Assembly: GCF_024207115.1 (NCBI RefSeq)
Contig: NZ_CP100128.1
Location: 62,001 to 126,000, forward strand
Direction of reading: 5' to 3'
From: Chromobacterium sp. IIBBL 290-4
Lineage (GTDB): Bacteria; Pseudomonadota; Gammaproteobacteria; Burkholderiales; Chromobacteriaceae
Length of the DNA: 64,000 nt
Position 1 is the first letter of the stretch; each line of letters opens with the position of its first letter. This document shows, piece by piece, positions 1 to 64,000 of this stretch. The notes under the pieces are model-generated. The model did no database searches. It worked only from the letters and a program-made list of their open reading frames with translations, and was not told where the DNA came from. Made by a program: the position numbers and the translations under genes.

Positions 1-533
<533 letters not shown>

Positions 534-537
<4 letters not shown>

Positions 538-2126
538 GCACCGAGAGCTTGCCTCCCGAAGAGGACAACTGGCTGCTGGACGACAACGACGGCGACGAAA
601 CCCCGCGCCCATCCGAAACGCGCAAGCCATGGAAGGTGCTGATCGTCGACGACGAGAAAGACGTGCACACCGCCACCCGCATCGCCCTGCGCGGCATCAG
701 CTACAAAGAGCGGCCGCTGGAGCTGCTGAGCGCGTACAGCGGCGGCGAAGCCTTCCAGATGCTGCAAAAGCACGCCGACATCGCGCTGATCATGCTGGAC
801 GTGGTGATGGAAAGTGAAGACGCCGGCCTGCGGCTGGTGCACCGCATCCGCGAGGAGCTGAACAACAGCGTGGTGCGCATCGTGCTGCGCACCGGCCAGC
901 CCGGCCAGGCGCCGGAGCAGGAAGTCATCCTCAACTACGACATCAACGATTACAAAACCAAAACCGAACTGACCACGCAGAAGCTGTTCACCACCACCAT
1001 CGCCTCCTTGCGCGCCTACGAAAACATGGTGTCGCTGGAGAAAAACCGCCAGGGCCTGGCCAAAATTCTGGAAAGCGCCTCCGACCTGTACCAACTGCAC
1101 TCGCTGCGCGAATTCGCTTCCGGCGTGCTGCGCCAGATCAGCGCACTGCTGGACATCGGCACCGACGGCATTCTGTGCGTGCGCAATGAAAACCACAGCG
1201 GCCGGCCGGAGCTGGAAATCCTGGCGGTGTCCGGGTCCTATGAATACCTGGCCGAGGCCGGCGACCTGTCGTCCGAACCCAAGCTGGCGGAAGTGATCCA
1301 TCGCGCCTTCAAGGAAAAGCGCAGCATCTTCCAGCATCCCTACGATGTGCTTTACATCGCCTCGCGCAATCGCCGCGAGTTCGCCGTGCACTTCATGCCG
1401 CAATGGCCGCTGGAAAGCGTGGAGCGCGATCTGCTGGACGTATTCTGCCAGCGCATCTCGGCCGCTTACGACAATCTCTACCTATACAACCAGCTGCGCA
1501 GCGCCCAGGAGGCCACCGTGGTGGCGCTGGCGGACCTGGCGGAATTCCGCGACACCGACACCGGCGACCATGTGCTGCGGGTGCAGAAGCTGACCGACGC
1601 CATCGCGGCGGAAATGATGGCCGAAAACCACTACCCGGAGCTGATGCACCGCGAGTTCATGGACATGGTGGGCATGGCCAGCATTCTGCACGATATCGGC
1701 AAAGTCGCCATTCCGGACCACATCCTGCTCAAACCCGGCAAGCTGGACCCGGAAGAGCGCGAGGTGATGGAGCAGCATGCCGCCATCGGCGCGCAAATCC
1801 TGCTCAAGTCGGCGCAGATGGTGGAAGGGACCAGCTATCTGTCCCTTGGGTCGGAAATCGCCGGCGGCCATCATGAGCATTTCGATGGCAATGGCTATCC
1901 GCACAAAATCAAGGGGCAGGACATCCCCCTCTCAGCCCGCATCGTCGCCGTGGTCGATGTCTTCGACGCCCTGCTCAACAAGCGCCCTTACAAGGAGCCG
2001 TGGAGCATGGAAGACACGATGAAATACATCAACGGACGGGCCGGCAGCCAGTTCGATCCCCATGTGGTGCAGGCCTTGTCCAAACTGGTGGAAGAAGACC
2101 GCCTGCCGGTGAAGTTCGGAGAGTGA
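534..2126 (+). CDS. Response regulator with DUF3369-like middle and HD-GYP domain
   Basis: The 530-residue protein has an acidic N-terminal tail and a receiver domain (VLIVDDE near residue 36, phospho-acceptor Asp89 in MLDVVM). A central region of about residues 175-315 resembles the GAF-like DUF3369 module of such regulators. A C-terminal HD-GYP domain shows HD at residues 386-387 (ILHDIGKVAIPD), HH at 446-447 and the DGNGYP motif. HD-GYP domains of this type hydrolyse cyclic di-GMP, so the pair probably turns a signal into lower c-di-GMP. It is translationally coupled to the upstream kinase by ATGA. Confidence 0.93.
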
Positions 2127-2149
2127 TCAAAAGCCCCTGCCCATGAACG

Positions 2150-2180
2150 AAAAAGCCCGCCGAATCCGGCGGGCTTTGTC
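2150..2180. terminator. Bidirectional terminator between convergent genes
   Basis: A run of A, an inverted repeat AAGCCCGCC...GGCGGGCTT and a T-rich tail lie between the HD-GYP regulator (plus) and the permease (minus). The A-run and T-run on either side let it serve both directions. Confidence 0.85.
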
Positions 2181-2203
2181 TTGAGGCAAAAACGGAGGAT
2201 CGC

Positions 2204-3601
2204 TTAAGCCGGCTTGTGCAGCAAGGAGTTGCGGCGCGAGTAGCCGAAGTACACCACCAGGCCGATCAACAGCCAGGCGGCGAAGCAAGTCCAGGTCAGC
2301 AAGGACAGCTGGGTCATCAGGAAGCCGCAGCACAGGATGGCCAGCGCCGGAATGGTCGGCACCGCCGGGCAGACGAATTTGCGCGGCAGGTTAGGCTCGC
2401 GCTTGCGCAGCACGATCACCGACAGCGAGATCAGGGTGAAGGCGGCCAGCGTGCCGATGTTCACCAGCTCGGCCAGCGTGTGCAACGGCACGAAGCCGGC
2501 CAGCAAGGCGATGACGCAGCCGATCAGCCAGGTGGCCTTGTACGGGGTGCCGTACTTGGGATTCACTTCCGAGAAGATCTTCGGCAGCAGGCCGTCGCGG
2601 CTCATGGCGAACAGGATGCGGGTCTGGCCGTAGGTCATCACCAGGATCACCGTCATCATGCCCAGAATGGCGCCCAGATCGACGAAACCGGCGAACCAGT
2701 CCAGCTTGGCCACCTGCAGCGCCAGCGACACCGGATGATCCACGCCGGCGAACTGCATGTAGGGCACGATGCCGGTCATGATGGCGGCCACGATCACATA
2801 CAGCAGCGAACAGATGCCCAGAGACCAGATCACGCCGCGCGGAATATCCTTGGCCGGGTCCTTCACCTCTTCGGCCGCGCAGGTCACCGCGTCAAAACCG
2901 ATGAAGCTGAAGAATACGATGGCCGCGCCATGGAACACGCCGGAGAAGCCGAAAGGCAGCGCCGGTTGCCAGTTGGCCGGCTTGACGTGCCACACGCCGA
3001 TGGCGATGAACAGCAGCACCACGGCCACCTTGATCAGCACCACCACATTGTTGACGCGCTTGGATTCCTTGATGCCGAAGGCCAGCAGCGCGGTAATGAC
3101 GATGGCGATGGTGAAGGCCGGCAGATTGAACAAGGTGGCCTTGCCCGGCACCGAGCCGGCGGCGGCGGTCAGCGCCTCAGGCAGCTTGACGCCAAAACCG
3201 GCCAGCAAGCTCTGGAAATAGCCCGACCAGCCCACCGACACGGCGGACGAGGCCAACAGGTACTCCAGCAGCAAGTCCCAGCCTATGATCCAGGCGATCA
3301 GTTCGCCCAAGGTGGCGTAAGCGTAGGTGTAGGTGGAGCCGGAAACCGGCAACATGGAGGCGAACTCGGCATAGCACATCGCCGCGAAGCCACAGGCGAA
3401 GGCGCTGATGACGAAGGAGAGCACCAGGCCGGGGCCGGCGATGGTGGCGCCGGTGCCGGTCAGCACGAAAATGCCGGTGCCGATGATGGCGCCGATGCCC
3501 AGCATGGTAAGGTCGAACGCGGAGAGCTCCTTCCGAAGCCCGCGCGAAGTCTGAGCGGTTTCCAGCATGCCCTGGACGCTCTTCTTGCGCATCAAACTCA
3601 T
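2204..3601 (-). CDS. APC-superfamily amino-acid permease
   Basis: The 465-residue membrane protein begins with the APC signature: a charged N-terminus, then LGIGAIIGTGIFVLTGT in the first helix and about twelve hydrophobic segments in all. The sequence resembles the cationic amino acid transporter/YfnA branch (GFDAVTCAAEEVKDPAKDIP after TM5). It would import amino acids by proton or cation coupling at the inner membrane; substrate is not determinable. It is a single gene with its own terminator at 2150-2180. The upstream gap of about 270 bases contains a 7-bp GC hairpin at 3673-3693 but no clear promoter. Confidence 0.9.
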   Translation of the reverse strand: MSLMRKKSVQGMLETAQTSRGLRKELSAFDLTMLGIGAIIGTGIFVLTGTGATIAGPGLVLSFVISAFACGFAAMCYAEFASMLPVSGSTYTYAYATLGELIAWIIGWDLLLEYLLASSAVSVGWSGYFQSLLAGFGVKLPEALTAAAGSVPGKATLFNLPAFTIAIVITALLAFGIKESKRVNNVVVLIKVAVVLLFIAIGVWHVKPANWQPALPFGFSGVFHGAAIVFFSFIGFDAVTCAAEEVKDPAKDIPRGVIWSLGICSLLYVIVAAIMTGIVPYMQFAGVDHPVSLALQVAKLDWFAGFVDLGAILGMMTVILVMTYGQTRILFAMSRDGLLPKIFSEVNPKYGTPYKATWLIGCVIALLAGFVPLHTLAELVNIGTLAAFTLISLSVIVLRKREPNLPRKFVCPAVPTIPALAILCCGFLMTQLSLLTWTCFAAWLLIGLVVYFGYSRRNSLLHKPA

Positions 3602-3873
3602 TTCTTACTGTCCCGTATATCGCCCACACCCGGTCGCGGCCGCCCACAAAGAGGCAAGCCGAAACGACAAGACGCCCGCTGTCCAGGCGGGCGCCTCATA
3701 CTCGGATTAGGCTGTGTAAAGTGATCTGATTTGTCCCTCAGCCGCCGTCCCGTCTTGTCAATTTGCGGGCCATGTCAGCGAAGGCTTTCGATACTACCTC
3801 AGGAGACCGTCGCCACAATGCGGGAAAACAGCAATGTCACAAATAACAGCATTCAGCATTCATTAAATTTTTA

Positions 3874-4329
3874 TTACTGCGGCAGCGACATCCTGTCCAG
3901 CAAACGCCTCGCCGCCGCCTCCTGCCGCGCCCGGGAACGATCGCCATCCAGCCGCTCGCGGCCGCGCCACACTACGCCGCCCTCCTGATCGCGCACGGTC
4001 AGCTCCAGCATCGGCCAGGTTTCCAGGCGATACGGCGGACCGCGCCAGCCGTCTTCATCGCGCCAACCATATGGCTGAGAGACCCATTGCTGATCCTGGC
4101 TTTCCGTGAAGCACAGCCGCCACGCGCCGTGGGGATTTTCCTCCAAACCGCGCAAGGCCAAGCGCGTCGCCACCCAGTCGCGCCAGCCGCCGGCCGCATC
4201 GCCCGACGGCAAACACTCCAGCCGCACGCCGTCGGCCTGCGTCGGCGCAGATGCGGCGCCGCCATCGGCCCAGGCCAAGCTTGCGCACATGCATGCGGCG
4301 GCCCAGCCGCCCATTCGATACCGCCTCAT
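3874..4329 (-). CDS. Hypothetical exported protein
   Basis: The 151-residue protein starts with a likely signal peptide (MRRYRMGGWAAACMCASLAWA, cleavage after AWA). A strong RBS (AGGGAGGG) lies 8 bases upstream. The mature part is rich in Trp and Arg and carries two cysteines. I do not recognise the family. It lies downstream of the porin on the same strand with a 117-base gap, so it could be the last gene of the trehalose transcript or independent. Confidence 0.75.
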   Translation of the reverse strand: MRRYRMGGWAAACMCASLAWADGGAASAPTQADGVRLECLPSGDAAGGWRDWVATRLALRGLEENPHGAWRLCFTESQDQQWVSQPYGWRDEDGWRGPPYRLETWPMLELTVRDQEGGVVWRGRERLDGDRSRARQEAAARRLLDRMSLPQ

Positions 4330-4446
4330 CGCCGCCCTCCCTCATCGAGAATCCCTATCCAGCACAGACCGCCGCCCAAACGCAAAGTGCCGCGACATAT
4401 GTCGCAGCACCGTAAACCCGCCTGCGCAAAACCGCTCAAGCCGCGC

Positions 4447-5718
4447 TTACCACCAAGCTTCGATCTGCGCGCCGAAAGTCGTGGCCTGGGTGCGGCCATT
4501 GGCGGCAAAACTGGTCAGATTGGCCTGCGCCGCCGCATTGTTCCAATTGTAATGGCTGACATACAGCCGCAGCTCCGGCCGGGTCCAGAAATCGGTGTTC
4601 GGCGCGAAGGCCACCGCCAGCGTCGCCTTGTTCAGCCGCTGCAGCGGCTGGCTGTCGGCATCGCGGCTGGTCAGGCCGATTTCGGTCAGCAGCTTGACGT
4701 TGGCCGCCACGCCGTAGGACAGCCGTCCGCCCACGGTGGCGTCGCGGTATTTGGCAGCATTGTCCGGCGCTGTCGTCTGCCAGCCCAGCAGCGCCTGGCC
4801 GCCGAAGCGCCCGCGCTGCCAGTCCAGCACGTCGGCGATGCGGCTCTGCCGCGCGCCGGCCTGCGCCGCCCCACTATTGTCCAGATTGTAGAACTGGCCG
4901 GACAGCGAGGCGTGGCCGCTGGAGGTTTGCAGGAACAAGGAGTTGTTGACGCCCTGCGCCAGGAAGTCCTTCTGATTATGCAGCAGGCCCAGCGCCGCGC
5001 CCGGCTTGCCGATGGCGAAGTCGCCGCTGATGGCCGCGCCGGTCAAGGTCAGCTTGCCGCCGGGGTTGGTGTCGATGCCGGTCAGCTGGAAGTTGGCGCG
5101 GCGCGCGTTATTGGGCGTGGCATTGTCATTGGCGTAGCTGCCGGACGAAGACACCGACAGATTCAGCTTGGCCTTGCCGACGGCGATGCCGTCCACGCCG
5201 GCGCCGTAGTTGTCGCCGTCCTGCATCAGCCAGTTGTCCACGATATGGATGTCCTGGATGCGGTGGTAGCGCTGGCCGGCCCACAAGGTCAGATTGGGCG
5301 CGAACTCCAGCCCGCTGATGTAGCCGTAGACCTGGGAAGCGCTGGTCTTGCCGTTGTAGATGGTGGGCATCACGTAAGCGCCCCAGCTGACGCCATTGCC
5401 CAGCGTCCACTTCTTGCCGATGCCGAACTCTATATAAGTATCGCCCTCGTTGCCGAGGCGGAAATGCTGCAGATCGCCGCCCAGCTGGTATTGGCCCTTG
5501 GGCTGATTGTCGCCGGAGCTGCCGTAGAAGCCGCTGCGCAGATAGCCGTCAAACTGGAAGCCCATCTCGTCCAGCGCCTGCTTCACCGCGCCGCTCAGTT
5601 GCTCGGCGCTGATCTGCGGCGCTGGTGCGGCGGCCGGCGCATCGTCGGCCCAGGCCGGCAGGCAGGTCCCCAGCAGCGGCAGCAGCACGCACAGCCAGTT
5701 GATGGTTTTCGTCCTCAT
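4447..5718 (-). CDS. LamB/maltoporin-type sugar porin
   Basis: The protein has a signal peptide ending near AWA and then the LamB-like opening: a short helical stretch followed by FQFDGYLRSGFYGSSGDN, RLGNEGDTYIEFGIG, alternating beta-strand periodicity throughout and a C-terminal aromatic residue (EAWW). This fits an outer-membrane 18-strand sugar porin. The start at 5718 is preferred over 5724 because AAGGAG then sits 6 bases before ATG, giving 423 residues. Position downstream of treB-treC indicates trehalose or other disaccharide uptake across the outer membrane. Confidence 0.88.
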   Translation of the reverse strand: MRTKTINWLCVLLPLLGTCLPAWADDAPAAAPAPQISAEQLSGAVKQALDEMGFQFDGYLRSGFYGSSGDNQPKGQYQLGGDLQHFRLGNEGDTYIEFGIGKKWTLGNGVSWGAYVMPTIYNGKTSASQVYGYISGLEFAPNLTLWAGQRYHRIQDIHIVDNWLMQDGDNYGAGVDGIAVGKAKLNLSVSSSGSYANDNATPNNARRANFQLTGIDTNPGGKLTLTGAAISGDFAIGKPGAALGLLHNQKDFLAQGVNNSLFLQTSSGHASLSGQFYNLDNSGAAQAGARQSRIADVLDWQRGRFGGQALLGWQTTAPDNAAKYRDATVGGRLSYGVAANVKLLTEIGLTSRDADSQPLQRLNKATLAVAFAPNTDFWTRPELRLYVSHYNWNNAAAQANLTSFAANGRTQATTFGAQIEAWW

Positions 5719-5777
5719 TCTCATCTCCTTGTCCCAATGGATGATGGCGCCCGTTTTCTTCGGGCAAAGCTCCGCCC

Positions 5778-5797
5778 TGCCGGCTTGCCAGCCGGCA
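5778..5797. other. Hairpin between treC and the porin
   Basis: A perfect 7-bp stem TGCCGGC/GCCGGCA with a 6-base loop lies in the 108-base gap between treC and the porin gene. There is no T-run, so it is more likely an RNA-processing or stabilising hairpin, or a partial terminator, than a full terminator. Confidence 0.5.
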
Positions 5798-5826
5798 TGA
5801 GGGGAGGTGTTAGGGGGATGGCGCGC

Positions 5827-7476
5827 TTAGATCGCGGCTGGCGGCGTCGCCCGGTACAGCAGCGAATGCCAGGGCCTTAGCTGGCCGTCCATCTGCGGCG
5901 GATAGTTGGACAACAGCAGCTCCAATACCCAGCCAGCCGGCACCAGCTCAGCCGGGCGCGGACAAAGGAGCTCGTCGCCGCCGAAGTGGTTGATTGCCAG
6001 CAGCATCTCGTCGCCGCAGCGGCGGGTGTAGACCCACAGGCTGGGATGGTCCGGCGTCAAGCAGCGGTAGTCGCCATCCGCGAACACCCGATACTGCTTG
6101 CGCAGCTGGATCAAGCGCCGGTAGTGGTGCAGCGTGGACTGTTTGTCGCCGATGGCGGCTGCCACATTGATTTCGGCCGCATCCGCCGCCACGGCCAGCC
6201 ACGGCTCGGCTGCGCTGAAACCGGTATGCGGGCCGTCATCCCACTGCATCGGCGTGCGGGCGTTGTCGCGCGAGCGCTGGCGTATCACCGCCATCGCCTC
6301 GGCATCGCTGAAATCCTCCGCCAACAGCTGGCGATAGGCATTGAGGCTTTCCACGTCGCGCAGTTGGCCGATGTCGACGAAGCCCGGATCGGCCATGCCG
6401 ATTTCCTCGCCCTGGTAGATATAGGGCGTGCCCTGCAGACCGTGCAGCGCGGTGGCCAGCATCTTGGCGGACTCGGTCCGGTAGCGGCCATCATCGCCAA
6501 AGCGCGACAGCGCGCGCGGCTGGTCGTGGTTGCACCAGAACAGCGCGTTCCAGCCGCCGCCGGCGTGCATTCCAATTTGCCAGTCGGACAGGATGCGCTT
6601 GAGCGCGATGAAGTCCACCCTCCCCGGCCGCCATTTCTGCCCATCCGGGTAATCCACCTTCAGATGGTGGAAGTTGAAGGTCATGCTCAGCTCGCCCCGC
6701 TCCGGCCGGCTGTAGGCGATGCAATGCTCCAGCGAGGTGGACGACATCTCGCCCACGGTCAGCAAGTCATGGCCGGCGAACACCTCGCGGTGCATCTGCT
6801 GCAGGTATTCATGCACGCGCGGGCCGTCGGTGTAAAAGTGGCGGCCGTCGCTGTCGTCCTCGGAAAACGCCGGGTCCTTGGAGATCAGGTTGATCACGTC
6901 CAGCCGGAAGCCGGCCACGCCCTTGTCGCGCCAGAAACGCATCATCTCGAACACGGCCTGGCGGAGCGCCGGGTTTTCCCAGTTGAGGTCAGCCTGGGTC
7001 TTATCGAATAGATGCAGGTAATACTGGCCGCTGGCTTCATCCCTCTCCCAGGCGTTGCCGCCGAATTTGGACTGCCAGTTGTTGGGCGCGTCGCGCCAGA
7101 TGTAGAAATCGCGGTACGGGTTGCCCCTGCCCTGCAAGGCCTGCTGGAACCAGGCGTGTTCGGTGGAAGTGTGGTTGACCACGATGTCCAGCATCACGCC
7201 GATGCCGCGCCGCTTGGCCTCGGCCAGCAGCAACTCGAAATCCGCCATGCTGCCGTAGGCTGGATCGATGCTGTAGTAGTCGCTGACGTCGTAGCCGTTG
7301 TCGTGCTGCGGCGAGCGGTAGAACGGCGTCAGCCACAGATAGTCCACCCCCAACCAGGCCAGGTAGTCCAGCCGGTCCACCACGCCCAATAGATCGCCGG
7401 TGGCTTGCTTGCGATGGCTGCTGAAGCTCTTGGGGTAGATCTGGTACACCACCGCCTGTTTCATGTCCTTAGCCAT
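5827..7476 (-). CDS. treC: Trehalose-6-phosphate hydrolase (alpha,alpha-phosphotrehalase)
   Basis: This 549-residue GH13 enzyme splits imported trehalose 6-phosphate into glucose and glucose 6-phosphate in the cytoplasm. It shows the family order VVYQIYPKSF at the start, DVVVNHTSTEH, GFRLDVINLISKD with the nucleophile Asp, VGEMSS with the acid/base Glu, and NHDQPRALSRFGDD. Length matches TreC (about 550). Its start overlaps the end of treB by 8 bases, so the two are translationally coupled. The GAGG motif about 9 bases upstream supports the start at 7476. Confidence 0.95.
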   Translation of the reverse strand: MAKDMKQAVVYQIYPKSFSSHRKQATGDLLGVVDRLDYLAWLGVDYLWLTPFYRSPQHDNGYDVSDYYSIDPAYGSMADFELLLAEAKRRGIGVMLDIVVNHTSTEHAWFQQALQGRGNPYRDFYIWRDAPNNWQSKFGGNAWERDEASGQYYLHLFDKTQADLNWENPALRQAVFEMMRFWRDKGVAGFRLDVINLISKDPAFSEDDSDGRHFYTDGPRVHEYLQQMHREVFAGHDLLTVGEMSSTSLEHCIAYSRPERGELSMTFNFHHLKVDYPDGQKWRPGRVDFIALKRILSDWQIGMHAGGGWNALFWCNHDQPRALSRFGDDGRYRTESAKMLATALHGLQGTPYIYQGEEIGMADPGFVDIGQLRDVESLNAYRQLLAEDFSDAEAMAVIRQRSRDNARTPMQWDDGPHTGFSAAEPWLAVAADAAEINVAAAIGDKQSTLHHYRRLIQLRKQYRVFADGDYRCLTPDHPSLWVYTRRCGDEMLLAINHFGGDELLCPRPAELVPAGWVLELLLSNYPPQMDGQLRPWHSLLYRATPPAAI

Positions 7477-8923
7477 TCTGCGCAGCCTCTTCCTGAGGAG
7501 CCGCGGCCAGCTGGCGGCGCGCCAGCAGCCAGGTCAGGCCGAAAGGCAGGATCAAGGCCACCAGCATGCCCGCCAGGAACAGAGGAATGTACTGCGGAAT
7601 GATGGAGATGAAGGCCGGCAGGCCGCCGACGCCGATGGCGGAAGCCTTGACGTGGCCCAGGCTGATCAGCACCGCCGCGCAGGCGGAGCCGGCCAGCGCC
7701 GCGTAAAACGGCAGCTTGTAGCGCAGATTGACGCCGAACATCGCCGGCTCGGTGATGCCGAAGAAGGCCGATATCGCCGAGGTGGACGCCATATTCTTGT
7801 CGTTGACGCTCCTGGCCAGCCAGAACATCGCCAGCGCGGCGCTGCCCTGGGCGATATTGGACAGCGCGATCATCGGCCAGATGAAGGTGCCGCCCTGGCT
7901 GGCAATCAGCTGCAAGTCCACCGCGATGAACATGTGGTGCATGCCGGTCAGCACCAGCGGCGCGTACAGCGCGCCGAACAACGCCGCGCCCAGCCACGGC
8001 GCCAGATTGAACACATAAACCAGCGCGTCGGTGACGGCGATGCCCAGGTGGCGGGCCAAGGGGCCGATCACCGCCAAGGCCAGAAAACCGCTCACCGCGA
8101 TGGTGACGATGGGCACCACCAGCAGCTGCACCGCGTTAGGCACCCGCGGCCGCAACCACAGCTCGACGCGGCACATCACCCAGGCAGCAGCCAGGATGGG
8201 CAGGATCTGGCCCTGGTAGCCCACCTTCTCGATATGCAGGCCAAACAGGTCGAAGTAAGGCACCGACGCGCCGTCCAGCCCGGCGGCCGCCTTGCCGTAG
8301 TTCCAGGCGTTGAGCAAGTCCGGATGCACCAGCAGCAGGCCCAGCACGATGCCCAGAATCTCGCTGCCGCCGAAGCGCTTGGCGGCCGACCAGCCCACCA
8401 GCGCCGGCAAAAACACGAAAGAGGTGTTGGCCATCATATTGATCAGCCCCCACAAGCCCGACAGGCCCGGATAGGCGTCCAACAGGCTCTTGTCCGCGAT
8501 GAACATGCCCTTGGCGCCCAAGAGATTGTTGGCGCCCATAAGCAGGCCGGCGATGACGATGGCCGGCAAGATGGGCATGAACACGTCCGAAAACACCTTG
8601 ACCAGCTGCTGCAGCCGGTTCTGCTTGGCGTCGCCGCTGGCCTTGACGTCGGCGATGGTGGCGCGCGCCACGCCGCCCTGCTTCACCATTTCGGCGTAGA
8701 CGCGGTCCACGTCGCCGGCGCCGATGACGATCTGAAACACCCCGGCATTGCTGAAATGGCCCTTCACCAACTCCACCTGGCGCAGCGCGTCCCCGCTCAC
8801 CTTGGATTCGTCGAGCAATGAAATGCGCAGCCGGGTAAGGCAGTGCGCCGCCTGGCGGATATTGGCCGCGCCGCCGATGTTTTGCAGTATCTGCGCGGCG
8901 ATCGCTTGATAGTCGTGACTCAT
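7469..8923 (-). CDS. treB: PTS trehalose transporter, EIIBC
   Basis: The 484-residue protein has an N-terminal EIIB domain with the phospho-Cys at residue 28 (AAHCLTRLRI) and then a long EIIC membrane domain of the glucose/sucrose/trehalose family (GLMGANNLLG, FFGITEPAMFGVNLRYKLPF). It imports trehalose and phosphorylates it to trehalose 6-phosphate. There is no EIIA domain, so it must borrow a Crr-type EIIA encoded elsewhere. A strong RBS (AGGGAGGG) precedes the ATG. Expression is expected to be controlled by the TreR operators 110-145 bases upstream. Confidence 0.95.
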   Translation of the reverse strand: MSHDYQAIAAQILQNIGGAANIRQAAHCLTRLRISLLDESKVSGDALRQVELVKGHFSNAGVFQIVIGAGDVDRVYAEMVKQGGVARATIADVKASGDAKQNRLQQLVKVFSDVFMPILPAIVIAGLLMGANNLLGAKGMFIADKSLLDAYPGLSGLWGLINMMANTSFVFLPALVGWSAAKRFGGSEILGIVLGLLLVHPDLLNAWNYGKAAAGLDGASVPYFDLFGLHIEKVGYQGQILPILAAAWVMCRVELWLRPRVPNAVQLLVVPIVTIAVSGFLALAVIGPLARHLGIAVTDALVYVFNLAPWLGAALFGALYAPLVLTGMHHMFIAVDLQLIASQGGTFIWPMIALSNIAQGSAALAMFWLARSVNDKNMASTSAISAFFGITEPAMFGVNLRYKLPFYAALAGSACAAVLISLGHVKASAIGVGGLPAFISIIPQYIPLFLAGMLVALILPFGLTWLLARRQLAAAPQEEAAQNG

Positions 8924-9023
8924 CGTCCCTCCCTGTCCCTTTGTCGCGGCGGCGGGTCAACGCCCATTCACGATGCCCGAAATCCGCCTGTTCGTGGTGA
9001 TTGTCTGCATGGCAATCAAGGGC

Positions 9024-9052
9024 AAATTAACTCGTACATACGAGATGGTCAA
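9024..9052 (-). promoter_or_regulatory. treB promoter
   Basis: On the minus strand there is TTGACC (9052-9047), a 17-base spacer and TAATTT (9029-9024). The spacer is almost filled by one TreR-type operator. Transcription would start near 9017, leaving a leader of about 95 bases before treB. Confidence 0.75.
9031..9044. promoter_or_regulatory. TreR-type operator in the treB promoter spacer
   Basis: CTCGTACATACGAG is a 14-base near-perfect palindrome between the -35 and -10 hexamers. GntR/HutC-type TreR repressors bind similar short palindromes (for example the TTGTATATACAA core in Bacillus). A protein here would block RNA polymerase directly. Confidence 0.8.
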
Positions 9053-9054
9053 CA

Positions 9055-9068
9055 CTCGTCTGTACGAG
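9055..9068. promoter_or_regulatory. Second TreR-type operator
   Basis: CTCGTCTGTACGAG lies 24 bases centre to centre from the first operator, just upstream of the -35 hexamer. It shares the CTCGT...TACGAG arms with one imperfect pair. The spacing, slightly over two helical turns, would suit cooperative binding. Confidence 0.75.
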
Positions 9069-9119
9069 TTTGCGAAAAGTCAAACCGACTGCCGCCATTT
9101 CGCAACAGCGGCAAAACAA

Positions 9120-9150
9120 AGGCCCGGGCGGATGACTCCGCACCGGGCCT
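9120..9150. other. Strong GC hairpin upstream of the trehalose operators
   Basis: AGGCCCGG, then GCGGA-TGAC-TCCGC, then CCGGGCCT form a stem of about 13 bp with one bulged A. The minus-strand side continues into TTTGTTTTG, so it could terminate transcripts entering from the right. No gene there clearly needs it. Confidence 0.5.
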
Positions 9151-9178
9151 GTCTCATTCAATCCATTCTACGATTAGC

Positions 9179-9262
9179 GGTGGACCGCCCTGCGGGGCAT
9201 CCACCCTACAAATACCGTCTCCCGTAGGGCGGAATCCCGGCTTTGCCGGGAGTTCCGCCGGG
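9179..9262. repeat. Pair of inverted REP-type repeats (REPIN-like)
   Basis: Two head-to-head elements occur. The right one (9224-9262) begins GTAGGGCGGAATCCCGG and carries an internal hairpin closing with TTCCGCCGG. The left one (9179-9209) read on the minus strand begins GTAGGGTGGATGCCCCG and ends GGCGGTCCACC. A GTAG head followed by an imperfect hairpin is the hallmark of REP elements mobilised by RAYT transposases. Copies elsewhere in the genome would confirm it. Confidence 0.75.
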
Positions 9263-9519
9263 TTGCGACCATCAATATCCGGAGCACATAGCGCCCCCCC
9301 ATTCCCAGCTGGCAGGGGAATATTTTCCCTTCAGCGCATCCGGCAAGTACACAGCCACTGGCAAATGGTGTATTTCGTCCAGCTTTAAGCCAAAACAATA
9401 AGCGACATATACGCTATCACAATGATTTAAATATGAAAATCTTTACAGCATATTTCTTGCGGGCCAAAATATGATGGCCGCCCGACATTTCGGGTTGCTA
9501 AGTAATAATTAGGACTCCC
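9263..9519. other. AT-richer intergenic stretch without a gene
   Basis: The 257 bases between the REP pair and the next gene are clearly AT-richer than the surroundings, especially from 9390 on. I see no convincing gene; an RBS-like AGGA sits just before the ATG at 9520. The composition change marks the left edge of an atypical insert. Confidence 0.5.
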
Positions 9520-10077
9520 ATGTCGAATCTCACCATTTTCCTCCGCCAAGTCCGCAGCCGCTCGCGGGAGCATCTGCAAGCAATGGGACTACTTGCCAGC
9601 GCCAGACTTGCAGGGCAAATGGTTGCCGTGCTGCGGCAAGAACTAGATTCAATGGTCCGTGTGATTTACTTGCTCACGCAAAACTCAGAGCGCCGGGAAC
9701 TACTAATCGGCGCGTCAGTACGCGGCGAGAAATGGTCGCAAGAAGCTTCGCGCGCGAAGGTCACGGATAGGGAAATGGTTGAGCTTGCTCAGTCACTTCA
9801 AGGTTGGACACAGGCCGTGTACAAATTCGGGTGTGCATTCATCCATCTGTCCGGCCTTCACGACTATAACGACCGAGATCCGTTGTCACAACTACCTACC
9901 GAAGAACGCAGGGACATCTTGGAGCACTGCAGGTATTACCATGGTGGTCCTGCTGCCGAACGCTTTGAAGACCTCGTTCCGTATCTGCCTAGCATCCTCG
10001 AGAAGATCGCGAAAAACCTTGAGTGCTACCTTGAGTCTTTGGAAAATGGCGAGATGCTGGATACGAACGATGTTTAA
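9520..10077 (+). CDS. Hypothetical protein in a low-GC insert
   Basis: The 185-residue, mostly helical, charged protein has no signal peptide or membrane segment. I do not recognise the family. RRDILEH near residue 130 fits the loose Rx4-6H pattern of HEPN ribonucleases, and the region around KFGCAFIHLSGLHDY is aromatic and His-rich as in some HEPN/DUF5677-like proteins, but this is weak. Codon use and composition are more AT-rich than the neighbours, and the gene sits between REP repeats and treR. This suggests acquisition by transfer. RBS AGGA lies about 7 bases upstream. Confidence 0.75.
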   Translation: MSNLTIFLRQVRSRSREHLQAMGLLASARLAGQMVAVLRQELDSMVRVIYLLTQNSERRELLIGASVRGEKWSQEASRAKVTDREMVELAQSLQGWTQAVYKFGCAFIHLSGLHDYNDRDPLSQLPTEERRDILEHCRYYHGGPAAERFEDLVPYLPSILEKIAKNLECYLESLENGEMLDTNDV

Positions 10078-10221
10078 CATTCCGCTCCAGCCGGCCATCA
10101 GCCAGTTACGCTATCTGCCTTCGGCTGAGCCATCCAATATATGCGCACACCTGCCCGATGAGCCCAGCTCCCGGGGCTTGCGCCATGATGACTCCGAGCA
10201 CGCAAGTACTACTGAAAAATA

Positions 10222-10935
10222 CTACCGCCTAGCAATATCCGTAAAATAAAACTTGTCCAAACGATGGCGCGACTCGGTGTATTCGAACAGCCTGCCGTCG
10301 TAGAGGTGGGTCAGGTTTTTGACCACGATGACGTGATCCATGCCGTTCAGGTCCAGGTAGCGGCGGTCGTCGTCGTTGCAGGGCTGGGCCTCGATGATGC
10401 GCTGGGCGTAGCTGATGGTCAGCCCCAGCTCCTGTTCGATGTAGCGGTAGATGGAACCGGCGGCGATGTCTTCCGTCAGGCCGGGGATCAGTTCGGCGAC
10501 GAAGTGGTTGACGTCCAGAATCACGTTTTCGCCGTCGATATTGCGCACCCGCTTGATCCGGACGATCTCCTCTCCTTCCGCCAGGCCGGTGGCCTGAGCC
10601 AGCGGTGCGTCCACCGGCGCATTCGCCAGCTCCGCCACGCGGGAAACCACTTGGCGGCCCATGCGCTCGTTCATTTCCTGGAAGCTGACGATGCCGCTGA
10701 GGTGAAATTCGATATTGCCCGGCTTGAGCACGAACATGCCCTTGCCGTGGATTTTCTGCACGTAGCCGCGTTCCTGCAGCATGTCCACCGCCTTGCGCAC
10801 GGTTCCGCGGCTGGCCTGATAGCTTTGCATCAACTCGGATTCGGACGGGATGCGCTCGCCCTGGGCGTAACGCTGGTTGTCGATATCGGCGGCGATATCG
10901 GAATAGATCTGATGGTATTTGTTCACTTTATTCAT
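10222..10935 (-). CDS. treR: Trehalose operon repressor, GntR/HutC family
   Basis: The protein has an N-terminal winged-helix GntR domain (KYHQIYSDIAADI, then PSESELMQSYQASRGTVRKAVDML) and a C-terminal UTRA effector domain (RIKRVRNIDGENVILDVNHF). It matches the Bacillus-type TreR, which senses trehalose 6-phosphate, not the LacI-type TreR of E. coli. The ATG at 10935 is chosen because family members begin with a K-V-N-K-like segment; an upstream TTG at 10965 is possible. The two palindromes before treB are its likely targets. None of the same type is seen upstream of treR. Confidence 0.9.
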   Translation of the reverse strand: MNKVNKYHQIYSDIAADIDNQRYAQGERIPSESELMQSYQASRGTVRKAVDMLQERGYVQKIHGKGMFVLKPGNIEFHLSGIVSFQEMNERMGRQVVSRVAELANAPVDAPLAQATGLAEGEEIVRIKRVRNIDGENVILDVNHFVAELIPGLTEDIAAGSIYRYIEQELGLTISYAQRIIEAQPCNDDDRRYLDLNGMDHVIVVKNLTHLYDGRLFEYTESRHRLDKFYFTDIARR

Positions 10936-11004
10936 CTTCGGATCGCGCGGCCCCTCGCGCGGCAAGGCCTTACCTTAACAAGACCGCGGCGACGCGGCAA
11001 ACCG

Positions 11005-11901
11005 CTAGTCCCAATAGCCGGCCTGGGCATAGGTTTTCTTGAGATGCTCGATGAAGTGCCGGACCCGCGCCGGCAGCAGACGGCGCTGCGGCACCACGGC
11101 GTAAACCGGATAGTCCGGCGAGGCGAAATCATCCAGCACCGTCGCCAAGCGTCCATCCGACAAGTCGTTCTTCACCTCCCACAAAGAACGCCAAGCCAGG
11201 CCCAGCCCCTGCAAAGCCCAATCATGCAGCACCGCGCCGTCATTGCACTCCAGCCCGCCGGACACTTTCAAGTTCACCAGCCGGCCATCCGCCATGAAAC
11301 TCCAGCCGCGGCTCTGGCTCTCGCCCAGCGACAGGCAGTTGTGGCGCTGTAAATCCTCAAGCGAGCGCGGCACGCCATGGCTGGCCAGATAGGCCGGCGC
11401 GGCCACCACCACGCGGCGGTTCTCCGCCAGGCGGATGGCCACCAGGCTGGAATCGGCCAGATCGGAAATGCGGATGGCGCAATCGATGCGGTCGCGCTGC
11501 AAGTCCACCAGCCGGTCCGACAGGTCCAAGGTCACCTTCACCTCGGGATGCAGGCGCTGGAAGGCGGCCACATGCGGCGCCACATGGCGGCGGCCGAAGC
11601 CAGCCGGCGCAGACAAGCGCAAATGGCCGCGCGCCTTGCCGCTGCCGGAGGCCACCGCCGCCTCGGCCTCTGACAATTCGGCCAGGATGCGCTGGCAATC
11701 TTCATAGAAAGCCTCGCCCTCCTGCGTCGGCGCCACGCTGCGGGTGGTGCGCACCAACAGGCGCACGCCCAGCCGCTCCTCCAAGGCGTCCAGACGCCGC
11801 CCCACCATGGCCGGCACCACGCCCAGCTGCCGCGCGGCTGCCGACAAACTGCCCAGGCCCAGCACGGCGACAAAGGTTTCCAGCTGCTTCAACTCGCTCA
11901 T
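11005..11901 (-). CDS. LysR-family transcriptional regulator
   Basis: The 298-residue protein has an N-terminal LysR winged helix (ETFVAVLGLGSLSAAARQLG, then RRLDALEERLGVRLLVRTTRS) and a substrate-binding domain of the CrgA-like subgroup. It is divergent from aceB with a gap of 126 bases, the typical arrangement of a LysR regulator with its target. It may therefore control malate synthase. The effector is unknown. Confidence 0.9.
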   Translation of the reverse strand: MSELKQLETFVAVLGLGSLSAAARQLGVVPAMVGRRLDALEERLGVRLLVRTTRSVAPTQEGEAFYEDCQRILAELSEAEAAVASGSGKARGHLRLSAPAGFGRRHVAPHVAAFQRLHPEVKVTLDLSDRLVDLQRDRIDCAIRISDLADSSLVAIRLAENRRVVVAAPAYLASHGVPRSLEDLQRHNCLSLGESQSRGWSFMADGRLVNLKVSGGLECNDGAVLHDWALQGLGLAWRSLWEVKNDLSDGRLATVLDDFASPDYPVYAVVPQRRLLPARVRHFIEHLKKTYAQAGYWD

Positions 11902-12027
11902 TAGCTACCTAAAAGTAAAAAATGTTATGCCATTCTCGTCATTTCTTTTTACTTTCCAGCAGAATAGACTGTCAATCATTGCAATGCAGCAAAACCGTCT
12001 ATTCCCCTCTCAAACAGGAGCAAGCGC

Positions 12028-13623
12028 ATGGCAGTCAAGCTACCGCAGGGCGTGGAAGTTCTCGCCGACATCACCCCGGCCTACGCCGAGATCCTCACCC
12101 CCGAAGCGCTGGAGTTCATCGCCAAGCTGCACCGCCGCTTCGAGGCCACGCGCCGCGAACGCATCGCCGCCCGCGCGACGCGCCAAGCCGAGCTGGACGC
12201 CGGCAAGCTGCCGGACTTCCTGCCGCAAACCGCCGCCGTGCGCGCCGGCGACTGGAAGATCGCCGCGCTGCCACAAGACCTGCTGGACCGCCGCGTGGAG
12301 ATCACCGGCCCGGTTGAGCGCAAGATGATGATCAATGCGCTGAACTCCGGCGCCAAAAGCTTCATGGCGGATTTCGAGGACTCCAACTGTCCAAGCTGGG
12401 ACAACCAGATTGCCGGCCAGATCAACGTCCGCGACGCCTATCGCAAAACCATTTCCTTCCAGAGCCCGGAAGGCAAGCAGTACCGGCTGAACGACAGCAT
12501 CGCCACCCTGCTGCTGCGGCCGCGCGGCTGGCATTTGATGGAAAAGCACGTCAAGGTGGACGGCGAGATCGTATCCGGCAGCCTGTTCGACTTCGGCCTG
12601 TCCTTCTTCCATAACATCCATTACCTGCGCGAAAACGGCAGCGCCACCTATTACTACCTGCCGAAGATGGAAAGCCATCTGGAAGCGCGGCTGTGGAACG
12701 ACGTGTTCGTGTTCGCCCAGAACGAACTCAGCGTCCCGCAAGGCACGATCAAGGCTACCGTGCTGATCGAAACTATTCTCGCCGCCTTCGAAATGGACGA
12801 AATCCTCTACGAGCTGCGCGAGCACTCCGCCGGCCTCAACGCCGGCCGCTGGGACTACATCTTCAGCTGCATCAAGAAATTCAAGCAGAACCGCGACTTC
12901 TGCCTGGCCAACCGCGCGCTGATCACCATGACCGTGCCCTTCATGCGCGCCTACGCCTTGCTGCTGCTGAAGACCTGCCACCACCGCCAGGCTCCGGCCA
13001 TAGGCGGCATGGCGGCGCTGATTCCGATCAAGAACGACGCGGCCGCCAATGAAAAAGCGCTGGCCGGCGTGAAGGCGGACAAGGACCGCGACGCCACCGA
13101 CGGCTACGACGGCGGCTGGGTGGCCCACCCGGGCCTGGTGCCTATCGCCGACGCCGCCTTCAGCGCCGTGCTGGACGACGCGCCCAACCAGATCGCCAAG
13201 CAACGCCCGGACGTGCAGGTTGCCGCCGCCGATTTGCTGAACTTCCAGCCGGAAGCGCCGATCACCGAGGCCGGCTTGTCGATGAACATCAATGTCGGCA
13301 TCCAATACCTGGGGGCCTGGATTTCCGGCAACGGCTGCGTGCCCATCCATAACCTGATGGAAGACGCCGCCACCGCCGAGATCTCGCGCTCGCAGATCTG
13401 GCAATGGATACGCTCGCCCAAGGGCGTGCTGGACGACGGCCGCAAAGTGACGGTGGAACTGTTCCGCTCGCTGCAGGAGCGCGAGATCGCCAAGCTGAAG
13501 GCAGAATACGGCAGCCGCTGGACCCAGCAATACGAGGACGCGGCTAAGATGTTCGACCTCCTGACCACGTCGGACGATTTCGTCGAATTCCTGACGCTGC
13601 CCGGCTACGAATACATCGCCTGA
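12028..13623 (+). CDS. aceB: Malate synthase A
   Basis: The 531-residue protein matches AceB in length (E. coli 533) and motifs: FMADFEDSNCPSWDN, a central LRPRGWHLMEKHV, YYYLPKMESHLEARLWNDVF, and C-terminal SRSQIWQWI. It condenses glyoxylate with acetyl-CoA to malate in the glyoxylate shunt or in glyoxylate use. No isocitrate lyase gene is adjacent. RBS AGGAG lies about 8 bases before ATG. A terminator follows at 13643-13670. Confidence 0.96.
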   Translation: MAVKLPQGVEVLADITPAYAEILTPEALEFIAKLHRRFEATRRERIAARATRQAELDAGKLPDFLPQTAAVRAGDWKIAALPQDLLDRRVEITGPVERKMMINALNSGAKSFMADFEDSNCPSWDNQIAGQINVRDAYRKTISFQSPEGKQYRLNDSIATLLLRPRGWHLMEKHVKVDGEIVSGSLFDFGLSFFHNIHYLRENGSATYYYLPKMESHLEARLWNDVFVFAQNELSVPQGTIKATVLIETILAAFEMDEILYELREHSAGLNAGRWDYIFSCIKKFKQNRDFCLANRALITMTVPFMRAYALLLLKTCHHRQAPAIGGMAALIPIKNDAAANEKALAGVKADKDRDATDGYDGGWVAHPGLVPIADAAFSAVLDDAPNQIAKQRPDVQVAAADLLNFQPEAPITEAGLSMNINVGIQYLGAWISGNGCVPIHNLMEDAATAEISRSQIWQWIRSPKGVLDDGRKVTVELFRSLQEREIAKLKAEYGSRWTQQYEDAAKMFDLLTTSDDFVEFLTLPGYEYIA

Positions 13624-13642
13624 ACGGCATGCGATCTGTCCA

Positions 13643-13670
13643 AACGGCCCACTCGGGCCGTTTTTGTTTT
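13643..13670 (+). terminator. Intrinsic terminator after aceB
   Basis: AACGGCCC-ACTC-GGGCCGTT followed by TTTGTTTT, 20 bases after the aceB stop. Confidence 0.9.
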
Positions 13671-13762
13671 CCATTCGTCATCCATTGCCGCTACAGTCTT
13701 GGGGAACCCAGACCGCATTCCCCCTATCCAAGCTGGATTGCTCGCATGCCCAAGGAGGCAAG

Positions 13763-14440
13763 ATGAAACCGCAAGTCCTCTGCTCCATCCTCGCTCTCGC
13801 CGCGCCGCTGGCCTTCGCCGACGGCATCCAGCTCAATTTGTCCGCCAATGCGCAGCGCGAAGTGGCCAACGACCAGATCAGCGCCTCGCTGTATGTGCAA
13901 CAAAGCAACAGCCAGGCCGCCGTCCTGGCCGACAAATTGAACAAGATCACCGCCAACGGCCTGGCCATCGGCCGCAACTACGGCAAAGTCCAGCTGTCCA
14001 CCGGCAGCTACAACACCTGGCCCAGCTATGACAAAAACGGCAAGATCTCCGGCTGGCAAGGCCGCGCCGAGATCAACCTGAAAAGCCGCGACTTCGCCCA
14101 GGCCGCCGAGTTGATCGCCAAATTGCAACAGACCATGCTGCTGGAAGGCGTGCAATTCGGCGTGTCCGACGAAGCCCGCCGCGCCGCCGAGCAAAGCATG
14201 ATTCCCGAAGCCATCGCCAACCTGAAACAGCAGGCGGAAGTGGCCGCCAAGGCGCTGGACAAAAGCGTGGTGGACATCCGCCAGCTGGACATCGGCCAAC
14301 AAAACCACAGTTTCCGCCCCCCGGTCATGATGATGAAAGCGGCCGCCGCGCCGGCCGCGGAATCGGTCAGCCAGCCGGATCTGCAACCCGGCCAAAGCCA
14401 GCTGCAGTTGCAGGTCAGCGGCAAAGTGGAGCTCAAGTAG
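13763..14440 (+). CDS. SIMPL (DUF541) periplasmic protein
   Basis: The 225-residue protein has a signal peptide ending ALAAPLAFA and a SIMPL domain (LNLSANAQREVANDQISASLYVQQ, a central YNTWPSYDKNGKISGWQGRAEINL, a C-terminal LQVSGKVEL strand). SIMPL proteins are periplasmic or surface, with poorly defined functions including oxidative-stress protection. The start at 13763 is fixed by AAGGAGG 5 bases upstream and by the signal peptide. It is probably monocistronic. Confidence 0.88.
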   Translation: MKPQVLCSILALAAPLAFADGIQLNLSANAQREVANDQISASLYVQQSNSQAAVLADKLNKITANGLAIGRNYGKVQLSTGSYNTWPSYDKNGKISGWQGRAEINLKSRDFAQAAELIAKLQQTMLLEGVQFGVSDEARRAAEQSMIPEAIANLKQQAEVAAKALDKSVVDIRQLDIGQQNHSFRPPVMMMKAAAAPAAESVSQPDLQPGQSQLQLQVSGKVELK

Positions 14441-14539
14441 GGCTTTCAGCGCCGGGCGGCTTGCGCTAAAGTAAGCACTGCTGATCCGAGGGACCGATCA
14501 GCGCCCGCCCTCCGACCGACCATTCCATCGCTCCAAAAC

Positions 14540-15151
14540 ATGAAACTGATCGCGTCTTTGACCAGCCCCTACGCCCGCAAGGTGCGCATCGTGCTGGCGG
14601 AAAAGAAAATCGACTGCCCGCTGGAGGAAGATGTGCCCTGGAACGCGGACACCCGCGTCGCCGAGTACAATCCCCTGGGCAAAGTGCCGGTGCTGGAGCT
14701 GGATGACGGCTCCACCCTGTACGACTCCCGCGTCATCGTCGAGTATCTGGAGAACAGCTCGCCGGTCTCGCGCCTGTTGCCGCAAGACAACCGCCAGCTG
14801 ATCGGCGCCCGCCGCTGGGAAGCGCTGGCGGACGGCATCATCGACGCCATGGTGGCCATCGTGCTGGAGCGCCGCCGGCCGCCGGAGAAACAGATGGAGG
14901 AAGTGGTGGAGCGCCAGCGCGGCAAAATACTGCGCGGCCTGTCCACGCTGTCTGAAGACCTGGGCGAAAAGCCTTGGTGCACCAGCCACGGCTACAGCCT
15001 GGCCGACATCGCCGTCGGCTGCTGCCTGGGCTATCTGGATTTCCGCGCGCCGGAGATCGACTGGCGGTCCGCGCATCCTAATCTGGACGCTCTGCTGCAG
15101 AGACTGTACGCGCGCCCCTCCTTCCAGGACACCGAACCGCCCACAGCCTGA
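14540..15151 (+). CDS. Glutathione S-transferase family protein
   Basis: The 203-residue protein has an N-terminal thioredoxin-like domain (MKLIASLTSPYARKVRIVL, then NPLGKVPVLELDDGSTLYDSRVIVEYL) and an all-helical C-terminal domain. The layout and length fit cytosolic GSTs related to YibF. The Ser at the SPY motif is the candidate glutathione-activating residue. It probably acts in detoxification or redox repair; substrate unknown. It converges on the DUF1345 gene. Confidence 0.9.
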   Translation: MKLIASLTSPYARKVRIVLAEKKIDCPLEEDVPWNADTRVAEYNPLGKVPVLELDDGSTLYDSRVIVEYLENSSPVSRLLPQDNRQLIGARRWEALADGIIDAMVAIVLERRRPPEKQMEEVVERQRGKILRGLSTLSEDLGEKPWCTSHGYSLADIAVGCCLGYLDFRAPEIDWRSAHPNLDALLQRLYARPSFQDTEPPTA

Positions 15152-15173
15152 TCGCGACGACGCCCAACAAAAA

Positions 15174-15203
15174 AACGCCACCGCTCATCCGGTGGCGTTT
15201 TCG
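15174..15203. terminator. Bidirectional terminator
   Basis: A-run, AACGCCACCG-CTCATC-CGGTGGCGTT and TTCGTTT lie between the convergent GST and DUF1345 genes. Confidence 0.88.
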
Positions 15204-15219
15204 TTTGCGCGCTCCCGCC

Positions 15220-15909
15220 TTAGATTAATCCCGCGGCGATATTGATCATCAAGGCCAATACCGTGGCATTGAAGAAAAACGCCAGCACGCAATGCGCGGT
15301 GCCGACTTTGCGCTGCCGGCCGCTGGTGAAGCTGACGTCCGCAGTCTGGCCCGAGGTGCCGATGATGAAGGCGAAGTACAGGAAGTCGCCGTAATCCGGC
15401 TCGACGCCGCCCGGAAAATCCAGGCCGCCGCTGCGCCCATGCGCCAATTCGGCGTAATACTCGCGCGCGTAATGCAGCGCGAACATCACATGGGTGAATG
15501 CCCAGGACGACAGCAGCGTGGCCACCGCCAGCAGAATATGCGCCCCCTTGAGCCAGCCGTGCATATCCTTCACCACCGCCAGCTCCATCACGATGGCGCT
15601 CAAGCTGGCCGCCGCCGCCGCGCACACCAGCAACAGCACCAGCCACTGCCCCTCGTCCTCCAGCTTGGCCCATTGCCGCAGCGGCCGGGGCCGCGGACCG
15701 AACATCATCCAGCCTATCAGCGCCAGATACAGCCAGGCGCCGGCATTCCAGCCCACGATGTAACGCGTGACAACATGCATGGGCGCCCAGTAGGGCAGCA
15801 ATAAAATGGCCGCGGCGCCAAACAAGGCGGACAAGACCAATCTAGGCCGGGCCCAGAGCATTCTGATCAAAGCAAACCGTCGGGCGATGGCGAAAACCGT
15901 CATCGGCAT
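15220..15909 (-). CDS. DUF1345 inner-membrane protein
   Basis: The 229-residue protein has about five hydrophobic helices and the DUF1345 landmarks LHYAREYY, GLDFPGGVEPDYGDFLYFAFIIGTSGQ and a final FFFNATVLALMINIAAGLI helix. The family is widespread in proteobacteria and its function is unknown. It stands alone on the minus strand. Confidence 0.88.
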   Translation of the reverse strand: MPMTVFAIARRFALIRMLWARPRLVLSALFGAAAILLLPYWAPMHVVTRYIVGWNAGAWLYLALIGWMMFGPRPRPLRQWAKLEDEGQWLVLLLVCAAAAASLSAIVMELAVVKDMHGWLKGAHILLAVATLLSSWAFTHVMFALHYAREYYAELAHGRSGGLDFPGGVEPDYGDFLYFAFIIGTSGQTADVSFTSGRQRKVGTAHCVLAFFFNATVLALMINIAAGLI

Positions 15910-16089
15910 CCTCTCTTTGTCATGTCAAAAAAATGGCGGAAAACACTTCAGCATCCATCTTGCCGGATTGATCCGGCCGCGCCAAGGCCACCGTCCGGCC
16001 CCGAAAACCCCTGTCTGATAAAACTGTTTTTAAATCTGCCGCCATGCGTCACAATGATTTGAAAATAACAACAGGGAGAAGACATCAAG

Positions 16090-16860
16090 ATGGATTCCGC
16101 AATCAGCGACCGCCCCTACGCCAGCCCGGACTACGAAGCCCAGCTGGAGCCGATTTGCCAGCGACTGGCCAGACAAGACTTCTGCCTGCTGCCCGCCGCG
16201 CAAACGCGGCGTCTGCTGCTGCAGCAAAACCCCAAGGCGCTGGACGACTGGCCAGACTTCCAAAACAGCTGGAACCAGCTGCATCTGGACCAATACATGG
16301 CGGATGGCGGGCATTACCGCAAACGCCTGCACGCCACGCTCAGCGCCTTTCCCTCCTCCCGACATGTCCGCGCCGAGGCGCATCAGCCGCACGTGCAAAG
16401 CCGGCATTACAATCCGCTCAATGGCGGCCAGCCGCGGCACTTCGAACCGGTGAGAAACGAGGTGCTGCACGGCTCCACCATGCAAGCGCTGCTGAGCCTG
16501 AGCTGCGCCGTCTTCGGAAAAATGACGCCCTACACCCACTGGCATATCGAAGCGCACCAGTTCCGCATCGAGGCCAAAAACCGGCAGTCGGGCAAACCTA
16601 CGCCGGAAGGCGTGCATCGCGACGGCGTCCATTTCTTGATGATGATGATGGTGCGGCGAAACAATCTGGTGAATGGCGCCACCCAGCTATTTGATTTGGA
16701 GCGTCAGCCGCTGGCCGAGTTCACGCTGAACGATCCGCTGGACATCGCGCTGATCAATGATGAGCGAGTGCTGCATGGCGTCACGCCCATCGCTCAGCTC
16801 GACCCCTCGCGGGACGGGATCCGCGACGTGCTACTGCTGAGCTTCCGTCGCCGAGGGTAA
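16090..16860 (+). CDS. 2-oxoglutarate/Fe(II) dioxygenase of the amino-acid hydroxylase type
   Basis: The 256-residue protein has the metal facial triad HxD...H: His176, Asp178 (HRDGVHF) and His229 (RVLHGVTPI). The GATQLFDLERQPL segment is also typical of the 2OG-Fe_dioxy family (PF10014). Members such as isoleucine dioxygenase hydroxylate free L-amino acids. A GGGAGAAG RBS supports the ATG. The substrate is not predictable; a solute-binding protein follows 55 bases later. Confidence 0.85.
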   Translation: MDSAISDRPYASPDYEAQLEPICQRLARQDFCLLPAAQTRRLLLQQNPKALDDWPDFQNSWNQLHLDQYMADGGHYRKRLHATLSAFPSSRHVRAEAHQPHVQSRHYNPLNGGQPRHFEPVRNEVLHGSTMQALLSLSCAVFGKMTPYTHWHIEAHQFRIEAKNRQSGKPTPEGVHRDGVHFLMMMMVRRNNLVNGATQLFDLERQPLAEFTLNDPLDIALINDERVLHGVTPIAQLDPSRDGIRDVLLLSFRRRG

Positions 16861-16915
16861 ACAGCCTCGCGCCAGCCAAGCTGCAATCAACACAATTAAG
16901 CGGGACATCGCAACC

Positions 16916-17653
16916 ATGCTTACACGTTTCTATATCGCCTGCGCGTGCTGGATATTGCCCGCCGCCGCGGCGGACGAGCTGCGCGCCTACACCGAAGAAG
17001 TGCCGCCGCTGAATTATTCGGAAAACGGCAAAGTAAAGGGCTTCGCCACCGATGTGCTGAGAATGGCGGCGAAGGATGCAGGCATACGCTTGAGAGTCGA
17101 ATCCCTGCCCTGGCTGCGAGCCCTCGCCATCGTCAAAGACACGCCCAACACCTTGCTGTACACGACGGTGCGCACGCCTGAGCGCGAAAGCCAGTTCCAA
17201 TGGGTCGGACCCATCAGCCCGCGGAAGATCTATCTATACCGTCTGCGGGATAACACTGAAGTCGAAGTGGCCGGACTCCTGGACCTGGCCCGCTACCGCA
17301 TAGGCGCGATGTCGGGCTCGGCCGCGGCCAATCAGCTGGCCGACCTGGGTTTCCAGGCCGGGGGCAATCTGGATCTCAGCCGCGATGACGCCACCAATCT
17401 GAAAAAACTGCTGCTGCACCGGGTGGAGCTGGTCGCCATGCTGGATTGGGCCATGTCCTGGCAACTGCGCCAGTTGCACCAACCCGAACAAACCGTCGTC
17501 CCAGCCCTTCTGCTGGACGGCAAAAAACAGTATTGGTACGCGCTCAACCGGGCCACCCCGCCGGAACTGGCCAAACGATTGCAGGCATCGCTGGACAAGA
17601 TCCAGGCCGACGGCCGGCTGCAATCGCTGCGGCTGAACTACCGCAACGACTAG
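16916..17653 (+). CDS. Periplasmic solute-binding protein (SBP_bac_3-like)
   Basis: The 245-residue protein has a signal peptide (MLTRFYIACACWILPAAAA) and the polar-amino-acid binding fold opening LRAYTEEVPPLNYSENGKVKGFATDVLRMA. No ABC permease or ATPase lies nearby, so it is an orphan binding protein. Such orphans often feed sensors or distant transporters. Its stop overlaps the stop of the convergent MFS gene by 3-4 bases. Confidence 0.85.
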   Translation: MLTRFYIACACWILPAAAADELRAYTEEVPPLNYSENGKVKGFATDVLRMAAKDAGIRLRVESLPWLRALAIVKDTPNTLLYTTVRTPERESQFQWVGPISPRKIYLYRLRDNTEVEVAGLLDLARYRIGAMSGSAAANQLADLGFQAGGNLDLSRDDATNLKKLLLHRVELVAMLDWAMSWQLRQLHQPEQTVVPALLLDGKKQYWYALNRATPPELAKRLQASLDKIQADGRLQSLRLNYRND

Positions 17654-18849
17654 GCCCGGCGCGCCGACCATGCCCATGCCAGCGCGCCGCAAACCAGCCC
17701 CAAACCGGCCAAGGCGATAGTCCAGGCGTATCCATCATCCAGAATCACCGCCATCAAAGCGCCCACGCCGCCTATGGTCTGCAGCAGGAAACCGCACAGG
17801 GCCATGGCATGGGCGCCCTCGCCTTTGCCATCTTCCACCGCCAACGCCATGCTATTGGGAAACAGCACCGCCTGGCAGAAAGTCAGCGCGCAATACAGCG
17901 CGATGAAACCGGCCAAGGCCAGCGCATCGGCGCTCCACAGCCCCGCCAGCAGCGCCGCGGCGGCAAACACCCCCAAGGCGCCCGCTTGCAGCAAGCGGGC
18001 CGCGCCCAGCCGCATCACGCTGCGGTTGACCAGCATCGCCCCGCTGAAATACGCCGCGCCCAGCAACAAGCCTATCGCGCCATAGACGGCCGGCGACAGC
18101 CGGTAATGCAATTGGAACAGGAAAGGGCTGGCCTGCTGCAACACCACGATGGCGGCAAAGCCCGCCCCGCCGCAACAAGACGCCAGCACAAAGCCGGGAC
18201 GCCTCAGCAAGCGCCGGTAGCTGGCCAGCATGCCGCCGGCGGATGCTTGCCCAGCCTGCAGCGGCAAGCCGCGAGACAGCAACCCTATCCCGACCCCGCA
18301 TGCGGCCAGCAACAGGAAGCCATGGCGCCAATCGTCGTACTGGGCGATCAAGCCGCCGATGAACTGGCCGCCGCCCATCGCGGTGATGAAGGCAATGGAC
18401 AACAGCGACAGACGCTTGACCAACTCGTCGCCGCTCCAGAAATCCCGCGCCAGAATGCGCCCGACAATGGCGCAGCCCCCCGCCGCGATGCCCTGCGCGG
18501 CTCTCAAAAACAGCAGCGACGCGCCGGAGGACGCAAAAGCCAATAACAGGCTGCAGGCCACGAATAAAGACAGCGCGCAGTTCAAGGCCGCCCTGCGGCC
18601 CCGGCGCTGCGCCACATCTCCCCACATCGGCACCGCCAGCGCCGCGCCGATGACGAACACCGCGATGGAAGCCTCCACCACCGCCTTGCTCAAAACCAGC
18701 TCCGCCATCACCCGGGGCAGCGACGGCAAATACACGGTGGTGGCCATCTGTGTGACAAACACCAGCAAACAAGCCAGCAACATCACTCTGGCTAACAATC
18801 CACCCGAAACGCATGCCTCATTTCCAGACAAAACCTTGCTATCCGACAT
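17650..18849 (-). CDS. MFS efflux transporter, Bcr/CflA-like
   Basis: The 399-residue protein has twelve predicted helices. The MFS loop motif GDVAQRRGRRAALN between helices 2 and 3 and the TTVYLPSLPRVMAELVLSK opening are typical of Bcr/CflA/EmrD drug-proton antiporters. It would expel a small molecule; substrate unknown. The RBS is weak. Confidence 0.87.
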   Translation of the reverse strand: MSDSKVLSGNEACVSGGLLARVMLLACLLVFVTQMATTVYLPSLPRVMAELVLSKAVVEASIAVFVIGAALAVPMWGDVAQRRGRRAALNCALSLFVACSLLLAFASSGASLLFLRAAQGIAAGGCAIVGRILARDFWSGDELVKRLSLLSIAFITAMGGGQFIGGLIAQYDDWRHGFLLLAACGVGIGLLSRGLPLQAGQASAGGMLASYRRLLRRPGFVLASCCGGAGFAAIVVLQQASPFLFQLHYRLSPAVYGAIGLLLGAAYFSGAMLVNRSVMRLGAARLLQAGALGVFAAAALLAGLWSADALALAGFIALYCALTFCQAVLFPNSMALAVEDGKGEGAHAMALCGFLLQTIGGVGALMAVILDDGYAWTIALAGLGLVCGALAWAWSARRA

Positions 18850-19030
18850 TCAAGCCATTCCAATTCACGATTGAGAAACCAGGACAGGCCGTTCAGCCCT
18901 CCGCCTGGCCCGCTCCGACAGCGGGCATCCAGGATGCGCGACAGAAACGCGGCAAGCGCGTTGGGCCAGCGCGAAACCGGTTGACGAAGCAAACCGTAAT
19001 CAGCGCCGCAGGGAAACGGCAGAGCGCAAT

Positions 19031-19056
19031 GAAAACCGGCACGCTTGGCGTGCCGG
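19031..19056 (-). terminator. Terminator after the 93-residue gene
   Basis: CCGGCACGC-TTG-GCGTGCCGG is a perfect 9-bp stem; on the minus strand it is followed by TTTTC. It lies 40 bases beyond the stop of the gene at 19096-19377. Confidence 0.75.
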
Positions 19057-19095
19057 CGAATTCTCCCTCAAGCTCTCACAGCCTGGCAATGACAA

Positions 19096-19377
19096 TCAGC
19101 TTGCCCCAAGCGCTTGCAGCACGGCGTCTGCCGTCTCGGCGGACGCCATCGCCTGGCGCAGACGGTTGAAAGCCTCCGCGGCCTTGTCCGGATGCTTGGC
19201 GAACGGAACCAGGCCATCATACTCCCACCCCGCCGCCGCCAAAGCCTGCTTGCGAAAAGTCATGCCGTCATTGCCGCCGCCGCCCATATTGACCAAGGCC
19301 TGCTCAATCAGCGTATGCGGCAGCGGCTTGCGGCTCAGCGTGACAAAGTGCTTGCTGTGGATTTCATCAAACTGCAT
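19096..19377 (-). CDS. Small hypothetical protein (93 aa)
   Basis: The start at 19377 is chosen because AGGA lies about 9 bases upstream; an earlier in-frame start would add 29 residues of poor-quality sequence. The protein is soluble with a His/Gly-rich middle (NMGGGGNDGMTFRKQAL) and a helical C-terminus. I do not recognise the family. It stands downstream of the YdcH-like gene on the same strand, but the terminator at 19453 separates them. Confidence 0.7.
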   Translation of the reverse strand: MQFDEIHSKHFVTLSRKPLPHTLIEQALVNMGGGGNDGMTFRKQALAAAGWEYDGLVPFAKHPDKAAEAFNRLRQAMASAETADAVLQALGAS

Positions 19378-19452
19378 ATCTGTGATCCTATCGTTACGTT
19401 GCCCTGAATTAGTTTTAGTTGGAACTGAAACAAACTTCAGCGCAAAACGACA

Positions 19453-19480
19453 AAGCCGGACCATTCGTCCGGCTTCCTTT
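19453..19480. terminator. Terminator after the YdcH-like gene
   Basis: AAGCCGGA-CCATTCG-TCCGGCTT with a T-rich continuation on both strands lies just beyond the stop at 19503. Confidence 0.8.
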
Positions 19481-19502
19481 ATGGATCACGCGCTTGCCGC
19501 AA

Positions 19503-19718
19503 TCAGGAGGTGTGGGCCTTGAGCAAGCCGTAAAGCTGGTCTTTCAGCTTCAGCTTTTCCTTTTTCAGATTCTCGATCTCCGCCGCGGACGCGCTGATGA
19601 TGCGCGCCTCCATATTCTTGATCTGCTGATCCAGCTCATTATGCAGATCGAACAGCTTGGCGAAATGCTGGTCTTCGGTTTTCAAGCGGGAAATCAGATC
19701 GCGGTATTCGGGAAACAT
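19503..19718 (-). CDS. YdcH-family (DUF465) small protein
   Basis: The 71-residue protein matches the YdcH/DUF465 family: MFPEYRDLISRLKTEDQHFAKLF, then LDQQIKNMEARI and EIENLKKEKLKLKDQLYGLL, giving a coiled-coil hairpin. The function of the family is unknown. AGGAGG 8 bases upstream fixes the start at 19718. Confidence 0.9.
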   Translation of the reverse strand: MFPEYRDLISRLKTEDQHFAKLFDLHNELDQQIKNMEARIISASAAEIENLKKEKLKLKDQLYGLLKAHTS

Positions 19719-19808
19719 GGACAGCCTCCTGGGTGGGTTTTGGCCGGCCTGGCCGGCTACCATTTCATGCTATCCGCAAATCCGAGCCGATCTGTTGATC
19801 TGGCTCAG

Positions 19809-20708
19809 TCATTTCGACGCGGCCGGCCCTGGTATATTGAGCAGCAAGCCATTGCCCTCGCCGCCCACCACATTGGGCATCTGGCCATTCCATTTGTCGA
19901 TGTAGGCGCGTTGCAGCTTCAGCCTTTCCCAAGCCAGCAGCCTGTCATCCAGCGACGAAGCCAGCGCGCGGTTGGCGGCCGCTTCGCCCTCGGCGATCGC
20001 CACTTTCTTGCGCGCTTCCGCTTGCGCCGCCCGCACCTCGTTTTCGGTGCGGATGGAATCCTGGATCGCTTTGGTCTTGGCGTTGACCGCGTTGGCCAGC
20101 TCCGGCGGCGGCCTGAGCGCGCCCACCAGGCCGAACTGCTGGATGGAGACGCCGATCGGCTGGGTGCGGCGGTTCAGCTCGGCCGCTACCCGGCTCAGGA
20201 ACTCTTCTTTCTTGACGCCGTTGACGTCATCGAAGCTGTACTCGGAGCCTATGGCCACCACGATGTTGCGCGCGGTGTCGCGCAGATAGCCGTGCGTCCA
20301 GTTGGAAATGTCGTCGGCGCGGAAACGGGTGTAAAACTCAGGCACCTTGCGCGCGTCCAGCAGATAGGACACAGCCACGTCTATCGTCACCGGCACCGCG
20401 TCCTTGGTGTTGAAGCTCAGTTCCTCATTGGACGGACTGCCCTCGCTGGGCGAACGCGTCCACACCTCGCGCTGCACGAAAGTGGGATACACCACCACCA
20501 CGCTCTGGATAGGATTGAAGAACACAAAACCGGTCACCACGTTTTCCTTGCTGATGCCGCGGTCGATCAACCGGTTGATCTTGATGCCGGTGTAGCCCGG
20601 ATTGATCACGGTCCAGCTGAGCAAGGTCTTATCCATCAAATTGAACAGCACGATCAAGGCGAGTAGCGCCGCCCCGATCTTGATCAAACCACGCGAAGGC
20701 ATTGGCAT
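19809..20708 (-). CDS. SPFH/prohibitin-domain membrane protein
   Basis: The 299-residue protein has an N-terminal membrane anchor (IGAALLALIVLFNLMDKTLLSWTVINPGYTGIKIN) followed by an SPFH (band 7) domain. A helical coiled coil rich in Ala/Glu/Arg (ENEVRAAQAEARKKVAIAEGEAAANRAL) and a short C-terminal tail complete it. SPFH proteins form membrane-associated ring assemblies and modulate proteases or transporters. It is divergent from the HflK-like gene at 20919 across a 210-base promoter region, so it may be co-regulated with that metal-transport block. Confidence 0.88.
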   Translation of the reverse strand: MPMPSRGLIKIGAALLALIVLFNLMDKTLLSWTVINPGYTGIKINRLIDRGISKENVVTGFVFFNPIQSVVVVYPTFVQREVWTRSPSEGSPSNEELSFNTKDAVPVTIDVAVSYLLDARKVPEFYTRFRADDISNWTHGYLRDTARNIVVAIGSEYSFDDVNGVKKEEFLSRVAAELNRRTQPIGVSIQQFGLVGALRPPPELANAVNAKTKAIQDSIRTENEVRAAQAEARKKVAIAEGEAAANRALASSLDDRLLAWERLKLQRAYIDKWNGQMPNVVGGEGNGLLLNIPGPAASK

Positions 20709-20918
20709 GGCATTATCCTTTATTCAAGCGCCGGCAAGAGCTCGGCTCCTAGTCAGAATATGCCATTGAAATTAACAACCGCAAGATGAGGCATCGCATT
20801 TTGCAATTGTTGCGGTCCAAACCGGTTCCTGATGCACTAAATTGTCGATAGATGTCATCCGCGTGGCATCTGCCGCGTTAACCATACACAACAAGTGGTC
20901 AAATCCTGCAGAGCCGAC

Positions 20919-21959
20919 ATGTCCAGCCAAGCACCGCAATCCGATCCGCGCGCCGACAGCGCGCCGCCGTCTTTTATCTCCATGCGCCAGCGCCTCGATT
21001 ACTCCCTGCAACTGCTCGGCATGCCGGGCAAGGGTTTGCGTCTGTTGGGCGGCTTGCTGCTGCTGGGCTGGCTGGCTTCAGGCATCTACCGGGTGGAGCC
21101 GGACGAGCAAGGCGTGGTGCTGCGCTTTGGCCGCTGGGTGGACACCACCTCGGCCGGCCTGCACTACCACTATCCCTGGCCAGTGGAATCCGTTCAACTG
21201 CCCAAGGTCACCCAGATCAAGCAGCTGAAACTAGCCAACCTGTATGAAAGCGGCCCGGCCGACGCCGCCGACCCGCGCGAAAAACAAATGCTCACCGGCG
21301 ACGAAAACATCGTCGAAGCGGATTGCGCGGTGTTCTGGCGCATCAAGGACGCCGGCCAGTTCCTGTTCCGCACCAATAAGCCGGAAGAGGCGCTGCGCAT
21401 CACCGCCGAAGGCGCCTTGCGCGAAGTGATCTCGCACACGCCCATCCAGGCCTCCATGTCCAACCGCCGCCAGCAAGTGGCGGAAGAAACCCGCAGCCTG
21501 ATCCAGCAGCGGCTGGACGCGCAGCAGGCCGGCATTCTGATCACCCAGGTGCAGCTGCAAAGAGTGGACCCGCCCGCCGCGGTGATCGACGCCTTCAACG
21601 ATGTGCAACGCGCCCGCGCCGACCAGGAGCGCGCCCGCAACGAAGCCCAGGCCTATAGCAACGACATCCTGCCCAAGGCGCGCGGCGAGGCTGAACGCAT
21701 CCGCCAGGAAGCCGAAGCCTACCGCAGCCAGGTGGTGAATCTGGCCCAGGGCGAGGCCAAGCGCTTCGACTCGGTCTACCAGACCTATGCCCAAGCCAAG
21801 GACGTGACCGCCTGGCGGCTGTATCTGGAAAGCATGGACGACATGCTGAAAAAAGCCAGCAAGGTAGTGATAGACGGCACCGGCAAGAACGGCGCCGGCG
21901 TGCTGCCGCTATTGCAATTGCAGGACAAGCCGAAGAGCGGCGGCAAGGAGAACCGATGA
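20919..21959 (+). CDS. HflK-like SPFH protein
   Basis: The 346-residue protein has one N-terminal membrane helix (LRLLGGLLLLGWLASGIY) and the HflK opening YRVEPDEQGVVLRFGRWVDTTSAGLHYHYPWP, then an SPFH domain and a long helical tail (ARNEAQAYSNDILPKARGEAERIRQEAEAYR). It is shorter than E. coli HflK (419) and lacks its Gly-rich N-terminus. The classical hflKC partners hfq and hflX are absent here, so this looks like a paralogue of hflK. The next gene, HflC-like, starts inside its stop (ATGATGG). Confidence 0.88.
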   Translation: MSSQAPQSDPRADSAPPSFISMRQRLDYSLQLLGMPGKGLRLLGGLLLLGWLASGIYRVEPDEQGVVLRFGRWVDTTSAGLHYHYPWPVESVQLPKVTQIKQLKLANLYESGPADAADPREKQMLTGDENIVEADCAVFWRIKDAGQFLFRTNKPEEALRITAEGALREVISHTPIQASMSNRRQQVAEETRSLIQQRLDAQQAGILITQVQLQRVDPPAAVIDAFNDVQRARADQERARNEAQAYSNDILPKARGEAERIRQEAEAYRSQVVNLAQGEAKRFDSVYQTYAQAKDVTAWRLYLESMDDMLKKASKVVIDGTGKNGAGVLPLLQLQDKPKSGGKENR

Positions 21960-22837
21960 TGGATAAGCAATGGCGCGGAATCGGCTGGGCGGCGGGCATC
22001 GCCGCAATCTGGCTGGCGCTTTCGGCGCAATACACGCTGAACGAGGGGCAAAAGGCGCTGGTGGTCCGGCTGGGCGCGCCGGTGGATGTGGACGGCGAGC
22101 CGGGGCTCAAGTTCAAGCTGCCGCTGATCGACAGCGTGCAGTACTACGACACCCGTCTGCAGATGCTGGCGCCGCCGCCGGAGCAAGTGATTCTGGGCGA
22201 TGAAAAGCGGCTGGAGGTGGAAACCTACACCCGCTACTGCATCACCGACACGCTGCGCTTCTATCAGGCGCTGCGCACCGAGGAGCAGGCCCGCGCGCAA
22301 CTGGCGCAGTTGGTCAGCACCTCGCTGCGGCGTGAACTGGGCAAAGTCCCCCTGAGCGACTTGCTGTCGGCGCGCCGCGCCGCCATCGTCGCGCACATCC
22401 AGCAGGAAGTGGCCGAGCGCGCCCGCCCCATGGGCTTGCAGGTGACCGAGGTGCAACTGCATCGCGCCGACCTGCCGCTGGAAACCAGCCAGGCCATTTA
22501 CGACCGGATGAAGTCCGCCCGCCAGCAGGAAGCCAAGGAGTTGCGCGCCCAGGGCGCGGAATGGGCGCAGCAGATCCAGGCCAAGGCCGACCGCGACCGC
22601 ACCGTGATCCTGTCCGAGGCGCAGCGGCAAAGCGCCATCACCCACGGCGAAGCCGATGCCGAAGCCGGCCGCATCCTGGCCCAGGCTTTCAGCAAGGACC
22701 CCAAGTTCTACAAGTTCTACCGCTCGCTGCAAACCTACCGCCAGTCGCTGGCGGACTCCGCGCCCACCGTGGTGCTGTCGCCCGACTCGGCCTTGCTGCG
22801 GGACTTGCGAAACGGCCCGGCCGGGGGCAAACCATGA
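21956..22837 (+). CDS. HflC-like SPFH protein
   Basis: The 293-residue protein has a single N-terminal helix and LNEGQKALVVRLGAPVDVDGEPGLKFKLPLIDSVQYYDTRLQ, a clear HflC-type SPFH start. The conserved YCITDTLRFYQALRTEEQARAQLAQLVSTSLRRELG and a coiled coil with DRDRTVILSEAQRQSAITHGEADAEAGRI follow. It overlaps both neighbours by 4 bases, so it is translationally coupled to the HflK-like and Nramp-like genes. The pair probably makes a membrane ring around a client, inferred from HflKC. Confidence 0.9.
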   Translation: MMDKQWRGIGWAAGIAAIWLALSAQYTLNEGQKALVVRLGAPVDVDGEPGLKFKLPLIDSVQYYDTRLQMLAPPPEQVILGDEKRLEVETYTRYCITDTLRFYQALRTEEQARAQLAQLVSTSLRRELGKVPLSDLLSARRAAIVAHIQQEVAERARPMGLQVTEVQLHRADLPLETSQAIYDRMKSARQQEAKELRAQGAEWAQQIQAKADRDRTVILSEAQRQSAITHGEADAEAGRILAQAFSKDPKFYKFYRSLQTYRQSLADSAPTVVLSPDSALLRDLRNGPAGGKP

Positions 22838-24087
22838 GTGGGGCTGACATGTCGCTGCAGCCCTCCACCCTGCGCCGGCTGCGCCACCTGCTGGCGGCCA
22901 TCGGCCCCGGCCTGGTGGTGATGCTGGCCGATACCGAAACCGGCAGCGTGATCGCCGCCGCGCAAAGCGGCGCGCACTGGGGCTATCGCATGCTGCCCTT
23001 GCTGCTGGTGCTGATACCCTTGCTCTATATGGCGCAGGAGCTGACCATACGGCTGGCGCTGGGCACCGGGCAGAGCTATGGCGAGCTGGTGGTGCGCCGC
23101 TGGGGGCGGCGCGCGGGACAATTTTCCGCCGCCCTGCTGCTGCTCAGCTGCTTGGGCGCGCTGGCGACCCAGCTGAGCGGCCTGGCCGGCGTCGGGCAGA
23201 TGTTCGGCGTCCCGACGGCGCACACCGTGCTGCTGTTGTGCGCGCTGATTTTCATCATGGTCTGCACCGGCAGCTACCGTTCGGTGGAGCGCACCGCCAT
23301 CGCGCTGGGCGTATTCGAGCTGGCCTTTCTGGCCGAAGCCTGGCTGGCCCACCCCAGTGGCAGCCAGATCGTCGCCCAACTCAAGCAGCTGCCGCTGTCC
23401 AACCACGATTTCCTGCTGCTGGCCGCCGCCAATATCGGCACCTGCATCATGCCGTGGACCATCTGCTACCAGCAGTCGGCGATGCTGGACAAAGGCTTGA
23501 CGCTGGCCGATCTGAAGCCAGCACGGCTGGATACCCTGCTGGGCGCCACGCTGTGCCAGGTCATCACCGCCGGCATCTTGATCGCCGCCGCGGTCGCCTT
23601 CGGCAACGGCGCGGGCGGCGCCAGCCTGGACACCATTCCAGAGATCGCCGGCGGCTTCACCCGCCTGCTAGGCCCCACCGGCGGCAAGCTGCTGTTCGCG
23701 CTGGCCCTGTCCGGCGGCGCGCTGGTGGCCACCATCGTGGTCTGCCTGTGCGGCGCGTGGACGCTGGGCGAAATGAGCGGCCAGCGCGAATCGCTGGAAA
23801 AACACCCGCTGCAGGCACCCTGGTTCTACGGCAGCTTCGCCTTGATGCTGGCCGGCGCCGGCGCGCTGGTTTCGTCCGGCGTCAATCTGGTCAAGCTGTC
23901 CATCGCCACCTCGGTCGCCAACGCCCTGCTGCTGCCCATCATGCTGGCGGGCCTGTACTGGCTGGCCTGCAAGGAGCTGCCGCCCGAGCTACGTCCCAGC
24001 CGGCGCTATCAGATGCTGCTGGCGCCGTCGCTGCTGCTGGTCGGCGGCTTCAGCCTCTACGCCGGCATCGTCGGCAGCCTGAACTGA
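22834..24087 (+). CDS. Nramp-superfamily divalent-metal transporter with altered motifs
   Basis: The 417-residue protein has about eleven hydrophobic helices and Nramp landmarks at shifted identity. TM1 shows GPGLVVMLADTETGS, so the canonical DPGN metal-binding motif reads D33-T-E-T. TM6 has MPWT (206-209) where classical members have MPHN-like residues. This points to a divergent Nramp subgroup rather than a standard MntH, and its metal could differ. It overlaps the HflC-like gene (ATGA). The TerC-like gene follows 15 bases later. Confidence 0.85.
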   Translation: MSGADMSLQPSTLRRLRHLLAAIGPGLVVMLADTETGSVIAAAQSGAHWGYRMLPLLLVLIPLLYMAQELTIRLALGTGQSYGELVVRRWGRRAGQFSAALLLLSCLGALATQLSGLAGVGQMFGVPTAHTVLLLCALIFIMVCTGSYRSVERTAIALGVFELAFLAEAWLAHPSGSQIVAQLKQLPLSNHDFLLLAAANIGTCIMPWTICYQQSAMLDKGLTLADLKPARLDTLLGATLCQVITAGILIAAAVAFGNGAGGASLDTIPEIAGGFTRLLGPTGGKLLFALALSGGALVATIVVCLCGAWTLGEMSGQRESLEKHPLQAPWFYGSFALMLAGAGALVSSGVNLVKLSIATSVANALLLPIMLAGLYWLACKELPPELRPSRRYQMLLAPSLLLVGGFSLYAGIVGSLN

Positions 24088-24102
24088 ACTCACGGAACCC
24101 AG

Positions 24103-25188
24103 ATGGAACCCGACAGCCTCGCCCATGCCTTCGGCCTGACTTTCCAGGTCTCCTTTCTCGACCTCATCCTCAGCGGCGACAACGCGCTGGTGATCGCCCT
24201 GGCCTGCCGCGCTCTGCCCGAACAACTGCGCCGCCAGGCCATCTTGTGGGGAACCGGCTTCGCCATCCTGCTCAGGCTGTTGCTGACCGCCTTCACCGGC
24301 GTGCTGATGATGGTGCCGCTGCTCAAGCTGACAGGCGCGGTCATTTTGCTGTTCATCGCCTTCCGGCTGCTGCTGGACGATGCGGGTGGCGAAGACGGCG
24401 GCGCGCTGGCCGAGAAAGCCAGCCACAGCGACCAGCTGTGGAATGCCGTCACCCTGATCGTCGGCGCAGACTTGGCGCTGAGCCTGGACAATGTGGTAGC
24501 GCTGGCCGCCGCGGCGCAGGGCAGCGTGCTGTTCCTGCTGCTCGGCCTGCTATTGAGCGTGCCGCTGCTGATGTACGGCAGCTTGCTGCTGTCACGCTTG
24601 ATGAACAGCTACCCGCTGCTGATCCCGGCCGGCGCAGCGGCGCTGGGCTGGCTGGCCGGCAGCCTGGCGGTCGGCGACGCCTTGTGGGCCGACTGGCTGG
24701 CGGCCAATGCCCCGGCGCTGCAAGTGGTCGTGCCCTTATTGACCATGGCCTTTGTCCTGCTGGAGAGCCGGGTGATCCGCGAACAACGCCGCGCCTTGCC
24801 GGCCATGCCGCCGCTGGACTGGTTCGCGCCGCTCACCCGCCGCCTGGCGGGCTGGGGAGAAGCGCGGATACAGACCGCAAGCGCCCCGGTCGACTCGTCC
24901 CCCGCTCCCATCGAAATCGCAGCCTCATCCGCCGCGCCATCCTCGGTGGATCTGCCACCATCGCTGCCCGAAGAAGCGATCGAGCCTGCGGCGGCCATCG
25001 CGCCGCAGCCGCAACAAGACAGCGATGAGGAAGACCGCTCCGGCCGCAACCGGCTCAGCCCGCCCTTGAAGCTGCTGGTAACGGCGGCGGCCATTTTCGG
25101 CGCCATCGTGCTGCTGTGGCTGATCTGGCATTTAACCAGCCAGGGCTTTTTGCCTGCGCCGGCCCACCACGCCAAATCCGTTCATTAA
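24103..25188 (+). CDS. TerC/YjbE-family membrane protein with extended tail
   Basis: The 361-residue protein has the TerC-family opening FLDLILSGDNALVIALACR and the second conserved ADLALSLDNVVALAAAA, with about seven helices to residue 240. TerC relatives handle Mn or other metals and in Bacillus support metal loading of exported proteins. Unusually, the core is followed by a Pro/Ser/Ala-rich, acidic linker (about residues 260-315) and an extra helix (LLVTAAAIFGAIVLLWLIWHL) with a His-containing end. It is the last gene of the SPFH block. Confidence 0.87.
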   Translation: MEPDSLAHAFGLTFQVSFLDLILSGDNALVIALACRALPEQLRRQAILWGTGFAILLRLLLTAFTGVLMMVPLLKLTGAVILLFIAFRLLLDDAGGEDGGALAEKASHSDQLWNAVTLIVGADLALSLDNVVALAAAAQGSVLFLLLGLLLSVPLLMYGSLLLSRLMNSYPLLIPAGAAALGWLAGSLAVGDALWADWLAANAPALQVVVPLLTMAFVLLESRVIREQRRALPAMPPLDWFAPLTRRLAGWGEARIQTASAPVDSSPAPIEIAASSAAPSSVDLPPSLPEEAIEPAAAIAPQPQQDSDEEDRSGRNRLSPPLKLLVTAAAIFGAIVLLWLIWHLTSQGFLPAPAHHAKSVH

Positions 25189-25529
25189 TCTGCGCTCGCG
25201 CCTTTCACTGGTATTTATCTGGTAGCAAAATCCGGCAATAGGATCCCCTCCCATTCCGGCGCCCCGCGCGGATCGCTCCTCCAGCCTCCGCGCCGGCGCC
25301 GTCCCCGCCGATTCATGCCTCTCCCTCACACAATCCAATACTGACGCGCCATCCAGCTTTCATGGTTGCGCGTCGCGCCATCAATGCGCCCACTCTGCGC
25401 TATCAAGCCCCTCCTGGCAAAAAGAACAGGAGCATTTTTATTTCCTACAACTACAGTCCAAATATTAATACCACTTAAATACAAGTTGTCGCGTTCTTTT
25501 GGCTGCACCCACAACAACAGGAGAACAGA
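25189..25529. other. Intergenic region between the TerC-like gene and the chitinase
   Basis: No gene is seen in these 341 bases. The right half is AT-rich and contains the dyad at 25414-25432 and an AGGAG RBS just before the GTG at 25530. It should hold the chitinase promoter and any terminator of the metal block. Confidence 0.6.
25411..25443. promoter_or_regulatory. Dyad upstream of the chitinase: LuxR-type box or terminator
   Basis: CTCCTG-N10-CAGGAG is a perfect 6-base inverted repeat. Its core CTGGCAAAAAGAACAG is 16 bases and fits the CTGNCC-N4-GGNCAG pattern reported for the quorum regulator CviR at most positions. A weak -10 (TACAGT, 25452-25457) would place the box centre near -42. 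The same dyad is followed by ATTTTTATTT and could instead be a plus-strand terminator of the upstream operon. I cannot decide between the two. Confidence 0.4.
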
Positions 25530-27920
25530 GTGAGCAAAACCCTGATGCTATTGAAAGGCGGACTCGCCATCGGCGCGCTGGGCGGCGGCGCCTTGCTGGC
25601 CGGACATGCCCTGACGGACAACGGCGGGGCGTCCATCCCGCTGATCCGCGCCAGCCTGGTCAAGCCAGCCGACAGCAGCTGCACTGATCCGGCCTGGAGC
25701 GCGACCACCGTCTATAACGGCGGCCAGCGCGTCAGCTACCAGAACCAGACCTGGCAAGCCAAGTGGTGGACCCAGGGCAATACCCCGGCCGCCGGCGACG
25801 CCAGTCCCTGGCAGCTGATAGGCCAGTGCGGCGGCGGCAATCCCAACCCGCCGCCGGATCCCCCGCTGGTGCAGGTGCCGGCGCCCACCGGCAACGCGCT
25901 GTGTCGGCCAGAAGCGCTGGCGCAAACCCCCAGCGTCGACGTGCCCTACTGCGCCATCTACAAACAAGGCGGCGCGGAACAGCTGGCCAACGGCAGCCGC
26001 CGCCGCATCATCGGCTACTTCACCAGCTGGCGCACCGGCAAGGATGGCAGCCCGGCCTATCTGGTGAACAACATCCCCTGGGGCAAAATCACCCACATCA
26101 ACTATGCCTTCGGCCATGTCGACGGCAACAACCAGCTGTCGGTCAACGACACGGCCGCCGGCAATCCGGCCACCGACATGACCTGGCCGGGCGTGGCCGG
26201 AGCCGAGATGGACCCCAGCCTGCCCTACAAGGGCCACTTCAACCTGCTGACCCAGTACAAGCGCAAGTTCCCGGGCGTGAAGACCTTGATCTCGGTGGGC
26301 GGCTGGGCCGAAACCGGCGGCTACTTCGACGCCAGCGGCAAACGCGTGGCCAGCGGCGGCTTCTACAGCATGACCGTCAACGCCGACGGCAGCGTCAACC
26401 AGACCGGCATCAACACTTTTGCCGACTCGGCCGTCGCTTTCCTGCGCAAATACGGCTTCGACGGCCTGGACATCGACTTCGAATATCCGACCTCGATGAG
26501 CAACGCCGGCAATCCGCTGGACTGGACCTTCTCCAACGCCCGCCTCGGCTCGCTGACCAAGGGCTATGTGGCGCTGCTGCAGACGCTGCGCGACCGGCTG
26601 GACCGCGCCGCCGCCCAGGACGGCCACTACTACCAGATCACCGCCGCGGTGCCGGCTTCCGGCTACCTGCTGCGCGGCATGGAAACCTTCCAGGGCCTGA
26701 AGTATCTGGATTTCGTCAACGTGATGTCGTATGACCTGCACGGTTCGTGGAACCAGTTCGTCGGTCCCAACGCCGCGCTGTTCGACGACGGCAAGGACGC
26801 CGAACTGGCCTTCTGGAACGTCTACAGCACGCCGCAGTACGGCAATATCGGCTACCTCAACACCGACTGGGCCTACCATTACTACCGCGGCGGCCTGCCG
26901 GCCTCGCGCGTCAATATGGGCGTGCCCTACTACACCCGCGGCTGGAAGAACGTCACCGGCGGCAGCAACGGCCTGTGGGGCACGGCAGTGGGCAGCAACT
27001 GCCCGACCGGTCTGCAGACTTGCGGCGACGGCGCGGTGGGCATAGACAATATCTGGCACGATCTGGACGACAACGGCAAGGAGATCCCGGGCGGCTCCAA
27101 CCCGATGTGGCATGCCAAGAACCTGGAGAAAGGCATCGCCGGCAGTTATCTGGCCGCCTACGGCCTGGACACCAGCCAAGCCATCAACCAGCTCAGCGGG
27201 ACCTACCAGCGCAACTACAACAGCACGCTGGCCGCGCCGTGGCTGTGGAACGCCAGCAAGAACGTGTTCCTGTCCACCGAGGACGAGCAGTCCATCGCGC
27301 AGAAAGCGGCCTGGGTCGACGCCAACAATGTGGGCGGCGTGATGTTCTGGGAGCTGGCCGGCGACTACGACTGGAACGCGCAGCGCAATAACGGCCAGGG
27401 CGAGTACTACATCGGCAACACCCTGACCAATCTGCTGTACAGCACCTTCAGCCAGCCGGCCAAGGTCAGCGCCAAGCGCGCCGACATCGCGCCGGCGCCG
27501 ACCGCGGCCATCGATGTGGGCCTCAGCCTGGGCAGCTTCGCGCTGGGCGATCAGAACTATCCGATCAACCCCAAGCTGACCATCGTCAACCGCTCGTCCA
27601 ATACCACGCTGCCCGGCGGCACCGAGTTCCAGTTCGACGTGCCGACCTCGGCGCCGGCCAATATCGCCGACCAGTCCGGCTTCGGGCTCAAGGTGATCAG
27701 CGTCGGCCATAGCGGCAGCAATGTCGGCGGCCTGAAGGGCGACTTCAACCGCGTGTCGGTGAAACTGCCCAGCTGGCAAAGCCTGGCGCCGGGCCAAAGC
27801 GTGACCTTGGACGTGGTGTACTACCTGCCGATTTCCGGGCCCAGCCACTACACGGTGGGCCTGAACGGCAAAACCTACGCCATTCGCGACGAAGCGCCCT
27901 ACCTGCCGTATCTGCAGTAG
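25530..27920 (+). CDS. Secreted GH18 chitinase with chitin-binding module
   Basis: The 796-residue protein starts with GTG after AGGAGAACA. A hydrophobic N-terminal segment precedes a CBM5/12 module (about residues 48-108: DPAWSATTVYNGGQRVSYQNQTW...) and a Pro-rich linker. The GH18 barrel starts near residue 155 (RRIIGYFTSWR), with DGLDIDFEYP at 311-320 and catalytic Glu318. The last 145 residues form a beta-rich domain that may also bind polysaccharide. It hydrolyses chitin outside the cell. Two terminators follow. Confidence 0.95.
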   Translation: MSKTLMLLKGGLAIGALGGGALLAGHALTDNGGASIPLIRASLVKPADSSCTDPAWSATTVYNGGQRVSYQNQTWQAKWWTQGNTPAAGDASPWQLIGQCGGGNPNPPPDPPLVQVPAPTGNALCRPEALAQTPSVDVPYCAIYKQGGAEQLANGSRRRIIGYFTSWRTGKDGSPAYLVNNIPWGKITHINYAFGHVDGNNQLSVNDTAAGNPATDMTWPGVAGAEMDPSLPYKGHFNLLTQYKRKFPGVKTLISVGGWAETGGYFDASGKRVASGGFYSMTVNADGSVNQTGINTFADSAVAFLRKYGFDGLDIDFEYPTSMSNAGNPLDWTFSNARLGSLTKGYVALLQTLRDRLDRAAAQDGHYYQITAAVPASGYLLRGMETFQGLKYLDFVNVMSYDLHGSWNQFVGPNAALFDDGKDAELAFWNVYSTPQYGNIGYLNTDWAYHYYRGGLPASRVNMGVPYYTRGWKNVTGGSNGLWGTAVGSNCPTGLQTCGDGAVGIDNIWHDLDDNGKEIPGGSNPMWHAKNLEKGIAGSYLAAYGLDTSQAINQLSGTYQRNYNSTLAAPWLWNASKNVFLSTEDEQSIAQKAAWVDANNVGGVMFWELAGDYDWNAQRNNGQGEYYIGNTLTNLLYSTFSQPAKVSAKRADIAPAPTAAIDVGLSLGSFALGDQNYPINPKLTIVNRSSNTTLPGGTEFQFDVPTSAPANIADQSGFGLKVISVGHSGSNVGGLKGDFNRVSVKLPSWQSLAPGQSVTLDVVYYLPISGPSHYTVGLNGKTYAIRDEAPYLPYLQ

Positions 27921-27927
27921 TCCTCAA

Positions 27928-27955
27928 GCGCCCGCGGAGGCGGGCGCCGATTTTC
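27928..27955 (+). terminator. Terminator after the chitinase
   Basis: GCGCCCGC-GGAG-GCGGGCGC followed by CGATTTTCC, 8 bases after the stop. Confidence 0.85.
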
Positions 27956-27976
27956 CTCTCCTTGCATCCCTCGTTT

Positions 27977-28006
27977 AGGCCGAGCCCGTCTCGGCCTTCT
28001 TTTTTA
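27977..28006 (+). terminator. Second terminator after the chitinase
   Basis: AGGCCGAG-CCCGT-CTCGGCCT followed by TCTTTTTT, a stronger T-run than the first hairpin. Confidence 0.9.
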
Positions 28007-28025
28007 GTCCTTAGGCACAGTAAAT

Positions 28026-28054
28026 TTGCAATGAATATGCCGTAGATATAAAGT
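28026..28054 (+). promoter_or_regulatory. Possible promoter of the OsmC-FIST-GGDEF run
   Basis: TTGCAA, a 17-base spacer and TAAAGT stand about 53 bases before the GTG start at 28107, in a short AT-rich stretch after the chitinase terminators. Confidence 0.4.
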
Positions 28055-28106
28055 ATTATGCATTTCAAGACATTAAACCAATAATTACAAGTAATCAGGA
28101 GCCCAT

Positions 28107-28670
28107 GTGGAAACGCTAAACGGCGTGGATCTCGCCGCCATCCAGCAATACCAAACCTCGGTCAAAAACGACGCCGCCCAGGGCCGCGCCACTTTCATCG
28201 CCCGCTCCTCGTGGCTGGGCGGCACCCGCTCCGCCATCCAGGTAGGCGAAATGCGGCTGGCGGGCGCCAACGCCGCCTCCGCCAGCCGCAGCTTCGAACT
28301 GCGCTGCGATGAACCGCCGCAACTGGGCGGAGAGGACAGCGCCCCCAATCCGGTGGAATTGCTGGCGGCGGGACTGTGCGGCTGCCTGACCGCCGGCATC
28401 GCCACCAATGCCGCCCTCTTCCATACCGCGCTGGAGAAACTGGACGTGGAGGTGCGCTGCGACTGGGACATGCGCGGCGTGCTGGGCCTGGACAAGAGCA
28501 TCCCTAACCACGCTCTGGGCATCCATTACCAAGTCACGCTGAAGGGCAAACCAGGCGTCAGCGAAGCGCAGCTTGAGCAATGCAAGGCCGCGCTGGACCG
28601 CAAGTCGGCCATCCTGCACACCTTGCTGAACGAAATTCCGGCGACGACCTCCATCCGGATCGAGCCCTGA
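28107..28670 (+). CDS. OsmC-family protein
   Basis: The 187-residue protein has the OsmC/Ohr fold features: RCDEPPQLGGEDSAPNPVELLAAGLCGCLTAGI with the peroxidatic Cys region, and a C-terminal domain ending in the ISI-like strand TSIRIEP. OsmC proteins reduce organic peroxides with thiol donors. It begins with GTG; an ATG two bases earlier is out of frame and stops at once. RBS CAGGA lies 6 bases upstream. The FIST gene follows after 2 bases. Confidence 0.87.
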   Translation: METLNGVDLAAIQQYQTSVKNDAAQGRATFIARSSWLGGTRSAIQVGEMRLAGANAASASRSFELRCDEPPQLGGEDSAPNPVELLAAGLCGCLTAGIATNAALFHTALEKLDVEVRCDWDMRGVLGLDKSIPNHALGIHYQVTLKGKPGVSEAQLEQCKAALDRKSAILHTLLNEIPATTSIRIEP

Positions 28671-28672
28671 GC

Positions 28673-29875
28673 ATGCGCGCCGCAACCGCTTATTCCGATC
28701 TGGCCGATAGCCAGGCCGCCGCACAGGCAGCGGCTGAGCAAGCGCTTGCCGCATTGAACAGCCCGCCGTCGCTGGCGCTGGGCTTCGCCACCGTCCGCCA
28801 TGACCTGGCCAAACTGCGCGACGGCCTGCGGCGCGTCCTGGGCGTTCAAACCCGCCTGCTGATAGGCGGCGCCGTCGGCGCGCTGGACAACCGCCATTGC
28901 GGCTATGACGGCCATCAATTCGCCCTGGCCTTGATCGCCGAAGGCGCCGAGCCTATTTCGGTTCTGGCCGAACCCGGCATGGACCGGGACGAACAGGAAA
29001 CCGGCCTGCGGCTGGGCCGCCGTCTGCAAACCGAAAAACGCGCGCCTTCGCTGCTGCTATACGACGCCAAAAGCCAGCGCGACGGCCGCGGGCGGCTCAA
29101 TATGGCCACCCCGCTGCTGGCGGGCCTGCGGCAAGCCATGGGCGAGTTGCCGCCCTTGGTCGGCGCGGGCCTGATAGGCGATATGGCCGGCGGCATGATG
29201 CCGCAATTGCTGGATGACGATCTGCTGAGCCAGCAAGCCATCGCCGTCGATTTCGGCGCCGGCGCGCGGCTGGACGCCGTCATCATGCATGGCTGCCAGC
29301 CGGCGACCGGCTATTACCGCATCACCCGCGCCGACGGCAACCTGGTCTACGAACTGGATCATCGCCCGATTCTGGACGTGCTGGCCGAATGGCTGGGGCC
29401 GGACGTCCCGCCCGAGCAGTACGCCTTTTTCGTCACGCTGGGCATGAATCGCGGCGACAAATGGGGGCCATTCCGGGAAGAGGACTATGTCAACCGTTTA
29501 TGCCTGAAGGTGGATCGCAAGCGGCAGGCGCTGATGATGTTCGAACCGGACTTGATCGAAGGCGAGGAAGTGCAGCTGATGGTGCGCAGCCTGGATCTGG
29601 ACTACATCGCGCCGCGGATTGAGGCCTTGTTCTCCGCCCAGGCGGGCCGCCGCCCGGTGCTGGCGCTCTATATCAATTGCGCCGGCCGCGCCGCCGCGTA
29701 CGCCGGCCTGGAGCAGGAGGATGCCCATGCCGTCCAGCAGGCCGTGGCGGGCCGCGCGCCTTTATTAGGCTTTTACTCCGGCGTGGAAATCGGCCCGATT
29801 CAAGGCCGCCCCACGCCTCTGGATTGGACAGGCGTATTCTGCCTGCTCAGCGTGCCCCATGACGACACCGGTTGA
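28673..29875 (+). CDS. FIST-domain sensory protein
   Basis: The 400-residue protein has a FIST_N half (LALGFATVRHDLAKLRDGLRRVLG, LIGGAVGALDNRHCGYDGHQFALALI) and a FIST_C half (NRGDKWGPFREEDYVNRLCLKVDRKRQALMMFE; PVLALYINCAGRAA; LLGFYSGVEIGPIQG). FIST domains are predicted to bind small ligands such as amino acids and to feed signalling proteins. Its 3' end overlaps the diguanylate cyclase by 17 bases, which strongly suggests that the two act together. Confidence 0.88.
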   Translation: MRAATAYSDLADSQAAAQAAAEQALAALNSPPSLALGFATVRHDLAKLRDGLRRVLGVQTRLLIGGAVGALDNRHCGYDGHQFALALIAEGAEPISVLAEPGMDRDEQETGLRLGRRLQTEKRAPSLLLYDAKSQRDGRGRLNMATPLLAGLRQAMGELPPLVGAGLIGDMAGGMMPQLLDDDLLSQQAIAVDFGAGARLDAVIMHGCQPATGYYRITRADGNLVYELDHRPILDVLAEWLGPDVPPEQYAFFVTLGMNRGDKWGPFREEDYVNRLCLKVDRKRQALMMFEPDLIEGEEVQLMVRSLDLDYIAPRIEALFSAQAGRRPVLALYINCAGRAAAYAGLEQEDAHAVQQAVAGRAPLLGFYSGVEIGPIQGRPTPLDWTGVFCLLSVPHDDTG

Positions 29876-31034
29876 AATATTGGACAATCTGCGCCGGCAG
29901 ATCGATTACTTCCGGCAACGGCTGCATGAGCTGAGCGCGCGCCTGCTGCGGGCCGACCGCCAGCTCTCCACTCTGCGGCATGAGCTGGAGCGCAAGCGAC
30001 GCGGCTTCCGCCTGCTTGCGGAGCTGAGCGCCGCCCTGCACAGCGACGATGCCGATCAAGCCTTCCGCCTGGTGGCCCGGCGTCTGAGCGCCGTCCTGGC
30101 CATGCAGCGCACCGTGCTGCTACAAGCCGCCGAGGATGGCGCGTACCGGCCCACCTTGCTGGACGGCTATGCCGATGAGGAGGCCGCCGCGCTGTCCGCT
30201 CTCACGCTGCCCCTCGCCCCCGCCATGCTTCATCCTGGCCAGCCGGCCCTGCAGCGCGAACTGCCTGGCGAACCTGCTCTCGCCGCGATAGGCGAAGCGC
30301 TGCGGCTGCCTTACTTCGTCAGCGCCGCCATTCACGCGGAAGGCGGCCACGCCGCCATCCTCGTCACCGGCCGCACCCGCATCCTGCCGCCCTTCCTGCC
30401 GCCGCTGGAAGACAACGACGCCGAAACCGTGCAGGCCATCGCCGGCCTGCTCGGCGCTTTGCATATCCGGCAACGATTGCAAGAGACCTCGCACCAGGCC
30501 AACCACGACCCGCTGACCGGCCTGCCCAATTTGCGCTTGGCCAAGGACAGGCTGCGGCAGGTCTTGCTGCAGGCTCAGCGCAGCGGCAGCCTGACCGCGC
30601 TGCTGTTCATCGACCTGGATGGCTTCAAGCAGGTCAACGACACGCTGGGCCACGACGCCGGCGACGCCCTGCTCTGCATCCTGGCCGACAGGCTGAACAA
30701 TACGGTGAGGATGGGCGACACCGTGGCCCGCCTGGGCGGCGACGAATTCATCGCCCTGCTGCCGGCCATTCAGGACTGCGGCCAGGCCGAGCAGATCGCC
30801 GAGCGCATGCTGCGCAGCGTATCGGAGCCGGTGCAGCTGTGGGGACGGACCATCAGCCTGGGCGCCAGCATAGGCATCGCCTTCAATCCCGGCCAAGGCG
30901 ACAGCGCCGAAACGCTGATCGCCGCCGCCGACGCCGCCATGTACCAAGTCAAACGCCAGCGCAAGCGCGGCTACCGCCTTGCCGGCGCCGGCTCAAACCA
31001 CGCACTTCTTTGCAAGGAACATCACCTATCATGA
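29859..31034 (+). CDS. GGDEF diguanylate cyclase with GAF-like sensor
   Basis: The 391-residue protein has an N-terminal coiled coil (residues 1-50), a GAF-like region (about 50-200) and a GGDEF domain (from about 212, HDPLTGLPNLRLAKDRL). The exact GGDEF motif is at 293-297 (RLGGDEF). It makes cyclic di-GMP from two GTP. It has no membrane segment, so it is cytosolic and probably takes its signal from the FIST protein encoded in the overlapping gene. Its stop overlaps the start of the next gene (ATGA). Confidence 0.92.
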   Translation: MTTPVEILDNLRRQIDYFRQRLHELSARLLRADRQLSTLRHELERKRRGFRLLAELSAALHSDDADQAFRLVARRLSAVLAMQRTVLLQAAEDGAYRPTLLDGYADEEAAALSALTLPLAPAMLHPGQPALQRELPGEPALAAIGEALRLPYFVSAAIHAEGGHAAILVTGRTRILPPFLPPLEDNDAETVQAIAGLLGALHIRQRLQETSHQANHDPLTGLPNLRLAKDRLRQVLLQAQRSGSLTALLFIDLDGFKQVNDTLGHDAGDALLCILADRLNNTVRMGDTVARLGGDEFIALLPAIQDCGQAEQIAERMLRSVSEPVQLWGRTISLGASIGIAFNPGQGDSAETLIAAADAAMYQVKRQRKRGYRLAGAGSNHALLCKEHHLS

Positions 31035-32683
31035 GCAGCAGCCATACGCTAGCGGAAGCATTGCGCGAATATCTGCGCCTCGCGCTCTCCAGCGCCAATC
31101 AACCCATTCTGATCACCGCCCAGGACAGCCGCGAATACGACGCGTCCAGGCAGATCTTCAACCGCAAGTTCGACTTCCGTCCCGCCGTCATCGCCAAGGC
31201 CGGCAACGCCGAACAAGTCAGCGCCATCGTGCGCTTCGCCCGCGCCGCGCCGATGGCGGCCAGGCTGCGCGTGCGCAGCGGCGGCCATGACCACGCCGGC
31301 GAATGTTCCGGCACCGATGTGATCCTGATCGACTGCTCGCCGATGAAAGAAGTGGAAAAACTGCGCGAGCTGCCGGCAGGCGAGGCGGAAATCCGCATCG
31401 GCGCCGGCGTGCGCTTTCGGGAACTCAAACCCAAGCTGGATGACTGGAAGCTGGGCATCCCGCATGGCACTTGCCGCACCGTCGGCGTCACCGGCTACAC
31501 CCTGGGCGGCGGCTGGGGACCCTGGACCCGCCGCTACGGCATGGGCTGCGAACGGTTGATCGGCGCCACCCTCGTGCTGGGCGACGGCGAAATCGTCCAG
31601 CTGCGCGACACCGACGCGCCGGACAGCCGCAACGGCCTATTGCTGTGGGCGCTGCGCGGCGGCGGCGGCATGAGCTACGGCATCGTCACCGAGCTGCGCT
31701 ATCGCGCCTTTGCCGTGCCAGGAGAGGCTTACAGCTTCCATACCGCGCTGCGGCGCGACAGCACGCTGGAAACGCTGCGGCTGTGGGAAGAGATGATAGC
31801 CGATGACCGGCATCCGGAAATGATAGGCAGCAGCCTGCGCGTTTCCGCCCGCCATCTGCGGGAGGGCGAGGCGGCGGACGTCCACGCCACCCTGCCCTGC
31901 GTCTTTCTCGGCTTCATCGAAGGCAGCCGCGAGCAAGCCATCGATCTGGTGCGCCACTACTTTGGCGACGACGCCGCCGACCACATCGTGTTCGACGAAG
32001 ATCAGGACAGCGACGGCGAAGGCTGGCAGTTCGACCACTGGGACGGCCGCCTGCCGCCGCAAGCGCTGCGTTTGCAAGGCCTGGAGCAGGTTGCGAGCGA
32101 CAACGGCATCGAACTGGAAAAAGAAGGGCCGGCGCCGCACAAGATCACCTCGCGCCTGGTCGCCGCCCGCGGCTGGAACGACGAGGGCCGCGCCGCGCTG
32201 GTGCGCTCATTGCAATCGCCCTTCGCCGCGCCCCGCCGGCAGGACAGCCAGGACGACGATAATTGCGACGTCCACACCTATATCACCCTCTTGGCCATCG
32301 CCGGCCCCTTCTATGCCGATTACCGCCGGCCAGACCCGATAGGCTCGGCCTTCCCCTACGGCGACCGCCCCTACATCATCCAGTACCAGGCCTGGTGGGA
32401 TCAGTATCTGGACAGCGACGGCCGCGTCGAGCCGCAATTCGCCGACCGGCTCCAGCGCTATGCCTTGCGCAACCGCTACCACAGCAATCTGGCCGAAGAC
32501 TGGATCGACGCCTGCCGCGGCTATCCCTTGCCCGGCACGGACGGCGCCTTCATCAGCTTCAAGGATGAGGCGGTGCCCACCGCTGAATACTTCGGCAAGC
32601 ACTATCATCAGCTGAGGCAGATCAAGCGCGAGCACAGCCGCGACAAAGACCTGTTGTTCCAAACCGCCAAAACCATCATCTGA
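31031..32683 (+). CDS. FAD-linked oxidase of the BBE (berberine bridge enzyme) type
   Basis: The 550-residue protein has an FAD_binding_4 domain (VRSGGHDHAGECSG; GVTGYTLGGGWGPWTRRYGMGCERLIGATLVLGDGE) and a C-terminal BBE segment (YFGKHYHQLRQIKREHSRDKDLLF). His86 and Cys148 stand where bicovalent BBE-type oxidases attach FAD, so bicovalent flavin is likely. Such enzymes oxidise sugars, alcohols or alkaloid-like substrates with O2. No secretion signal is seen. It is tied to the diguanylate cyclase by ATGA overlap, an unusual partner. Confidence 0.9.
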   Translation: MSSSHTLAEALREYLRLALSSANQPILITAQDSREYDASRQIFNRKFDFRPAVIAKAGNAEQVSAIVRFARAAPMAARLRVRSGGHDHAGECSGTDVILIDCSPMKEVEKLRELPAGEAEIRIGAGVRFRELKPKLDDWKLGIPHGTCRTVGVTGYTLGGGWGPWTRRYGMGCERLIGATLVLGDGEIVQLRDTDAPDSRNGLLLWALRGGGGMSYGIVTELRYRAFAVPGEAYSFHTALRRDSTLETLRLWEEMIADDRHPEMIGSSLRVSARHLREGEAADVHATLPCVFLGFIEGSREQAIDLVRHYFGDDAADHIVFDEDQDSDGEGWQFDHWDGRLPPQALRLQGLEQVASDNGIELEKEGPAPHKITSRLVAARGWNDEGRAALVRSLQSPFAAPRRQDSQDDDNCDVHTYITLLAIAGPFYADYRRPDPIGSAFPYGDRPYIIQYQAWWDQYLDSDGRVEPQFADRLQRYALRNRYHSNLAEDWIDACRGYPLPGTDGAFISFKDEAVPTAEYFGKHYHQLRQIKREHSRDKDLLFQTAKTII

Positions 32684-32690
32684 CCCTCCC

Positions 32691-32718
32691 GCGCCGCGCC
32701 TCCCTCAGCGCGCGGCGC
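32691..32718. other. Strong hairpin after two convergent genes
   Basis: GCGCCGCGC and GCGCGGCGC form a perfect 9-bp stem with a 10-base loop. It lies between the stop of the FAD oxidase (plus) and the stop of the small gene on the minus strand. Neither side has a long T-run, so termination is uncertain. Confidence 0.6.
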
Positions 32719-32886
32719 TCACTCCCCCTCTTGCTGCCTGCCGCCGCCATCCTTTGGCGAAGGCGCCGCTTGCCACTGCATCACCTCTTCGATTTGCGCC
32801 CACGCCTGCTGCGGCGTCACGCCCCATACCGCCGGCAAGCTCTCCAGATAACGGTGGAAATATTCAAGACTGGAATTGGTTTTCAT
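32719..32886 (-). CDS. Small protein divergent from sgrR, SgrT-like (55 aa)
   Basis: The 55-codon frame starts with ATG after AGGAG (spacing about 8) and is divergent from the SgrR-type regulator with an 87-base AT-rich gap. E. coli SgrT is likewise a small protein encoded divergently from sgrR; it blocks the glucose PTS transporter. The sequence shares a pattern with the E. coli SgrT I recall: an aromatic/HxY motif near the start (YFHRY), then W, PQ, and EEVMQW. After that comes a Gly/Gln-rich tail. Homology is an inference from short motifs. If correct it inhibits a PTS permease under sugar-phosphate stress. Confidence 0.65.
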   Translation of the reverse strand: MKTNSSLEYFHRYLESLPAVWGVTPQQAWAQIEEVMQWQAAPSPKDGGGRQQEGE

Positions 32887-32973
32887 GCTGGACTCCTACT
32901 GATGGAGCCGCTATTGTCTTGGCAATATTCAGGAAGAAAAATTGATCAATTCATTATTAATACTTCCCCTTTT

Positions 32974-34656
32974 ATGAGCGCCAACCGCCTGCTGCAACAC
33001 TATCGCCGCCTCTATCAATCGCAATCCGGCCAGGACGGAGTGATTTCATTGCTGCAATTGGCGGAGCAACTCCATTGCACGCCGCGCCATATGCGCAATC
33101 TGCTGGGCCGCATGCAGGCGCAAGGCTGGCTGGATTGGCAATCGCAGCCGGGCCGCGGCAAACGCTCCCGCCTGCGCTTGCTCAAAACGGCCGATGAACT
33201 GGAAAGAAATCAGGCGGCGCAATGGCTGGAGCAAGGCCGCGTGGAACAAGCGGTGGCGATGCTGGGCGACGACCCGTCGCAACTGGCCCAAGTGCTGCTG
33301 CCGCGCATGGGCCGCCAATGGCGGCAGGACAAGCAGGTGCTGAACGTGCCCTACTACCGCCCCTTGCCCGACCTGCTGCCGGGCGCGCCGCTGCGGCGCT
33401 CGGAAAAGCACCTGATCGGCCAGATCTTCAATGGCCTCACCCGCCTAAATGAGGAAAAAGGGGAAATCGAAGCCGATCTGGCGCATCACTGGGAACAACG
33501 ATCCGATCTGGAATGGCACTTCCACCTGCGCCCCGCCGTCCGCTGGCATGATGGCCGGCTGCTCGGCGTCGCCGACATCGCCGCTACCTTTGAACGGCTG
33601 CGCGCGCAGCCGCTGTTCGCTCATCTGGGCGGGATTCGCCAGCTCGCGCCGCATAGCCTGGCCCTCCATCTCAGCGAAGCCGATCCTTGGCTGCCCTGGC
33701 TGCTGGCCGATCCCGCCGCGAGCATACTGCCCGCCGATCAGGCTCAACGAGAAGGCTTTGCCGCCCGCCCCATCGGCACCGGCCCTTACCGCGTGGCCGC
33801 CAACGACGCGCGCCGGCTGTCGCTGGAAGCCTTCGACGACTATTTCGGCTACCGGGCGCTGCTGGACCAGGTGGACATCTGGATCATGCCGGACTGGCAA
33901 GCCGACGGCGCGGCACCGCGCAACCCTTGCGGCCTGACGGTGAAGATCAACCCCGAGCCTGTCGACGAGATCACCGAAATGGCGGCCGAAACCGGCGTCT
34001 ACTTCCTGTTATGCGACGCCCGCTCAGCCCCCCTGGCCCAAGACACCACCCGAAGCTGGCTGGCGGAAATCCTGTCGCCGCTCCAGCTCATGCTGCGCGC
34101 CTCGGCCGAAAGCCGGCAATACTGGATAGCCGCCAGCGGCATTCTGCCGCGCTGGCATCATGTCATCCCCCGCGCCTCGCCATCCCGGGCGCCGCTGACG
34201 CGGCTGACCCTGGCCTACTACGACCAGCACCCCGAGTTCCAGACCATCGCCGACGCCATCGCGCTTTGCCTCAACGAACATGGCATCCAGCTGCAGCGCA
34301 AGGTGCTCAGCTATCTCGAATGGGAGAGCGGCGCGATCGAAGCCGACCTATGGCTGGGCACCATCAACTTCCACCACGCCATCGACTACGCCGTCCCCGC
34401 CTGGCTGTTCGGCACGCCGGTGCTGCGCCGCTGCCTGGAATCCGCCCTGCCCCTGGCCCAATGGCAATCCGACTGGCGGCATGGCCGGGAAAACGCCGCC
34501 AGCCTGTCCGCCGCCACCGTCAGGCAGCACTGGCTGCTGCCGCTGTTCCACAACTGGCAACGTCTGCAAGGGCCAGGACGCATCGCCGATTTCCGCCTCA
34601 ACAGCATGGGCTGGTTCGATTTCAAATCCGCCTGGCTGCGGCCGGACGACAACTGA
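32974..34656 (+). CDS. sgrR: SgrR-type transcriptional regulator
   Basis: The 560-residue protein has an N-terminal winged helix (LLQHYRRLYQSQSGQDG, LAEQLHCTPRHMRNLLGRMQ, GRGKRSRLRLL) joined to an SBP_bac_5-like solute-binding domain (YYRPLPDLLPGAPLRRSEKHLIGQIFNGLTRLNEE). This is the SgrR architecture, and identity with E. coli SgrR (551 aa) is evident along the length, including the end LNSMGWFDFKSAW. SgrR activates sgrS when sugar phosphates accumulate. The start at 32974 matches the E. coli N-terminus. A small divergent gene lies upstream. Confidence 0.9.
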   Translation: MSANRLLQHYRRLYQSQSGQDGVISLLQLAEQLHCTPRHMRNLLGRMQAQGWLDWQSQPGRGKRSRLRLLKTADELERNQAAQWLEQGRVEQAVAMLGDDPSQLAQVLLPRMGRQWRQDKQVLNVPYYRPLPDLLPGAPLRRSEKHLIGQIFNGLTRLNEEKGEIEADLAHHWEQRSDLEWHFHLRPAVRWHDGRLLGVADIAATFERLRAQPLFAHLGGIRQLAPHSLALHLSEADPWLPWLLADPAASILPADQAQREGFAARPIGTGPYRVAANDARRLSLEAFDDYFGYRALLDQVDIWIMPDWQADGAAPRNPCGLTVKINPEPVDEITEMAAETGVYFLLCDARSAPLAQDTTRSWLAEILSPLQLMLRASAESRQYWIAASGILPRWHHVIPRASPSRAPLTRLTLAYYDQHPEFQTIADAIALCLNEHGIQLQRKVLSYLEWESGAIEADLWLGTINFHHAIDYAVPAWLFGTPVLRRCLESALPLAQWQSDWRHGRENAASLSAATVRQHWLLPLFHNWQRLQGPGRIADFRLNSMGWFDFKSAWLRPDDN

Positions 34657-34665
34657 ACGCGCAAT

Positions 34666-34692
34666 CCCGTCTTGCCTCCGGGACAGGACGGG
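34666..34692 (+). other. Hairpin after sgrR
   Basis: CCCGTCTTG and CAGGACGGG form a 9-bp stem with one G-U pair and a 9-base loop, 10 bases past the sgrR stop. There is no T-run. Confidence 0.5.
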
Positions 34693-34724
34693 CCGACAAT
34701 TTGGCAAACCCTGGATTGGCCGCC

Positions 34725-35459
34725 ATGCACACCACCATTCTCTCCCGCCGCGCCGCCATGGACTCAGCCTGGATCTGCCTGCCCGCAGGCTGGCTAGGTC
34801 AAGCCATCTGGCAAGGCCGGCTGTCGGATCTGCCAAGCCTGGCGCTGGCCGCCGCTCAGCCGCTATTGCTGTTTCTGCACGGCTCCTCCGGCCTGAATGA
34901 ACAAACCCGGCAATATCAGGACTGGCTGGCGGAAAGCCTCGGCCTGGCGTCGATCGCGCCGGACAGTTTCGCCCAAGCCGAGCGGCCGGTTTACCGCAGC
35001 CCCGCCGCGGTTGGCGAATACGAGGCCGTGCACGATCTGCGCCAGCAAGAAATCGCCGCGGCGCTGGCCTGTTTGAAAACGCTGGCCTGGGTGGATGACG
35101 AAAAAATCATCCTCGCCGGCAGCAGCGAAGGCGGCGTGGCGGCCGCGCGCTGGCCGGGGCGGGAGTTCGCCGCCCGCATCGTTTACAGCTGGCCTTGCGA
35201 AGACAATTACTTTGTCGAAACGGCGAACAACGGTTTCGGCGCCGATTGCCGCTTGTTGAACATCCTGTCCGACCACGACCCCTTCTTCGCGGCGGACAGC
35301 GCATTCAACCAGGGACGAAACGTGGATGGCGACAGCCGCAAAGCGCTGGCGGGCATGCGGCATGCCCGGCTGGCGCGACTGCCCGACGCGCCGCACACCC
35401 TCTACAATCTGCCGGCGGCGCGGCGCTTGGCCGCCGACTTCCTCCAGCCGCTGCTCTGA
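34725..35459 (+). CDS. Alpha/beta hydrolase (dienelactone-hydrolase-like)
   Basis: The 244-residue protein has LLFLHGSSGLNEQ as the oxyanion strand-loop and the nucleophile elbow GSSEGG with Ser134. A His in the final DAPHTLYNLPAARRL probably completes the triad, with an Asp before it (SDHDPFF). The closest broad group is dienelactone-hydrolase-like. No signal peptide is evident; the substrate is unknown. The following methyltransferase is in the same reading frame just after the TGA. Confidence 0.8.
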   Translation: MHTTILSRRAAMDSAWICLPAGWLGQAIWQGRLSDLPSLALAAAQPLLLFLHGSSGLNEQTRQYQDWLAESLGLASIAPDSFAQAERPVYRSPAAVGEYEAVHDLRQQEIAAALACLKTLAWVDDEKIILAGSSEGGVAAARWPGREFAARIVYSWPCEDNYFVETANNGFGADCRLLNILSDHDPFFAADSAFNQGRNVDGDSRKALAGMRHARLARLPDAPHTLYNLPAARRLAADFLQPLL

Positions 35460-35513
35460 ACCCAAGCCAAGCCCAAGCCATCGGAATGGAAGGCGCTGCA
35501 AGAGCGCCTGGGC

Positions 35514-36305
35514 TTGCCCCAGGACGAACTTCAACGGTGGCGATGGGAGGCTGCGGATGCGCGGCTGCAAGCTCGCTATCTGGACGTGTACAAGCAAGCC
35601 ATGCTGGCCATGCCCAGACAAGGCCCGGGCAGCCCCGCGTTCACCCAGGCCAGGATAGATCAGGTTTTGCGCCGCCTGCGCCCGCAGCGGGTGTTGGAGG
35701 TCGCCTGCGGCAACGGCGAAACCGCCTTGCTGCTGGCCAAGCGCACCGATGCGCAAATCATCGCCACCGATCTGCATGCGCCCTTTATCGACAAACTCCG
35801 CCGCGCCGCGAAGCGCCAAGGTTTAAACCACCTGGAAACCCGTTGCATAGGCATGGACGCGCTGGACTATCCGCCCGCCAGTTTCGACCTGATCTGGGCG
35901 GAGGGCTGCGCCCACCTGATAGGCGTGGAACGCGCCCTGGGCCTCTGGCGGCCCTTGTTGAGCGCAGATGGCTTGCTTTTCCTCAGCGAGCCGGTCTGGC
36001 TGACTGGCGCCCCTTCCGCCGCCGCGCGCACGTTCTGGCACGGCAACCACCCCGGCATGCTCGGCCGGGATGAACGTGAATCCGGCTTCATGCAGGCAGG
36101 CTGGCGGATGCTGGAACGATCGCTATTGCCTGCAGCGGCTTGGCGCCGCTACTACGCGCAATTGGAGCGCGTGGCCGCCGAACTGGCCGCGCGATACGGC
36201 GCCCATCATCCCGCGCTGGCGGATATTGCCGGCGAAGCCGCGCTGTATCGAGCGCATGGCCAGGAGTATGGACTGGCATGCTGGCTGCTTGCCGCTGCTC
36301 GATGA
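35514..36305 (+). CDS. SAM-dependent methyltransferase, class I
   Basis: The 263-residue protein has the Rossmann motif I VLEVACGNGETALLLAK, then DLHAP (motif II region) and DALDYPPASFDLIWAEGCAHLIG (post I/II). The first in-frame start is TTG at 35514. In-frame sequence from the hydrolase stop (35457-35459) to 35513 also looks coding (EWKALQERLG), so the true start may be CTG or another non-ATG codon, or the two genes may have been one. RBS is unclear. Substrate unknown. Confidence 0.75.
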   Translation: MPQDELQRWRWEAADARLQARYLDVYKQAMLAMPRQGPGSPAFTQARIDQVLRRLRPQRVLEVACGNGETALLLAKRTDAQIIATDLHAPFIDKLRRAAKRQGLNHLETRCIGMDALDYPPASFDLIWAEGCAHLIGVERALGLWRPLLSADGLLFLSEPVWLTGAPSAAARTFWHGNHPGMLGRDERESGFMQAGWRMLERSLLPAAAWRRYYAQLERVAAELAARYGAHHPALADIAGEAALYRAHGQEYGLACWLLAAAR

Positions 36306-36461
36306 GCGTTCCTCAAACAACCCCCTCCAGCGCTCCCGGCAGGACATGCCCCAGCCGCGTCCCCATTCATGCCATTTGAATTGCTATTTGCCTAAATCCG
36401 GCATCCCGCTCAAAATATGCCTGTCGACATATTCCCTAAAGCCGCGCCCACGGAGAACATC

Positions 36462-36671
36462 ATGCCCCCCGTTGAACATGCGTCCAAATCCAAGGCGCCA
36501 TGGCATCTCGCGCTCGCCTCCGCGCCCGAGCTCTTGTTCTGGATCGCGCTGCTGGGCCTGGGCGGCGCGGCCGCCGGCTGGGTTTTCATCGGCGCGGGCT
36601 CGCTGCTCCTGCTCGCCCTGCCTCTTGTTGTCTTTTGGTACAGCCATAACAGCAGGTCGGCCAAGCGTTAG
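36462..36671 (+). CDS. Small membrane protein (69 aa)
   Basis: The ATG at 36462 has GGAG 7 bases upstream; an earlier ATG at 36417 lacks an RBS. The protein has a hydrophilic N-terminus and two hydrophobic helices (ELLFWIALLGLGGAAAGWVFI and SLLLLALPLVVFWYS) with a basic end. Family and function are unknown to me. The transaldolase-like gene follows after 63 bases. Confidence 0.65.
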   Translation: MPPVEHASKSKAPWHLALASAPELLFWIALLGLGGAAAGWVFIGAGSLLLLALPLVVFWYSHNSRSAKR

Positions 36672-36734
36672 CCGCGGTACAATGCCGACAGCCTCGGCAC
36701 TCCCGCCGCAACCCGCCGTTTTGGAATCCTCATC

Positions 36735-37409
36735 ATGCAAATCTGGCTGGACACCATCGATCTCAATCTGATTCGCCACGCCCGCTCGCTTGGCATCTTG
36801 GCCGGCGTCACCACCAACCCGTCCATTTTGAGTTCGGCCGAGCGGCCGATAGAGGCCATCGCGGAGTCCATACTCGATACGCAGCAGGGGCCGCTGGCGA
36901 TGCAAGTCACCCGCGCCGACCTGGACGGCATATTGGCGCAAGCCAGAAACCTCGCCAGCCGGAGCTCGCGCATCGTCGTCAAGATTCCGGCCATCGGCGA
37001 TGGCTTCCGGGCCATGGCGATTTTGGAAAAAGAAGGCATCCCCACGCTGGCCACCACCATCTTCGAGGCCAGGCAGATCGTGCTGGCAGGGCTGATAGGC
37101 GCGCACTACGCCGCGCCTTATCTCAACCGCATCGAACAATCAGGCGGCGACATCGCCAAGCTGCTGGAGCAGTCGCAGCAGGCCCTGCAGCGCGCCGGCA
37201 GCCGAACCGAGATACTGGGCGCGGCGATCAAGACCCAGGAACAATTCATGCAATGCGCCTCGCGCGGCATCCATGCCGTCACCCTGCCGCCGGGGCTCTA
37301 TCAGCAGCTGTTCGCCTCCACCCCGGAGATAGACGGCTGTTTGCAGCGCTTCGCGCAAGCCTGGGAAAGCAATCGCCAGGCCTGCGGCAGCGAGTGGTTT
37401 CAGGTCTGA
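36735..37409 (+). CDS. Transaldolase/fructose-6-phosphate aldolase family protein
   Basis: The 224-residue protein has the small-transaldolase (TalC/FSA) motifs: MQIWLDTIDLNLIRHA, GVTTNPSIL, and the Schiff-base Lys in IVVKIPAIGDGFRAMAIL, then TTIFEARQIVLAGLIGAHYAAPYLNR. It probably reversibly splits or transfers a three-carbon unit from a sugar phosphate. Length matches the short FSA/TalC type (about 220) rather than TalB. No sugar operon surrounds it. Confidence 0.87.
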   Translation: MQIWLDTIDLNLIRHARSLGILAGVTTNPSILSSAERPIEAIAESILDTQQGPLAMQVTRADLDGILAQARNLASRSSRIVVKIPAIGDGFRAMAILEKEGIPTLATTIFEARQIVLAGLIGAHYAAPYLNRIEQSGGDIAKLLEQSQQALQRAGSRTEILGAAIKTQEQFMQCASRGIHAVTLPPGLYQQLFASTPEIDGCLQRFAQAWESNRQACGSEWFQV

Positions 37410-37427
37410 GCCGGCGGGCCGGACGGC

Positions 37428-38540
37428 CTAAGGCGCCTCCTGCTCTTGCTTGAGCTCATGCAGATACGCCGACAAATCCAGGCCATCCTGGTAGAGCTCG
37501 GCGATCTGCCCCGCCGTCCCGCGCATCAGCTCGGCGATCTGCGTTTCCTGATGCGCGCTCAGGCCTATGTGCAAAAACAGTTTCTCCACCTTCGCGATCA
37601 TCTCCTCCATGATCGCCTCGGTCTGCCTATTGTTTTCCTCATAGCGGCGCTGGACCAACTCCAACACGGCGACCGCCCGCTCCACCACCTGCCGGCGCGC
37701 TTGAGAGGCTGTCAGCAGGCTTTCCGTGCCCAAAGAAGCCAGCCGGGATACGCAGCCGTCCAGCATCAGCGCCAGATTGTCGCGCAAGCGCCCCACTCGA
37801 TCGCTGTCCTGCCGGGGCAGGTTTTTCACCAACAAGGTGATTCCGCTGTCGTTTAACGCGCATTGCCCGCCCAGCTGCACGATTTTGTCTCCGCCCGCCA
37901 AATGGCCCAGCACATCGATCTCCACCTGGCTGATCGGTTCGCTCGTGCTGCGATATTGCGCGCCCTCCCCCTGCCGGATCATGATGCAGCCTTCCAGGCC
38001 GTACTCGACGCAGCCCTCCAGCAACAGCTCCGCCAATTGGGCGCTCCCCTTGCAATCAAAACTGCGCCGCAGCACCTGCATCACCACGCCCAGCTCGCCG
38101 TTGGCCACCATCGCGCCCATCGCCGTCTGCATCGCCGACTGCATATCGGACTCGTGCTGCCGCCGTTGACTGGCCTGGCTCAGGGCATGCGCCACCTTGG
38201 CCTGGATATCGGCCGGCCGGGCGGGCTTGCCGATGAAATCGCTGCCGCCGCAGTCATAGGCCTCCAGTTGGTCCTTCAAGGAGATTTCCGATGAGAGAAA
38301 CACCACCGGAACATGCTCTCCGCCCGGCAGCTCCCGCAACTGGCGGCAGGCATCAAAACCAGACAATCCTGGCATCAGGATATCCATCAGCACCAGTTCG
38401 GCGGGCTCGCGGGCGAATTCGGCCAGCGCCTGTTCGCCGCTGTCCGCCTCCCGCACCACGTACTGCCCCTGCAGCGAGGCCGCCGGCAACACCCGCGCAG
38501 TCGGGTCGTCATCGACGATCAGAATACGAGCAAGCTCCAT
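37428..38540 (-). CDS. Response regulator with uncharacterised C-terminal output
   Basis: The 370-residue protein (ATG at 38540, AGGGG 10 bases upstream) has an N-terminal receiver domain with acidic VDDDP (10-13), phospho-acceptor Asp53 (LVLMDILMPG) and the C-terminal Lys (IGKPARP). The remaining 240 residues contain no HTH, GGDEF or HD-GYP motif that I can see. They form a possible ligand domain (EGCVEYGLEGCIMIRQGEG) and a helical, coiled-coil end. The output is unknown. It is downstream of the hybrid kinase on the same strand. Confidence 0.88.
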   Translation of the reverse strand: MELARILIVDDDPTARVLPAASLQGQYVVREADSGEQALAEFAREPAELVLMDILMPGLSGFDACRQLRELPGGEHVPVVFLSSEISLKDQLEAYDCGGSDFIGKPARPADIQAKVAHALSQASQRRQHESDMQSAMQTAMGAMVANGELGVVMQVLRRSFDCKGSAQLAELLLEGCVEYGLEGCIMIRQGEGAQYRSTSEPISQVEIDVLGHLAGGDKIVQLGGQCALNDSGITLLVKNLPRQDSDRVGRLRDNLALMLDGCVSRLASLGTESLLTASQARRQVVERAVAVLELVQRRYEENNRQTEAIMEEMIAKVEKLFLHIGLSAHQETQIAELMRGTAGQIAELYQDGLDLSAYLHELKQEQEAP

Positions 38541-38565
38541 AACTTTCCCCTTCTGGAAAAGGTTG

Positions 38566-41500
38566 CTAGGCATCCGGCGCCTGGTCGATCAAGGGCGTGG
38601 CGAACAGGCTGCGAACCAGATGCTGCAAATCCTGAAACTCTTTTTTCACTCGACAAAATTGGTCACGATCCAATACGCCGTCATTTCTCGCATGATTCAA
38701 TGCCTCAGTGAGCACCGCTGTCAATGGCGCCGCGCCCAAAGACCCGGCAACCCCTTTCATTCTATGCAAGGCCTTGACAAGCTCGTCCGCCCGCTCCAAT
38801 AGACAAGCCTGCTGCAAGTGTTCGATATCGTCCGCATGATGGGCGGCGAAGCTCTTGAATAAGGATTCGATCACCAGGGCGTCGCCATCGGTCAGCTCCA
38901 GCAGTCTAGCCCAATCCACCTCCCGCGCCTGCGCCAGCCTCCCCAGCATGGGATGGGCTTGCCAGCCCGCCGCTTCGACTCTCGCGACGCCGCCCGCCAG
39001 ATCCTCCGCGGCCAACTGGCCATGCTTGCCGATCACCGCCAGCAAGGAGGCGATATCGATGGGTTTGGCGACGAAGTCGCTCATCCCGGCCTGCAGGCAG
39101 CGCTTTCTGTCCTCGGCGAACACGCTGGCCGTCAGCGCGATGATGGGAATCTGCAAACTATAAGGCGGGCTGCGCAAAAGACGCGTGGCATCCAGCCCAT
39201 CCAGCACCGGCATTTGCACGTCCATCAGGATCAAGTCGTACTTTTCCGTCTGGCATTTGCGCAACGCCTCCTCCCCGCTCTGCGCGGCATCCACAACCAT
39301 GCCGTGAGACTTCAACAACTGCGCCAACAGGTCCAGATTCAGCTCGATATCGTCCACCGCCAGAATCCGCAGGGCTGGCAATTTGGCCGTGGGCGCCACG
39401 ACGCTCGCGGCTGGCGGTTCGGCCTGGGCCGCCTGCGTCAAAATCGGGGGCATGGGCAATTCAAACCAGAAGCAACTGCCCAAGCCATAATCGCTATTGA
39501 CGCCGATCCGTCCCCCCATCGCCTCCACGAGCGCCCGGCACAAGGCCAAGCCCAATCCGGTGCCGCCATATTTGCGGGTGATGGAGTCATCGGCCTGCAC
39601 AAAGGGCTGAAACAAGTCCGCGATCTGCGCTTCGCTCAAGCCTATGCCGCTATCCTGAACTTCAAAGCGCAACAGCCTCTCTCCAGAATCGGCGACGCGC
39701 TCCCCGGCGCACAGGCAAATCGCGCCCGCATGCGTGAACTTGGCGGCATTGCTGGCCAGATTGCTCAAAATCTGGGTCAGCCTCACCTTGTCCGCCTCAA
39801 TAACCTCCGGCAGGCCCGGCGCCAGCAAAACGCGCACGCTGACAGGCTTGCCGCCGATTTTGTCCTGGGTCAGCTTGGCGGCAAAATCCATCAGGCCGGC
39901 CAGATCGACCGCCACCCGCTCCAGCGCCAGCTTGCCGGACTCGAATTTGGAATAGTCCAGGATGTCGTTGATCAACTCGAGCAGATGCTTGGCTGCCGCG
40001 TCAATGGTTTGGGCATAATCCCGCGCCTCGGATGCGGCCAGTTCCTCCATCAACAGCTGGGAAAAGCCTATCACCGCATTGAGCGGCGTGCGGATTTCAT
40101 GGCTCATCATCGCCAGAAACTGGCTCTTCGCCCGCATCGCCGCCTCCGCCTGCTCCTTGGCCTGGGTCAGCGCCTGGGTGCGGGCGTCCACCAGCATTTC
40201 CAGATTGGAACGATATAAAGCCAACTCCTGATTCGCCCGGTTGATCTCGGTGGTGTCTTCAATAAAGAAAAGATAGCTGGATACCTGGCCGGAAGCCTCT
40301 TGCAAAGGCGATGCCTGAATCTGCCACTCCCGCCACTCCTGACGGCTTCGCCTTACCCGCATGGGCGTCGTCCAGCTCTCGCTCTCAGGCCGGTCCCCGG
40401 CGCGCAAGCGCATCGCCTCGTCAAAAATGGACAGCTTGGCATTTTCCAGCACGGTCTCCTCCGGCCAGCCACCCTGCTTCCGGAAAGCGGCATTGCAAAA
40501 GATGATGTTGCCGCGCAAATCGGTAATCACCACCCCGACCGTGCTTTGCTCCAGCGCCATGGACAACTGGCGGGTCAAGTGCTTCTGGCGCTCGATTTCG
40601 CTCTGATCGCGCGCGAAAACCACGACATGCTCGCGCCCTTCGCAATCGCATTTGGCCAAAGCGATTTCCACCGGCACCGGCGTCCCGCTCTTGTTGACGA
40701 AGAATATTTTCCGCCCGGCCCCCATCGGCCTCCCGGCTGACGCGCTGGCGAGGAATTGCGCGCGCCAGACGCCATGCTCCGCCCGGAAACCGTCTGGCAC
40801 CAGGCTTTCAACCCTCATCGCCAACAACTCCGCCCTGGCATAGCCGAATATTTCGGCAGCCTCTTCCCTGGCGTCGACGATGCGCCCCGACGCATCCACC
40901 AGCAACATGCCGTCTGGGGCGATATCCAGCAGATGGCGCGCCTTGATGCGCAGCATGCCGGCCTCTGCTCCTGCTGCGCCATCCTGCAGGCACCCAGCAA
41001 TTTGGCTGTCCAGGCGCAGCGCGCCTTGCGCGTCCCGCTCTGCGACCGTCTCCACGCCGCACCAACGCCACGCGCCGGAAAGGGTTTGGTTCCCCAAGAA
41101 CAATTTCCGGCCGTCAAGCGAGGGCAGGTCCTCCCGCAGCAAGCATGAGCCGGCCTCCGGCCAAACCGCCATCATGCGCTTGCCGCAATGCTCGCCATCG
41201 TCTCTATCATCCAGCGCGGCCAATATCGCCTCCGCCTCGGCATCCACTATCGCCTTGCCCTCAGCGCCGCCCTGGGCCATCCGCCCCGCGCTTTGCGTTA
41301 CGTCCGCCACCCAGGACGCATCAAGCAAGCGTCCAGCGTCGCAGCAGGCCGTTTCCGCCAGCAAGTCCGCCAGCCGACCGGCCAAGCGCAGCAAAAAGCC
41401 GTCCCAAGCCCGGCAATGCCCGGCAGGCCGTCCCCGCGGGGCAGGCGCCGCCACACCGCCGCTCGTTTGAAACCATTGCCGCCACGCTCGTCCCCCGCTC

Positions 41501-42744
41501 TCTTGGCTCGCCCTGGCGTCGGCCTCGCCGCGCAACAGGCATAAGCAAGCCTCCTCCGCGCGGATGCTCAGCACGCCGGCGATAGCGTCATCCTGTCGAT
41601 CCGGTTCGGCGCCAAACAAAGCATCCGTCACGGATACCTTCGCCATCTGGGCCTCGCTCCAGCGCTCCACTCCGCTCAAGGCGTTTCTGTTCAACACATG
41701 CCCGCCGGCGGCCAAACGCCGCTCTCTCTGGCGCAAAAACACGGCATCGGCATCGAATACCCGCAGCAGCCAGGGTGCCAGAAAGCGCCAGGCCTGCGCC
41801 AAGCCCCCCGCCTTCTCCACCCACTGCCTGACCTCCCGCCAATCCCGCTCCAGCCCTTGCAAGGCCGCCTGCCATTGCGCCTCATCCCTGTCCGCCAGCG
41901 CCGACATATGGCTGTCCGCCAGTTCGCGCGCGCGCATCAACTGGCGCAACCTGGGCTGGCAAGGCTCAAGCGATGATGCCAGCACGCAGCCCCAGGCCCG
42001 GTCATTCAGGAATAAAGGCAAGGTCAGGCACGCGCGCGCATCGGCAGCGCAAGGGAAGGGAAAATCGTCCGGCTCCGCGCCGCGCAAAAAGCCGCAGGAG
42101 ACGTCGGCCTCGCTCGCGCCCGGCATGGCCAACAAGGGAATGGGAGACGACATCCGGTCCGCCACCAGACGCCAGGGAAGATGCCGCGCCAGATCGATGG
42201 CGGCCGCCCCTCGCCAAGCCCCCAAATAGCTGTCGCGTAGAGAGAGCGCCCGCAACTCGGCCTCGACCCACACGCCGTCTTCGGCGTCGAGCCGGCAGTA
42301 AATGAACCGCTGAAATGGCAAGATCGCCGCCAATCGCGACAACAAGGCTTCGGCCTCCAGCCCATTTTCATTCGGATAAGCCAGCTGCTCCAGCCCTTCG
42401 GGATAAGATTGCCGCGCGGGCAACCACTCCACGAGCGTAATCCCTTCTTGCCGCCAGATCGCCACATCGGCGGGGCCATTGCCATCCCAATACCCATCCG
42501 GCAAAAACACCGCGCCCTGCGGTCTTTTGGAATCGATGCGGCCGGAGACAAAGGAAAAATCAAAAGGCTTGCCCAGCCAGCTGTCCGGCGCTTCGCCGAG
42601 CGTCTCATGAAGATTGGCGGAAACATGGGTCACCCTGCCCGAGCTATCCAGCAGCGCGCATACGCCATAGGCTTGCATCTGAGCCGTTGGAACCGGTTCT
42701 CTCACATTTCCCTCGGGCTTGGGTGGATCGGCATCGACATGCAT
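38566..42744 (-). CDS. Large hybrid histidine kinase with PAS, REC and Hpt domains
   Basis: The 1392-residue cytosolic protein has a PAS-like N-terminus, a poorly conserved middle (GAF-like) and a PAS domain near 600-720 (DGMLLVDASGRIVDAREEA). A second PAS is near 740-850 (TDLRGNIIFCNAAF). HisKA follows with His882 (MMSHEIRTPLN), then HATPase (NLASNAAKFTH, DSGIGL, GGTGLGLALCRAL), a receiver (LILMDVQMPVLDG) and a C-terminal Hpt (ALHRMKGVAGSLGA). It can run a full phosphorelay. It probably feeds the regulator encoded 25 bases downstream. No transmembrane segment is evident. TATAAT lies 2 bases before the ATG, so the transcript may be nearly leaderless or the true start further in. Confidence 0.9.
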   Translation of the reverse strand: MHVDADPPKPEGNVREPVPTAQMQAYGVCALLDSSGRVTHVSANLHETLGEAPDSWLGKPFDFSFVSGRIDSKRPQGAVFLPDGYWDGNGPADVAIWRQEGITLVEWLPARQSYPEGLEQLAYPNENGLEAEALLSRLAAILPFQRFIYCRLDAEDGVWVEAELRALSLRDSYLGAWRGAAAIDLARHLPWRLVADRMSSPIPLLAMPGASEADVSCGFLRGAEPDDFPFPCAADARACLTLPLFLNDRAWGCVLASSLEPCQPRLRQLMRARELADSHMSALADRDEAQWQAALQGLERDWREVRQWVEKAGGLAQAWRFLAPWLLRVFDADAVFLRQRERRLAAGGHVLNRNALSGVERWSEAQMAKVSVTDALFGAEPDRQDDAIAGVLSIRAEEACLCLLRGEADARASQESGGRAWRQWFQTSGGVAAPAPRGRPAGHCRAWDGFLLRLAGRLADLLAETACCDAGRLLDASWVADVTQSAGRMAQGGAEGKAIVDAEAEAILAALDDRDDGEHCGKRMMAVWPEAGSCLLREDLPSLDGRKLFLGNQTLSGAWRWCGVETVAERDAQGALRLDSQIAGCLQDGAAGAEAGMLRIKARHLLDIAPDGMLLVDASGRIVDAREEAAEIFGYARAELLAMRVESLVPDGFRAEHGVWRAQFLASASAGRPMGAGRKIFFVNKSGTPVPVEIALAKCDCEGREHVVVFARDQSEIERQKHLTRQLSMALEQSTVGVVITDLRGNIIFCNAAFRKQGGWPEETVLENAKLSIFDEAMRLRAGDRPESESWTTPMRVRRSRQEWREWQIQASPLQEASGQVSSYLFFIEDTTEINRANQELALYRSNLEMLVDARTQALTQAKEQAEAAMRAKSQFLAMMSHEIRTPLNAVIGFSQLLMEELAASEARDYAQTIDAAAKHLLELINDILDYSKFESGKLALERVAVDLAGLMDFAAKLTQDKIGGKPVSVRVLLAPGLPEVIEADKVRLTQILSNLASNAAKFTHAGAICLCAGERVADSGERLLRFEVQDSGIGLSEAQIADLFQPFVQADDSITRKYGGTGLGLALCRALVEAMGGRIGVNSDYGLGSCFWFELPMPPILTQAAQAEPPAASVVAPTAKLPALRILAVDDIELNLDLLAQLLKSHGMVVDAAQSGEEALRKCQTEKYDLILMDVQMPVLDGLDATRLLRSPPYSLQIPIIALTASVFAEDRKRCLQAGMSDFVAKPIDIASLLAVIGKHGQLAAEDLAGGVARVEAAGWQAHPMLGRLAQAREVDWARLLELTDGDALVIESLFKSFAAHHADDIEHLQQACLLERADELVKALHRMKGVAGSLGAAPLTAVLTEALNHARNDGVLDRDQFCRVKKEFQDLQHLVRSLFATPLIDQAPDA

Positions 42745-42840
42745 CCATTATAGGAAACCACAAGGGTGTTACACCGATGCCATGATGCCGGGACAATCCG
42801 CCGGCCTCGATATATAGTCGGAATAATATGAACCCATCGC

Positions 42841-42852
42841 AAGGCGCGCCTT
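42841..42852. other. Palindrome over the RBS of the DUF4440-like gene
   Basis: AAGGCGCGCCTT is a perfect 12-base palindrome immediately before the ATG at 42854. It covers the position of the ribosome-binding site and could fold the leader or bind a dimeric protein. Confidence 0.5.
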
Positions 42853-42853
42853 C

Positions 42854-43222
42854 ATGTCCGATATCCTGACGGTATTGCTTGAACAAGAAACCATGGTCTG
42901 GCAGGCGTTGCGGGATGGCGACGCGCAAGCAGATCAACGCTGCCTGGCTGACGAATTCCTGGGCGTATACGCCAGCGGCTTCAGCGACAAGGCCGGCCAC
43001 GCCGCGCAATTGGCCAATGGCCCCACCGTGGCATTTTTCCAGTTAAGCCAAGCCCGCGCCATCCATCTGGGGCCGGACTGCTGGCTGCTCAGCTACCTGG
43101 CCGAATGGCGGCGCCCCGGGCAAAGCGCTGCCCAGCGCACGCTGATCAGCTCGATCTGGAAGCAAGAGGAAACATGGCGGAACCTTTTCAGCCAGGACAC
43201 GGATATGGCGACAAATGCCTGA
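42854..43222 (+). CDS. NTF2-like/DUF4440 small protein
   Basis: The 122-residue protein has the SnoaL/DUF4440 pattern: ETMVWQALRDGDAQADQRCLADEFLGVYASG, then SQARAIHLGPDCWLLSYLAEWRR and SSIWKQEETWRNLFSQDT. These cone-shaped folds are enzymes or binding proteins; no function can be assigned. It is divergent from the hybrid kinase. Confidence 0.82.
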   Translation: MSDILTVLLEQETMVWQALRDGDAQADQRCLADEFLGVYASGFSDKAGHAAQLANGPTVAFFQLSQARAIHLGPDCWLLSYLAEWRRPGQSAAQRTLISSIWKQEETWRNLFSQDTDMATNA

Positions 43223-43362
43223 ACGGCGCATCCGCTCCCGCTCCAGATCAAGACTGGATTTTTATCCAAATTTAATGCGCCGGTTGCGAATTTGGATACG
43301 GAATTGATGGCCGCAACCTTACAGTGACAGCGTCGGCATTCGACATTCACAAGGGGTTTTCC

Positions 43363-43590
43363 ATGTACGCTATCGACCAGCAATCTGGGCTGCCTCCCGA
43401 ACCGGAGCCTGGAAGTCGTCATTCCCTGCTGCACTTCCTCACGCACGAGCGCCGCTGCTGGCGCCGACTGGCCTACTGGCTAAAGCAGTTCAACTGCGAA
43501 TCCGCTCCCCCCCCTCGCTGCTACGCCTGGCGAGCCGCCCCCGAAGACAAAGAAGACCAAGCGGACCGATCCTGCGAATCGCATGGCTGA
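43363..43590 (+). CDS. Small hypothetical protein (75 aa)
   Basis: AAGGGG lies 7 bases before ATG. The protein is charged with a Trp/Arg-rich middle (THERRCWRRLAYWLKQF) and a polar C-terminus. I do not recognise it and it may not be a real gene. Confidence 0.4.
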   Translation: MYAIDQQSGLPPEPEPGSRHSLLHFLTHERRCWRRLAYWLKQFNCESAPPPRCYAWRAAPEDKEDQADRSCESHG

Positions 43591-43842
43591 AACAGCCTGC
43601 GGCGGCGAGGAGAATCAGGCTTCGCTCCTCGCCCGAAGACTTCCACCCTCTGCTCCATGAAGGCGTATTGCCATCGCTTCCAACCTGCCGCATCGCCGCC
43701 GCGCGCCCGGCGCATGAAACAGCCCGATGGGCGCGATCACAAATACAGCAGACCCGCTTGCCGCGCAAACAAACCGGGCATGGCGCCTGCACACTTGCCA
43801 TGGCAGGCACGCAGGCTTGATCGACACGCCTAGGCGCGCCGA

Positions 43843-44199
43843 TTACATGCCGTCCCTGAGCGGCCCCGGCGGCAGATACGCCTGGAGCCGCTGCAGAGCC
43901 AAAGTGCCCGCCACCAGAAACAGCAAAGCCGCCAGACTCCACTTCAGCCACTTGAAGCGCCAAGTGATCAACCACGCGATCAGGCAAGCAATACTGGCGA
44001 GATAGGGCAAGAATTGCGCAAACAGCGAGATGACTCCGTAGTACTGCGGCAGTTTCGGATTCATATAGCCTATGCCTATCCAAAACAGGACAAAACCGTA
44101 AAAGCCCCAACCGAATGCGACGCAAAACAGCGTAAGCAAAATACGCAGCGCCAGCCCTCGCCCCTCGACACAAGCCTTTTCCGCACCTTCCGACGACAT
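43843..44199 (-). CDS. Hypothetical membrane protein (118 aa)
   Basis: The protein has three hydrophobic segments (ILLTLFCVAFGWGFYGFVLFWIGIGY; LFAQFLPYLASIACLIAWLITW; LAALLFLVAGTLALQRL). The family is unknown. It is the last of three small membrane genes on the minus strand. The 252-base stretch to its right on the map (43591-43842) holds no gene I can support. Confidence 0.7.
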   Translation of the reverse strand: MSSEGAEKACVEGRGLALRILLTLFCVAFGWGFYGFVLFWIGIGYMNPKLPQYYGVISLFAQFLPYLASIACLIAWLITWRFKWLKWSLAALLFLVAGTLALQRLQAYLPPGPLRDGM

Positions 44200-44246
44200 T
44201 CACACCTCACCTTCAACACAAGCCATCCGCGCGGGCGGGCGGGCCT

Positions 44247-44726
44247 TCAAACAACATCAGACCGCTCATCCCCATCGTTTAAAATCGCGCTGCCCGCCAG
44301 GCAGGCCCCGCCAAGGAATAGGCAAATCATCGATGTCGCAATCAGAAAGAGATTCACCTCGCCGCAACGGCCGCACACGCTGGACAAGGTTTCCGGCCGC
44401 CAATGCGCCAAAGGCGCAAAGCTCAAGCCGCGCGCGACCAGCAGCGCGCCCGCCAAACCTAACACCGCGCGTTCGCCGGTCAGCCGCGCCATCCATCCCG
44501 CCCGGGAAAAGGCATAAGCCGCGATCAAGGACAAACAGGCCGCGATGATTACGCAAGTGACGGCGGGATACCAATGGCCCATCTCCGCCATCGCCACCAA
44601 CTCGGCAGGCGCGCCAAAGTAGGCATACCAGGCGGGGCCACCCGCAATAATCGCCAAGTGCAAAACTGCGCCGATTGCTGCGACGACGCCGGCAAGCTCC
44701 ACCCAGCGCTGAACTGGTTTTGTCAT
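44247..44726 (-). CDS. Four-helix membrane protein, tandem copy A
   Basis: The 159-residue protein starts at ATG 44726, after GAGG and just beyond the stop of the upstream copy. It contains FGAPAELVAMAEMGHWYPAV and four hydrophobic helices. It is clearly related to the product of 44737-45207, so the pair arose by duplication. Function unknown. Confidence 0.75.
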   Translation of the reverse strand: MTKPVQRWVELAGVVAAIGAVLHLAIIAGGPAWYAYFGAPAELVAMAEMGHWYPAVTCVIIAACLSLIAAYAFSRAGWMARLTGERAVLGLAGALLVARGLSFAPLAHWRPETLSSVCGRCGEVNLFLIATSMICLFLGGACLAGSAILNDGDERSDVV

Positions 44727-44736
44727 CACCCGCCTC

Positions 44737-45207
44737 TCATTTCCATCCATGCGGCGTACGGTGTCCCAGCGGCCGAGCTTGTCCGTGGACATGAGCCATC
44801 CCGAGCAAATAGCCCAGTCCCGCGACTAGCCAGACCACAGCGGCGGCGATCTCGAAAACGCTGATCAACTCCGGACGCCAAACAAACAGGGGCACCACCA
44901 GCACGGCCCTAAGCGAAGCGGCCGCGCCGATGGCGCCCAGCCCCAACCGAAGCAAGGGCAGCCGCGGCAAACGTCCCAGCGCGGAATAGGCATAGGCCGC
45001 GCACAAGGCCATCGCTCCCGCGATCAAGACCGCGCCGACCGGCGCCAGCCAAGTGCCCTGTTCCGCCGAGCGCACCATCTCGAGAGGCGCGCCAAAAAAG
45101 CGATACCACCGCGGCCCGGCCGGCAAGGCCGCCAAATGAATGGACGCGCCGATCAAGGCGATGCCCGCCGCCAGATGCAGCCAAGCTCTCGCCAGCTTGC
45201 CTCCCAT
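44737..45207 (-). CDS. Four-helix membrane protein, tandem copy B
   Basis: The 156-residue protein starts at ATG 45207 (GGAG about 9 bases upstream). FGAPLEMVRSAEQGTWLAPV aligns with FGAPAELVAMAEMGHWYPAV of its neighbour, and AYAYSALGRL with AYAFSRAGWM. It has four hydrophobic helices and a His-containing end. Function unknown. Confidence 0.75.
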   Translation of the reverse strand: MGGKLARAWLHLAAGIALIGASIHLAALPAGPRWYRFFGAPLEMVRSAEQGTWLAPVGAVLIAGAMALCAAYAYSALGRLPRLPLLRLGLGAIGAAASLRAVLVVPLFVWRPELISVFEIAAAVVWLVAGLGYLLGMAHVHGQARPLGHRTPHGWK

Positions 45208-45224
45208 TGCCCATGCTCCGCCCA

Positions 45225-45254
45225 AAAAAATACCCCCATCATAACGATGGGGGC
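45225..45254 (-). terminator. Terminator of pnp
   Basis: CCCCCATC-ATAAC-GATGGGGG; on the minus strand it is followed by TATTTTTTT. It lies 32 bases beyond the pnp stop and ends the rimP-pnp operon. Confidence 0.92.
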
Positions 45255-45285
45255 ATCTGCGTGACAACTGCGGGCGAAGGCTGGC

Positions 45286-47430
45286 TTATTGCGCCTTCAG
45301 GCCGAAGGAGTCAGCGGTTTCCTTGGCGGTCTTCGCTTCTTCTTCCAGCAGGGCCTTGATGGACAGGCGGATGCGGCCGCGGTCGTCCATTTCGATGGCC
45401 TTGACCTTGACGATCTGGCCTTCCTTCAGGTAGTCGGACACATTCTTGATGCGCTCGTTGGCGATCTGCGAGATGTGAACCAGACCATCCTTGCCCGGCA
45501 GGATGGAAACGATGGCGCCGACATTGTTGTCGAGGATCTTGACCACGGTGCCTTCGTACACCTTGCCCACTTCCACTTCAACGGTGATCTCTTCGATGCG
45601 CTTCTTGGCCGCTTCCGCGCCCTCGTTGCTCACCGAAGCGATGGTGATGGTGCCGTCTTCTTCGATGTTGATCTCGCAGCCGGTGTCCTTGGTGATGGAG
45701 CGGATGGTTTCGCCGCCCTTGCCGATCACGTCGCGGATCTTTTCCGGATTGATCTTCATCACGTACAGGCGCGGCGCGTGGGCGGACAGCTCTTGCGGAC
45801 CATCCACGGCTTCCTTCATCAGGCCCAGGATGTGCAGACGGCCTTCCTTGGCCTGTTCCAGCGCAACCTGCATGATCTCCTTGGTGATGCCCTGGATCTT
45901 GATGTCCATCTGCAGGGCGGTGATGCCGCCGGCGGTGCCGGCCACCTTGAAGTCCATGTCGCCCAGGTGATCTTCATCGCCCAGGATGTCGGTCAGCACG
46001 GCGAAACGGTTGCCTTCCAGGATCAGACCCATGGCGATACCGGCCACGTGGGCCTTCAGCGGCACGCCGGCCGACAGCAGCGACAGGCAGCCGCCGCACA
46101 CCGAAGCCATCGACGAAGAGCCGTTGGATTCAGTGATTTCGGACACCACGCGCATGGAGTAGCCGAATTCGGTTTCCGGCGGCAGCACCGCTACCAGCGC
46201 GCGCTTGGCCAGGCGGCCGTGGCCGATTTCGCGGCGCTTCGGCGGGCCCATGCGGCCGGCTTCGCCGGTGGAGTACGGCGGGAAGTTGTAATGCAGCATG
46301 AAGCGCTCGGTGTACTCGCCGGCCAGCGCGTCGATGATCTGCTCGTCTTGCTTGGTGCCCAGCGTGGTCACCACCATGGCTTGGGTCTCGCCGCGGGTGA
46401 ACAGCGCGGAACCGTGGGTGCGCGGCAGCACATTGCTGCGGATGCTGATCGGGCGCACGGTGCGGGTGTCGCGGCCGTCGATGCGCGCTTCGCCTGCCAG
46501 GATCTGGCCGCGGACGATTTCCGCTTCCAGGCCCTTGAAGATGCCCTTGATCTCGTTGGCCTTCAGGGTGTCGGTGTCTTCGTTGATCAGGCCGGCCTTG
46601 ACCGCGTCCCAAGCTTCATTGATGGCGACGGTGCGGGCTTGCTTCTGGCGCAGGCGGAAGGCTTCGGCCAGCTTCTCGCCGGCGATGCCGCGGATCTGCG
46701 CGATCAGCTCTTCGTTGGCGACCGGAGCGGCCCAGTCGAACATCACCGGGTTCACTTCGTCGGCCAGTTCGTTGATGGCCTGGATGGCGGCTTGCATCTG
46801 CTCGTGGCCGAACACCACGGCGCCCAGCATCACGGCTTCCGGCAGTTCCTTGGCTTCCGACTCCACCATCAGCACGGCGCGCTGGGTGCCGGCTACCACC
46901 AAGTCCATCTGCGAAGTTTGCAGTTCGGTCTTGGTCGGGTTCAGGATGTATTCGCCGTTGGCGTAGCCGACGCGGGCGGCGCCGATCGGGCCGGCGAACG
47001 GCAGGCCGGAAATGGCCAGAGCGGCGGAAGCGCCGATCATCGCCGGGATGTCGGAATCCACTTCAGGATTCAGCGACAGCACAGTGGCGACGATTTGCAC
47101 GTCATGGTAGAAGCCTTCCGGGAACAGCGGGCGGATCGGACGGTCGATCAGGCGGCTGGTCAGCACTTCCTTCTCGGACTGCTTGCCTTCGCGCTTGAAG
47201 AAGCCGCCCGGGATCTTGCCGGCGGCGTAGGTGCGCTCCAGGTAGTCCACGGTCAGCGGGAAGAAGTCCTGGCCGGGCTTGACGGACTTGCCGCCCACCA
47301 CGCTGACCATGACAACGGTGTCGTCAACCGACACAACTACGGAACCGGACGCCTGGCGGGCGATTTCACCGGTTTCCAGGGTAACGGTCTGACGGCCGAA
47401 CTGGAACGATTTGGTGATTTTGTTGAACAC
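45286..47430 (-). CDS. pnp: Polyribonucleotide nucleotidyltransferase (PNPase)
   Basis: The 714-residue enzyme degrades RNA 3'-to-5' by phosphorolysis. It has two RNase PH domains ([53 protein letters not shown]), a KH domain ([15 protein letters not shown]) and an S1 domain ([32 protein letters not shown]). Length matches E. coli (711). It starts with GTG after AGGGAAACCCTC. It is separated from rpsO by a terminator and a long leader stem-loop, as in E. coli, where RNase III cuts the leader for autoregulation. Confidence 0.98.
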
Positions 47431-47480
47431 GAGGGTTTCCCTATCTTTGGTTCAATAATAGAAATGCGCGAGCCGGAAAA

Positions 47481-47549
47481 AACAACGGGAACCCCTAAAA
47501 ATTCTGACCGCTAGGTAGATCGGAATTTGTAGAGGCTCCCCCCGTTGTT
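47481..47549 (-). promoter_or_regulatory. Long stem-loop in the pnp leader
   Basis: AACAACGGG (47481-47489) pairs with CCCGTTGTT (47541-47549), and AAATTC (47499-47504) with GAATTT (47523-47528), giving an extended imperfect stem about 50 bases upstream of the pnp start. E. coli pnp has a leader stem that RNase III cuts for PNPase autoregulation; this one is a plausible equivalent. Confidence 0.6.
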
Positions 47550-47582
47550 ACGACAATTTTAACTCGCACTGCTTTCGGTGTG

Positions 47583-47612
47583 AAAAAGTCGCAGCAAGCT
47601 GCGACTTTTTCA
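47583..47612 (-). terminator. Terminator between rpsO and pnp
   Basis: AAAAAGTCGCAGC-AA-GCTGCGACTTTTT, a perfect 13-bp stem including the A/T arms, 15 bases after the rpsO stop. Confidence 0.9.
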
Positions 47613-47626
47613 GAACCGGGTACCGA

Positions 47627-47896
47627 TTACTTGCGCAGGCCCAGACGGGTGATCAGCGCGCGGTAAGCGTCAGCGTCGGTGCGCTTCAGGTAGTCCAGCA
47701 GACGGCGGCGACGGCTAACCAGCTTCAGCAGACCACGACGGCTGTGGTGGTCCTTGGTGTTGGCCTTGAAGTGCGGGGTCAGGTCGTTGATGCGTGCGGT
47801 CAGCAGGGCAACTTGAACTTCGGACGAACCAGTGTCGCCTTCAGCGCGTTGGAAGCCTTTAACGATTTCAGCTTTTTGAGCGGCGGTCATTGCCAT
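47627..47896 (-). CDS. rpsO: 30S ribosomal protein S15
   Basis: The 89-residue protein has the S15 signature: [47 protein letters not shown] and the end ITRLGLRK. It binds the central domain of 16S rRNA in 30S assembly. GGAG about 9 bases upstream supports the start; a second Met two codons later is possible. Order truB-rpsO-pnp is conserved. Confidence 0.98.
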
Positions 47897-47988
47897 TTGG
47901 ATTACTCCGTTTCAATAGGGGTTTGAAAACCCGACAAGTGCGGCGAGCCGGACAACCCAACCCATTCCACACTCCGGTAGTTCGCGAA

Positions 47989-48909
47989 TCAGGCCGGAGC
48001 CTGGTTCGCCAGGAGCCGGATCGGATGCAGGCGACCATCGCCGCGCGCCTCGCCCAGCCCCACGAATTTCCGGGACGATTGCTCGTAAACCCGGAAGCGC
48101 TGCATTTTCTCACACTTTTGTTCAAAACGCACGGGTTGGCCATGCAGAAACTTGCCGATCTCGCCTTCCGGCAGCTCCAGCTGCGGGAAATGCATCACCA
48201 GCACGTCGGCCGGCATCAGCAAGGCCTCCCGCGCCGGCATATCCAGCTGCTCCAGAGCCGCCAGGGCATGCGATTGCTCCAGGCTGAAACCGCCGGTGGC
48301 GGTGCGGCGCAATGCGGTCAGATGCGCGCCGCAACCCAGCGCTTCGCCGATGTCGCAACCCAAGGTACGGATATACGTGCCCTTGGTGCACAGCACCTCG
48401 ATCTCGGCCGACACGCCGTCGAAAGACAGCAGCTCCAACTTGCGGATGGTGACCTGGCGCGCTTCGCGCGGCACTTCGATGCCGGCGCGGGCGTATTCGT
48501 ACAGCGGCTTGCCCTGATGCTTCAGCGCGGAATACATCGGCGGCACCTGGCTGATTTCGCCGCGGAAGCGTTCCAGCATGGTTTCCAGCTGTTCGCGGCT
48601 GAAGCTGACCGGCCGCTCGGACACGACTTCGCCTTCCACGTCGCCGGTGGTGGTCACCACGCCGAATTTCACCGTGGCGCGGTAGCCCTTGTCGGCATCC
48701 AATAGATAAGACGAAAACTTGGTGGCCTCGCCCAGGCACACCGGCAGCAGGCCGGTGGCCAGCGGATCCAGCACGCCGGTATGGCCGGCCTTGGCGGCGT
48801 TCAGCAGCCAGCGCGCCTTTTGCAGCGCGTTGTTGCTGGAGATGTCGTAAGGCTTGTCGATCAGCAGCACGCCATCGATATGGCGGCGATTGCTGCGCGG
48901 CTTGCTCAT
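47989..48909 (-). CDS. truB: tRNA pseudouridine-55 synthase
   Basis: The 306-residue enzyme makes Psi55 in the T-loop of tRNAs. It has the TruB motifs HIDGVLLIDKPYDISSN, GHTGVLDPLATGLLPVCLG with the catalytic Asp, and GTYIRTLGCDIGEALG. Its start overlaps the rbfA stop by 4 bases (ATGA), so the two are coupled. Confidence 0.97.
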   Translation of the reverse strand: MSKPRSNRRHIDGVLLIDKPYDISSNNALQKARWLLNAAKAGHTGVLDPLATGLLPVCLGEATKFSSYLLDADKGYRATVKFGVVTTTGDVEGEVVSERPVSFSREQLETMLERFRGEISQVPPMYSALKHQGKPLYEYARAGIEVPREARQVTIRKLELLSFDGVSAEIEVLCTKGTYIRTLGCDIGEALGCGAHLTALRRTATGGFSLEQSHALAALEQLDMPAREALLMPADVLVMHFPQLELPEGEIGKFLHGQPVRFEQKCEKMQRFRVYEQSSRKFVGLGEARGDGRLHPIRLLANQAPA

Positions 48910-49325
48910 TCAGCCTTGCCCTCGTCCTCGCCGGCCGGAGCGTCGGACGCGGTGCCGAATTTCTCGGCGTCTTCGCGCGCCACCTGGTTGATCAGGCTGG
49001 TCAGGTGCACGCCGCGCTCCACCGAGTCGTCATAGACGAAATGCAGCTGCGGCATGCTGAACATCTTGATGGCGCGGCCCAGTTCGTTGCGCAGGTAGCC
49101 GGCGGAGCTGTCCAGCGCCTCCTGGGTAGCTTCTCGGGTGCTGTCGACCATCACCGTGTAGTACACCTTGGCGTGCGAGTAGTCGCGGGTCACTTCCACC
49201 GCGGTGATGGTGATCCAGCCGGCGCGCGGATCCTTCAGGCCCTTGCGGGTCAGCTCCGCCAGCTCGCGCTGGATCTGCTCGGCTACGCGGTCCGAGCGGG
49301 AAAAACCTTTTTTGGCTTTGGCCAT
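48906..49325 (-). CDS. rbfA: Ribosome-binding factor A
   Basis: The 139-residue protein has the RbfA KH-like domain: RSDRVAEQIQRELAELTRKGLKDPR, ITAVEVTRDYSHAKVYYTVM and LRNELGRAIKMFSMPQLHFVYDDS. It binds the 30S subunit during late maturation. The start at 49325 is set by GGAAG 6 bases upstream; upstream in-frame sequence is non-homologous. A 9-bp hairpin (CCAAGCGCA at 49384, TGCGCTTGG at 49404) lies in the 168-base gap to infB. Confidence 0.95.
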   Translation of the reverse strand: MAKAKKGFSRSDRVAEQIQRELAELTRKGLKDPRAGWITITAVEVTRDYSHAKVYYTVMVDSTREATQEALDSSAGYLRNELGRAIKMFSMPQLHFVYDDSVERGVHLTSLINQVAREDAEKFGTASDAPAGEDEGKAE

Positions 49326-49493
49326 ATCACTTCCAATTCTGTTGCAAACGCGGCCGATCCGGCCGCTAAGCCACGGGGCCCGCCCAAGCGCACGCGGCGG
49401 GCATGCGCTTGGACGGGCGTCGTGGCGGATACGAAAAAGGGCGAGCGCCCGCCGACCTTCCGGCCGACGCGACACCCGCCCCTGGCGTCCCGC

Positions 49494-52433
49494 TTACAGG
49501 GAACGCGCGACTTCCACGATCTCGAACGCTTCCAGCTGGTCGCCTTCCTGGATGTCGTTGAAGTTCTTCAGCATCAGGCCGCATTCGTAGCCCTGCTTCA
49601 CTTCCTTCACGTCGTCCTTGAAGCGCTTCAGCGAGTCCAGTTCGCCGGTGTGGATCACCACGTGGTTGCGGATCAGACGGATCGAAGCAGAGCGCTTGAT
49701 CATGCCGTCGGTCACCATACAACCCGCGATATTGCCCACCTTGGAAACCGTGATCACCTGACGGATCTCGACAGTACCCAGGATCTGCTCCTTCTTCTCC
49801 GGCGCCAGCATGCCGGACAGCGCGGCCTTCACCTCGTCCACAGCATCGTAAATGATGTTGTAGTAACGAATGTCGACGCCTTCGTTTTCCGCCAGCTTGC
49901 GGGCTGCCGCGTCGGCTCGGGTGTTGAAGCCGATCACGATGGCCTTGGAAGCGATCGCCAGGTTGACGTCGGATTCGCTGATGCCGCCCACGCCGGAGTG
50001 CAGGATACCCACGCGAACTTCTTCGGTGGACAGCTTCTGCAAGCTGCCGGCCAGCGCTTCGTACGAACCTTGCACGTCGGCCTTGATGATGATGGACAGG
50101 GTTTGCACCTCGCCTTCGGCCATCTGGGCGAACATGTTCTCCAGCTTGGCGGCCTGTTGCTTGGCCAGACGCACGTCGCGGAACTTGCCGGCGCGGAACA
50201 GGGCGATTTCACGCGCCTTCTTCTCGTCGGCCAGCGCCATCGCGTCTTCGCCGGCTTGCGGCACGTCGGACAGACCCAGGATTTCCACCGGGATGGCAGG
50301 ACCGGCCGACTCGATGGCCTTGCCGTTCTCGTCCATCATGGCGCGGACGCGGCCGAATGCCGTGCCTGCCAATACCACGTCGCCCTTCTTCAGCGTGCCG
50401 GATTGAACCAGCAGCGTGGCGACCGGACCGCGGCCCTTGTCGAGGCGGGCCTCGACGATGATGCCCTTGGCCAGGCTGTCCACCGGCGCCTTCAGCTCCA
50501 GCACTTCGGCTTGCAGCAGGATGGCTTCCAGCAGCGCGTCGATGTTCAGGCCCATCTTGGCCGACACTTCGACGAACTGGGTATCGCCGCCCCAATCTTC
50601 CGGCACCACTTCATGCGCCACCAGTTCCTGGCGGATGCGCTCGACGTTGGCGCCCTGCTTGTCGATCTTGTTCACCGCCACCACCATCGGCACCTTGGCG
50701 GCCTTGGCGTGGTGGATCGCTTCGATCGTCTGCGGCATCACGCCGTCGTCGGCAGCCACCACCAGCACCACGATGTCGGTGGCCTTGGCGCCGCGGGCAC
50801 GCATCGCGGTAAACGCTTCGTGACCCGGGGTATCCAGGAAGGTGATCATGCCGCGCGGGGTTTCCACGTGGTAGGCGCCGATGTGCTGGGTAATGCCGCC
50901 GGCTTCGCCCGCGGCGACCTTGGCGCGGCGGATGTAGTCCAGCAGCGAGGTCTTGCCGTGGTCGACGTGGCCCATCACGGTCACCACCGGGGAGCGCGGC
51001 TTCTCGACGACTTCCACCGTCTCGCCGCCGGTCACTTCCAGGTAGGCTTCCGGATCGTCCGCCTGAGCGGCCTTCGGCGTGTGGCCCATTTCTTCCACGA
51101 CGATCATCGCGGTTTCCTGGTCCAGCACCTGGTTGATGGTGACCATCATGCCCATCTTCATCAGCGTCTTGATCACTTCCACGGCCTTGACGGCCATGCG
51201 GTGGGCCAATTCGGCCACGGTGATCGTTTCCGGCACCAGAACCTCATGCACGATGGGTTCGGTCGGCGCCTGGAAGGCATGCTGATTATTGCTTTGCTTG
51301 TTACGACCCTTGCCGCCGCGGGACTTCCAATCGCCACCGGCGTCGCCGCCGCGGGTCTTCAGACCGCCACGGCCCTTCTTGTTGTCGTCCCAGCGATCGC
51401 CGCCCTTCTTGTTGCCGCCGCCCTTCTTGGCGTCCGGACGGCCGGCGACGGTCGCCGGAATGGCCGGTGCGCCGGGCGTAGCGGACGGAGCAGGACGCGG
51501 GCCGCGATTATCGCCAGCCGGACGCGGACCGCGGTCGCCGGCGCCTGCCGGACGCGGACCACGGTTGTCGCCAGCCGGACGCGGGCCGCGATCGCCGGCG
51601 CCTGCCGGACGCGGACCACGGTTGTCGCCTGCCGGGCGCGGGCCGCGATCGCCGGCGCCTGCCGGGCGCGGACCACGGTTGTCGCCTGCCGGACGCGGGC
51701 CGCGATCACCAGTCGGCGCGCCGCGACGATCATCGCGACGATCGTCGCGGCGTTCTTCGCGCTTCGGTTCGGCTACTGGAGCCGGGGCCGGGGCGGGAGC
51801 AGGAGCGGGTTGCGAAGCGGCCAGCTTGGCGGCCTGGCGACGCTCTTCGCGCTCGATCTTTTCGCGCATCAGCGCTTCTTGACGGGCGCGGAAGGCGGCC
51901 TGGCGCTTTTCTTCCGCTTCGCGGGCGGCGATTTCTTCCGGCGACAGGATGGAGGCCACGGTGCGCGGCGCCGGCGCGGCGGCCGGCTTCGGCTCGGACT
52001 TGGCCTCTACCTTGGGTTCCGGCTTCGGCTCGGGCTTCGGTTCCGGCTTAGGCTCAGGCTTGGCCTCTACCTTCACTTCCGGCTTGGCCTCAACCTTAGG
52101 CGCGGCGACCGGCTCAGCCGGTTTGGCTGCTTCGGCGCGCGGCGCTTCTTCCGGGCGGGCCACCACGCGCTTCTTGCGGGTTTCCACGGTCACGGTGCCG
52201 CCGTCAGCCTTCTTCACCTCGGAAGTGGACTTGCGGGTCACGGTGATGCCTGCGTCTTCGCGGGCACCGCCATGCGAGCGCTTCAGATAGTCCAGAAGCT
52301 GGGACTTGTCTTGCGCCGACAGGGTGTCTTCCGGCGAGCGCTTGCTCACGCCGGCCGCCTTCAGCTGTTCCAGCAGGCGTTCCGGCGAGAGATTCATCTC
52401 GCTGGCAAATTGTTTTACATTCGTCAAAACCAT
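49494..52433 (-). CDS. infB: Translation initiation factor IF-2
   Basis: The 979-residue protein has an N-terminal IF2_N domain ([27 protein letters not shown]) and a long low-complexity linker rich in Glu/Lys/Pro and then Gly/Arg/Pro. A second IF2_N-like segment ([19 protein letters not shown]) precedes the GTPase core ([25 protein letters not shown]). It brings fMet-tRNA to the 30S. The ATG at 52433 has GGGAAG 8 bases upstream; an earlier TTG is less likely. The linker contains four near-identical 19-residue repeats. Confidence 0.97.
51493..51715 (-). repeat. Tandem 57-bp repeats inside infB
   Basis: About four copies of a 57-base unit encode [19 protein letters not shown]. They are nearly identical at DNA level, which points to recent slippage expansion. 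The reading frame is kept. They lie in the disordered linker of IF-2. Confidence 0.9.
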
Positions 52434-52472
52434 GCGTCTTCCCAAATTCCGTAAATACTTCCCGAGAAAGCC

Positions 52473-53951
52473 TTACTGGTTGAACCAGTGTTCGCGCGCC
52501 TTCATGATGATGGCGCGTGCAGCTTCCGCTTCCATGCCGGTCATGTCCACCAGATCGTCAACGGCCAAGTCGGCCAGATCGTCGCGGGTGTTCACACCGC
52601 CAGCGGCCAGCTTGCGAACCAGCTCGGCATCCAGACCTTCCATGTCCTTCAAGTCGTCGGATACGTTCTCGACTTGCTCTTCGGACGCGATGGCCTGAGT
52701 CAGGAGCGCATCACGGGCGCGGCTACGCAGCTCGCCCACCAGCTCCTCGCTGAAGCCTTCGATTTCCAGCATTTCTTCCAGCGGCACATAGGCCACTTCT
52801 TCCAGCGCGGCGAAGCCTTCGCTCACCAGTTTGGCGGCGGTCTCTTCATCCACGCTCAAAGCGTTGACAAACAGTTGACGCAGCGCGGCGTCTTCGGCCT
52901 GGTGCTTCTCTTCCGCTTCGGTCACGGTCATGATGTTGAGGTACCAGCCGGTCAGCTCGGCGGCGAGCTTGACGTTCTGGCCGCTGCGACCGATGGCCAG
53001 CGCCAGCTGCTCTTCCTCGACGATCACGTCCATGCTGTGATTGTCTTCATCCACCATGATGCGACTGACTTCAGCCGGCGACAGGGCGTTGATGACGAAC
53101 TGCGCCGGCTCCGGCGCCCACAGCACGATGTCCACGCGCTCGCCCGCCAGCTCCTGCGTGACGGCCTGAACGCGGGAACCGCGCATGCCGATGCAGGTGC
53201 CTTGCGGATCGATGCGGGCGTCGTTGGCCTTGACCGCGATCTTGGCGCGCATGCCGGCGTCGCGCACGGCGGCGCGGATCTCCAGCATGCCTTCGTCGAT
53301 TTCCGGCACTTCAAGCTCGAACAGCTTGATCAGGAAGTCCGGCGAGGTGCGCGACAGAATCAGCTGCGGACCGCGGCCCTGGCGGTCGATGCGCAGCAGG
53401 AAGGCCTTCACGCGGTCGCCCACGCGCAGGTTTTCCTTCGGAATCATCTGATCGCGCGGCAGCACGGCTTCCAGCTTGCCGCACTCCACGATCGCGTTGC
53501 CGCGTTCGATGCGCTTGATGGTGCCGATCACCAGGTGCTCGCGGCGCTGCAGGAATTCATTCAGCAATTGCTCGCGCTCGGCGTCGCGGATGCGCTGCAG
53601 GATCACCTGCTTGGCGGTCTGCGCGCCGATGCGGCCGAACTCGACGGCTTCCATCTGTTCTTCGACGTAAGCGCCGGCCTCGATGCGCGGATCTTGCTCG
53701 CGCGCGTCGATCAGGCCGATTTCCTTGCTGTCGCACTCGACAAGCTCATCCGCCACCACCAACCAGCGGCGAAAGGTTTGATACTGACCGGTGTGGCGAT
53801 CGATCTCGACGCGCACATCCATCTCGTCATCGGTAAACTTCTTTTTGGTTGCCGAAGCAAGCGCCATCTCAAGGGCGGAGAACACCACATCCTTGCTGAC
53901 ATTCTTTTCGCTCGCCAGGGCATCCACCAGCAACAAAATCTCGCGACTCAT
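52473..53951 (-). CDS. nusA: Transcription termination/antitermination factor NusA
   Basis: The 492-residue protein has the NusA N-terminal domain, an S1 domain ([32 protein letters not shown]), two KH domains ([38 protein letters not shown]) and two C-terminal acidic HhH repeats ([19 protein letters not shown]). It binds RNA polymerase and affects pausing and termination. It stands 39 bases upstream of infB. Confidence 0.98.
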
Positions 53952-54001
53952 GCATTCCTCTCCGAATTTTGTCCTTTAACGCGGCCTAGTGCCAACCGAC
54001 C

Positions 54002-54427
54002 TCAGAACTCAGGCTCCAGCCTGGCCTTGTCGATATTGGCAAACGGAATCGCCACGATGCGGCCATCCACATCCAGCTTCACGGAGCCCTCTTCGACCCC
54101 GGCGAGACGACCGGCAAACTTCTTCTGCTGCTCGATCGGCATCCGCGTCTTGATCTTGGCGAGCTGACCGGTAAAGCGGACAAAATCGGCTTCTTTCTTG
54201 AGAGGACGATCCAGGCCCGGCGAAGACACTTCCAGCCGCTCGTAATCCACGTTCTCGACCATGAACAGTCGAGTCAAGTGATTACTCACCAGCACGCAGT
54301 CCTCCACCGTGATCCCACCGGGCTTGTCGATAAATACGCGAAAACCGCCACCCGGGGTCATTTCAAAGTCGACCAACTCGTAGCCGAAACCCGACAGGGT
54401 GTTTTCCAGCAGCAAACGAACATCCAT
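54002..54427 (-). CDS. rimP: Ribosome maturation factor RimP
   Basis: The 141-residue protein has the RimP pattern: [40 protein letters not shown], then [17 protein letters not shown]. It helps 30S assembly. The ATG at 54427 has GGAAA 8 bases upstream; the upstream GTG lacks an RBS. It is the first gene of the operon. Confidence 0.95.
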
Positions 54428-54440
54428 TGCTTTTTCCACA

Positions 54441-54465
54441 AATAAAAAATGGGCGAAACGCCCAT
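54441..54465 (-). terminator. Intrinsic terminator in the rimP leader (possible attenuator)
   Basis: On the minus strand ATGGGCG-TTT-CGCCCAT is followed by TTTTTATTT and then, within 20 bases, by the rimP start. No complete gene precedes it on this strand, so it can only act on the leader of the rimP-nusA-infB transcript. Confidence 0.8.
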
Positions 54466-54479
54466 CCCTAACCGCTGCG

Positions 54480-54485
54480 ATTGTA
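54480..54485 (-). promoter_or_regulatory. Likely -10 element of the rimP-nusA-infB operon
   Basis: TACAAT on the minus strand matches the sigma-70 -10 hexamer in 5 of 6 positions and lies 15 bases upstream of the leader terminator. The -35 (around TTTCCT) is poor. The start of transcription would be near 54473. Confidence 0.45.
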
Positions 54486-54734
54486 ACCTATTTCCGCAAA
54501 AAAGGAAACCCGCGCCCGCGGCGGATTTCCGGGCGGAGGAACGCCTATGCCGGACAATTTTTGCGAGACGATTTCAGTTACGGTACATTACCGCGAATCA
54601 AACCTTGGTTTGACCGCAGCGGCCATGCAAAAGACCGCCAGAAAAACGACTAAAAATAGCGAAATCCAACCCACGCCGCCCGGCGACGCAGGGCGGACGC
54701 TCGCTAAACCCGCACGACGGAGAAACCCGGATTT
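54486..54734. other. Divergent control region between rimP and fadD
   Basis: There is no gene and no tRNA here. It holds an imperfect GC inverted repeat at 54504-54530 and an ACGGAG-like RBS before fadD. Neither strand shows an ORF with coding character. Confidence 0.55.
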
Positions 54735-56414
54735 ATGGATAAGGTGTGGCTTAAAAACTACCAGGCTGGGGTTGCCCACGAAATCGACATCAATCAGTTC
54801 CAGTCGGTCACCGAAGTTTTCGACCGCAGCGTCCAGAAGTTCAGCAACCGTCCCGCGATGGCCTGCATGGACAAGGTGCTGAGCTATGCGGAACTGGATG
54901 CGCTGAGCGGACAATTCGCCTCTTTCCTGCAGCATAAGCTTGGCCTGAAAAAGGGCGACCGCGTGGCGCTGATGATGCCCAATCTGCTGCAATACCCCAT
55001 CGCGGTGTTCGGCACGCTGCGCGCCGGCGGCGTGGTGGTCAACGTCAACCCGCTGTACACGCCGCGCGAGCTGGAACACCAGCTGAAAGACGCCGGCGCG
55101 GAAACCATCGTCATCCTGGAAAATTTCGCCGGCGTGCTGGAACAAGTGCTGCCGCGCACCCAGGTGAAGAATGTCGTGATCGCCTCCATCGGCGACCTGC
55201 TGGGCTTCGCCAAGGGCATGCTGGTCAACTTCGTGGTGCGCAAAGTCAAGAAGATGGTGCCGCCGTGGCATATCCCCGGCCATATCCGCTTCAATGACGC
55301 GCTGGCCGCCGGCCGCGCCAAGCCTTATCAAAAGGTGCCGCTCGGCCATGCGGACATCGCCTTCCTGCAATACACCGGCGGCACCACCGGCGTGGCCAAG
55401 GGCGCGGAGCTGCTGCACAAGAACATCGTCGCCAATATGCTGCAGGCCAGCGCCTGGGTGAATACCCTGGTGCGCGAAGGCCAGGAGGTGATCGTCACCG
55501 CGCTGCCGCTGTATCACATCTTCTCGCTGACCGCCAACCTGATGGTGTTCACCGAGCTGGGCGCGCTGAACGTGCTGATCACCAATCCGCGCGACATCCC
55601 CGGCTTCGTCAAGGAGCTGCGCAAGTATCCGATCACCTGCATCACCGGCGTCAACACGCTGTTCAACGCGCTGGTCAACAACCCCGACTTCGCCAAGCTG
55701 GATTTCTCCACCTGGCGGCTGACCCTGGGCGGCGGCATGGCGGTGCAAAAAGCCGTGGCGGAAAAATGGAAGGCCGTCACCGGCGTGACGCTGGCCGAGG
55801 CCTACGGCCTGACCGAAACCAGCCCGGCCGCCTGCATCAACCCCATGGATCTGAAGGAATACAACGGCACCATCGGCTTGCCGATCTCCTCCACCGAGAT
55901 CGAGATCCGCGACGCCGAAGGCAAGGCCGTGGCGCAGGGCGAGGCCGGCGAGCTGTGCATCCGCGGCCCGCAGGTGATGCGCGGCTACTGGCAACGCCCG
56001 GAGGAAACCGCCAAGGTGCTGGGCGCCGACGGCTTCCTGGCCACCGGCGACATGGCGGTGATCACCCCGGAAGGCTTCGTCAAGCTGGTGGACCGCAAGA
56101 AGGACATGATCCTGGTGTCCGGCTTCAACGTCTACCCCAATGAAATCGAAGACGTGATCGCCAGCCACCCCGGCGTGCTGGAAGTGGCCTGCATAGGCGT
56201 GCCTGACGAGAAATCCGGCGAGGTGGTCAAGGTCTTCATCGTCAAGAAAGACAGCGCGCTGACCGACAAAGACGTCATCCGCCATTGCCGCGAAAACCTC
56301 ACCGGCTACAAGGTGCCCAAGCTGGTGGAGTTCCGCAGCGAGCTGCCCAAGACCAATGTCGGCAAAATCCTGCGCCGCGCGCTGCGCGACCAGGAAACCA
56401 GCAAACAGGCCTGA
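54735..56414 (+). CDS. fadD: Long-chain fatty acid-CoA ligase
   Basis: The 559-residue protein has the adenylate-forming motifs: LQYTGGTTGVAKGAELLHKN (P-loop-like A3), TLAEAYGLTETSP (A5), TGDMAVI (A7) and VDRKKDMILVSGFNVYPNEIED (A8), ending with KTNVGKILRRALRD and the catalytic Lys. Size and sequence match FadD (E. coli 561). It activates fatty acids to acyl-CoA at the inner membrane for beta-oxidation. It is monocistronic with its own terminator. Confidence 0.95.
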   Translation: MDKVWLKNYQAGVAHEIDINQFQSVTEVFDRSVQKFSNRPAMACMDKVLSYAELDALSGQFASFLQHKLGLKKGDRVALMMPNLLQYPIAVFGTLRAGGVVVNVNPLYTPRELEHQLKDAGAETIVILENFAGVLEQVLPRTQVKNVVIASIGDLLGFAKGMLVNFVVRKVKKMVPPWHIPGHIRFNDALAAGRAKPYQKVPLGHADIAFLQYTGGTTGVAKGAELLHKNIVANMLQASAWVNTLVREGQEVIVTALPLYHIFSLTANLMVFTELGALNVLITNPRDIPGFVKELRKYPITCITGVNTLFNALVNNPDFAKLDFSTWRLTLGGGMAVQKAVAEKWKAVTGVTLAEAYGLTETSPAACINPMDLKEYNGTIGLPISSTEIEIRDAEGKAVAQGEAGELCIRGPQVMRGYWQRPEETAKVLGADGFLATGDMAVITPEGFVKLVDRKKDMILVSGFNVYPNEIEDVIASHPGVLEVACIGVPDEKSGEVVKVFIVKKDSALTDKDVIRHCRENLTGYKVPKLVEFRSELPKTNVGKILRRALRDQETSKQA

Positions 56415-56432
56415 ATCCAGCCTTAAGCCATG

Positions 56433-56463
56433 ACGCCGCCCCGCCAGGGCGGCGTTTTCGTTT
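56433..56463 (+). terminator. Terminator after fadD
   Basis: ACGCCGCCC-CGCCA-GGGCGGCGT followed by TTTCGTTT, 18 bases after the fadD stop. Confidence 0.9.
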
Positions 56464-56525
56464 CCGCTCCGCCGCACCCGGCCGCGTCCTACACTGATAG
56501 ACGAACACCATGCGCGGAGCGAACC

Positions 56526-57656
56526 ATGCTGATGCTGCCCTTTTTCAAGCTGATGGCCGAGAAAAAAGCCAGCGACTTGTTCATGACCAGCTTCTCTCCG
56601 CCCATGCTCAAGCTGGACGGCGAGCTCACCCCGATCAACGACAAGCCCCTGACCGCCGACATGGTCAAACGGCTGGCTTACAGCCTGATGAGCGAGGAGG
56701 AAGCCGCCGCATTCGAGCGCGAACGCGAAATGAACCTCGGCCAGCCGGTGCCCGGCCTGGGCAGCTTCCGCGTCAATATCTTCTGGCAACGCGGCTCGGT
56801 GGGCATGGTGGTGCGCTACATCGTCCCCAGCATCCCCTCGCTGGAAGACCTGCAGCTGCCGACCAAGCTGGCCGATCTGATCGCGCTCAAGCGCGGGCTG
56901 ATCCTGGTGGTGGGCTCCACCGGCTCCGGCAAAAGCTCCACCGTGGCGGCCATGCTGCAAACCCGCAACCAGACGATGAAAGGCCACATCCTGACGGTGG
57001 AAGATCCGATCGAATTCCTCTACCGCCACGACAAGTCCATCGTCAACCAGCGCGAAGTGGGCTTCGACACGCTGTCCTACGCCCGCGCGCTGAAAAACGC
57101 CATGCGCGAAGCGCCGGACGTGCTGATGATAGGCGAGATCCGCGATCCGGAAACCCTTACCCACGCCATCAACTACGCCCAGTCCGGCCATTTGTGCATT
57201 TCCACGCTGCACAGCAACAACAGCTACCACATGCTGAATCGGGTCATCAATTTCTTCCCGCCGGAAAACCGCAACTCGCTGCTGATGGACTTGTCTTCCT
57301 CTTTGCGCGCCGTCATTTCGCAACGCCTGGTGCCTACACTGGACAGCGGCCGCGCGCCGGCCATCGAGCTGATGATCAATACCCCACACATAGCGGAGTT
57401 GATTCGAACCGGAGAGATAGACAAAATCAAGGAAGCCATCGACAACAGCATGAGCGATGGCGCGCAAACCTTCGAACAGGCGCTGTTCCAATTGTACAAA
57501 TCGGGACGGATCAGCCTGGACGAGGCGCTGAAAAACGCCGATTCGCCCACCAATCTGTACTGGCTGGTGAATCAGGCCAAAAGCGGCGGCGCGGAAAAAC
57601 CCAAACCTGGCCCGGCCAACGCGGCCAGCTTCGACAGCATCAAACTGGATCTGTAA
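56526..57656 (+). CDS. pilU: Type IV pilus retraction ATPase, PilU type
   Basis: The 376-residue protein is a PilT/VirB11-type ATPase: Walker A GSTGSGKSST, Asp box VEDPIEFLYRH, Walker B LMIGEIRD and His box HLCISTLHSNN. The N-terminus MLPFFKLMAEKKASDLFMTSFSPPMLKLDG and the long C-terminal tail fit PilU rather than PilT. It assists pilus retraction for twitching. The usual partner pilT is not adjacent. Confidence 0.92.
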   Translation: MLMLPFFKLMAEKKASDLFMTSFSPPMLKLDGELTPINDKPLTADMVKRLAYSLMSEEEAAAFEREREMNLGQPVPGLGSFRVNIFWQRGSVGMVVRYIVPSIPSLEDLQLPTKLADLIALKRGLILVVGSTGSGKSSTVAAMLQTRNQTMKGHILTVEDPIEFLYRHDKSIVNQREVGFDTLSYARALKNAMREAPDVLMIGEIRDPETLTHAINYAQSGHLCISTLHSNNSYHMLNRVINFFPPENRNSLLMDLSSSLRAVISQRLVPTLDSGRAPAIELMINTPHIAELIRTGEIDKIKEAIDNSMSDGAQTFEQALFQLYKSGRISLDEALKNADSPTNLYWLVNQAKSGGAEKPKPGPANAASFDSIKLDL

Positions 57657-57664
57657 CCCACCCG

Positions 57665-59142
<1,478 letters not shown>

Positions 59143-59200
59143 GCCCCTCCCGCCCTGCATCGCCTTCAAGAAGGCGAGCGGGTGGTCCGGCAACCCTCCG

Positions 59201-59230
59201 ACGCCGCGTCAGCGGCGTTTCTCTTTTCAC
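59201..59230 (+). terminator. Terminator after dapE
   Basis: ACGCCGC-GTCA-GCGGCGT followed by TTCTCTTTT. Confidence 0.88.
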
Positions 59231-59408
59231 ATACCGCAACAAAGCCGGCCAGCGCGATGGCATGATCCGGAATATAAATAAAGGGACAAGAGCCGCTCCA
59301 AACCGAAAAACAATCTCCCAGACCGCCCTCTGCCATGCGCCGCCACCGCCTATCGCCTTCGGCGACTCGAATTTGCGCCACCCGCGACCGCCTGCGGGGG
59401 CCATCGCC

Positions 59409-61295
59409 ATGACCGCGCCGCGCGCGGACGCCCCGCTCGCCCTCCGCGAAAAGCAGCTGGCCGCATGGGCGATGGGCGCGCTGGCGGCCGCCGCCGCGAC
59501 CGGGCTTGCCGCCTTGGCCTACGGCGATCTGGCCGGCGAAATCTGGCAGACGCTCTGCGCCGCCATGGCTTTGCTGGCGGCGACCTTGCTATCCAGCCTC
59601 GCGCAAGCGCAAAAACGCCGCAAGCAGGCCGGCGAGCCGGCGCCCCGCTGGCTCGCCCATAGCGGGTTCGCCGCTATCCCTCAGCTGGGATCAGCCTTGT
59701 GGCGGCCCAAAACCGACAAAGCCTCCCCCTGGCTTAGACTGACAGGGCTGCGCGTCCGGCGCGCCATCGGCCGCAAGCTGGGCTGGGACCTCGCCTGGCT
59801 GGGCGTGGGCAGCCTCGCAGCGGCGCCGCTCGCCCTGCTGGCCTTGCCCGCCGCCCAACTCCCCGCGCAAGATAAGACCGCCGCCGCCCTGGCCGCGGCC
59901 GGCGGCTTCGCCGTCGCCTTCGCCTGCCTATTGCTGGAGAGGCTGCTGGCATCCAAGCCCGGCGACGCCGCGACGCAATCGCAGCGGGAGATGCTGCTTG
60001 CCCTGCTCCCCGCCGCCTTGCTGCCCGCGCTGCTGGCCCTGGCCACGCTGGACGGCACGGCATGGCCGGCGCGGCTGCGATTTCTCGCCCCCGCCTGGCT
60101 GGCCTTGCTAAGCCTGGAACAACTGCTGCGCGTCATCCGGGCAGGCTTTCTGCCTTATCGCCGCCGGCTGAATCGCCCTCCCCTCGCAGGCTGCCTGCTG
60201 GTTTCCGGCTTGCGCCGCCGCTTCGCGGCCGACAAAGCCTACCGTCTGCCGGAGCGCCCAGGGCTGCGGCTCAGGCAAAGCTGGGCGCTGGCTTTCGTCT
60301 GGCGCGCCGCGCCGGCCGCGGCGGGCTGCCTGTTATTGGCGGGCTGGCTGCTCAGCAGCTTGAAAATAGTGGCCTTCGATCAGCGCGGCGTCTACGAGCG
60401 CTTCGGCCAGCCCGCCGCCGTCTGGCAGCCAGGCCTGCACATCGGACTGCCCTGGCCGCTCGGCGACACGCGGCTGATTGAGAACGGCGCGATTCATCAA
60501 GTTTCCGCCGGCGGCACGGCGCGGAACGCCAGCGCCCAGGACAACGGCGACCGCTTATGGGACGGCGAGCATCCGGCCGAAACCATGCAACTGATCGCCA
60601 GCGGCAAGGGCAATCAGCAGACCACGCAATTGATGAGTCTGGATGTGCGCCTGGTCTACCGCCAGGGCCTGAGCGACCGGGATGCGCTGGCCAGTTATCG
60701 ACAGGCTTCCCCGGACGAATTGCTGCGCGATGTCGCCAGCCAGACCTTGCTCGGCTATTTCGCAGGCCGCCAGTTGGACGAGCTGCTGGGCAACAGCCAG
60801 GCCGCCGCGGCCGCCGCGCTGCGACAGTCCATCCAGCGGCGGCTGGACCTGGCCGGCAGCGGACTGGAGCTGCTGGCCGTCGTGGTGCAGACCCTGCACC
60901 CGCCGGCCGGCGCCGCCCGCGCCTTCCACGCCGTGCAAGCCGCCCAGATCCAGGCCCAGGCGCGCGTCGCCCAAGAGCAGGGCCAGGCCATCCGCAGCCT
61001 CAGCGGCGCCCGCCAGGCGCAAACCGAGGCGCGGGCCGGCGCCCAAGCCGCCGCGGCTGAGAAACAGGCCGAGGCCAACGCCGCCGCCATCGCCTTCCAG
61101 GCTGATCGCGCCGCCAGCCAAGCCGGCGGCGCGGCTTTTCTGTACGAACGCTATCTGCACAATCTGAGCCATGGCCTGGCCTCGTCCCGCGCCATCATCA
61201 TCGACCATCGGCTGGATGCCGCCGGCCTACCCGCCATCGATCTGCGCCGCAATGCCGGCGCGGCCGATGCGGCGGCCGGCCTGCCGCATCGCTGA
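59409..61295 (+). CDS. SPFH protein with large multi-pass membrane N-terminus
   Basis: The 628-residue protein has about seven hydrophobic segments in its first 320 residues. The last (AAAGCLLLAGWLLSSLKIVAF) leads into an SPFH domain of HflK type (FDQRGVYERFGQPAAVWQPGLHIGLPWPLGDTRLI). A helical Ala/Gln/Glu-rich region (about 490-570) and a tail follow. Ordinary HflK has one N-terminal helix, so the added membrane domain is unusual. It opens a four-gene run that ends in a metal P-type ATPase. The upstream gene is separated by a terminator. Confidence 0.87.
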   Translation: MTAPRADAPLALREKQLAAWAMGALAAAAATGLAALAYGDLAGEIWQTLCAAMALLAATLLSSLAQAQKRRKQAGEPAPRWLAHSGFAAIPQLGSALWRPKTDKASPWLRLTGLRVRRAIGRKLGWDLAWLGVGSLAAAPLALLALPAAQLPAQDKTAAALAAAGGFAVAFACLLLERLLASKPGDAATQSQREMLLALLPAALLPALLALATLDGTAWPARLRFLAPAWLALLSLEQLLRVIRAGFLPYRRRLNRPPLAGCLLVSGLRRRFAADKAYRLPERPGLRLRQSWALAFVWRAAPAAAGCLLLAGWLLSSLKIVAFDQRGVYERFGQPAAVWQPGLHIGLPWPLGDTRLIENGAIHQVSAGGTARNASAQDNGDRLWDGEHPAETMQLIASGKGNQQTTQLMSLDVRLVYRQGLSDRDALASYRQASPDELLRDVASQTLLGYFAGRQLDELLGNSQAAAAAALRQSIQRRLDLAGSGLELLAVVVQTLHPPAGAARAFHAVQAAQIQAQARVAQEQGQAIRSLSGARQAQTEARAGAQAAAAEKQAEANAAAIAFQADRAASQAGGAAFLYERYLHNLSHGLASSRAIIIDHRLDAAGLPAIDLRRNAGAADAAAGLPHR

Positions 61296-61305
61296 GGAAA
61301 CCATC

Positions 61306-62298
61306 TTGGGCCACACGCACTCGCATTCGCACCCTCACCCGCCGCCAAGCGGCCAGGACAGCCCGCGCAGCCGCAGGCCCCGCCTCGCCGCGGCCATCGC
61401 GGTGGCGGCGCTGGCGCTGGCGGCCGCCTGCATGCTGCAAGTCCGTTCGGGCGAAGCCATGGTCATCACCCGCTTCGGGGCGCCGGAGCGCGTGCTGCTG
61501 CAGCCTGGGCTAGCCTGGCGCTGGCCGCAGCCTTTCGAAAGCGCTGTGCCGGTCGATCTGCGTTTGCGCACCACCTCCAGCGGCCTGCAGGATGTCGGCA
61601 CCCGCGACGGCCTGCGCGTCATCATGCAAGCCTATGTGGCCTGGCAAGTGCCGCCGGACGCCGTCCACATCACCCGCTTCATGCGCGCGGTGCGCAACCA
61701 GCCCGACGAGGCCGCGCGCCAGATCCGCAGCTTCATCGGCTCCACGCTGGAAACCGGCAGCAGCGCCTATGCGCTGGGCGACCTGGTCAACACCGACCCG
61801 GCGCGATTGAAACTGCCCCAATTCGAGCAAGCGCTGCGCGGGCAGCTGTCACAATCGCTGCTGGCCAGCTACGGCGTTCAAGTCGTCGATGTCGGCGTCG
61901 AGCGGCTGACGCTGCCCGCCGCGGCGCTGGACGCCACCGTGGCGCGGATGCGGGCCGAACGCGACACGCTGGCGGCGGAAAGAACCGCGGCGGGCAACGA
62001 GCAGGCCGCCGCCATCCGCGCCGAAGCCGCCCGAGACGCCCGCATTCTGCGCGCCAACGCCGTGGCGGAAGCCGCCAAGATCGAGGCCGACGCGCAGACC
62101 GAAGCCGCCAGGATTTACGGCAGCGCCTACCAAAGCGCGCCGGAACTGTATAAAACCCTGCGCGCGCTGGATACGCTGAACCACATCGTCAACGGCGACA
62201 CCCGCTTGATTCTCCGCACCGACGCCGCCCCCTTCCGCTCCCTGGTGGAGGGCCCGCCCGGCCAGGGCGCGCCGGCGCGCAAGGCGGGCAGAAAATGA
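61306..62298 (+). CDS. HflC-like SPFH protein with His-rich N-terminus
   Basis: The start is TTG at 61306 (GAGGAAA 6 bases upstream), giving 330 residues. The N-terminus has His at residues 3, 5, 7, 9 and 11 (GHTHSHSHPHPP), a likely metal-binding stretch, before one membrane helix. The SPFH domain (VRSGEAMVITRFGAPERVLLQPGLAWRWPQPFES) and a coiled coil (RDARILRANAVAEAAKIEADAQTEAARI) follow. Coupled to the next gene by ATGA. It probably pairs with the SPFH products on either side. Confidence 0.88.
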   Translation: MGHTHSHSHPHPPPSGQDSPRSRRPRLAAAIAVAALALAAACMLQVRSGEAMVITRFGAPERVLLQPGLAWRWPQPFESAVPVDLRLRTTSSGLQDVGTRDGLRVIMQAYVAWQVPPDAVHITRFMRAVRNQPDEAARQIRSFIGSTLETGSSAYALGDLVNTDPARLKLPQFEQALRGQLSQSLLASYGVQVVDVGVERLTLPAAALDATVARMRAERDTLAAERTAAGNEQAAAIRAEAARDARILRANAVAEAAKIEADAQTEAARIYGSAYQSAPELYKTLRALDTLNHIVNGDTRLILRTDAAPFRSLVEGPPGQGAPARKAGRK

Positions 62299-63335
62299 GC
62301 GACACCGGCAGGCGCGCCCCTCCCTCGGCCCTGGAACAAACCCTGCGGCCGGCCTACTGGCTGCTGCTGGCCATCGCCGCGTTGAGCGGACTGGCCTGGC
62401 TGTTCGGCAATGTCCGCCTGATCCCGGCCGACAGCCAGGCGGTGGTGCTGCGCTTCGGTGCCATCGACCGCGCGCAGCGGGCCGGCCTGCTGCTGGCCTG
62501 GCCCAGTCCGCTGGAAGAGGTGCGGCTATTGCCCGCCGAAGAGCGGCTGCAACAAAGGCCGATCAAGCGCCTCGCCCGCGCGCCGGAAGCCGATCTATTG
62601 GACCAGGCCGGCATCCCGCTGGCGCAGATGAACGACGCCCAGGCCGGCTCCGGCTATCTGTTGACCGGCGATCTGGGCGTGACCCAATTGCGCGCCGCCG
62701 TCTACTACCGGATCACAGACCCCGCCGCCTACGTCCAGCAAGGCGATCTGGCGCTACCCATGCTGGACAAGGCGGTCGAGGCCGCCGCGATGCGGCTGTG
62801 CGCCAGCCGCGGCCTGGAAACCATCATGGCCACGCGCGAGACGGGCGCCGGCGCCGCCATCGCGCGCGAACGGCTGCGCGCCGAACTGGCGCAGGAGAGC
62901 AATGCCCGCCTGAACGCCTGGAAGAACCGCGGCGCGGGCATAGGCGTGCAAGTCTCGCGCATAGACTTGCAATCCACGCTGCCGCGCGCGGCGCAGGCCG
63001 CCTTCGACGCGGTCCTAAGCGCCGACCAGGCCGCGCAGCGCCAGCTCGCCCAGGCGCGCACCGAGGCCGCCCTGTCGAAACAGCAGGCCCAAGCCGCGGT
63101 CGCCGAAGCGATCAACGGCGCGCGGGCCCGCGCCGACGAACGCATCGCCCAGGCGCGCGCGGAAACCAGCGAAATCCAGGCGCTGGCAGGGCGCGCCGGC
63201 GGGACGGCAGGCGCCGAGGTGCTGCGCCAACTGTATCAGCAGCGCCTGCCCGCCATCCTGGCCAAGGCCGGCAAGGTCACCACCGTCGATCCCGCCGCCG
63301 CCAGCCATCTGATTCTGCCGGGAGAGTCGCCATGA
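62295..63335 (+). CDS. HflK-like SPFH protein
   Basis: The 346-residue protein has an N-terminal helix (AYWLLLAIAALSGLAWLFG), then VRLIPADSQAVVLRFGAIDRAQRAGLLLAWPSPLEEVRLLP, an HflK-like SPFH domain. A long coiled-coil region (ARTEAALSKQQAQAAVAEAINGARARADERIAQA) follows. It overlaps the genes before and after it by 4 bases. Confidence 0.87.
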   Translation: MSDTGRRAPPSALEQTLRPAYWLLLAIAALSGLAWLFGNVRLIPADSQAVVLRFGAIDRAQRAGLLLAWPSPLEEVRLLPAEERLQQRPIKRLARAPEADLLDQAGIPLAQMNDAQAGSGYLLTGDLGVTQLRAAVYYRITDPAAYVQQGDLALPMLDKAVEAAAMRLCASRGLETIMATRETGAGAAIARERLRAELAQESNARLNAWKNRGAGIGVQVSRIDLQSTLPRAAQAAFDAVLSADQAAQRQLAQARTEAALSKQQAQAAVAEAINGARARADERIAQARAETSEIQALAGRAGGTAGAEVLRQLYQQRLPAILAKAGKVTTVDPAAASHLILPGESP

Positions 63336-64000
63336 ACGGTTGCGCCCACGCCTCGCCCGCCCTGCTGGAGCCCGCCGAACGCGCGCGGCAAAGCCGCCGC
63401 TTGCTGCTGGCCATGACCGCCATCGGCCTGCTGTTGCTCTCCGCGTTCTGGCAAGGCTTCGTCGCCAATGGCGCCGCGCTCGCCCAGGCGCTGGCCGCCG
63501 CCGCGTCGCTGCTGCTGGCCAGCCCGATGCTGCGCGCCGCCTGGCAAAGCCTGCGAGCGCCGGATCTGCACGGCCTGACCGACCTGTTGGCCGCGCTGGC
63601 CATCGTCGGCGCCTGGGCCGCCGGAGACTGGGTCAGCGCCGCGCTGCTGCCCATCCTCATCGTGCTGGGCCACGCGCTGGAAGAGCGCAGTCTGCTTGGC
63701 TCGCGCGAGGCCATCGCGGCGCTGGCCGAGCTGAGCCGCCATCGCAGCCGCCGGCTGCTGCCGCAGGGCGGCCATGAGGATGTGGACAATGATTTGCTGA
63801 CGACGGGCGACCAGATCGACATCCGTCCCGGCGACCGCATTCCCGCCGATGGCCGAGTGACAGAGGGCCACTCCAGCCTGGACGCATCCGCCGTGACCGG
63901 CGAAGCCGCGCCCGGCGACGTTTCGCCGGGCAGCCGGGTCTACGCCGGCTCCATCAATCTGCAAGGCCGCTTGCGAATGACCGTCGAGCGCGCCGCCGCC
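63332..64000 (+). CDS. Heavy-metal P-type ATPase, N-terminal part (cut by window end)
   Basis: The frame is open to the end of the window (223 codons). It starts ATGAACGGTTGC after GGAGAG and overlaps the HflK-like gene. There are several hydrophobic helices and then the actuator domain: GDQIDIRPGDRIPADGRV and SAVTGEAAPGDVSPGSRVYAGS with the TGE loop. These identify a P1B metal-transporting ATPase of the Zn/Cd/Cu group; the metal cannot be told without the CPx motif. It lacks a classical N-terminal HMA domain, though an N-terminal CxH is present. Confidence 0.9.
   Translation, partial: MNGCAHASPALLEPAERARQSRRLLLAMTAIGLLLLSAFWQGFVANGAALAQALAAAASLLLASPMLRAAWQSLRAPDLHGLTDLLAALAIVGAWAAGDWVSAALLPILIVLGHALEERSLLGSREAIAALAELSRHRSRRLLPQGGHEDVDNDLLTTGDQIDIRPGDRIPADGRVTEGHSSLDASAVTGEAAPGDVSPGSRVYAGSINLQGRLRMTVERAAA

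Follow-up and report, generated by a model that had tools for sequence, protein, structure and literature searches.

Two SPFH gene sets beside metal transporters

The window—the whole 64,000-nucleotide stretch of Chromobacterium sp. IIBBL 290-4 DNA analyzed here—carries two gene sets in which SPFH genes lead directly into a metal transporter gene. The features are as follows:

19809..20708, minus strand: SPFH/Band_7 protein, 299 aa (Pfam Band_7, 86.6 bits); divergent neighbor of set 1
20895..25188, plus strand: set 1, HflK'-HflC'-NRAMP-TerC
20895..21959, plus strand: HflK', 354 aa, GTG start by a mechanical call (TIGR01933, 254 bits; cut-off 159)
21956..22837, plus strand: HflC', 293 aa (TIGR01932, 201 bits; cut-off 134)
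22834..24087, plus strand: NRAMP-family transporter, 417 aa (Pfam Nramp, 181 bits), overlapping HflC'
24103..25188, plus strand: TerC/YjbE-type protein, 361 aa (TIGR03717, 193.5 bits; cut-off 134.8)
59379 to past the window end, plus strand: set 2, three SPFH genes and a P1B ATPase gene
59379..61295, plus strand: long SPFH protein, about 638 aa, start codon uncertain (Band_7 at residues 334-537)
61306..62298, plus strand: HflC-like SPFH protein (Band_7; TIGR01932, 100 bits, below the cut-off of 134)
61312..61338, plus strand: codons of a His-rich tail, HTHSHSHPH, with five histidines ahead of the membrane helix (from alignment and bases)
62295..63335, plus strand: third SPFH protein, HflK-like, 346 aa (Band_7, 49 bits; TIGR01933, 86 bits, below the cut-off of 159)
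63332..64000, plus strand: first part of the P1B-type ATPase, which continues to window equivalent 65224

All six genes claimed as SPFH, three near 19.8-22.8 kb and three at 59.4-63.3 kb, contain a Band_7/SPFH domain by Pfam, which also recognizes Nramp and TerC domains in set 1 and, in the 222 codons that close the window, an E1-E2 ATPase domain; the first-pass annotation was right to see two SPFH sets, each adjoining a metal transporter. Its reading of the second set as three SPFH genes followed by a P1B-type ATPase is borne out by the complete protein in the genome sequence (window equivalent 63332-65224; 630 aa), whose TIGR01525 score of 505 bits clears the cut-off of 346. The 4-base overlaps into the transporter genes are also present, as ATGA at 22834-22837 in set 1 and at 63332-63335 in set 2; within set 1, HflC' overlaps HflK' by 4 bases, or by 1 base if the second ATG is used. 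The proposed extent of the first set, 19.8-25.2 kb, holds for 20895-25188 but not for the SPFH gene at 19809-20708, which lies on the minus strand and was rejected as a member because tblastn (E <= 1e-3) gave no relative in the eight other set-1 loci.

SPFH matches in the whole genome number ten, at five loci, and elsewhere in the genome its own hflX-hflK-hflC locus is retained. Because metal transporters stand at two of the five loci, and because each set is found again as a unit in other genomes, the pairing goes beyond chance, as had been proposed; with the two associations separate and each conserved, a functional link between SPFH proteins and metal transport is the more likely explanation, and chance the less likely.

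Set 2, an operon of the zinc-starvation type

Set 2 is of a known type, the zinc-starvation cluster of Pseudomonas. The P. aeruginosa PA2434-PA2439/HmtA cluster (PaFlo5-PaFlo7 in PA14) likewise consists of three SPFH genes and then a P1B ATPase, and as it is published, the earlier remark that no SPFH metal-transport system of this kind had been described does not hold for set 2. Identity between the PA7 locus and the window is 42% for the long SPFH protein, 69% for the HflC-like protein, 46% for the third SPFH protein and 56% for the ATPase; PA7 has about 0.6 kb between the third SPFH gene and the ATPase gene, where the window has no gene.

The hmtA-type order (long SPFH, HflC-like, SPFH, P1B ATPase) is shared by the window and the best 80 of 333 related loci, 71 of which are titled Pseudomonas, so the 80 are not independent. 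Laboratory strains of P. fluorescens and P. chlororaphis are among the carriers. In all 80 the ATPase and HflC-like genes lie together on one strand; all four genes are labelled in 75, and tblastn recovered the missing gene in the other five. In 71 of 75 loci the start of the ATPase gene overlaps the preceding gene by 4 bases. On plasmids the order is the same, with the ATPase after the SPFH genes, in nine of ten records, the nine being those read, and at E 1e-95 the ATPase occurs in a single one of 369 genomes of the class, the window's own. As an operon, set 2 is rare, patchily distributed and mobile. Searches with the HflC-like and third SPFH proteins in 369 class and 120 order genomes gave mostly true hflKC, and two genomes (G084 and G023) have four-SPFH clusters without an ATPase that represent a different family.

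The set-2 SPFH proteins differ from the HflK-HflC pair around FtsH: one carries the His tail and another has six additional membrane helices, and all nine that were scored (three of the window, six of relatives) fall below the equivalog cut-offs. Hydropathy predicts six membrane helices in the long SPFH protein, then a seventh and the SPFH domain; its AlphaFold2 model (mean pLDDT 66) finds its best Foldseek match in HflK/C, chains of which are the best matches for both set-2 models, these being single chains of low to moderate confidence. Quick trees with SH-aLRT support place the set-2 proteins in separate clades far from true hflKC; where the two long set-2 branches group with each other, a long-branch warning applies.

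The HflC-like gene probably starts at TTG 61306, 10 bases past the stop of the first gene, and its product is the one with the histidines. A His tail precedes the membrane helix in 80 of 80 HflC-like proteins (best 80 of 333), with no fewer than 4 histidines and a mean of 15, as against 0-1 in true HflC (n=27). The His-rich tail on the HflC-like protein of the hmtA-type cluster is new here. In a Klebsiella aerogenes plasmid homologue the HflC-like protein is without the tail, and its ATPase has one.

The published record of the P. aeruginosa cluster points to zinc uptake with some dissent. Zinc depletion is reported to induce it (PAO1 PA2439-PA2435, hmtA), Zur is reported bound at its first promoter, and reviews describe HmtA as a Zn/Cu importer; one study reports hmtA mRNA as low and unrepressed by zinc, and one review states that the import direction awaits confirmation and that Zur binding to hmtA is absent. 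A Zur-like palindrome with at most one mismatch, its pattern written after reading six upstream regions, stands in 67 of 75 regions upstream of set 2 against 2 of 75 shuffled and 0 of 75 internal regions, a count that omits 5 of the 80 loci, which have no labelled first gene or lie too near a contig end. Unlike the P. aeruginosa-type cluster, in a comparison made with the PA7 rather than the PAO1 sequence, the window has no recognizable Zur box: the best match upstream of its set 2 has four mismatches, as in shuffled controls, and the plasmid loci tried gave none at one mismatch.

The direction of transport could be the reverse. The set-2 ATPase might export as other P1B ATPases do, with the His tail of the HflC-like protein sensing or sequestering surplus zinc or copper ahead of export, and the set-1 TerC protein might likewise export manganese. 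Most P1B ATPases are exporters according to a review, and TerC proteins are described as manganese exporters; the window's ATPase has ACPC in TM6 and HNGST near the C-terminus, with ACPC present in 80 of 80 loci (best 80 of 333), and the nearest solved sequences are Cd/Zn/Cu pumps. The reported induction by zinc depletion, Zur control and import by HmtA speak against export, and we consider it very improbable.

Set 1, an HflKC copy with probable manganese transporters

Set 1, built around probable manganese transporters, seems to be undescribed; we found no description of the four-gene cluster in the literature, and to this extent the earlier remark on novelty stands. Its gene order is kept by all eight of the closest NRAMP homologues, and a ninth genome has the same four genes in a different order with an NRAMP from another subclade; NRAMP and TerC adjoin HflK'/HflC' in nine of nine set-1 loci. 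Among hflK loci fetched from the class of genome G907, 58 of 59 are without NRAMP or TerC in flanks of roughly 1.5 kb; the remaining locus belongs to the nine of set 1. NRAMP loci at 42-53% identity were viewed mostly with 1.5 kb flanks, some cut by contig ends, and 27 of 28 are without SPFH or TerC, G907 being the one that has them. The set-1 NRAMP branch is rare (8 of 399 order genomes).

HflK' and HflC' each form their own clade nested within alphaproteobacterial hflK and hflC in quick trees with SH-aLRT support, where "alphaproteobacterial" is a label taken from the named rows with which they group (Azospirillum, Tistrella and Sinorhizobium). AU tests reject both a grouping of set-1 HflK with beta/gamma hflK (p 0.0115) and an alpha hflK group that excludes it (p 0.028); by the first of these, HflK' was rejected as a recent duplicate of the genome's own hflK. 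Whether the paralogues form clades apart from true hflKC had been proposed as a check; they do in set 2 but not in set 1, which sits inside alphaproteobacterial hflKC. A place within that clade, combined with random neighbors, had been named as the outcome that would undo the link; set 1 lies inside it, yet its neighbors are far from random. Given these trees and the conserved gene sets, two SPFH lineages joined metal transporters separately.

The nearest solved sequence to the set-1 NRAMP is the E. lenta NRMT (120 bits), a member of the same family with the same tryptophan in place of the TM6 histidine. The set-1 motifs are ETGS in TM1 and TCIMPW in TM6, giving an ion site of ExxS - TxxM that departs from the NRMT signature DxxG - TxxA/T (PMC8806188); the TM6 methionine lost in NRMTs is kept, and with the NRMT signature absent, magnesium transport was rejected. 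The classical NRAMP signature DxxN - A/CxxM is matched at the methionine and differs at other positions; the TM1 of set 1 is D/ExxS rather than DxxG or DxxN. The TerC protein belongs with YjbE and MeeF/MeeY, from which it differs by a C-terminal extension—a linker and an extra membrane segment in the window and four of six relatives viewed, and a receiver domain in G907. In set 1, a copy of HflKC that comes from alphaproteobacteria has been joined to NRAMP and TerC, most likely for manganese.

For regulation, a search for riboswitches near set 1 gave only tRNAs as Rfam matches across nine loci, with only an S15 leader in the window, and a search for upstream Fur, MntR and Zur boxes gave nothing usable in the nine. 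Upstream of set 1 in genome G099, one MntR-consensus match was better than any in 60 shuffles; none is present in the remaining eight loci.

In a different reading, the additional SPFH proteins surround FtsH together with HflKC or in its stead and alter what FtsH degrades in metal stress—sparing the new transporter, for example, or adapting a zinc metalloprotease to scarce zinc—and the transporter is co-expressed and unenclosed. HflK' and HflC' pass the FtsH-modulator equivalog cut-offs (TIGR01933/TIGR01932) in the window and in four of four other set-1 loci scanned, five of five in all. Only one FtsH is encoded in four of five genomes (G078 has two), so all SPFH sets there would share it. The authors of two zinc papers point to FtsH. 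This reading meets difficulty in set 2, whose SPFH proteins miss the cut-offs and are distant in trees; it also explains neither the His tail nor why the pairing is always with one ATPase subfamily. Set 1 in turn departs from the HflK-HflC/FtsH arrangement by adjoining NRAMP and TerC and by its alphaproteobacterial lineage. On balance we think FtsH adaptors unlikely, though they merit consideration.

Possible SPFH domes around metal transporters

The reading that we prefer, held at slightly less than even confidence, is that each of two separately assembled operons co-produces a private SPFH ring set and a metal transporter, with an SPFH dome enclosing the transporter. We infer the dome, the enclosure, the direction of transport, the metal and the role of the tail; gene content, conservation, phylogeny and motifs are observed. 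The SPFH proteins would form a membrane dome that sets the transporter apart in its own patch, by analogy with HflKC enclosing FtsH and stomatin enclosing AQP1 and UT-B. The human erythrocyte stomatin dome has a transport protein as its client, the working mode proposed here; it differs in being a eukaryotic homo-oligomer and in involving no metal, and enclosure in bacteria is only our inference. A further precedent comes from B. subtilis, whose TerC proteins MeeF/MeeY are reported to co-purify with FtsH, FloT and FloA. For the hmtA-type operon, whose P1B ATPase is reported to import Zn/Cu under zinc starvation, the His tails, cytoplasmic if the topology is as in HflC, could take the zinc leaving the ATPase.

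Metal transporters acquired SPFH partners separately in two SPFH lineages. A bolder version, which we offer tentatively and trust less than the dome itself, is that bacteria arrived two or more times, starting from separate SPFH lineages, at dedicated cages for metal transporters. One would be a zinc cage around the P1B ATPase, in which histidines of the HflC-like subunit, tens to hundreds of them, line the mouth on the cytoplasmic side and draw zinc inward; the other would be a manganese cage in which HflKC holds NRAMP and TerC. The wider question is the role of bacterial SPFH rings beyond HflKC-FtsH. Conserved operons tie two SPFH lineages to defined transporters and probable metals, making the question of clients testable in culturable bacteria. 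For PaFlo5-7, the SPFH trio of the hmtA cluster that has lacked an explanation, a His-rich zinc acceptor is a concrete hypothesis, and the undescribed HflKC-NRAMP-TerC operon offers a route to where membrane quality control and manganese handling meet.

Less specific roles can be imagined, in which SPFH rings merely stiffen or order the membrane for a misfolding-prone transporter and the His tail, in binding metal, provides minor buffering. Many kinds of SPFH proteins organize membrane patches, and deletion of the three SPFH genes in P. aeruginosa PA14 gave mild phenotypes only, a result that also weighs against the dome. General scaffolding predicts neither the pairing with particular transporter clades nor a His-rich tail in every one of the 80 loci (best 80 of 333), and seems to us improbable.

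Gene layout

The window is part of one 5.1 Mb contig (positions 62001-126000), in which profile searches place two sets of SPFH genes and their transporter neighbours as follows.

20895-21959, + strand, HflK' (set 1)
21956-22837, + strand, HflC' (set 1)
22834-24087, + strand, NRAMP-family transporter (set 1)
24103-25188, + strand, TerC/YjbE protein (set 1)
59379-61295, + strand, long SPFH protein (set 2)
probably 61306-62298, + strand, HflC-like protein (set 2; also from its start region)
62295-63335, + strand, third SPFH protein (set 2)
63332 to 1224 bases beyond the window, + strand, P1B ATPase (set 2; also from the genome sequence)

The 4-base overlaps reported in the first-pass annotation are borne out by the bases themselves—ATGA joins HflC' to the NRAMP gene and the third SPFH gene to the ATPase gene. 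The genome has ten SPFH matches at five loci, one of them the hflX-hflK-hflC region at 2.90 Mb, and one FtsH gene. A ribosomal S15 leader (RF00114, 44.7 bits) lies on the minus strand at 47840-47959.

Set 2, a known zinc-regulated operon with a new histidine tail

Set 2 is an hmtA-type operon. Aligned HflC-like proteins, searched against one genome per species, gave at least 333 relatives; of the best 80, which were kept, 71 are titled Pseudomonas and the others Chromobacterium, Aquitalea, Rahnella, Burkholderia, gammaproteobacteria or proteobacteria. Downstream of the HflC-like gene, all 80 have an ATPase of the same subfamily, with ACPC in 80/80 and HNxST/HNxGT in 79/80; all four genes are labelled in 75 loci of these best 80, and tblastn located the missing gene in the other five. 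The Pseudomonas aeruginosa PA7 locus, also among the best 80 of at least 333, matches PA2439-PA2435 of PAO1 in gene order and product names. Ten plasmid records had an ATPase match at E 1e-80, and three SPFH genes precede the ATPase in each of the nine inspected; the annotated four-gene order is identical on plasmids of Klebsiella aerogenes, Rhizobium tumorigenes, Burkholderia ubonensis, and Paraburkholderia sprentiae.

Several loci have features of their own. In PA7 the ATPase is separated from the third SPFH gene by some 0.6 kb containing an additional reading frame (L191:8925-9542), which the window lacks. On the conjugative Klebsiella aerogenes plasmid pYD-K10_1, the operon lies some kilobases from genes for Tn3 transposase and aminoglycoside phosphotransferase; on the Paraburkholderia sprentiae plasmid, the 4 kb upstream of it include annotated genes for the copper chaperone PCu(A)C and for the permease of a metal ABC transporter. 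Two other genomes (G084:C61 and G023:C34) hold four-SPFH clusters without an ATPase, one gene having a long N-terminal part; these are another multi-SPFH family.

Immediately N-terminal of the HflC-like membrane helix is a histidine-rich stretch, found in 80/80 of the best 80 of at least 333 loci (four or more histidines, mean 15); among 27 true HflC proteins used as a control, 23 have no histidine there and four have one. The window's tail reads HTHSHSHPH (five histidines), and 8/9 plasmid proteins have 7-12; the exception, from Klebsiella, has one, and the ATPase of the same plasmid has five in its first 45 residues. HflC has its N-terminus inside; if the HflC-like protein shares this topology, the tail would lie on the cytoplasmic side. 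In structure prediction, the long SPFH protein has six helices and then a seventh running into the SPFH domain (mean pLDDT 66). The top Foldseek matches of this model, and of that of the HflC-like protein (pLDDT 63), are HflK/C chains; TM-scores over the whole chain are low.

The first-pass annotation knew of no described system of this kind, which does not hold for set 2: its P. aeruginosa counterpart is published, and known as zinc-regulated. In a znuA mutant PA2437 is raised 14.4-fold, PA2438 10.6-fold, PA2439 9.0-fold, and hmtA 5.6-fold, with a weak Zur site (PMC4542158); zinc depletion raises the cluster's proteins, PA2438 and PA2439 significantly according to the authors (PMC11761036); Zur with zinc shifts the PA2439 promoter (PMC8531726); and a Zur regulon list includes the three SPFH genes, which N-acetylcysteine raises (PMC9431628). 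However, hmtA mRNA was found to be low and not repressed (PMC8531726), and according to a review Zur was not found to bind at hmtA, while import by HmtA awaits confirmation (PMC10393844). PA14 without the three SPFH genes forms less biofilm and is attenuated in wax-moth larvae, in passages that name no zinc condition (PMC13086221). Two of these zinc papers use "histidine-rich", in both cases for other proteins; neither the HflC-like tail nor the fixed SPFH-ATPase pairing appeared in the published work covered, and we count the tail as new.

A Zur-like palindrome, GTTAYANNRTAAC, occurs with at most one mismatch in 67/75 upstream regions of relatives among the best 80 of at least 333, against 2/75 shuffled and 0/75 internal stretches. 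The pattern was composed after six of these upstream sequences had been inspected, and most of the loci belong to one genus. It is absent upstream of the window's set 2 (four mismatches) and of the plasmid loci tried (2-4 mismatches).

Set 1, a conserved HflKC-NRAMP-TerC pairing

An NRAMP match at E 1e-80 is present in 26/399 genomes of the order. Wherever the NRAMP is at least 57% identical (8/8 loci, from our own genome, two genera of its family, and two other families), HflK' and HflC' come before it and TerC after. At 42-53% identity, order and phylum searches showed neither SPFH nor TerC beside the NRAMP in the inspected stretch of 27/28 loci. The one exception, genome G907, has the four genes reordered as NRAMP-TerC-HflK'-HflC'; its HflK' and HflC' are 66% and 65% identical to the window's, its NRAMP falls in a different subclade (100 SH-aLRT), and it has a second, ordinary hflK. 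A partner may have been swapped, or the set may have been assembled a second time—under either, the pairing outlasts a change of gene order and of NRAMP. The G907 TerC (L237:2951-4354) ends in a response-regulator receiver domain (PF00072, 58.6 bits); in its place, the TerC of the window carries a linker followed by one additional membrane segment. Literature coverage without most subscription journals gave, for HflK/SPFH with NRAMP, TerC, and manganese, only one plant review; set 1 thus seems undescribed within it.

Our best guess for the metal of set 1 is manganese, from the NRAMP motifs and the adjoining TerC. TerC is described as exporting manganese and, in B. subtilis, as co-purifying with FtsH, FloT, and FloA (PMC10550928). 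Mn/Fe NRAMPs retain a TM6 methionine; Mg-carrying NRMTs have lost it, along with TM6 histidines tied to proton coupling (PMC8806188). In set-1 NRAMPs the methionine is present (MPW), T or S replaces the A of the rest of the branch, and W stands in place of the first TM6 histidine. At the TM1 aspartate, given as universal in the family (PMC8806188), the window and genome G099 have Glu and the other six Asp. Searches at set 1 gave neither a metal-regulated box nor a riboswitch. The genome's second NRAMP-family gene (G000:C1:2967586-2968725) has an NRMT-type signature, DAGA in TM1 and TTVAPW in TM6; at another locus, L211, an NRAMP homologue (50%) lies directly 5' of a P-type ATPase-like gene (35% over 269 residues).

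Origin of the SPFH proteins

In trees of HflK (64 rows) and HflC (54 rows), the proposed separation from true hflKC holds for set 2, whose proteins sit on long branches in separate clades with good support (the grouping of the two long branches with each other is not reliable), but not for set 1. In each tree the set-1 proteins group together (100) within alphaproteobacterial hflKC, next to three genomes from the family of G907 (99). AU tests reject alphaproteobacterial hflK as a group without set 1 (p 0.028) and the grouping of set-1 HflK with beta/gamma hflK (p 0.0115). An alphaproteobacterial hflKC duplicate likely joined metal transporters and then moved to betaproteobacteria. From their separate tree positions, neither set inherited its transporter link from the other.

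A proposed role

In the stomatin structure, an SPFH dome encloses AQP1 or UT-B in a membrane patch (PMC12407830). From gene pairing, homology, and the His tail we infer that in both operons an SPFH dome may similarly surround the transporter, with the tails of set 2 serving as a putative zinc acceptor. In the main rival explanation the extra SPFH proteins would act on FtsH; those of set 1 do exceed the cut-offs of the FtsH-modulator models (TIGR01933, TIGR01932) in 5/5 loci, whereas those of set 2 do so in 0/9.
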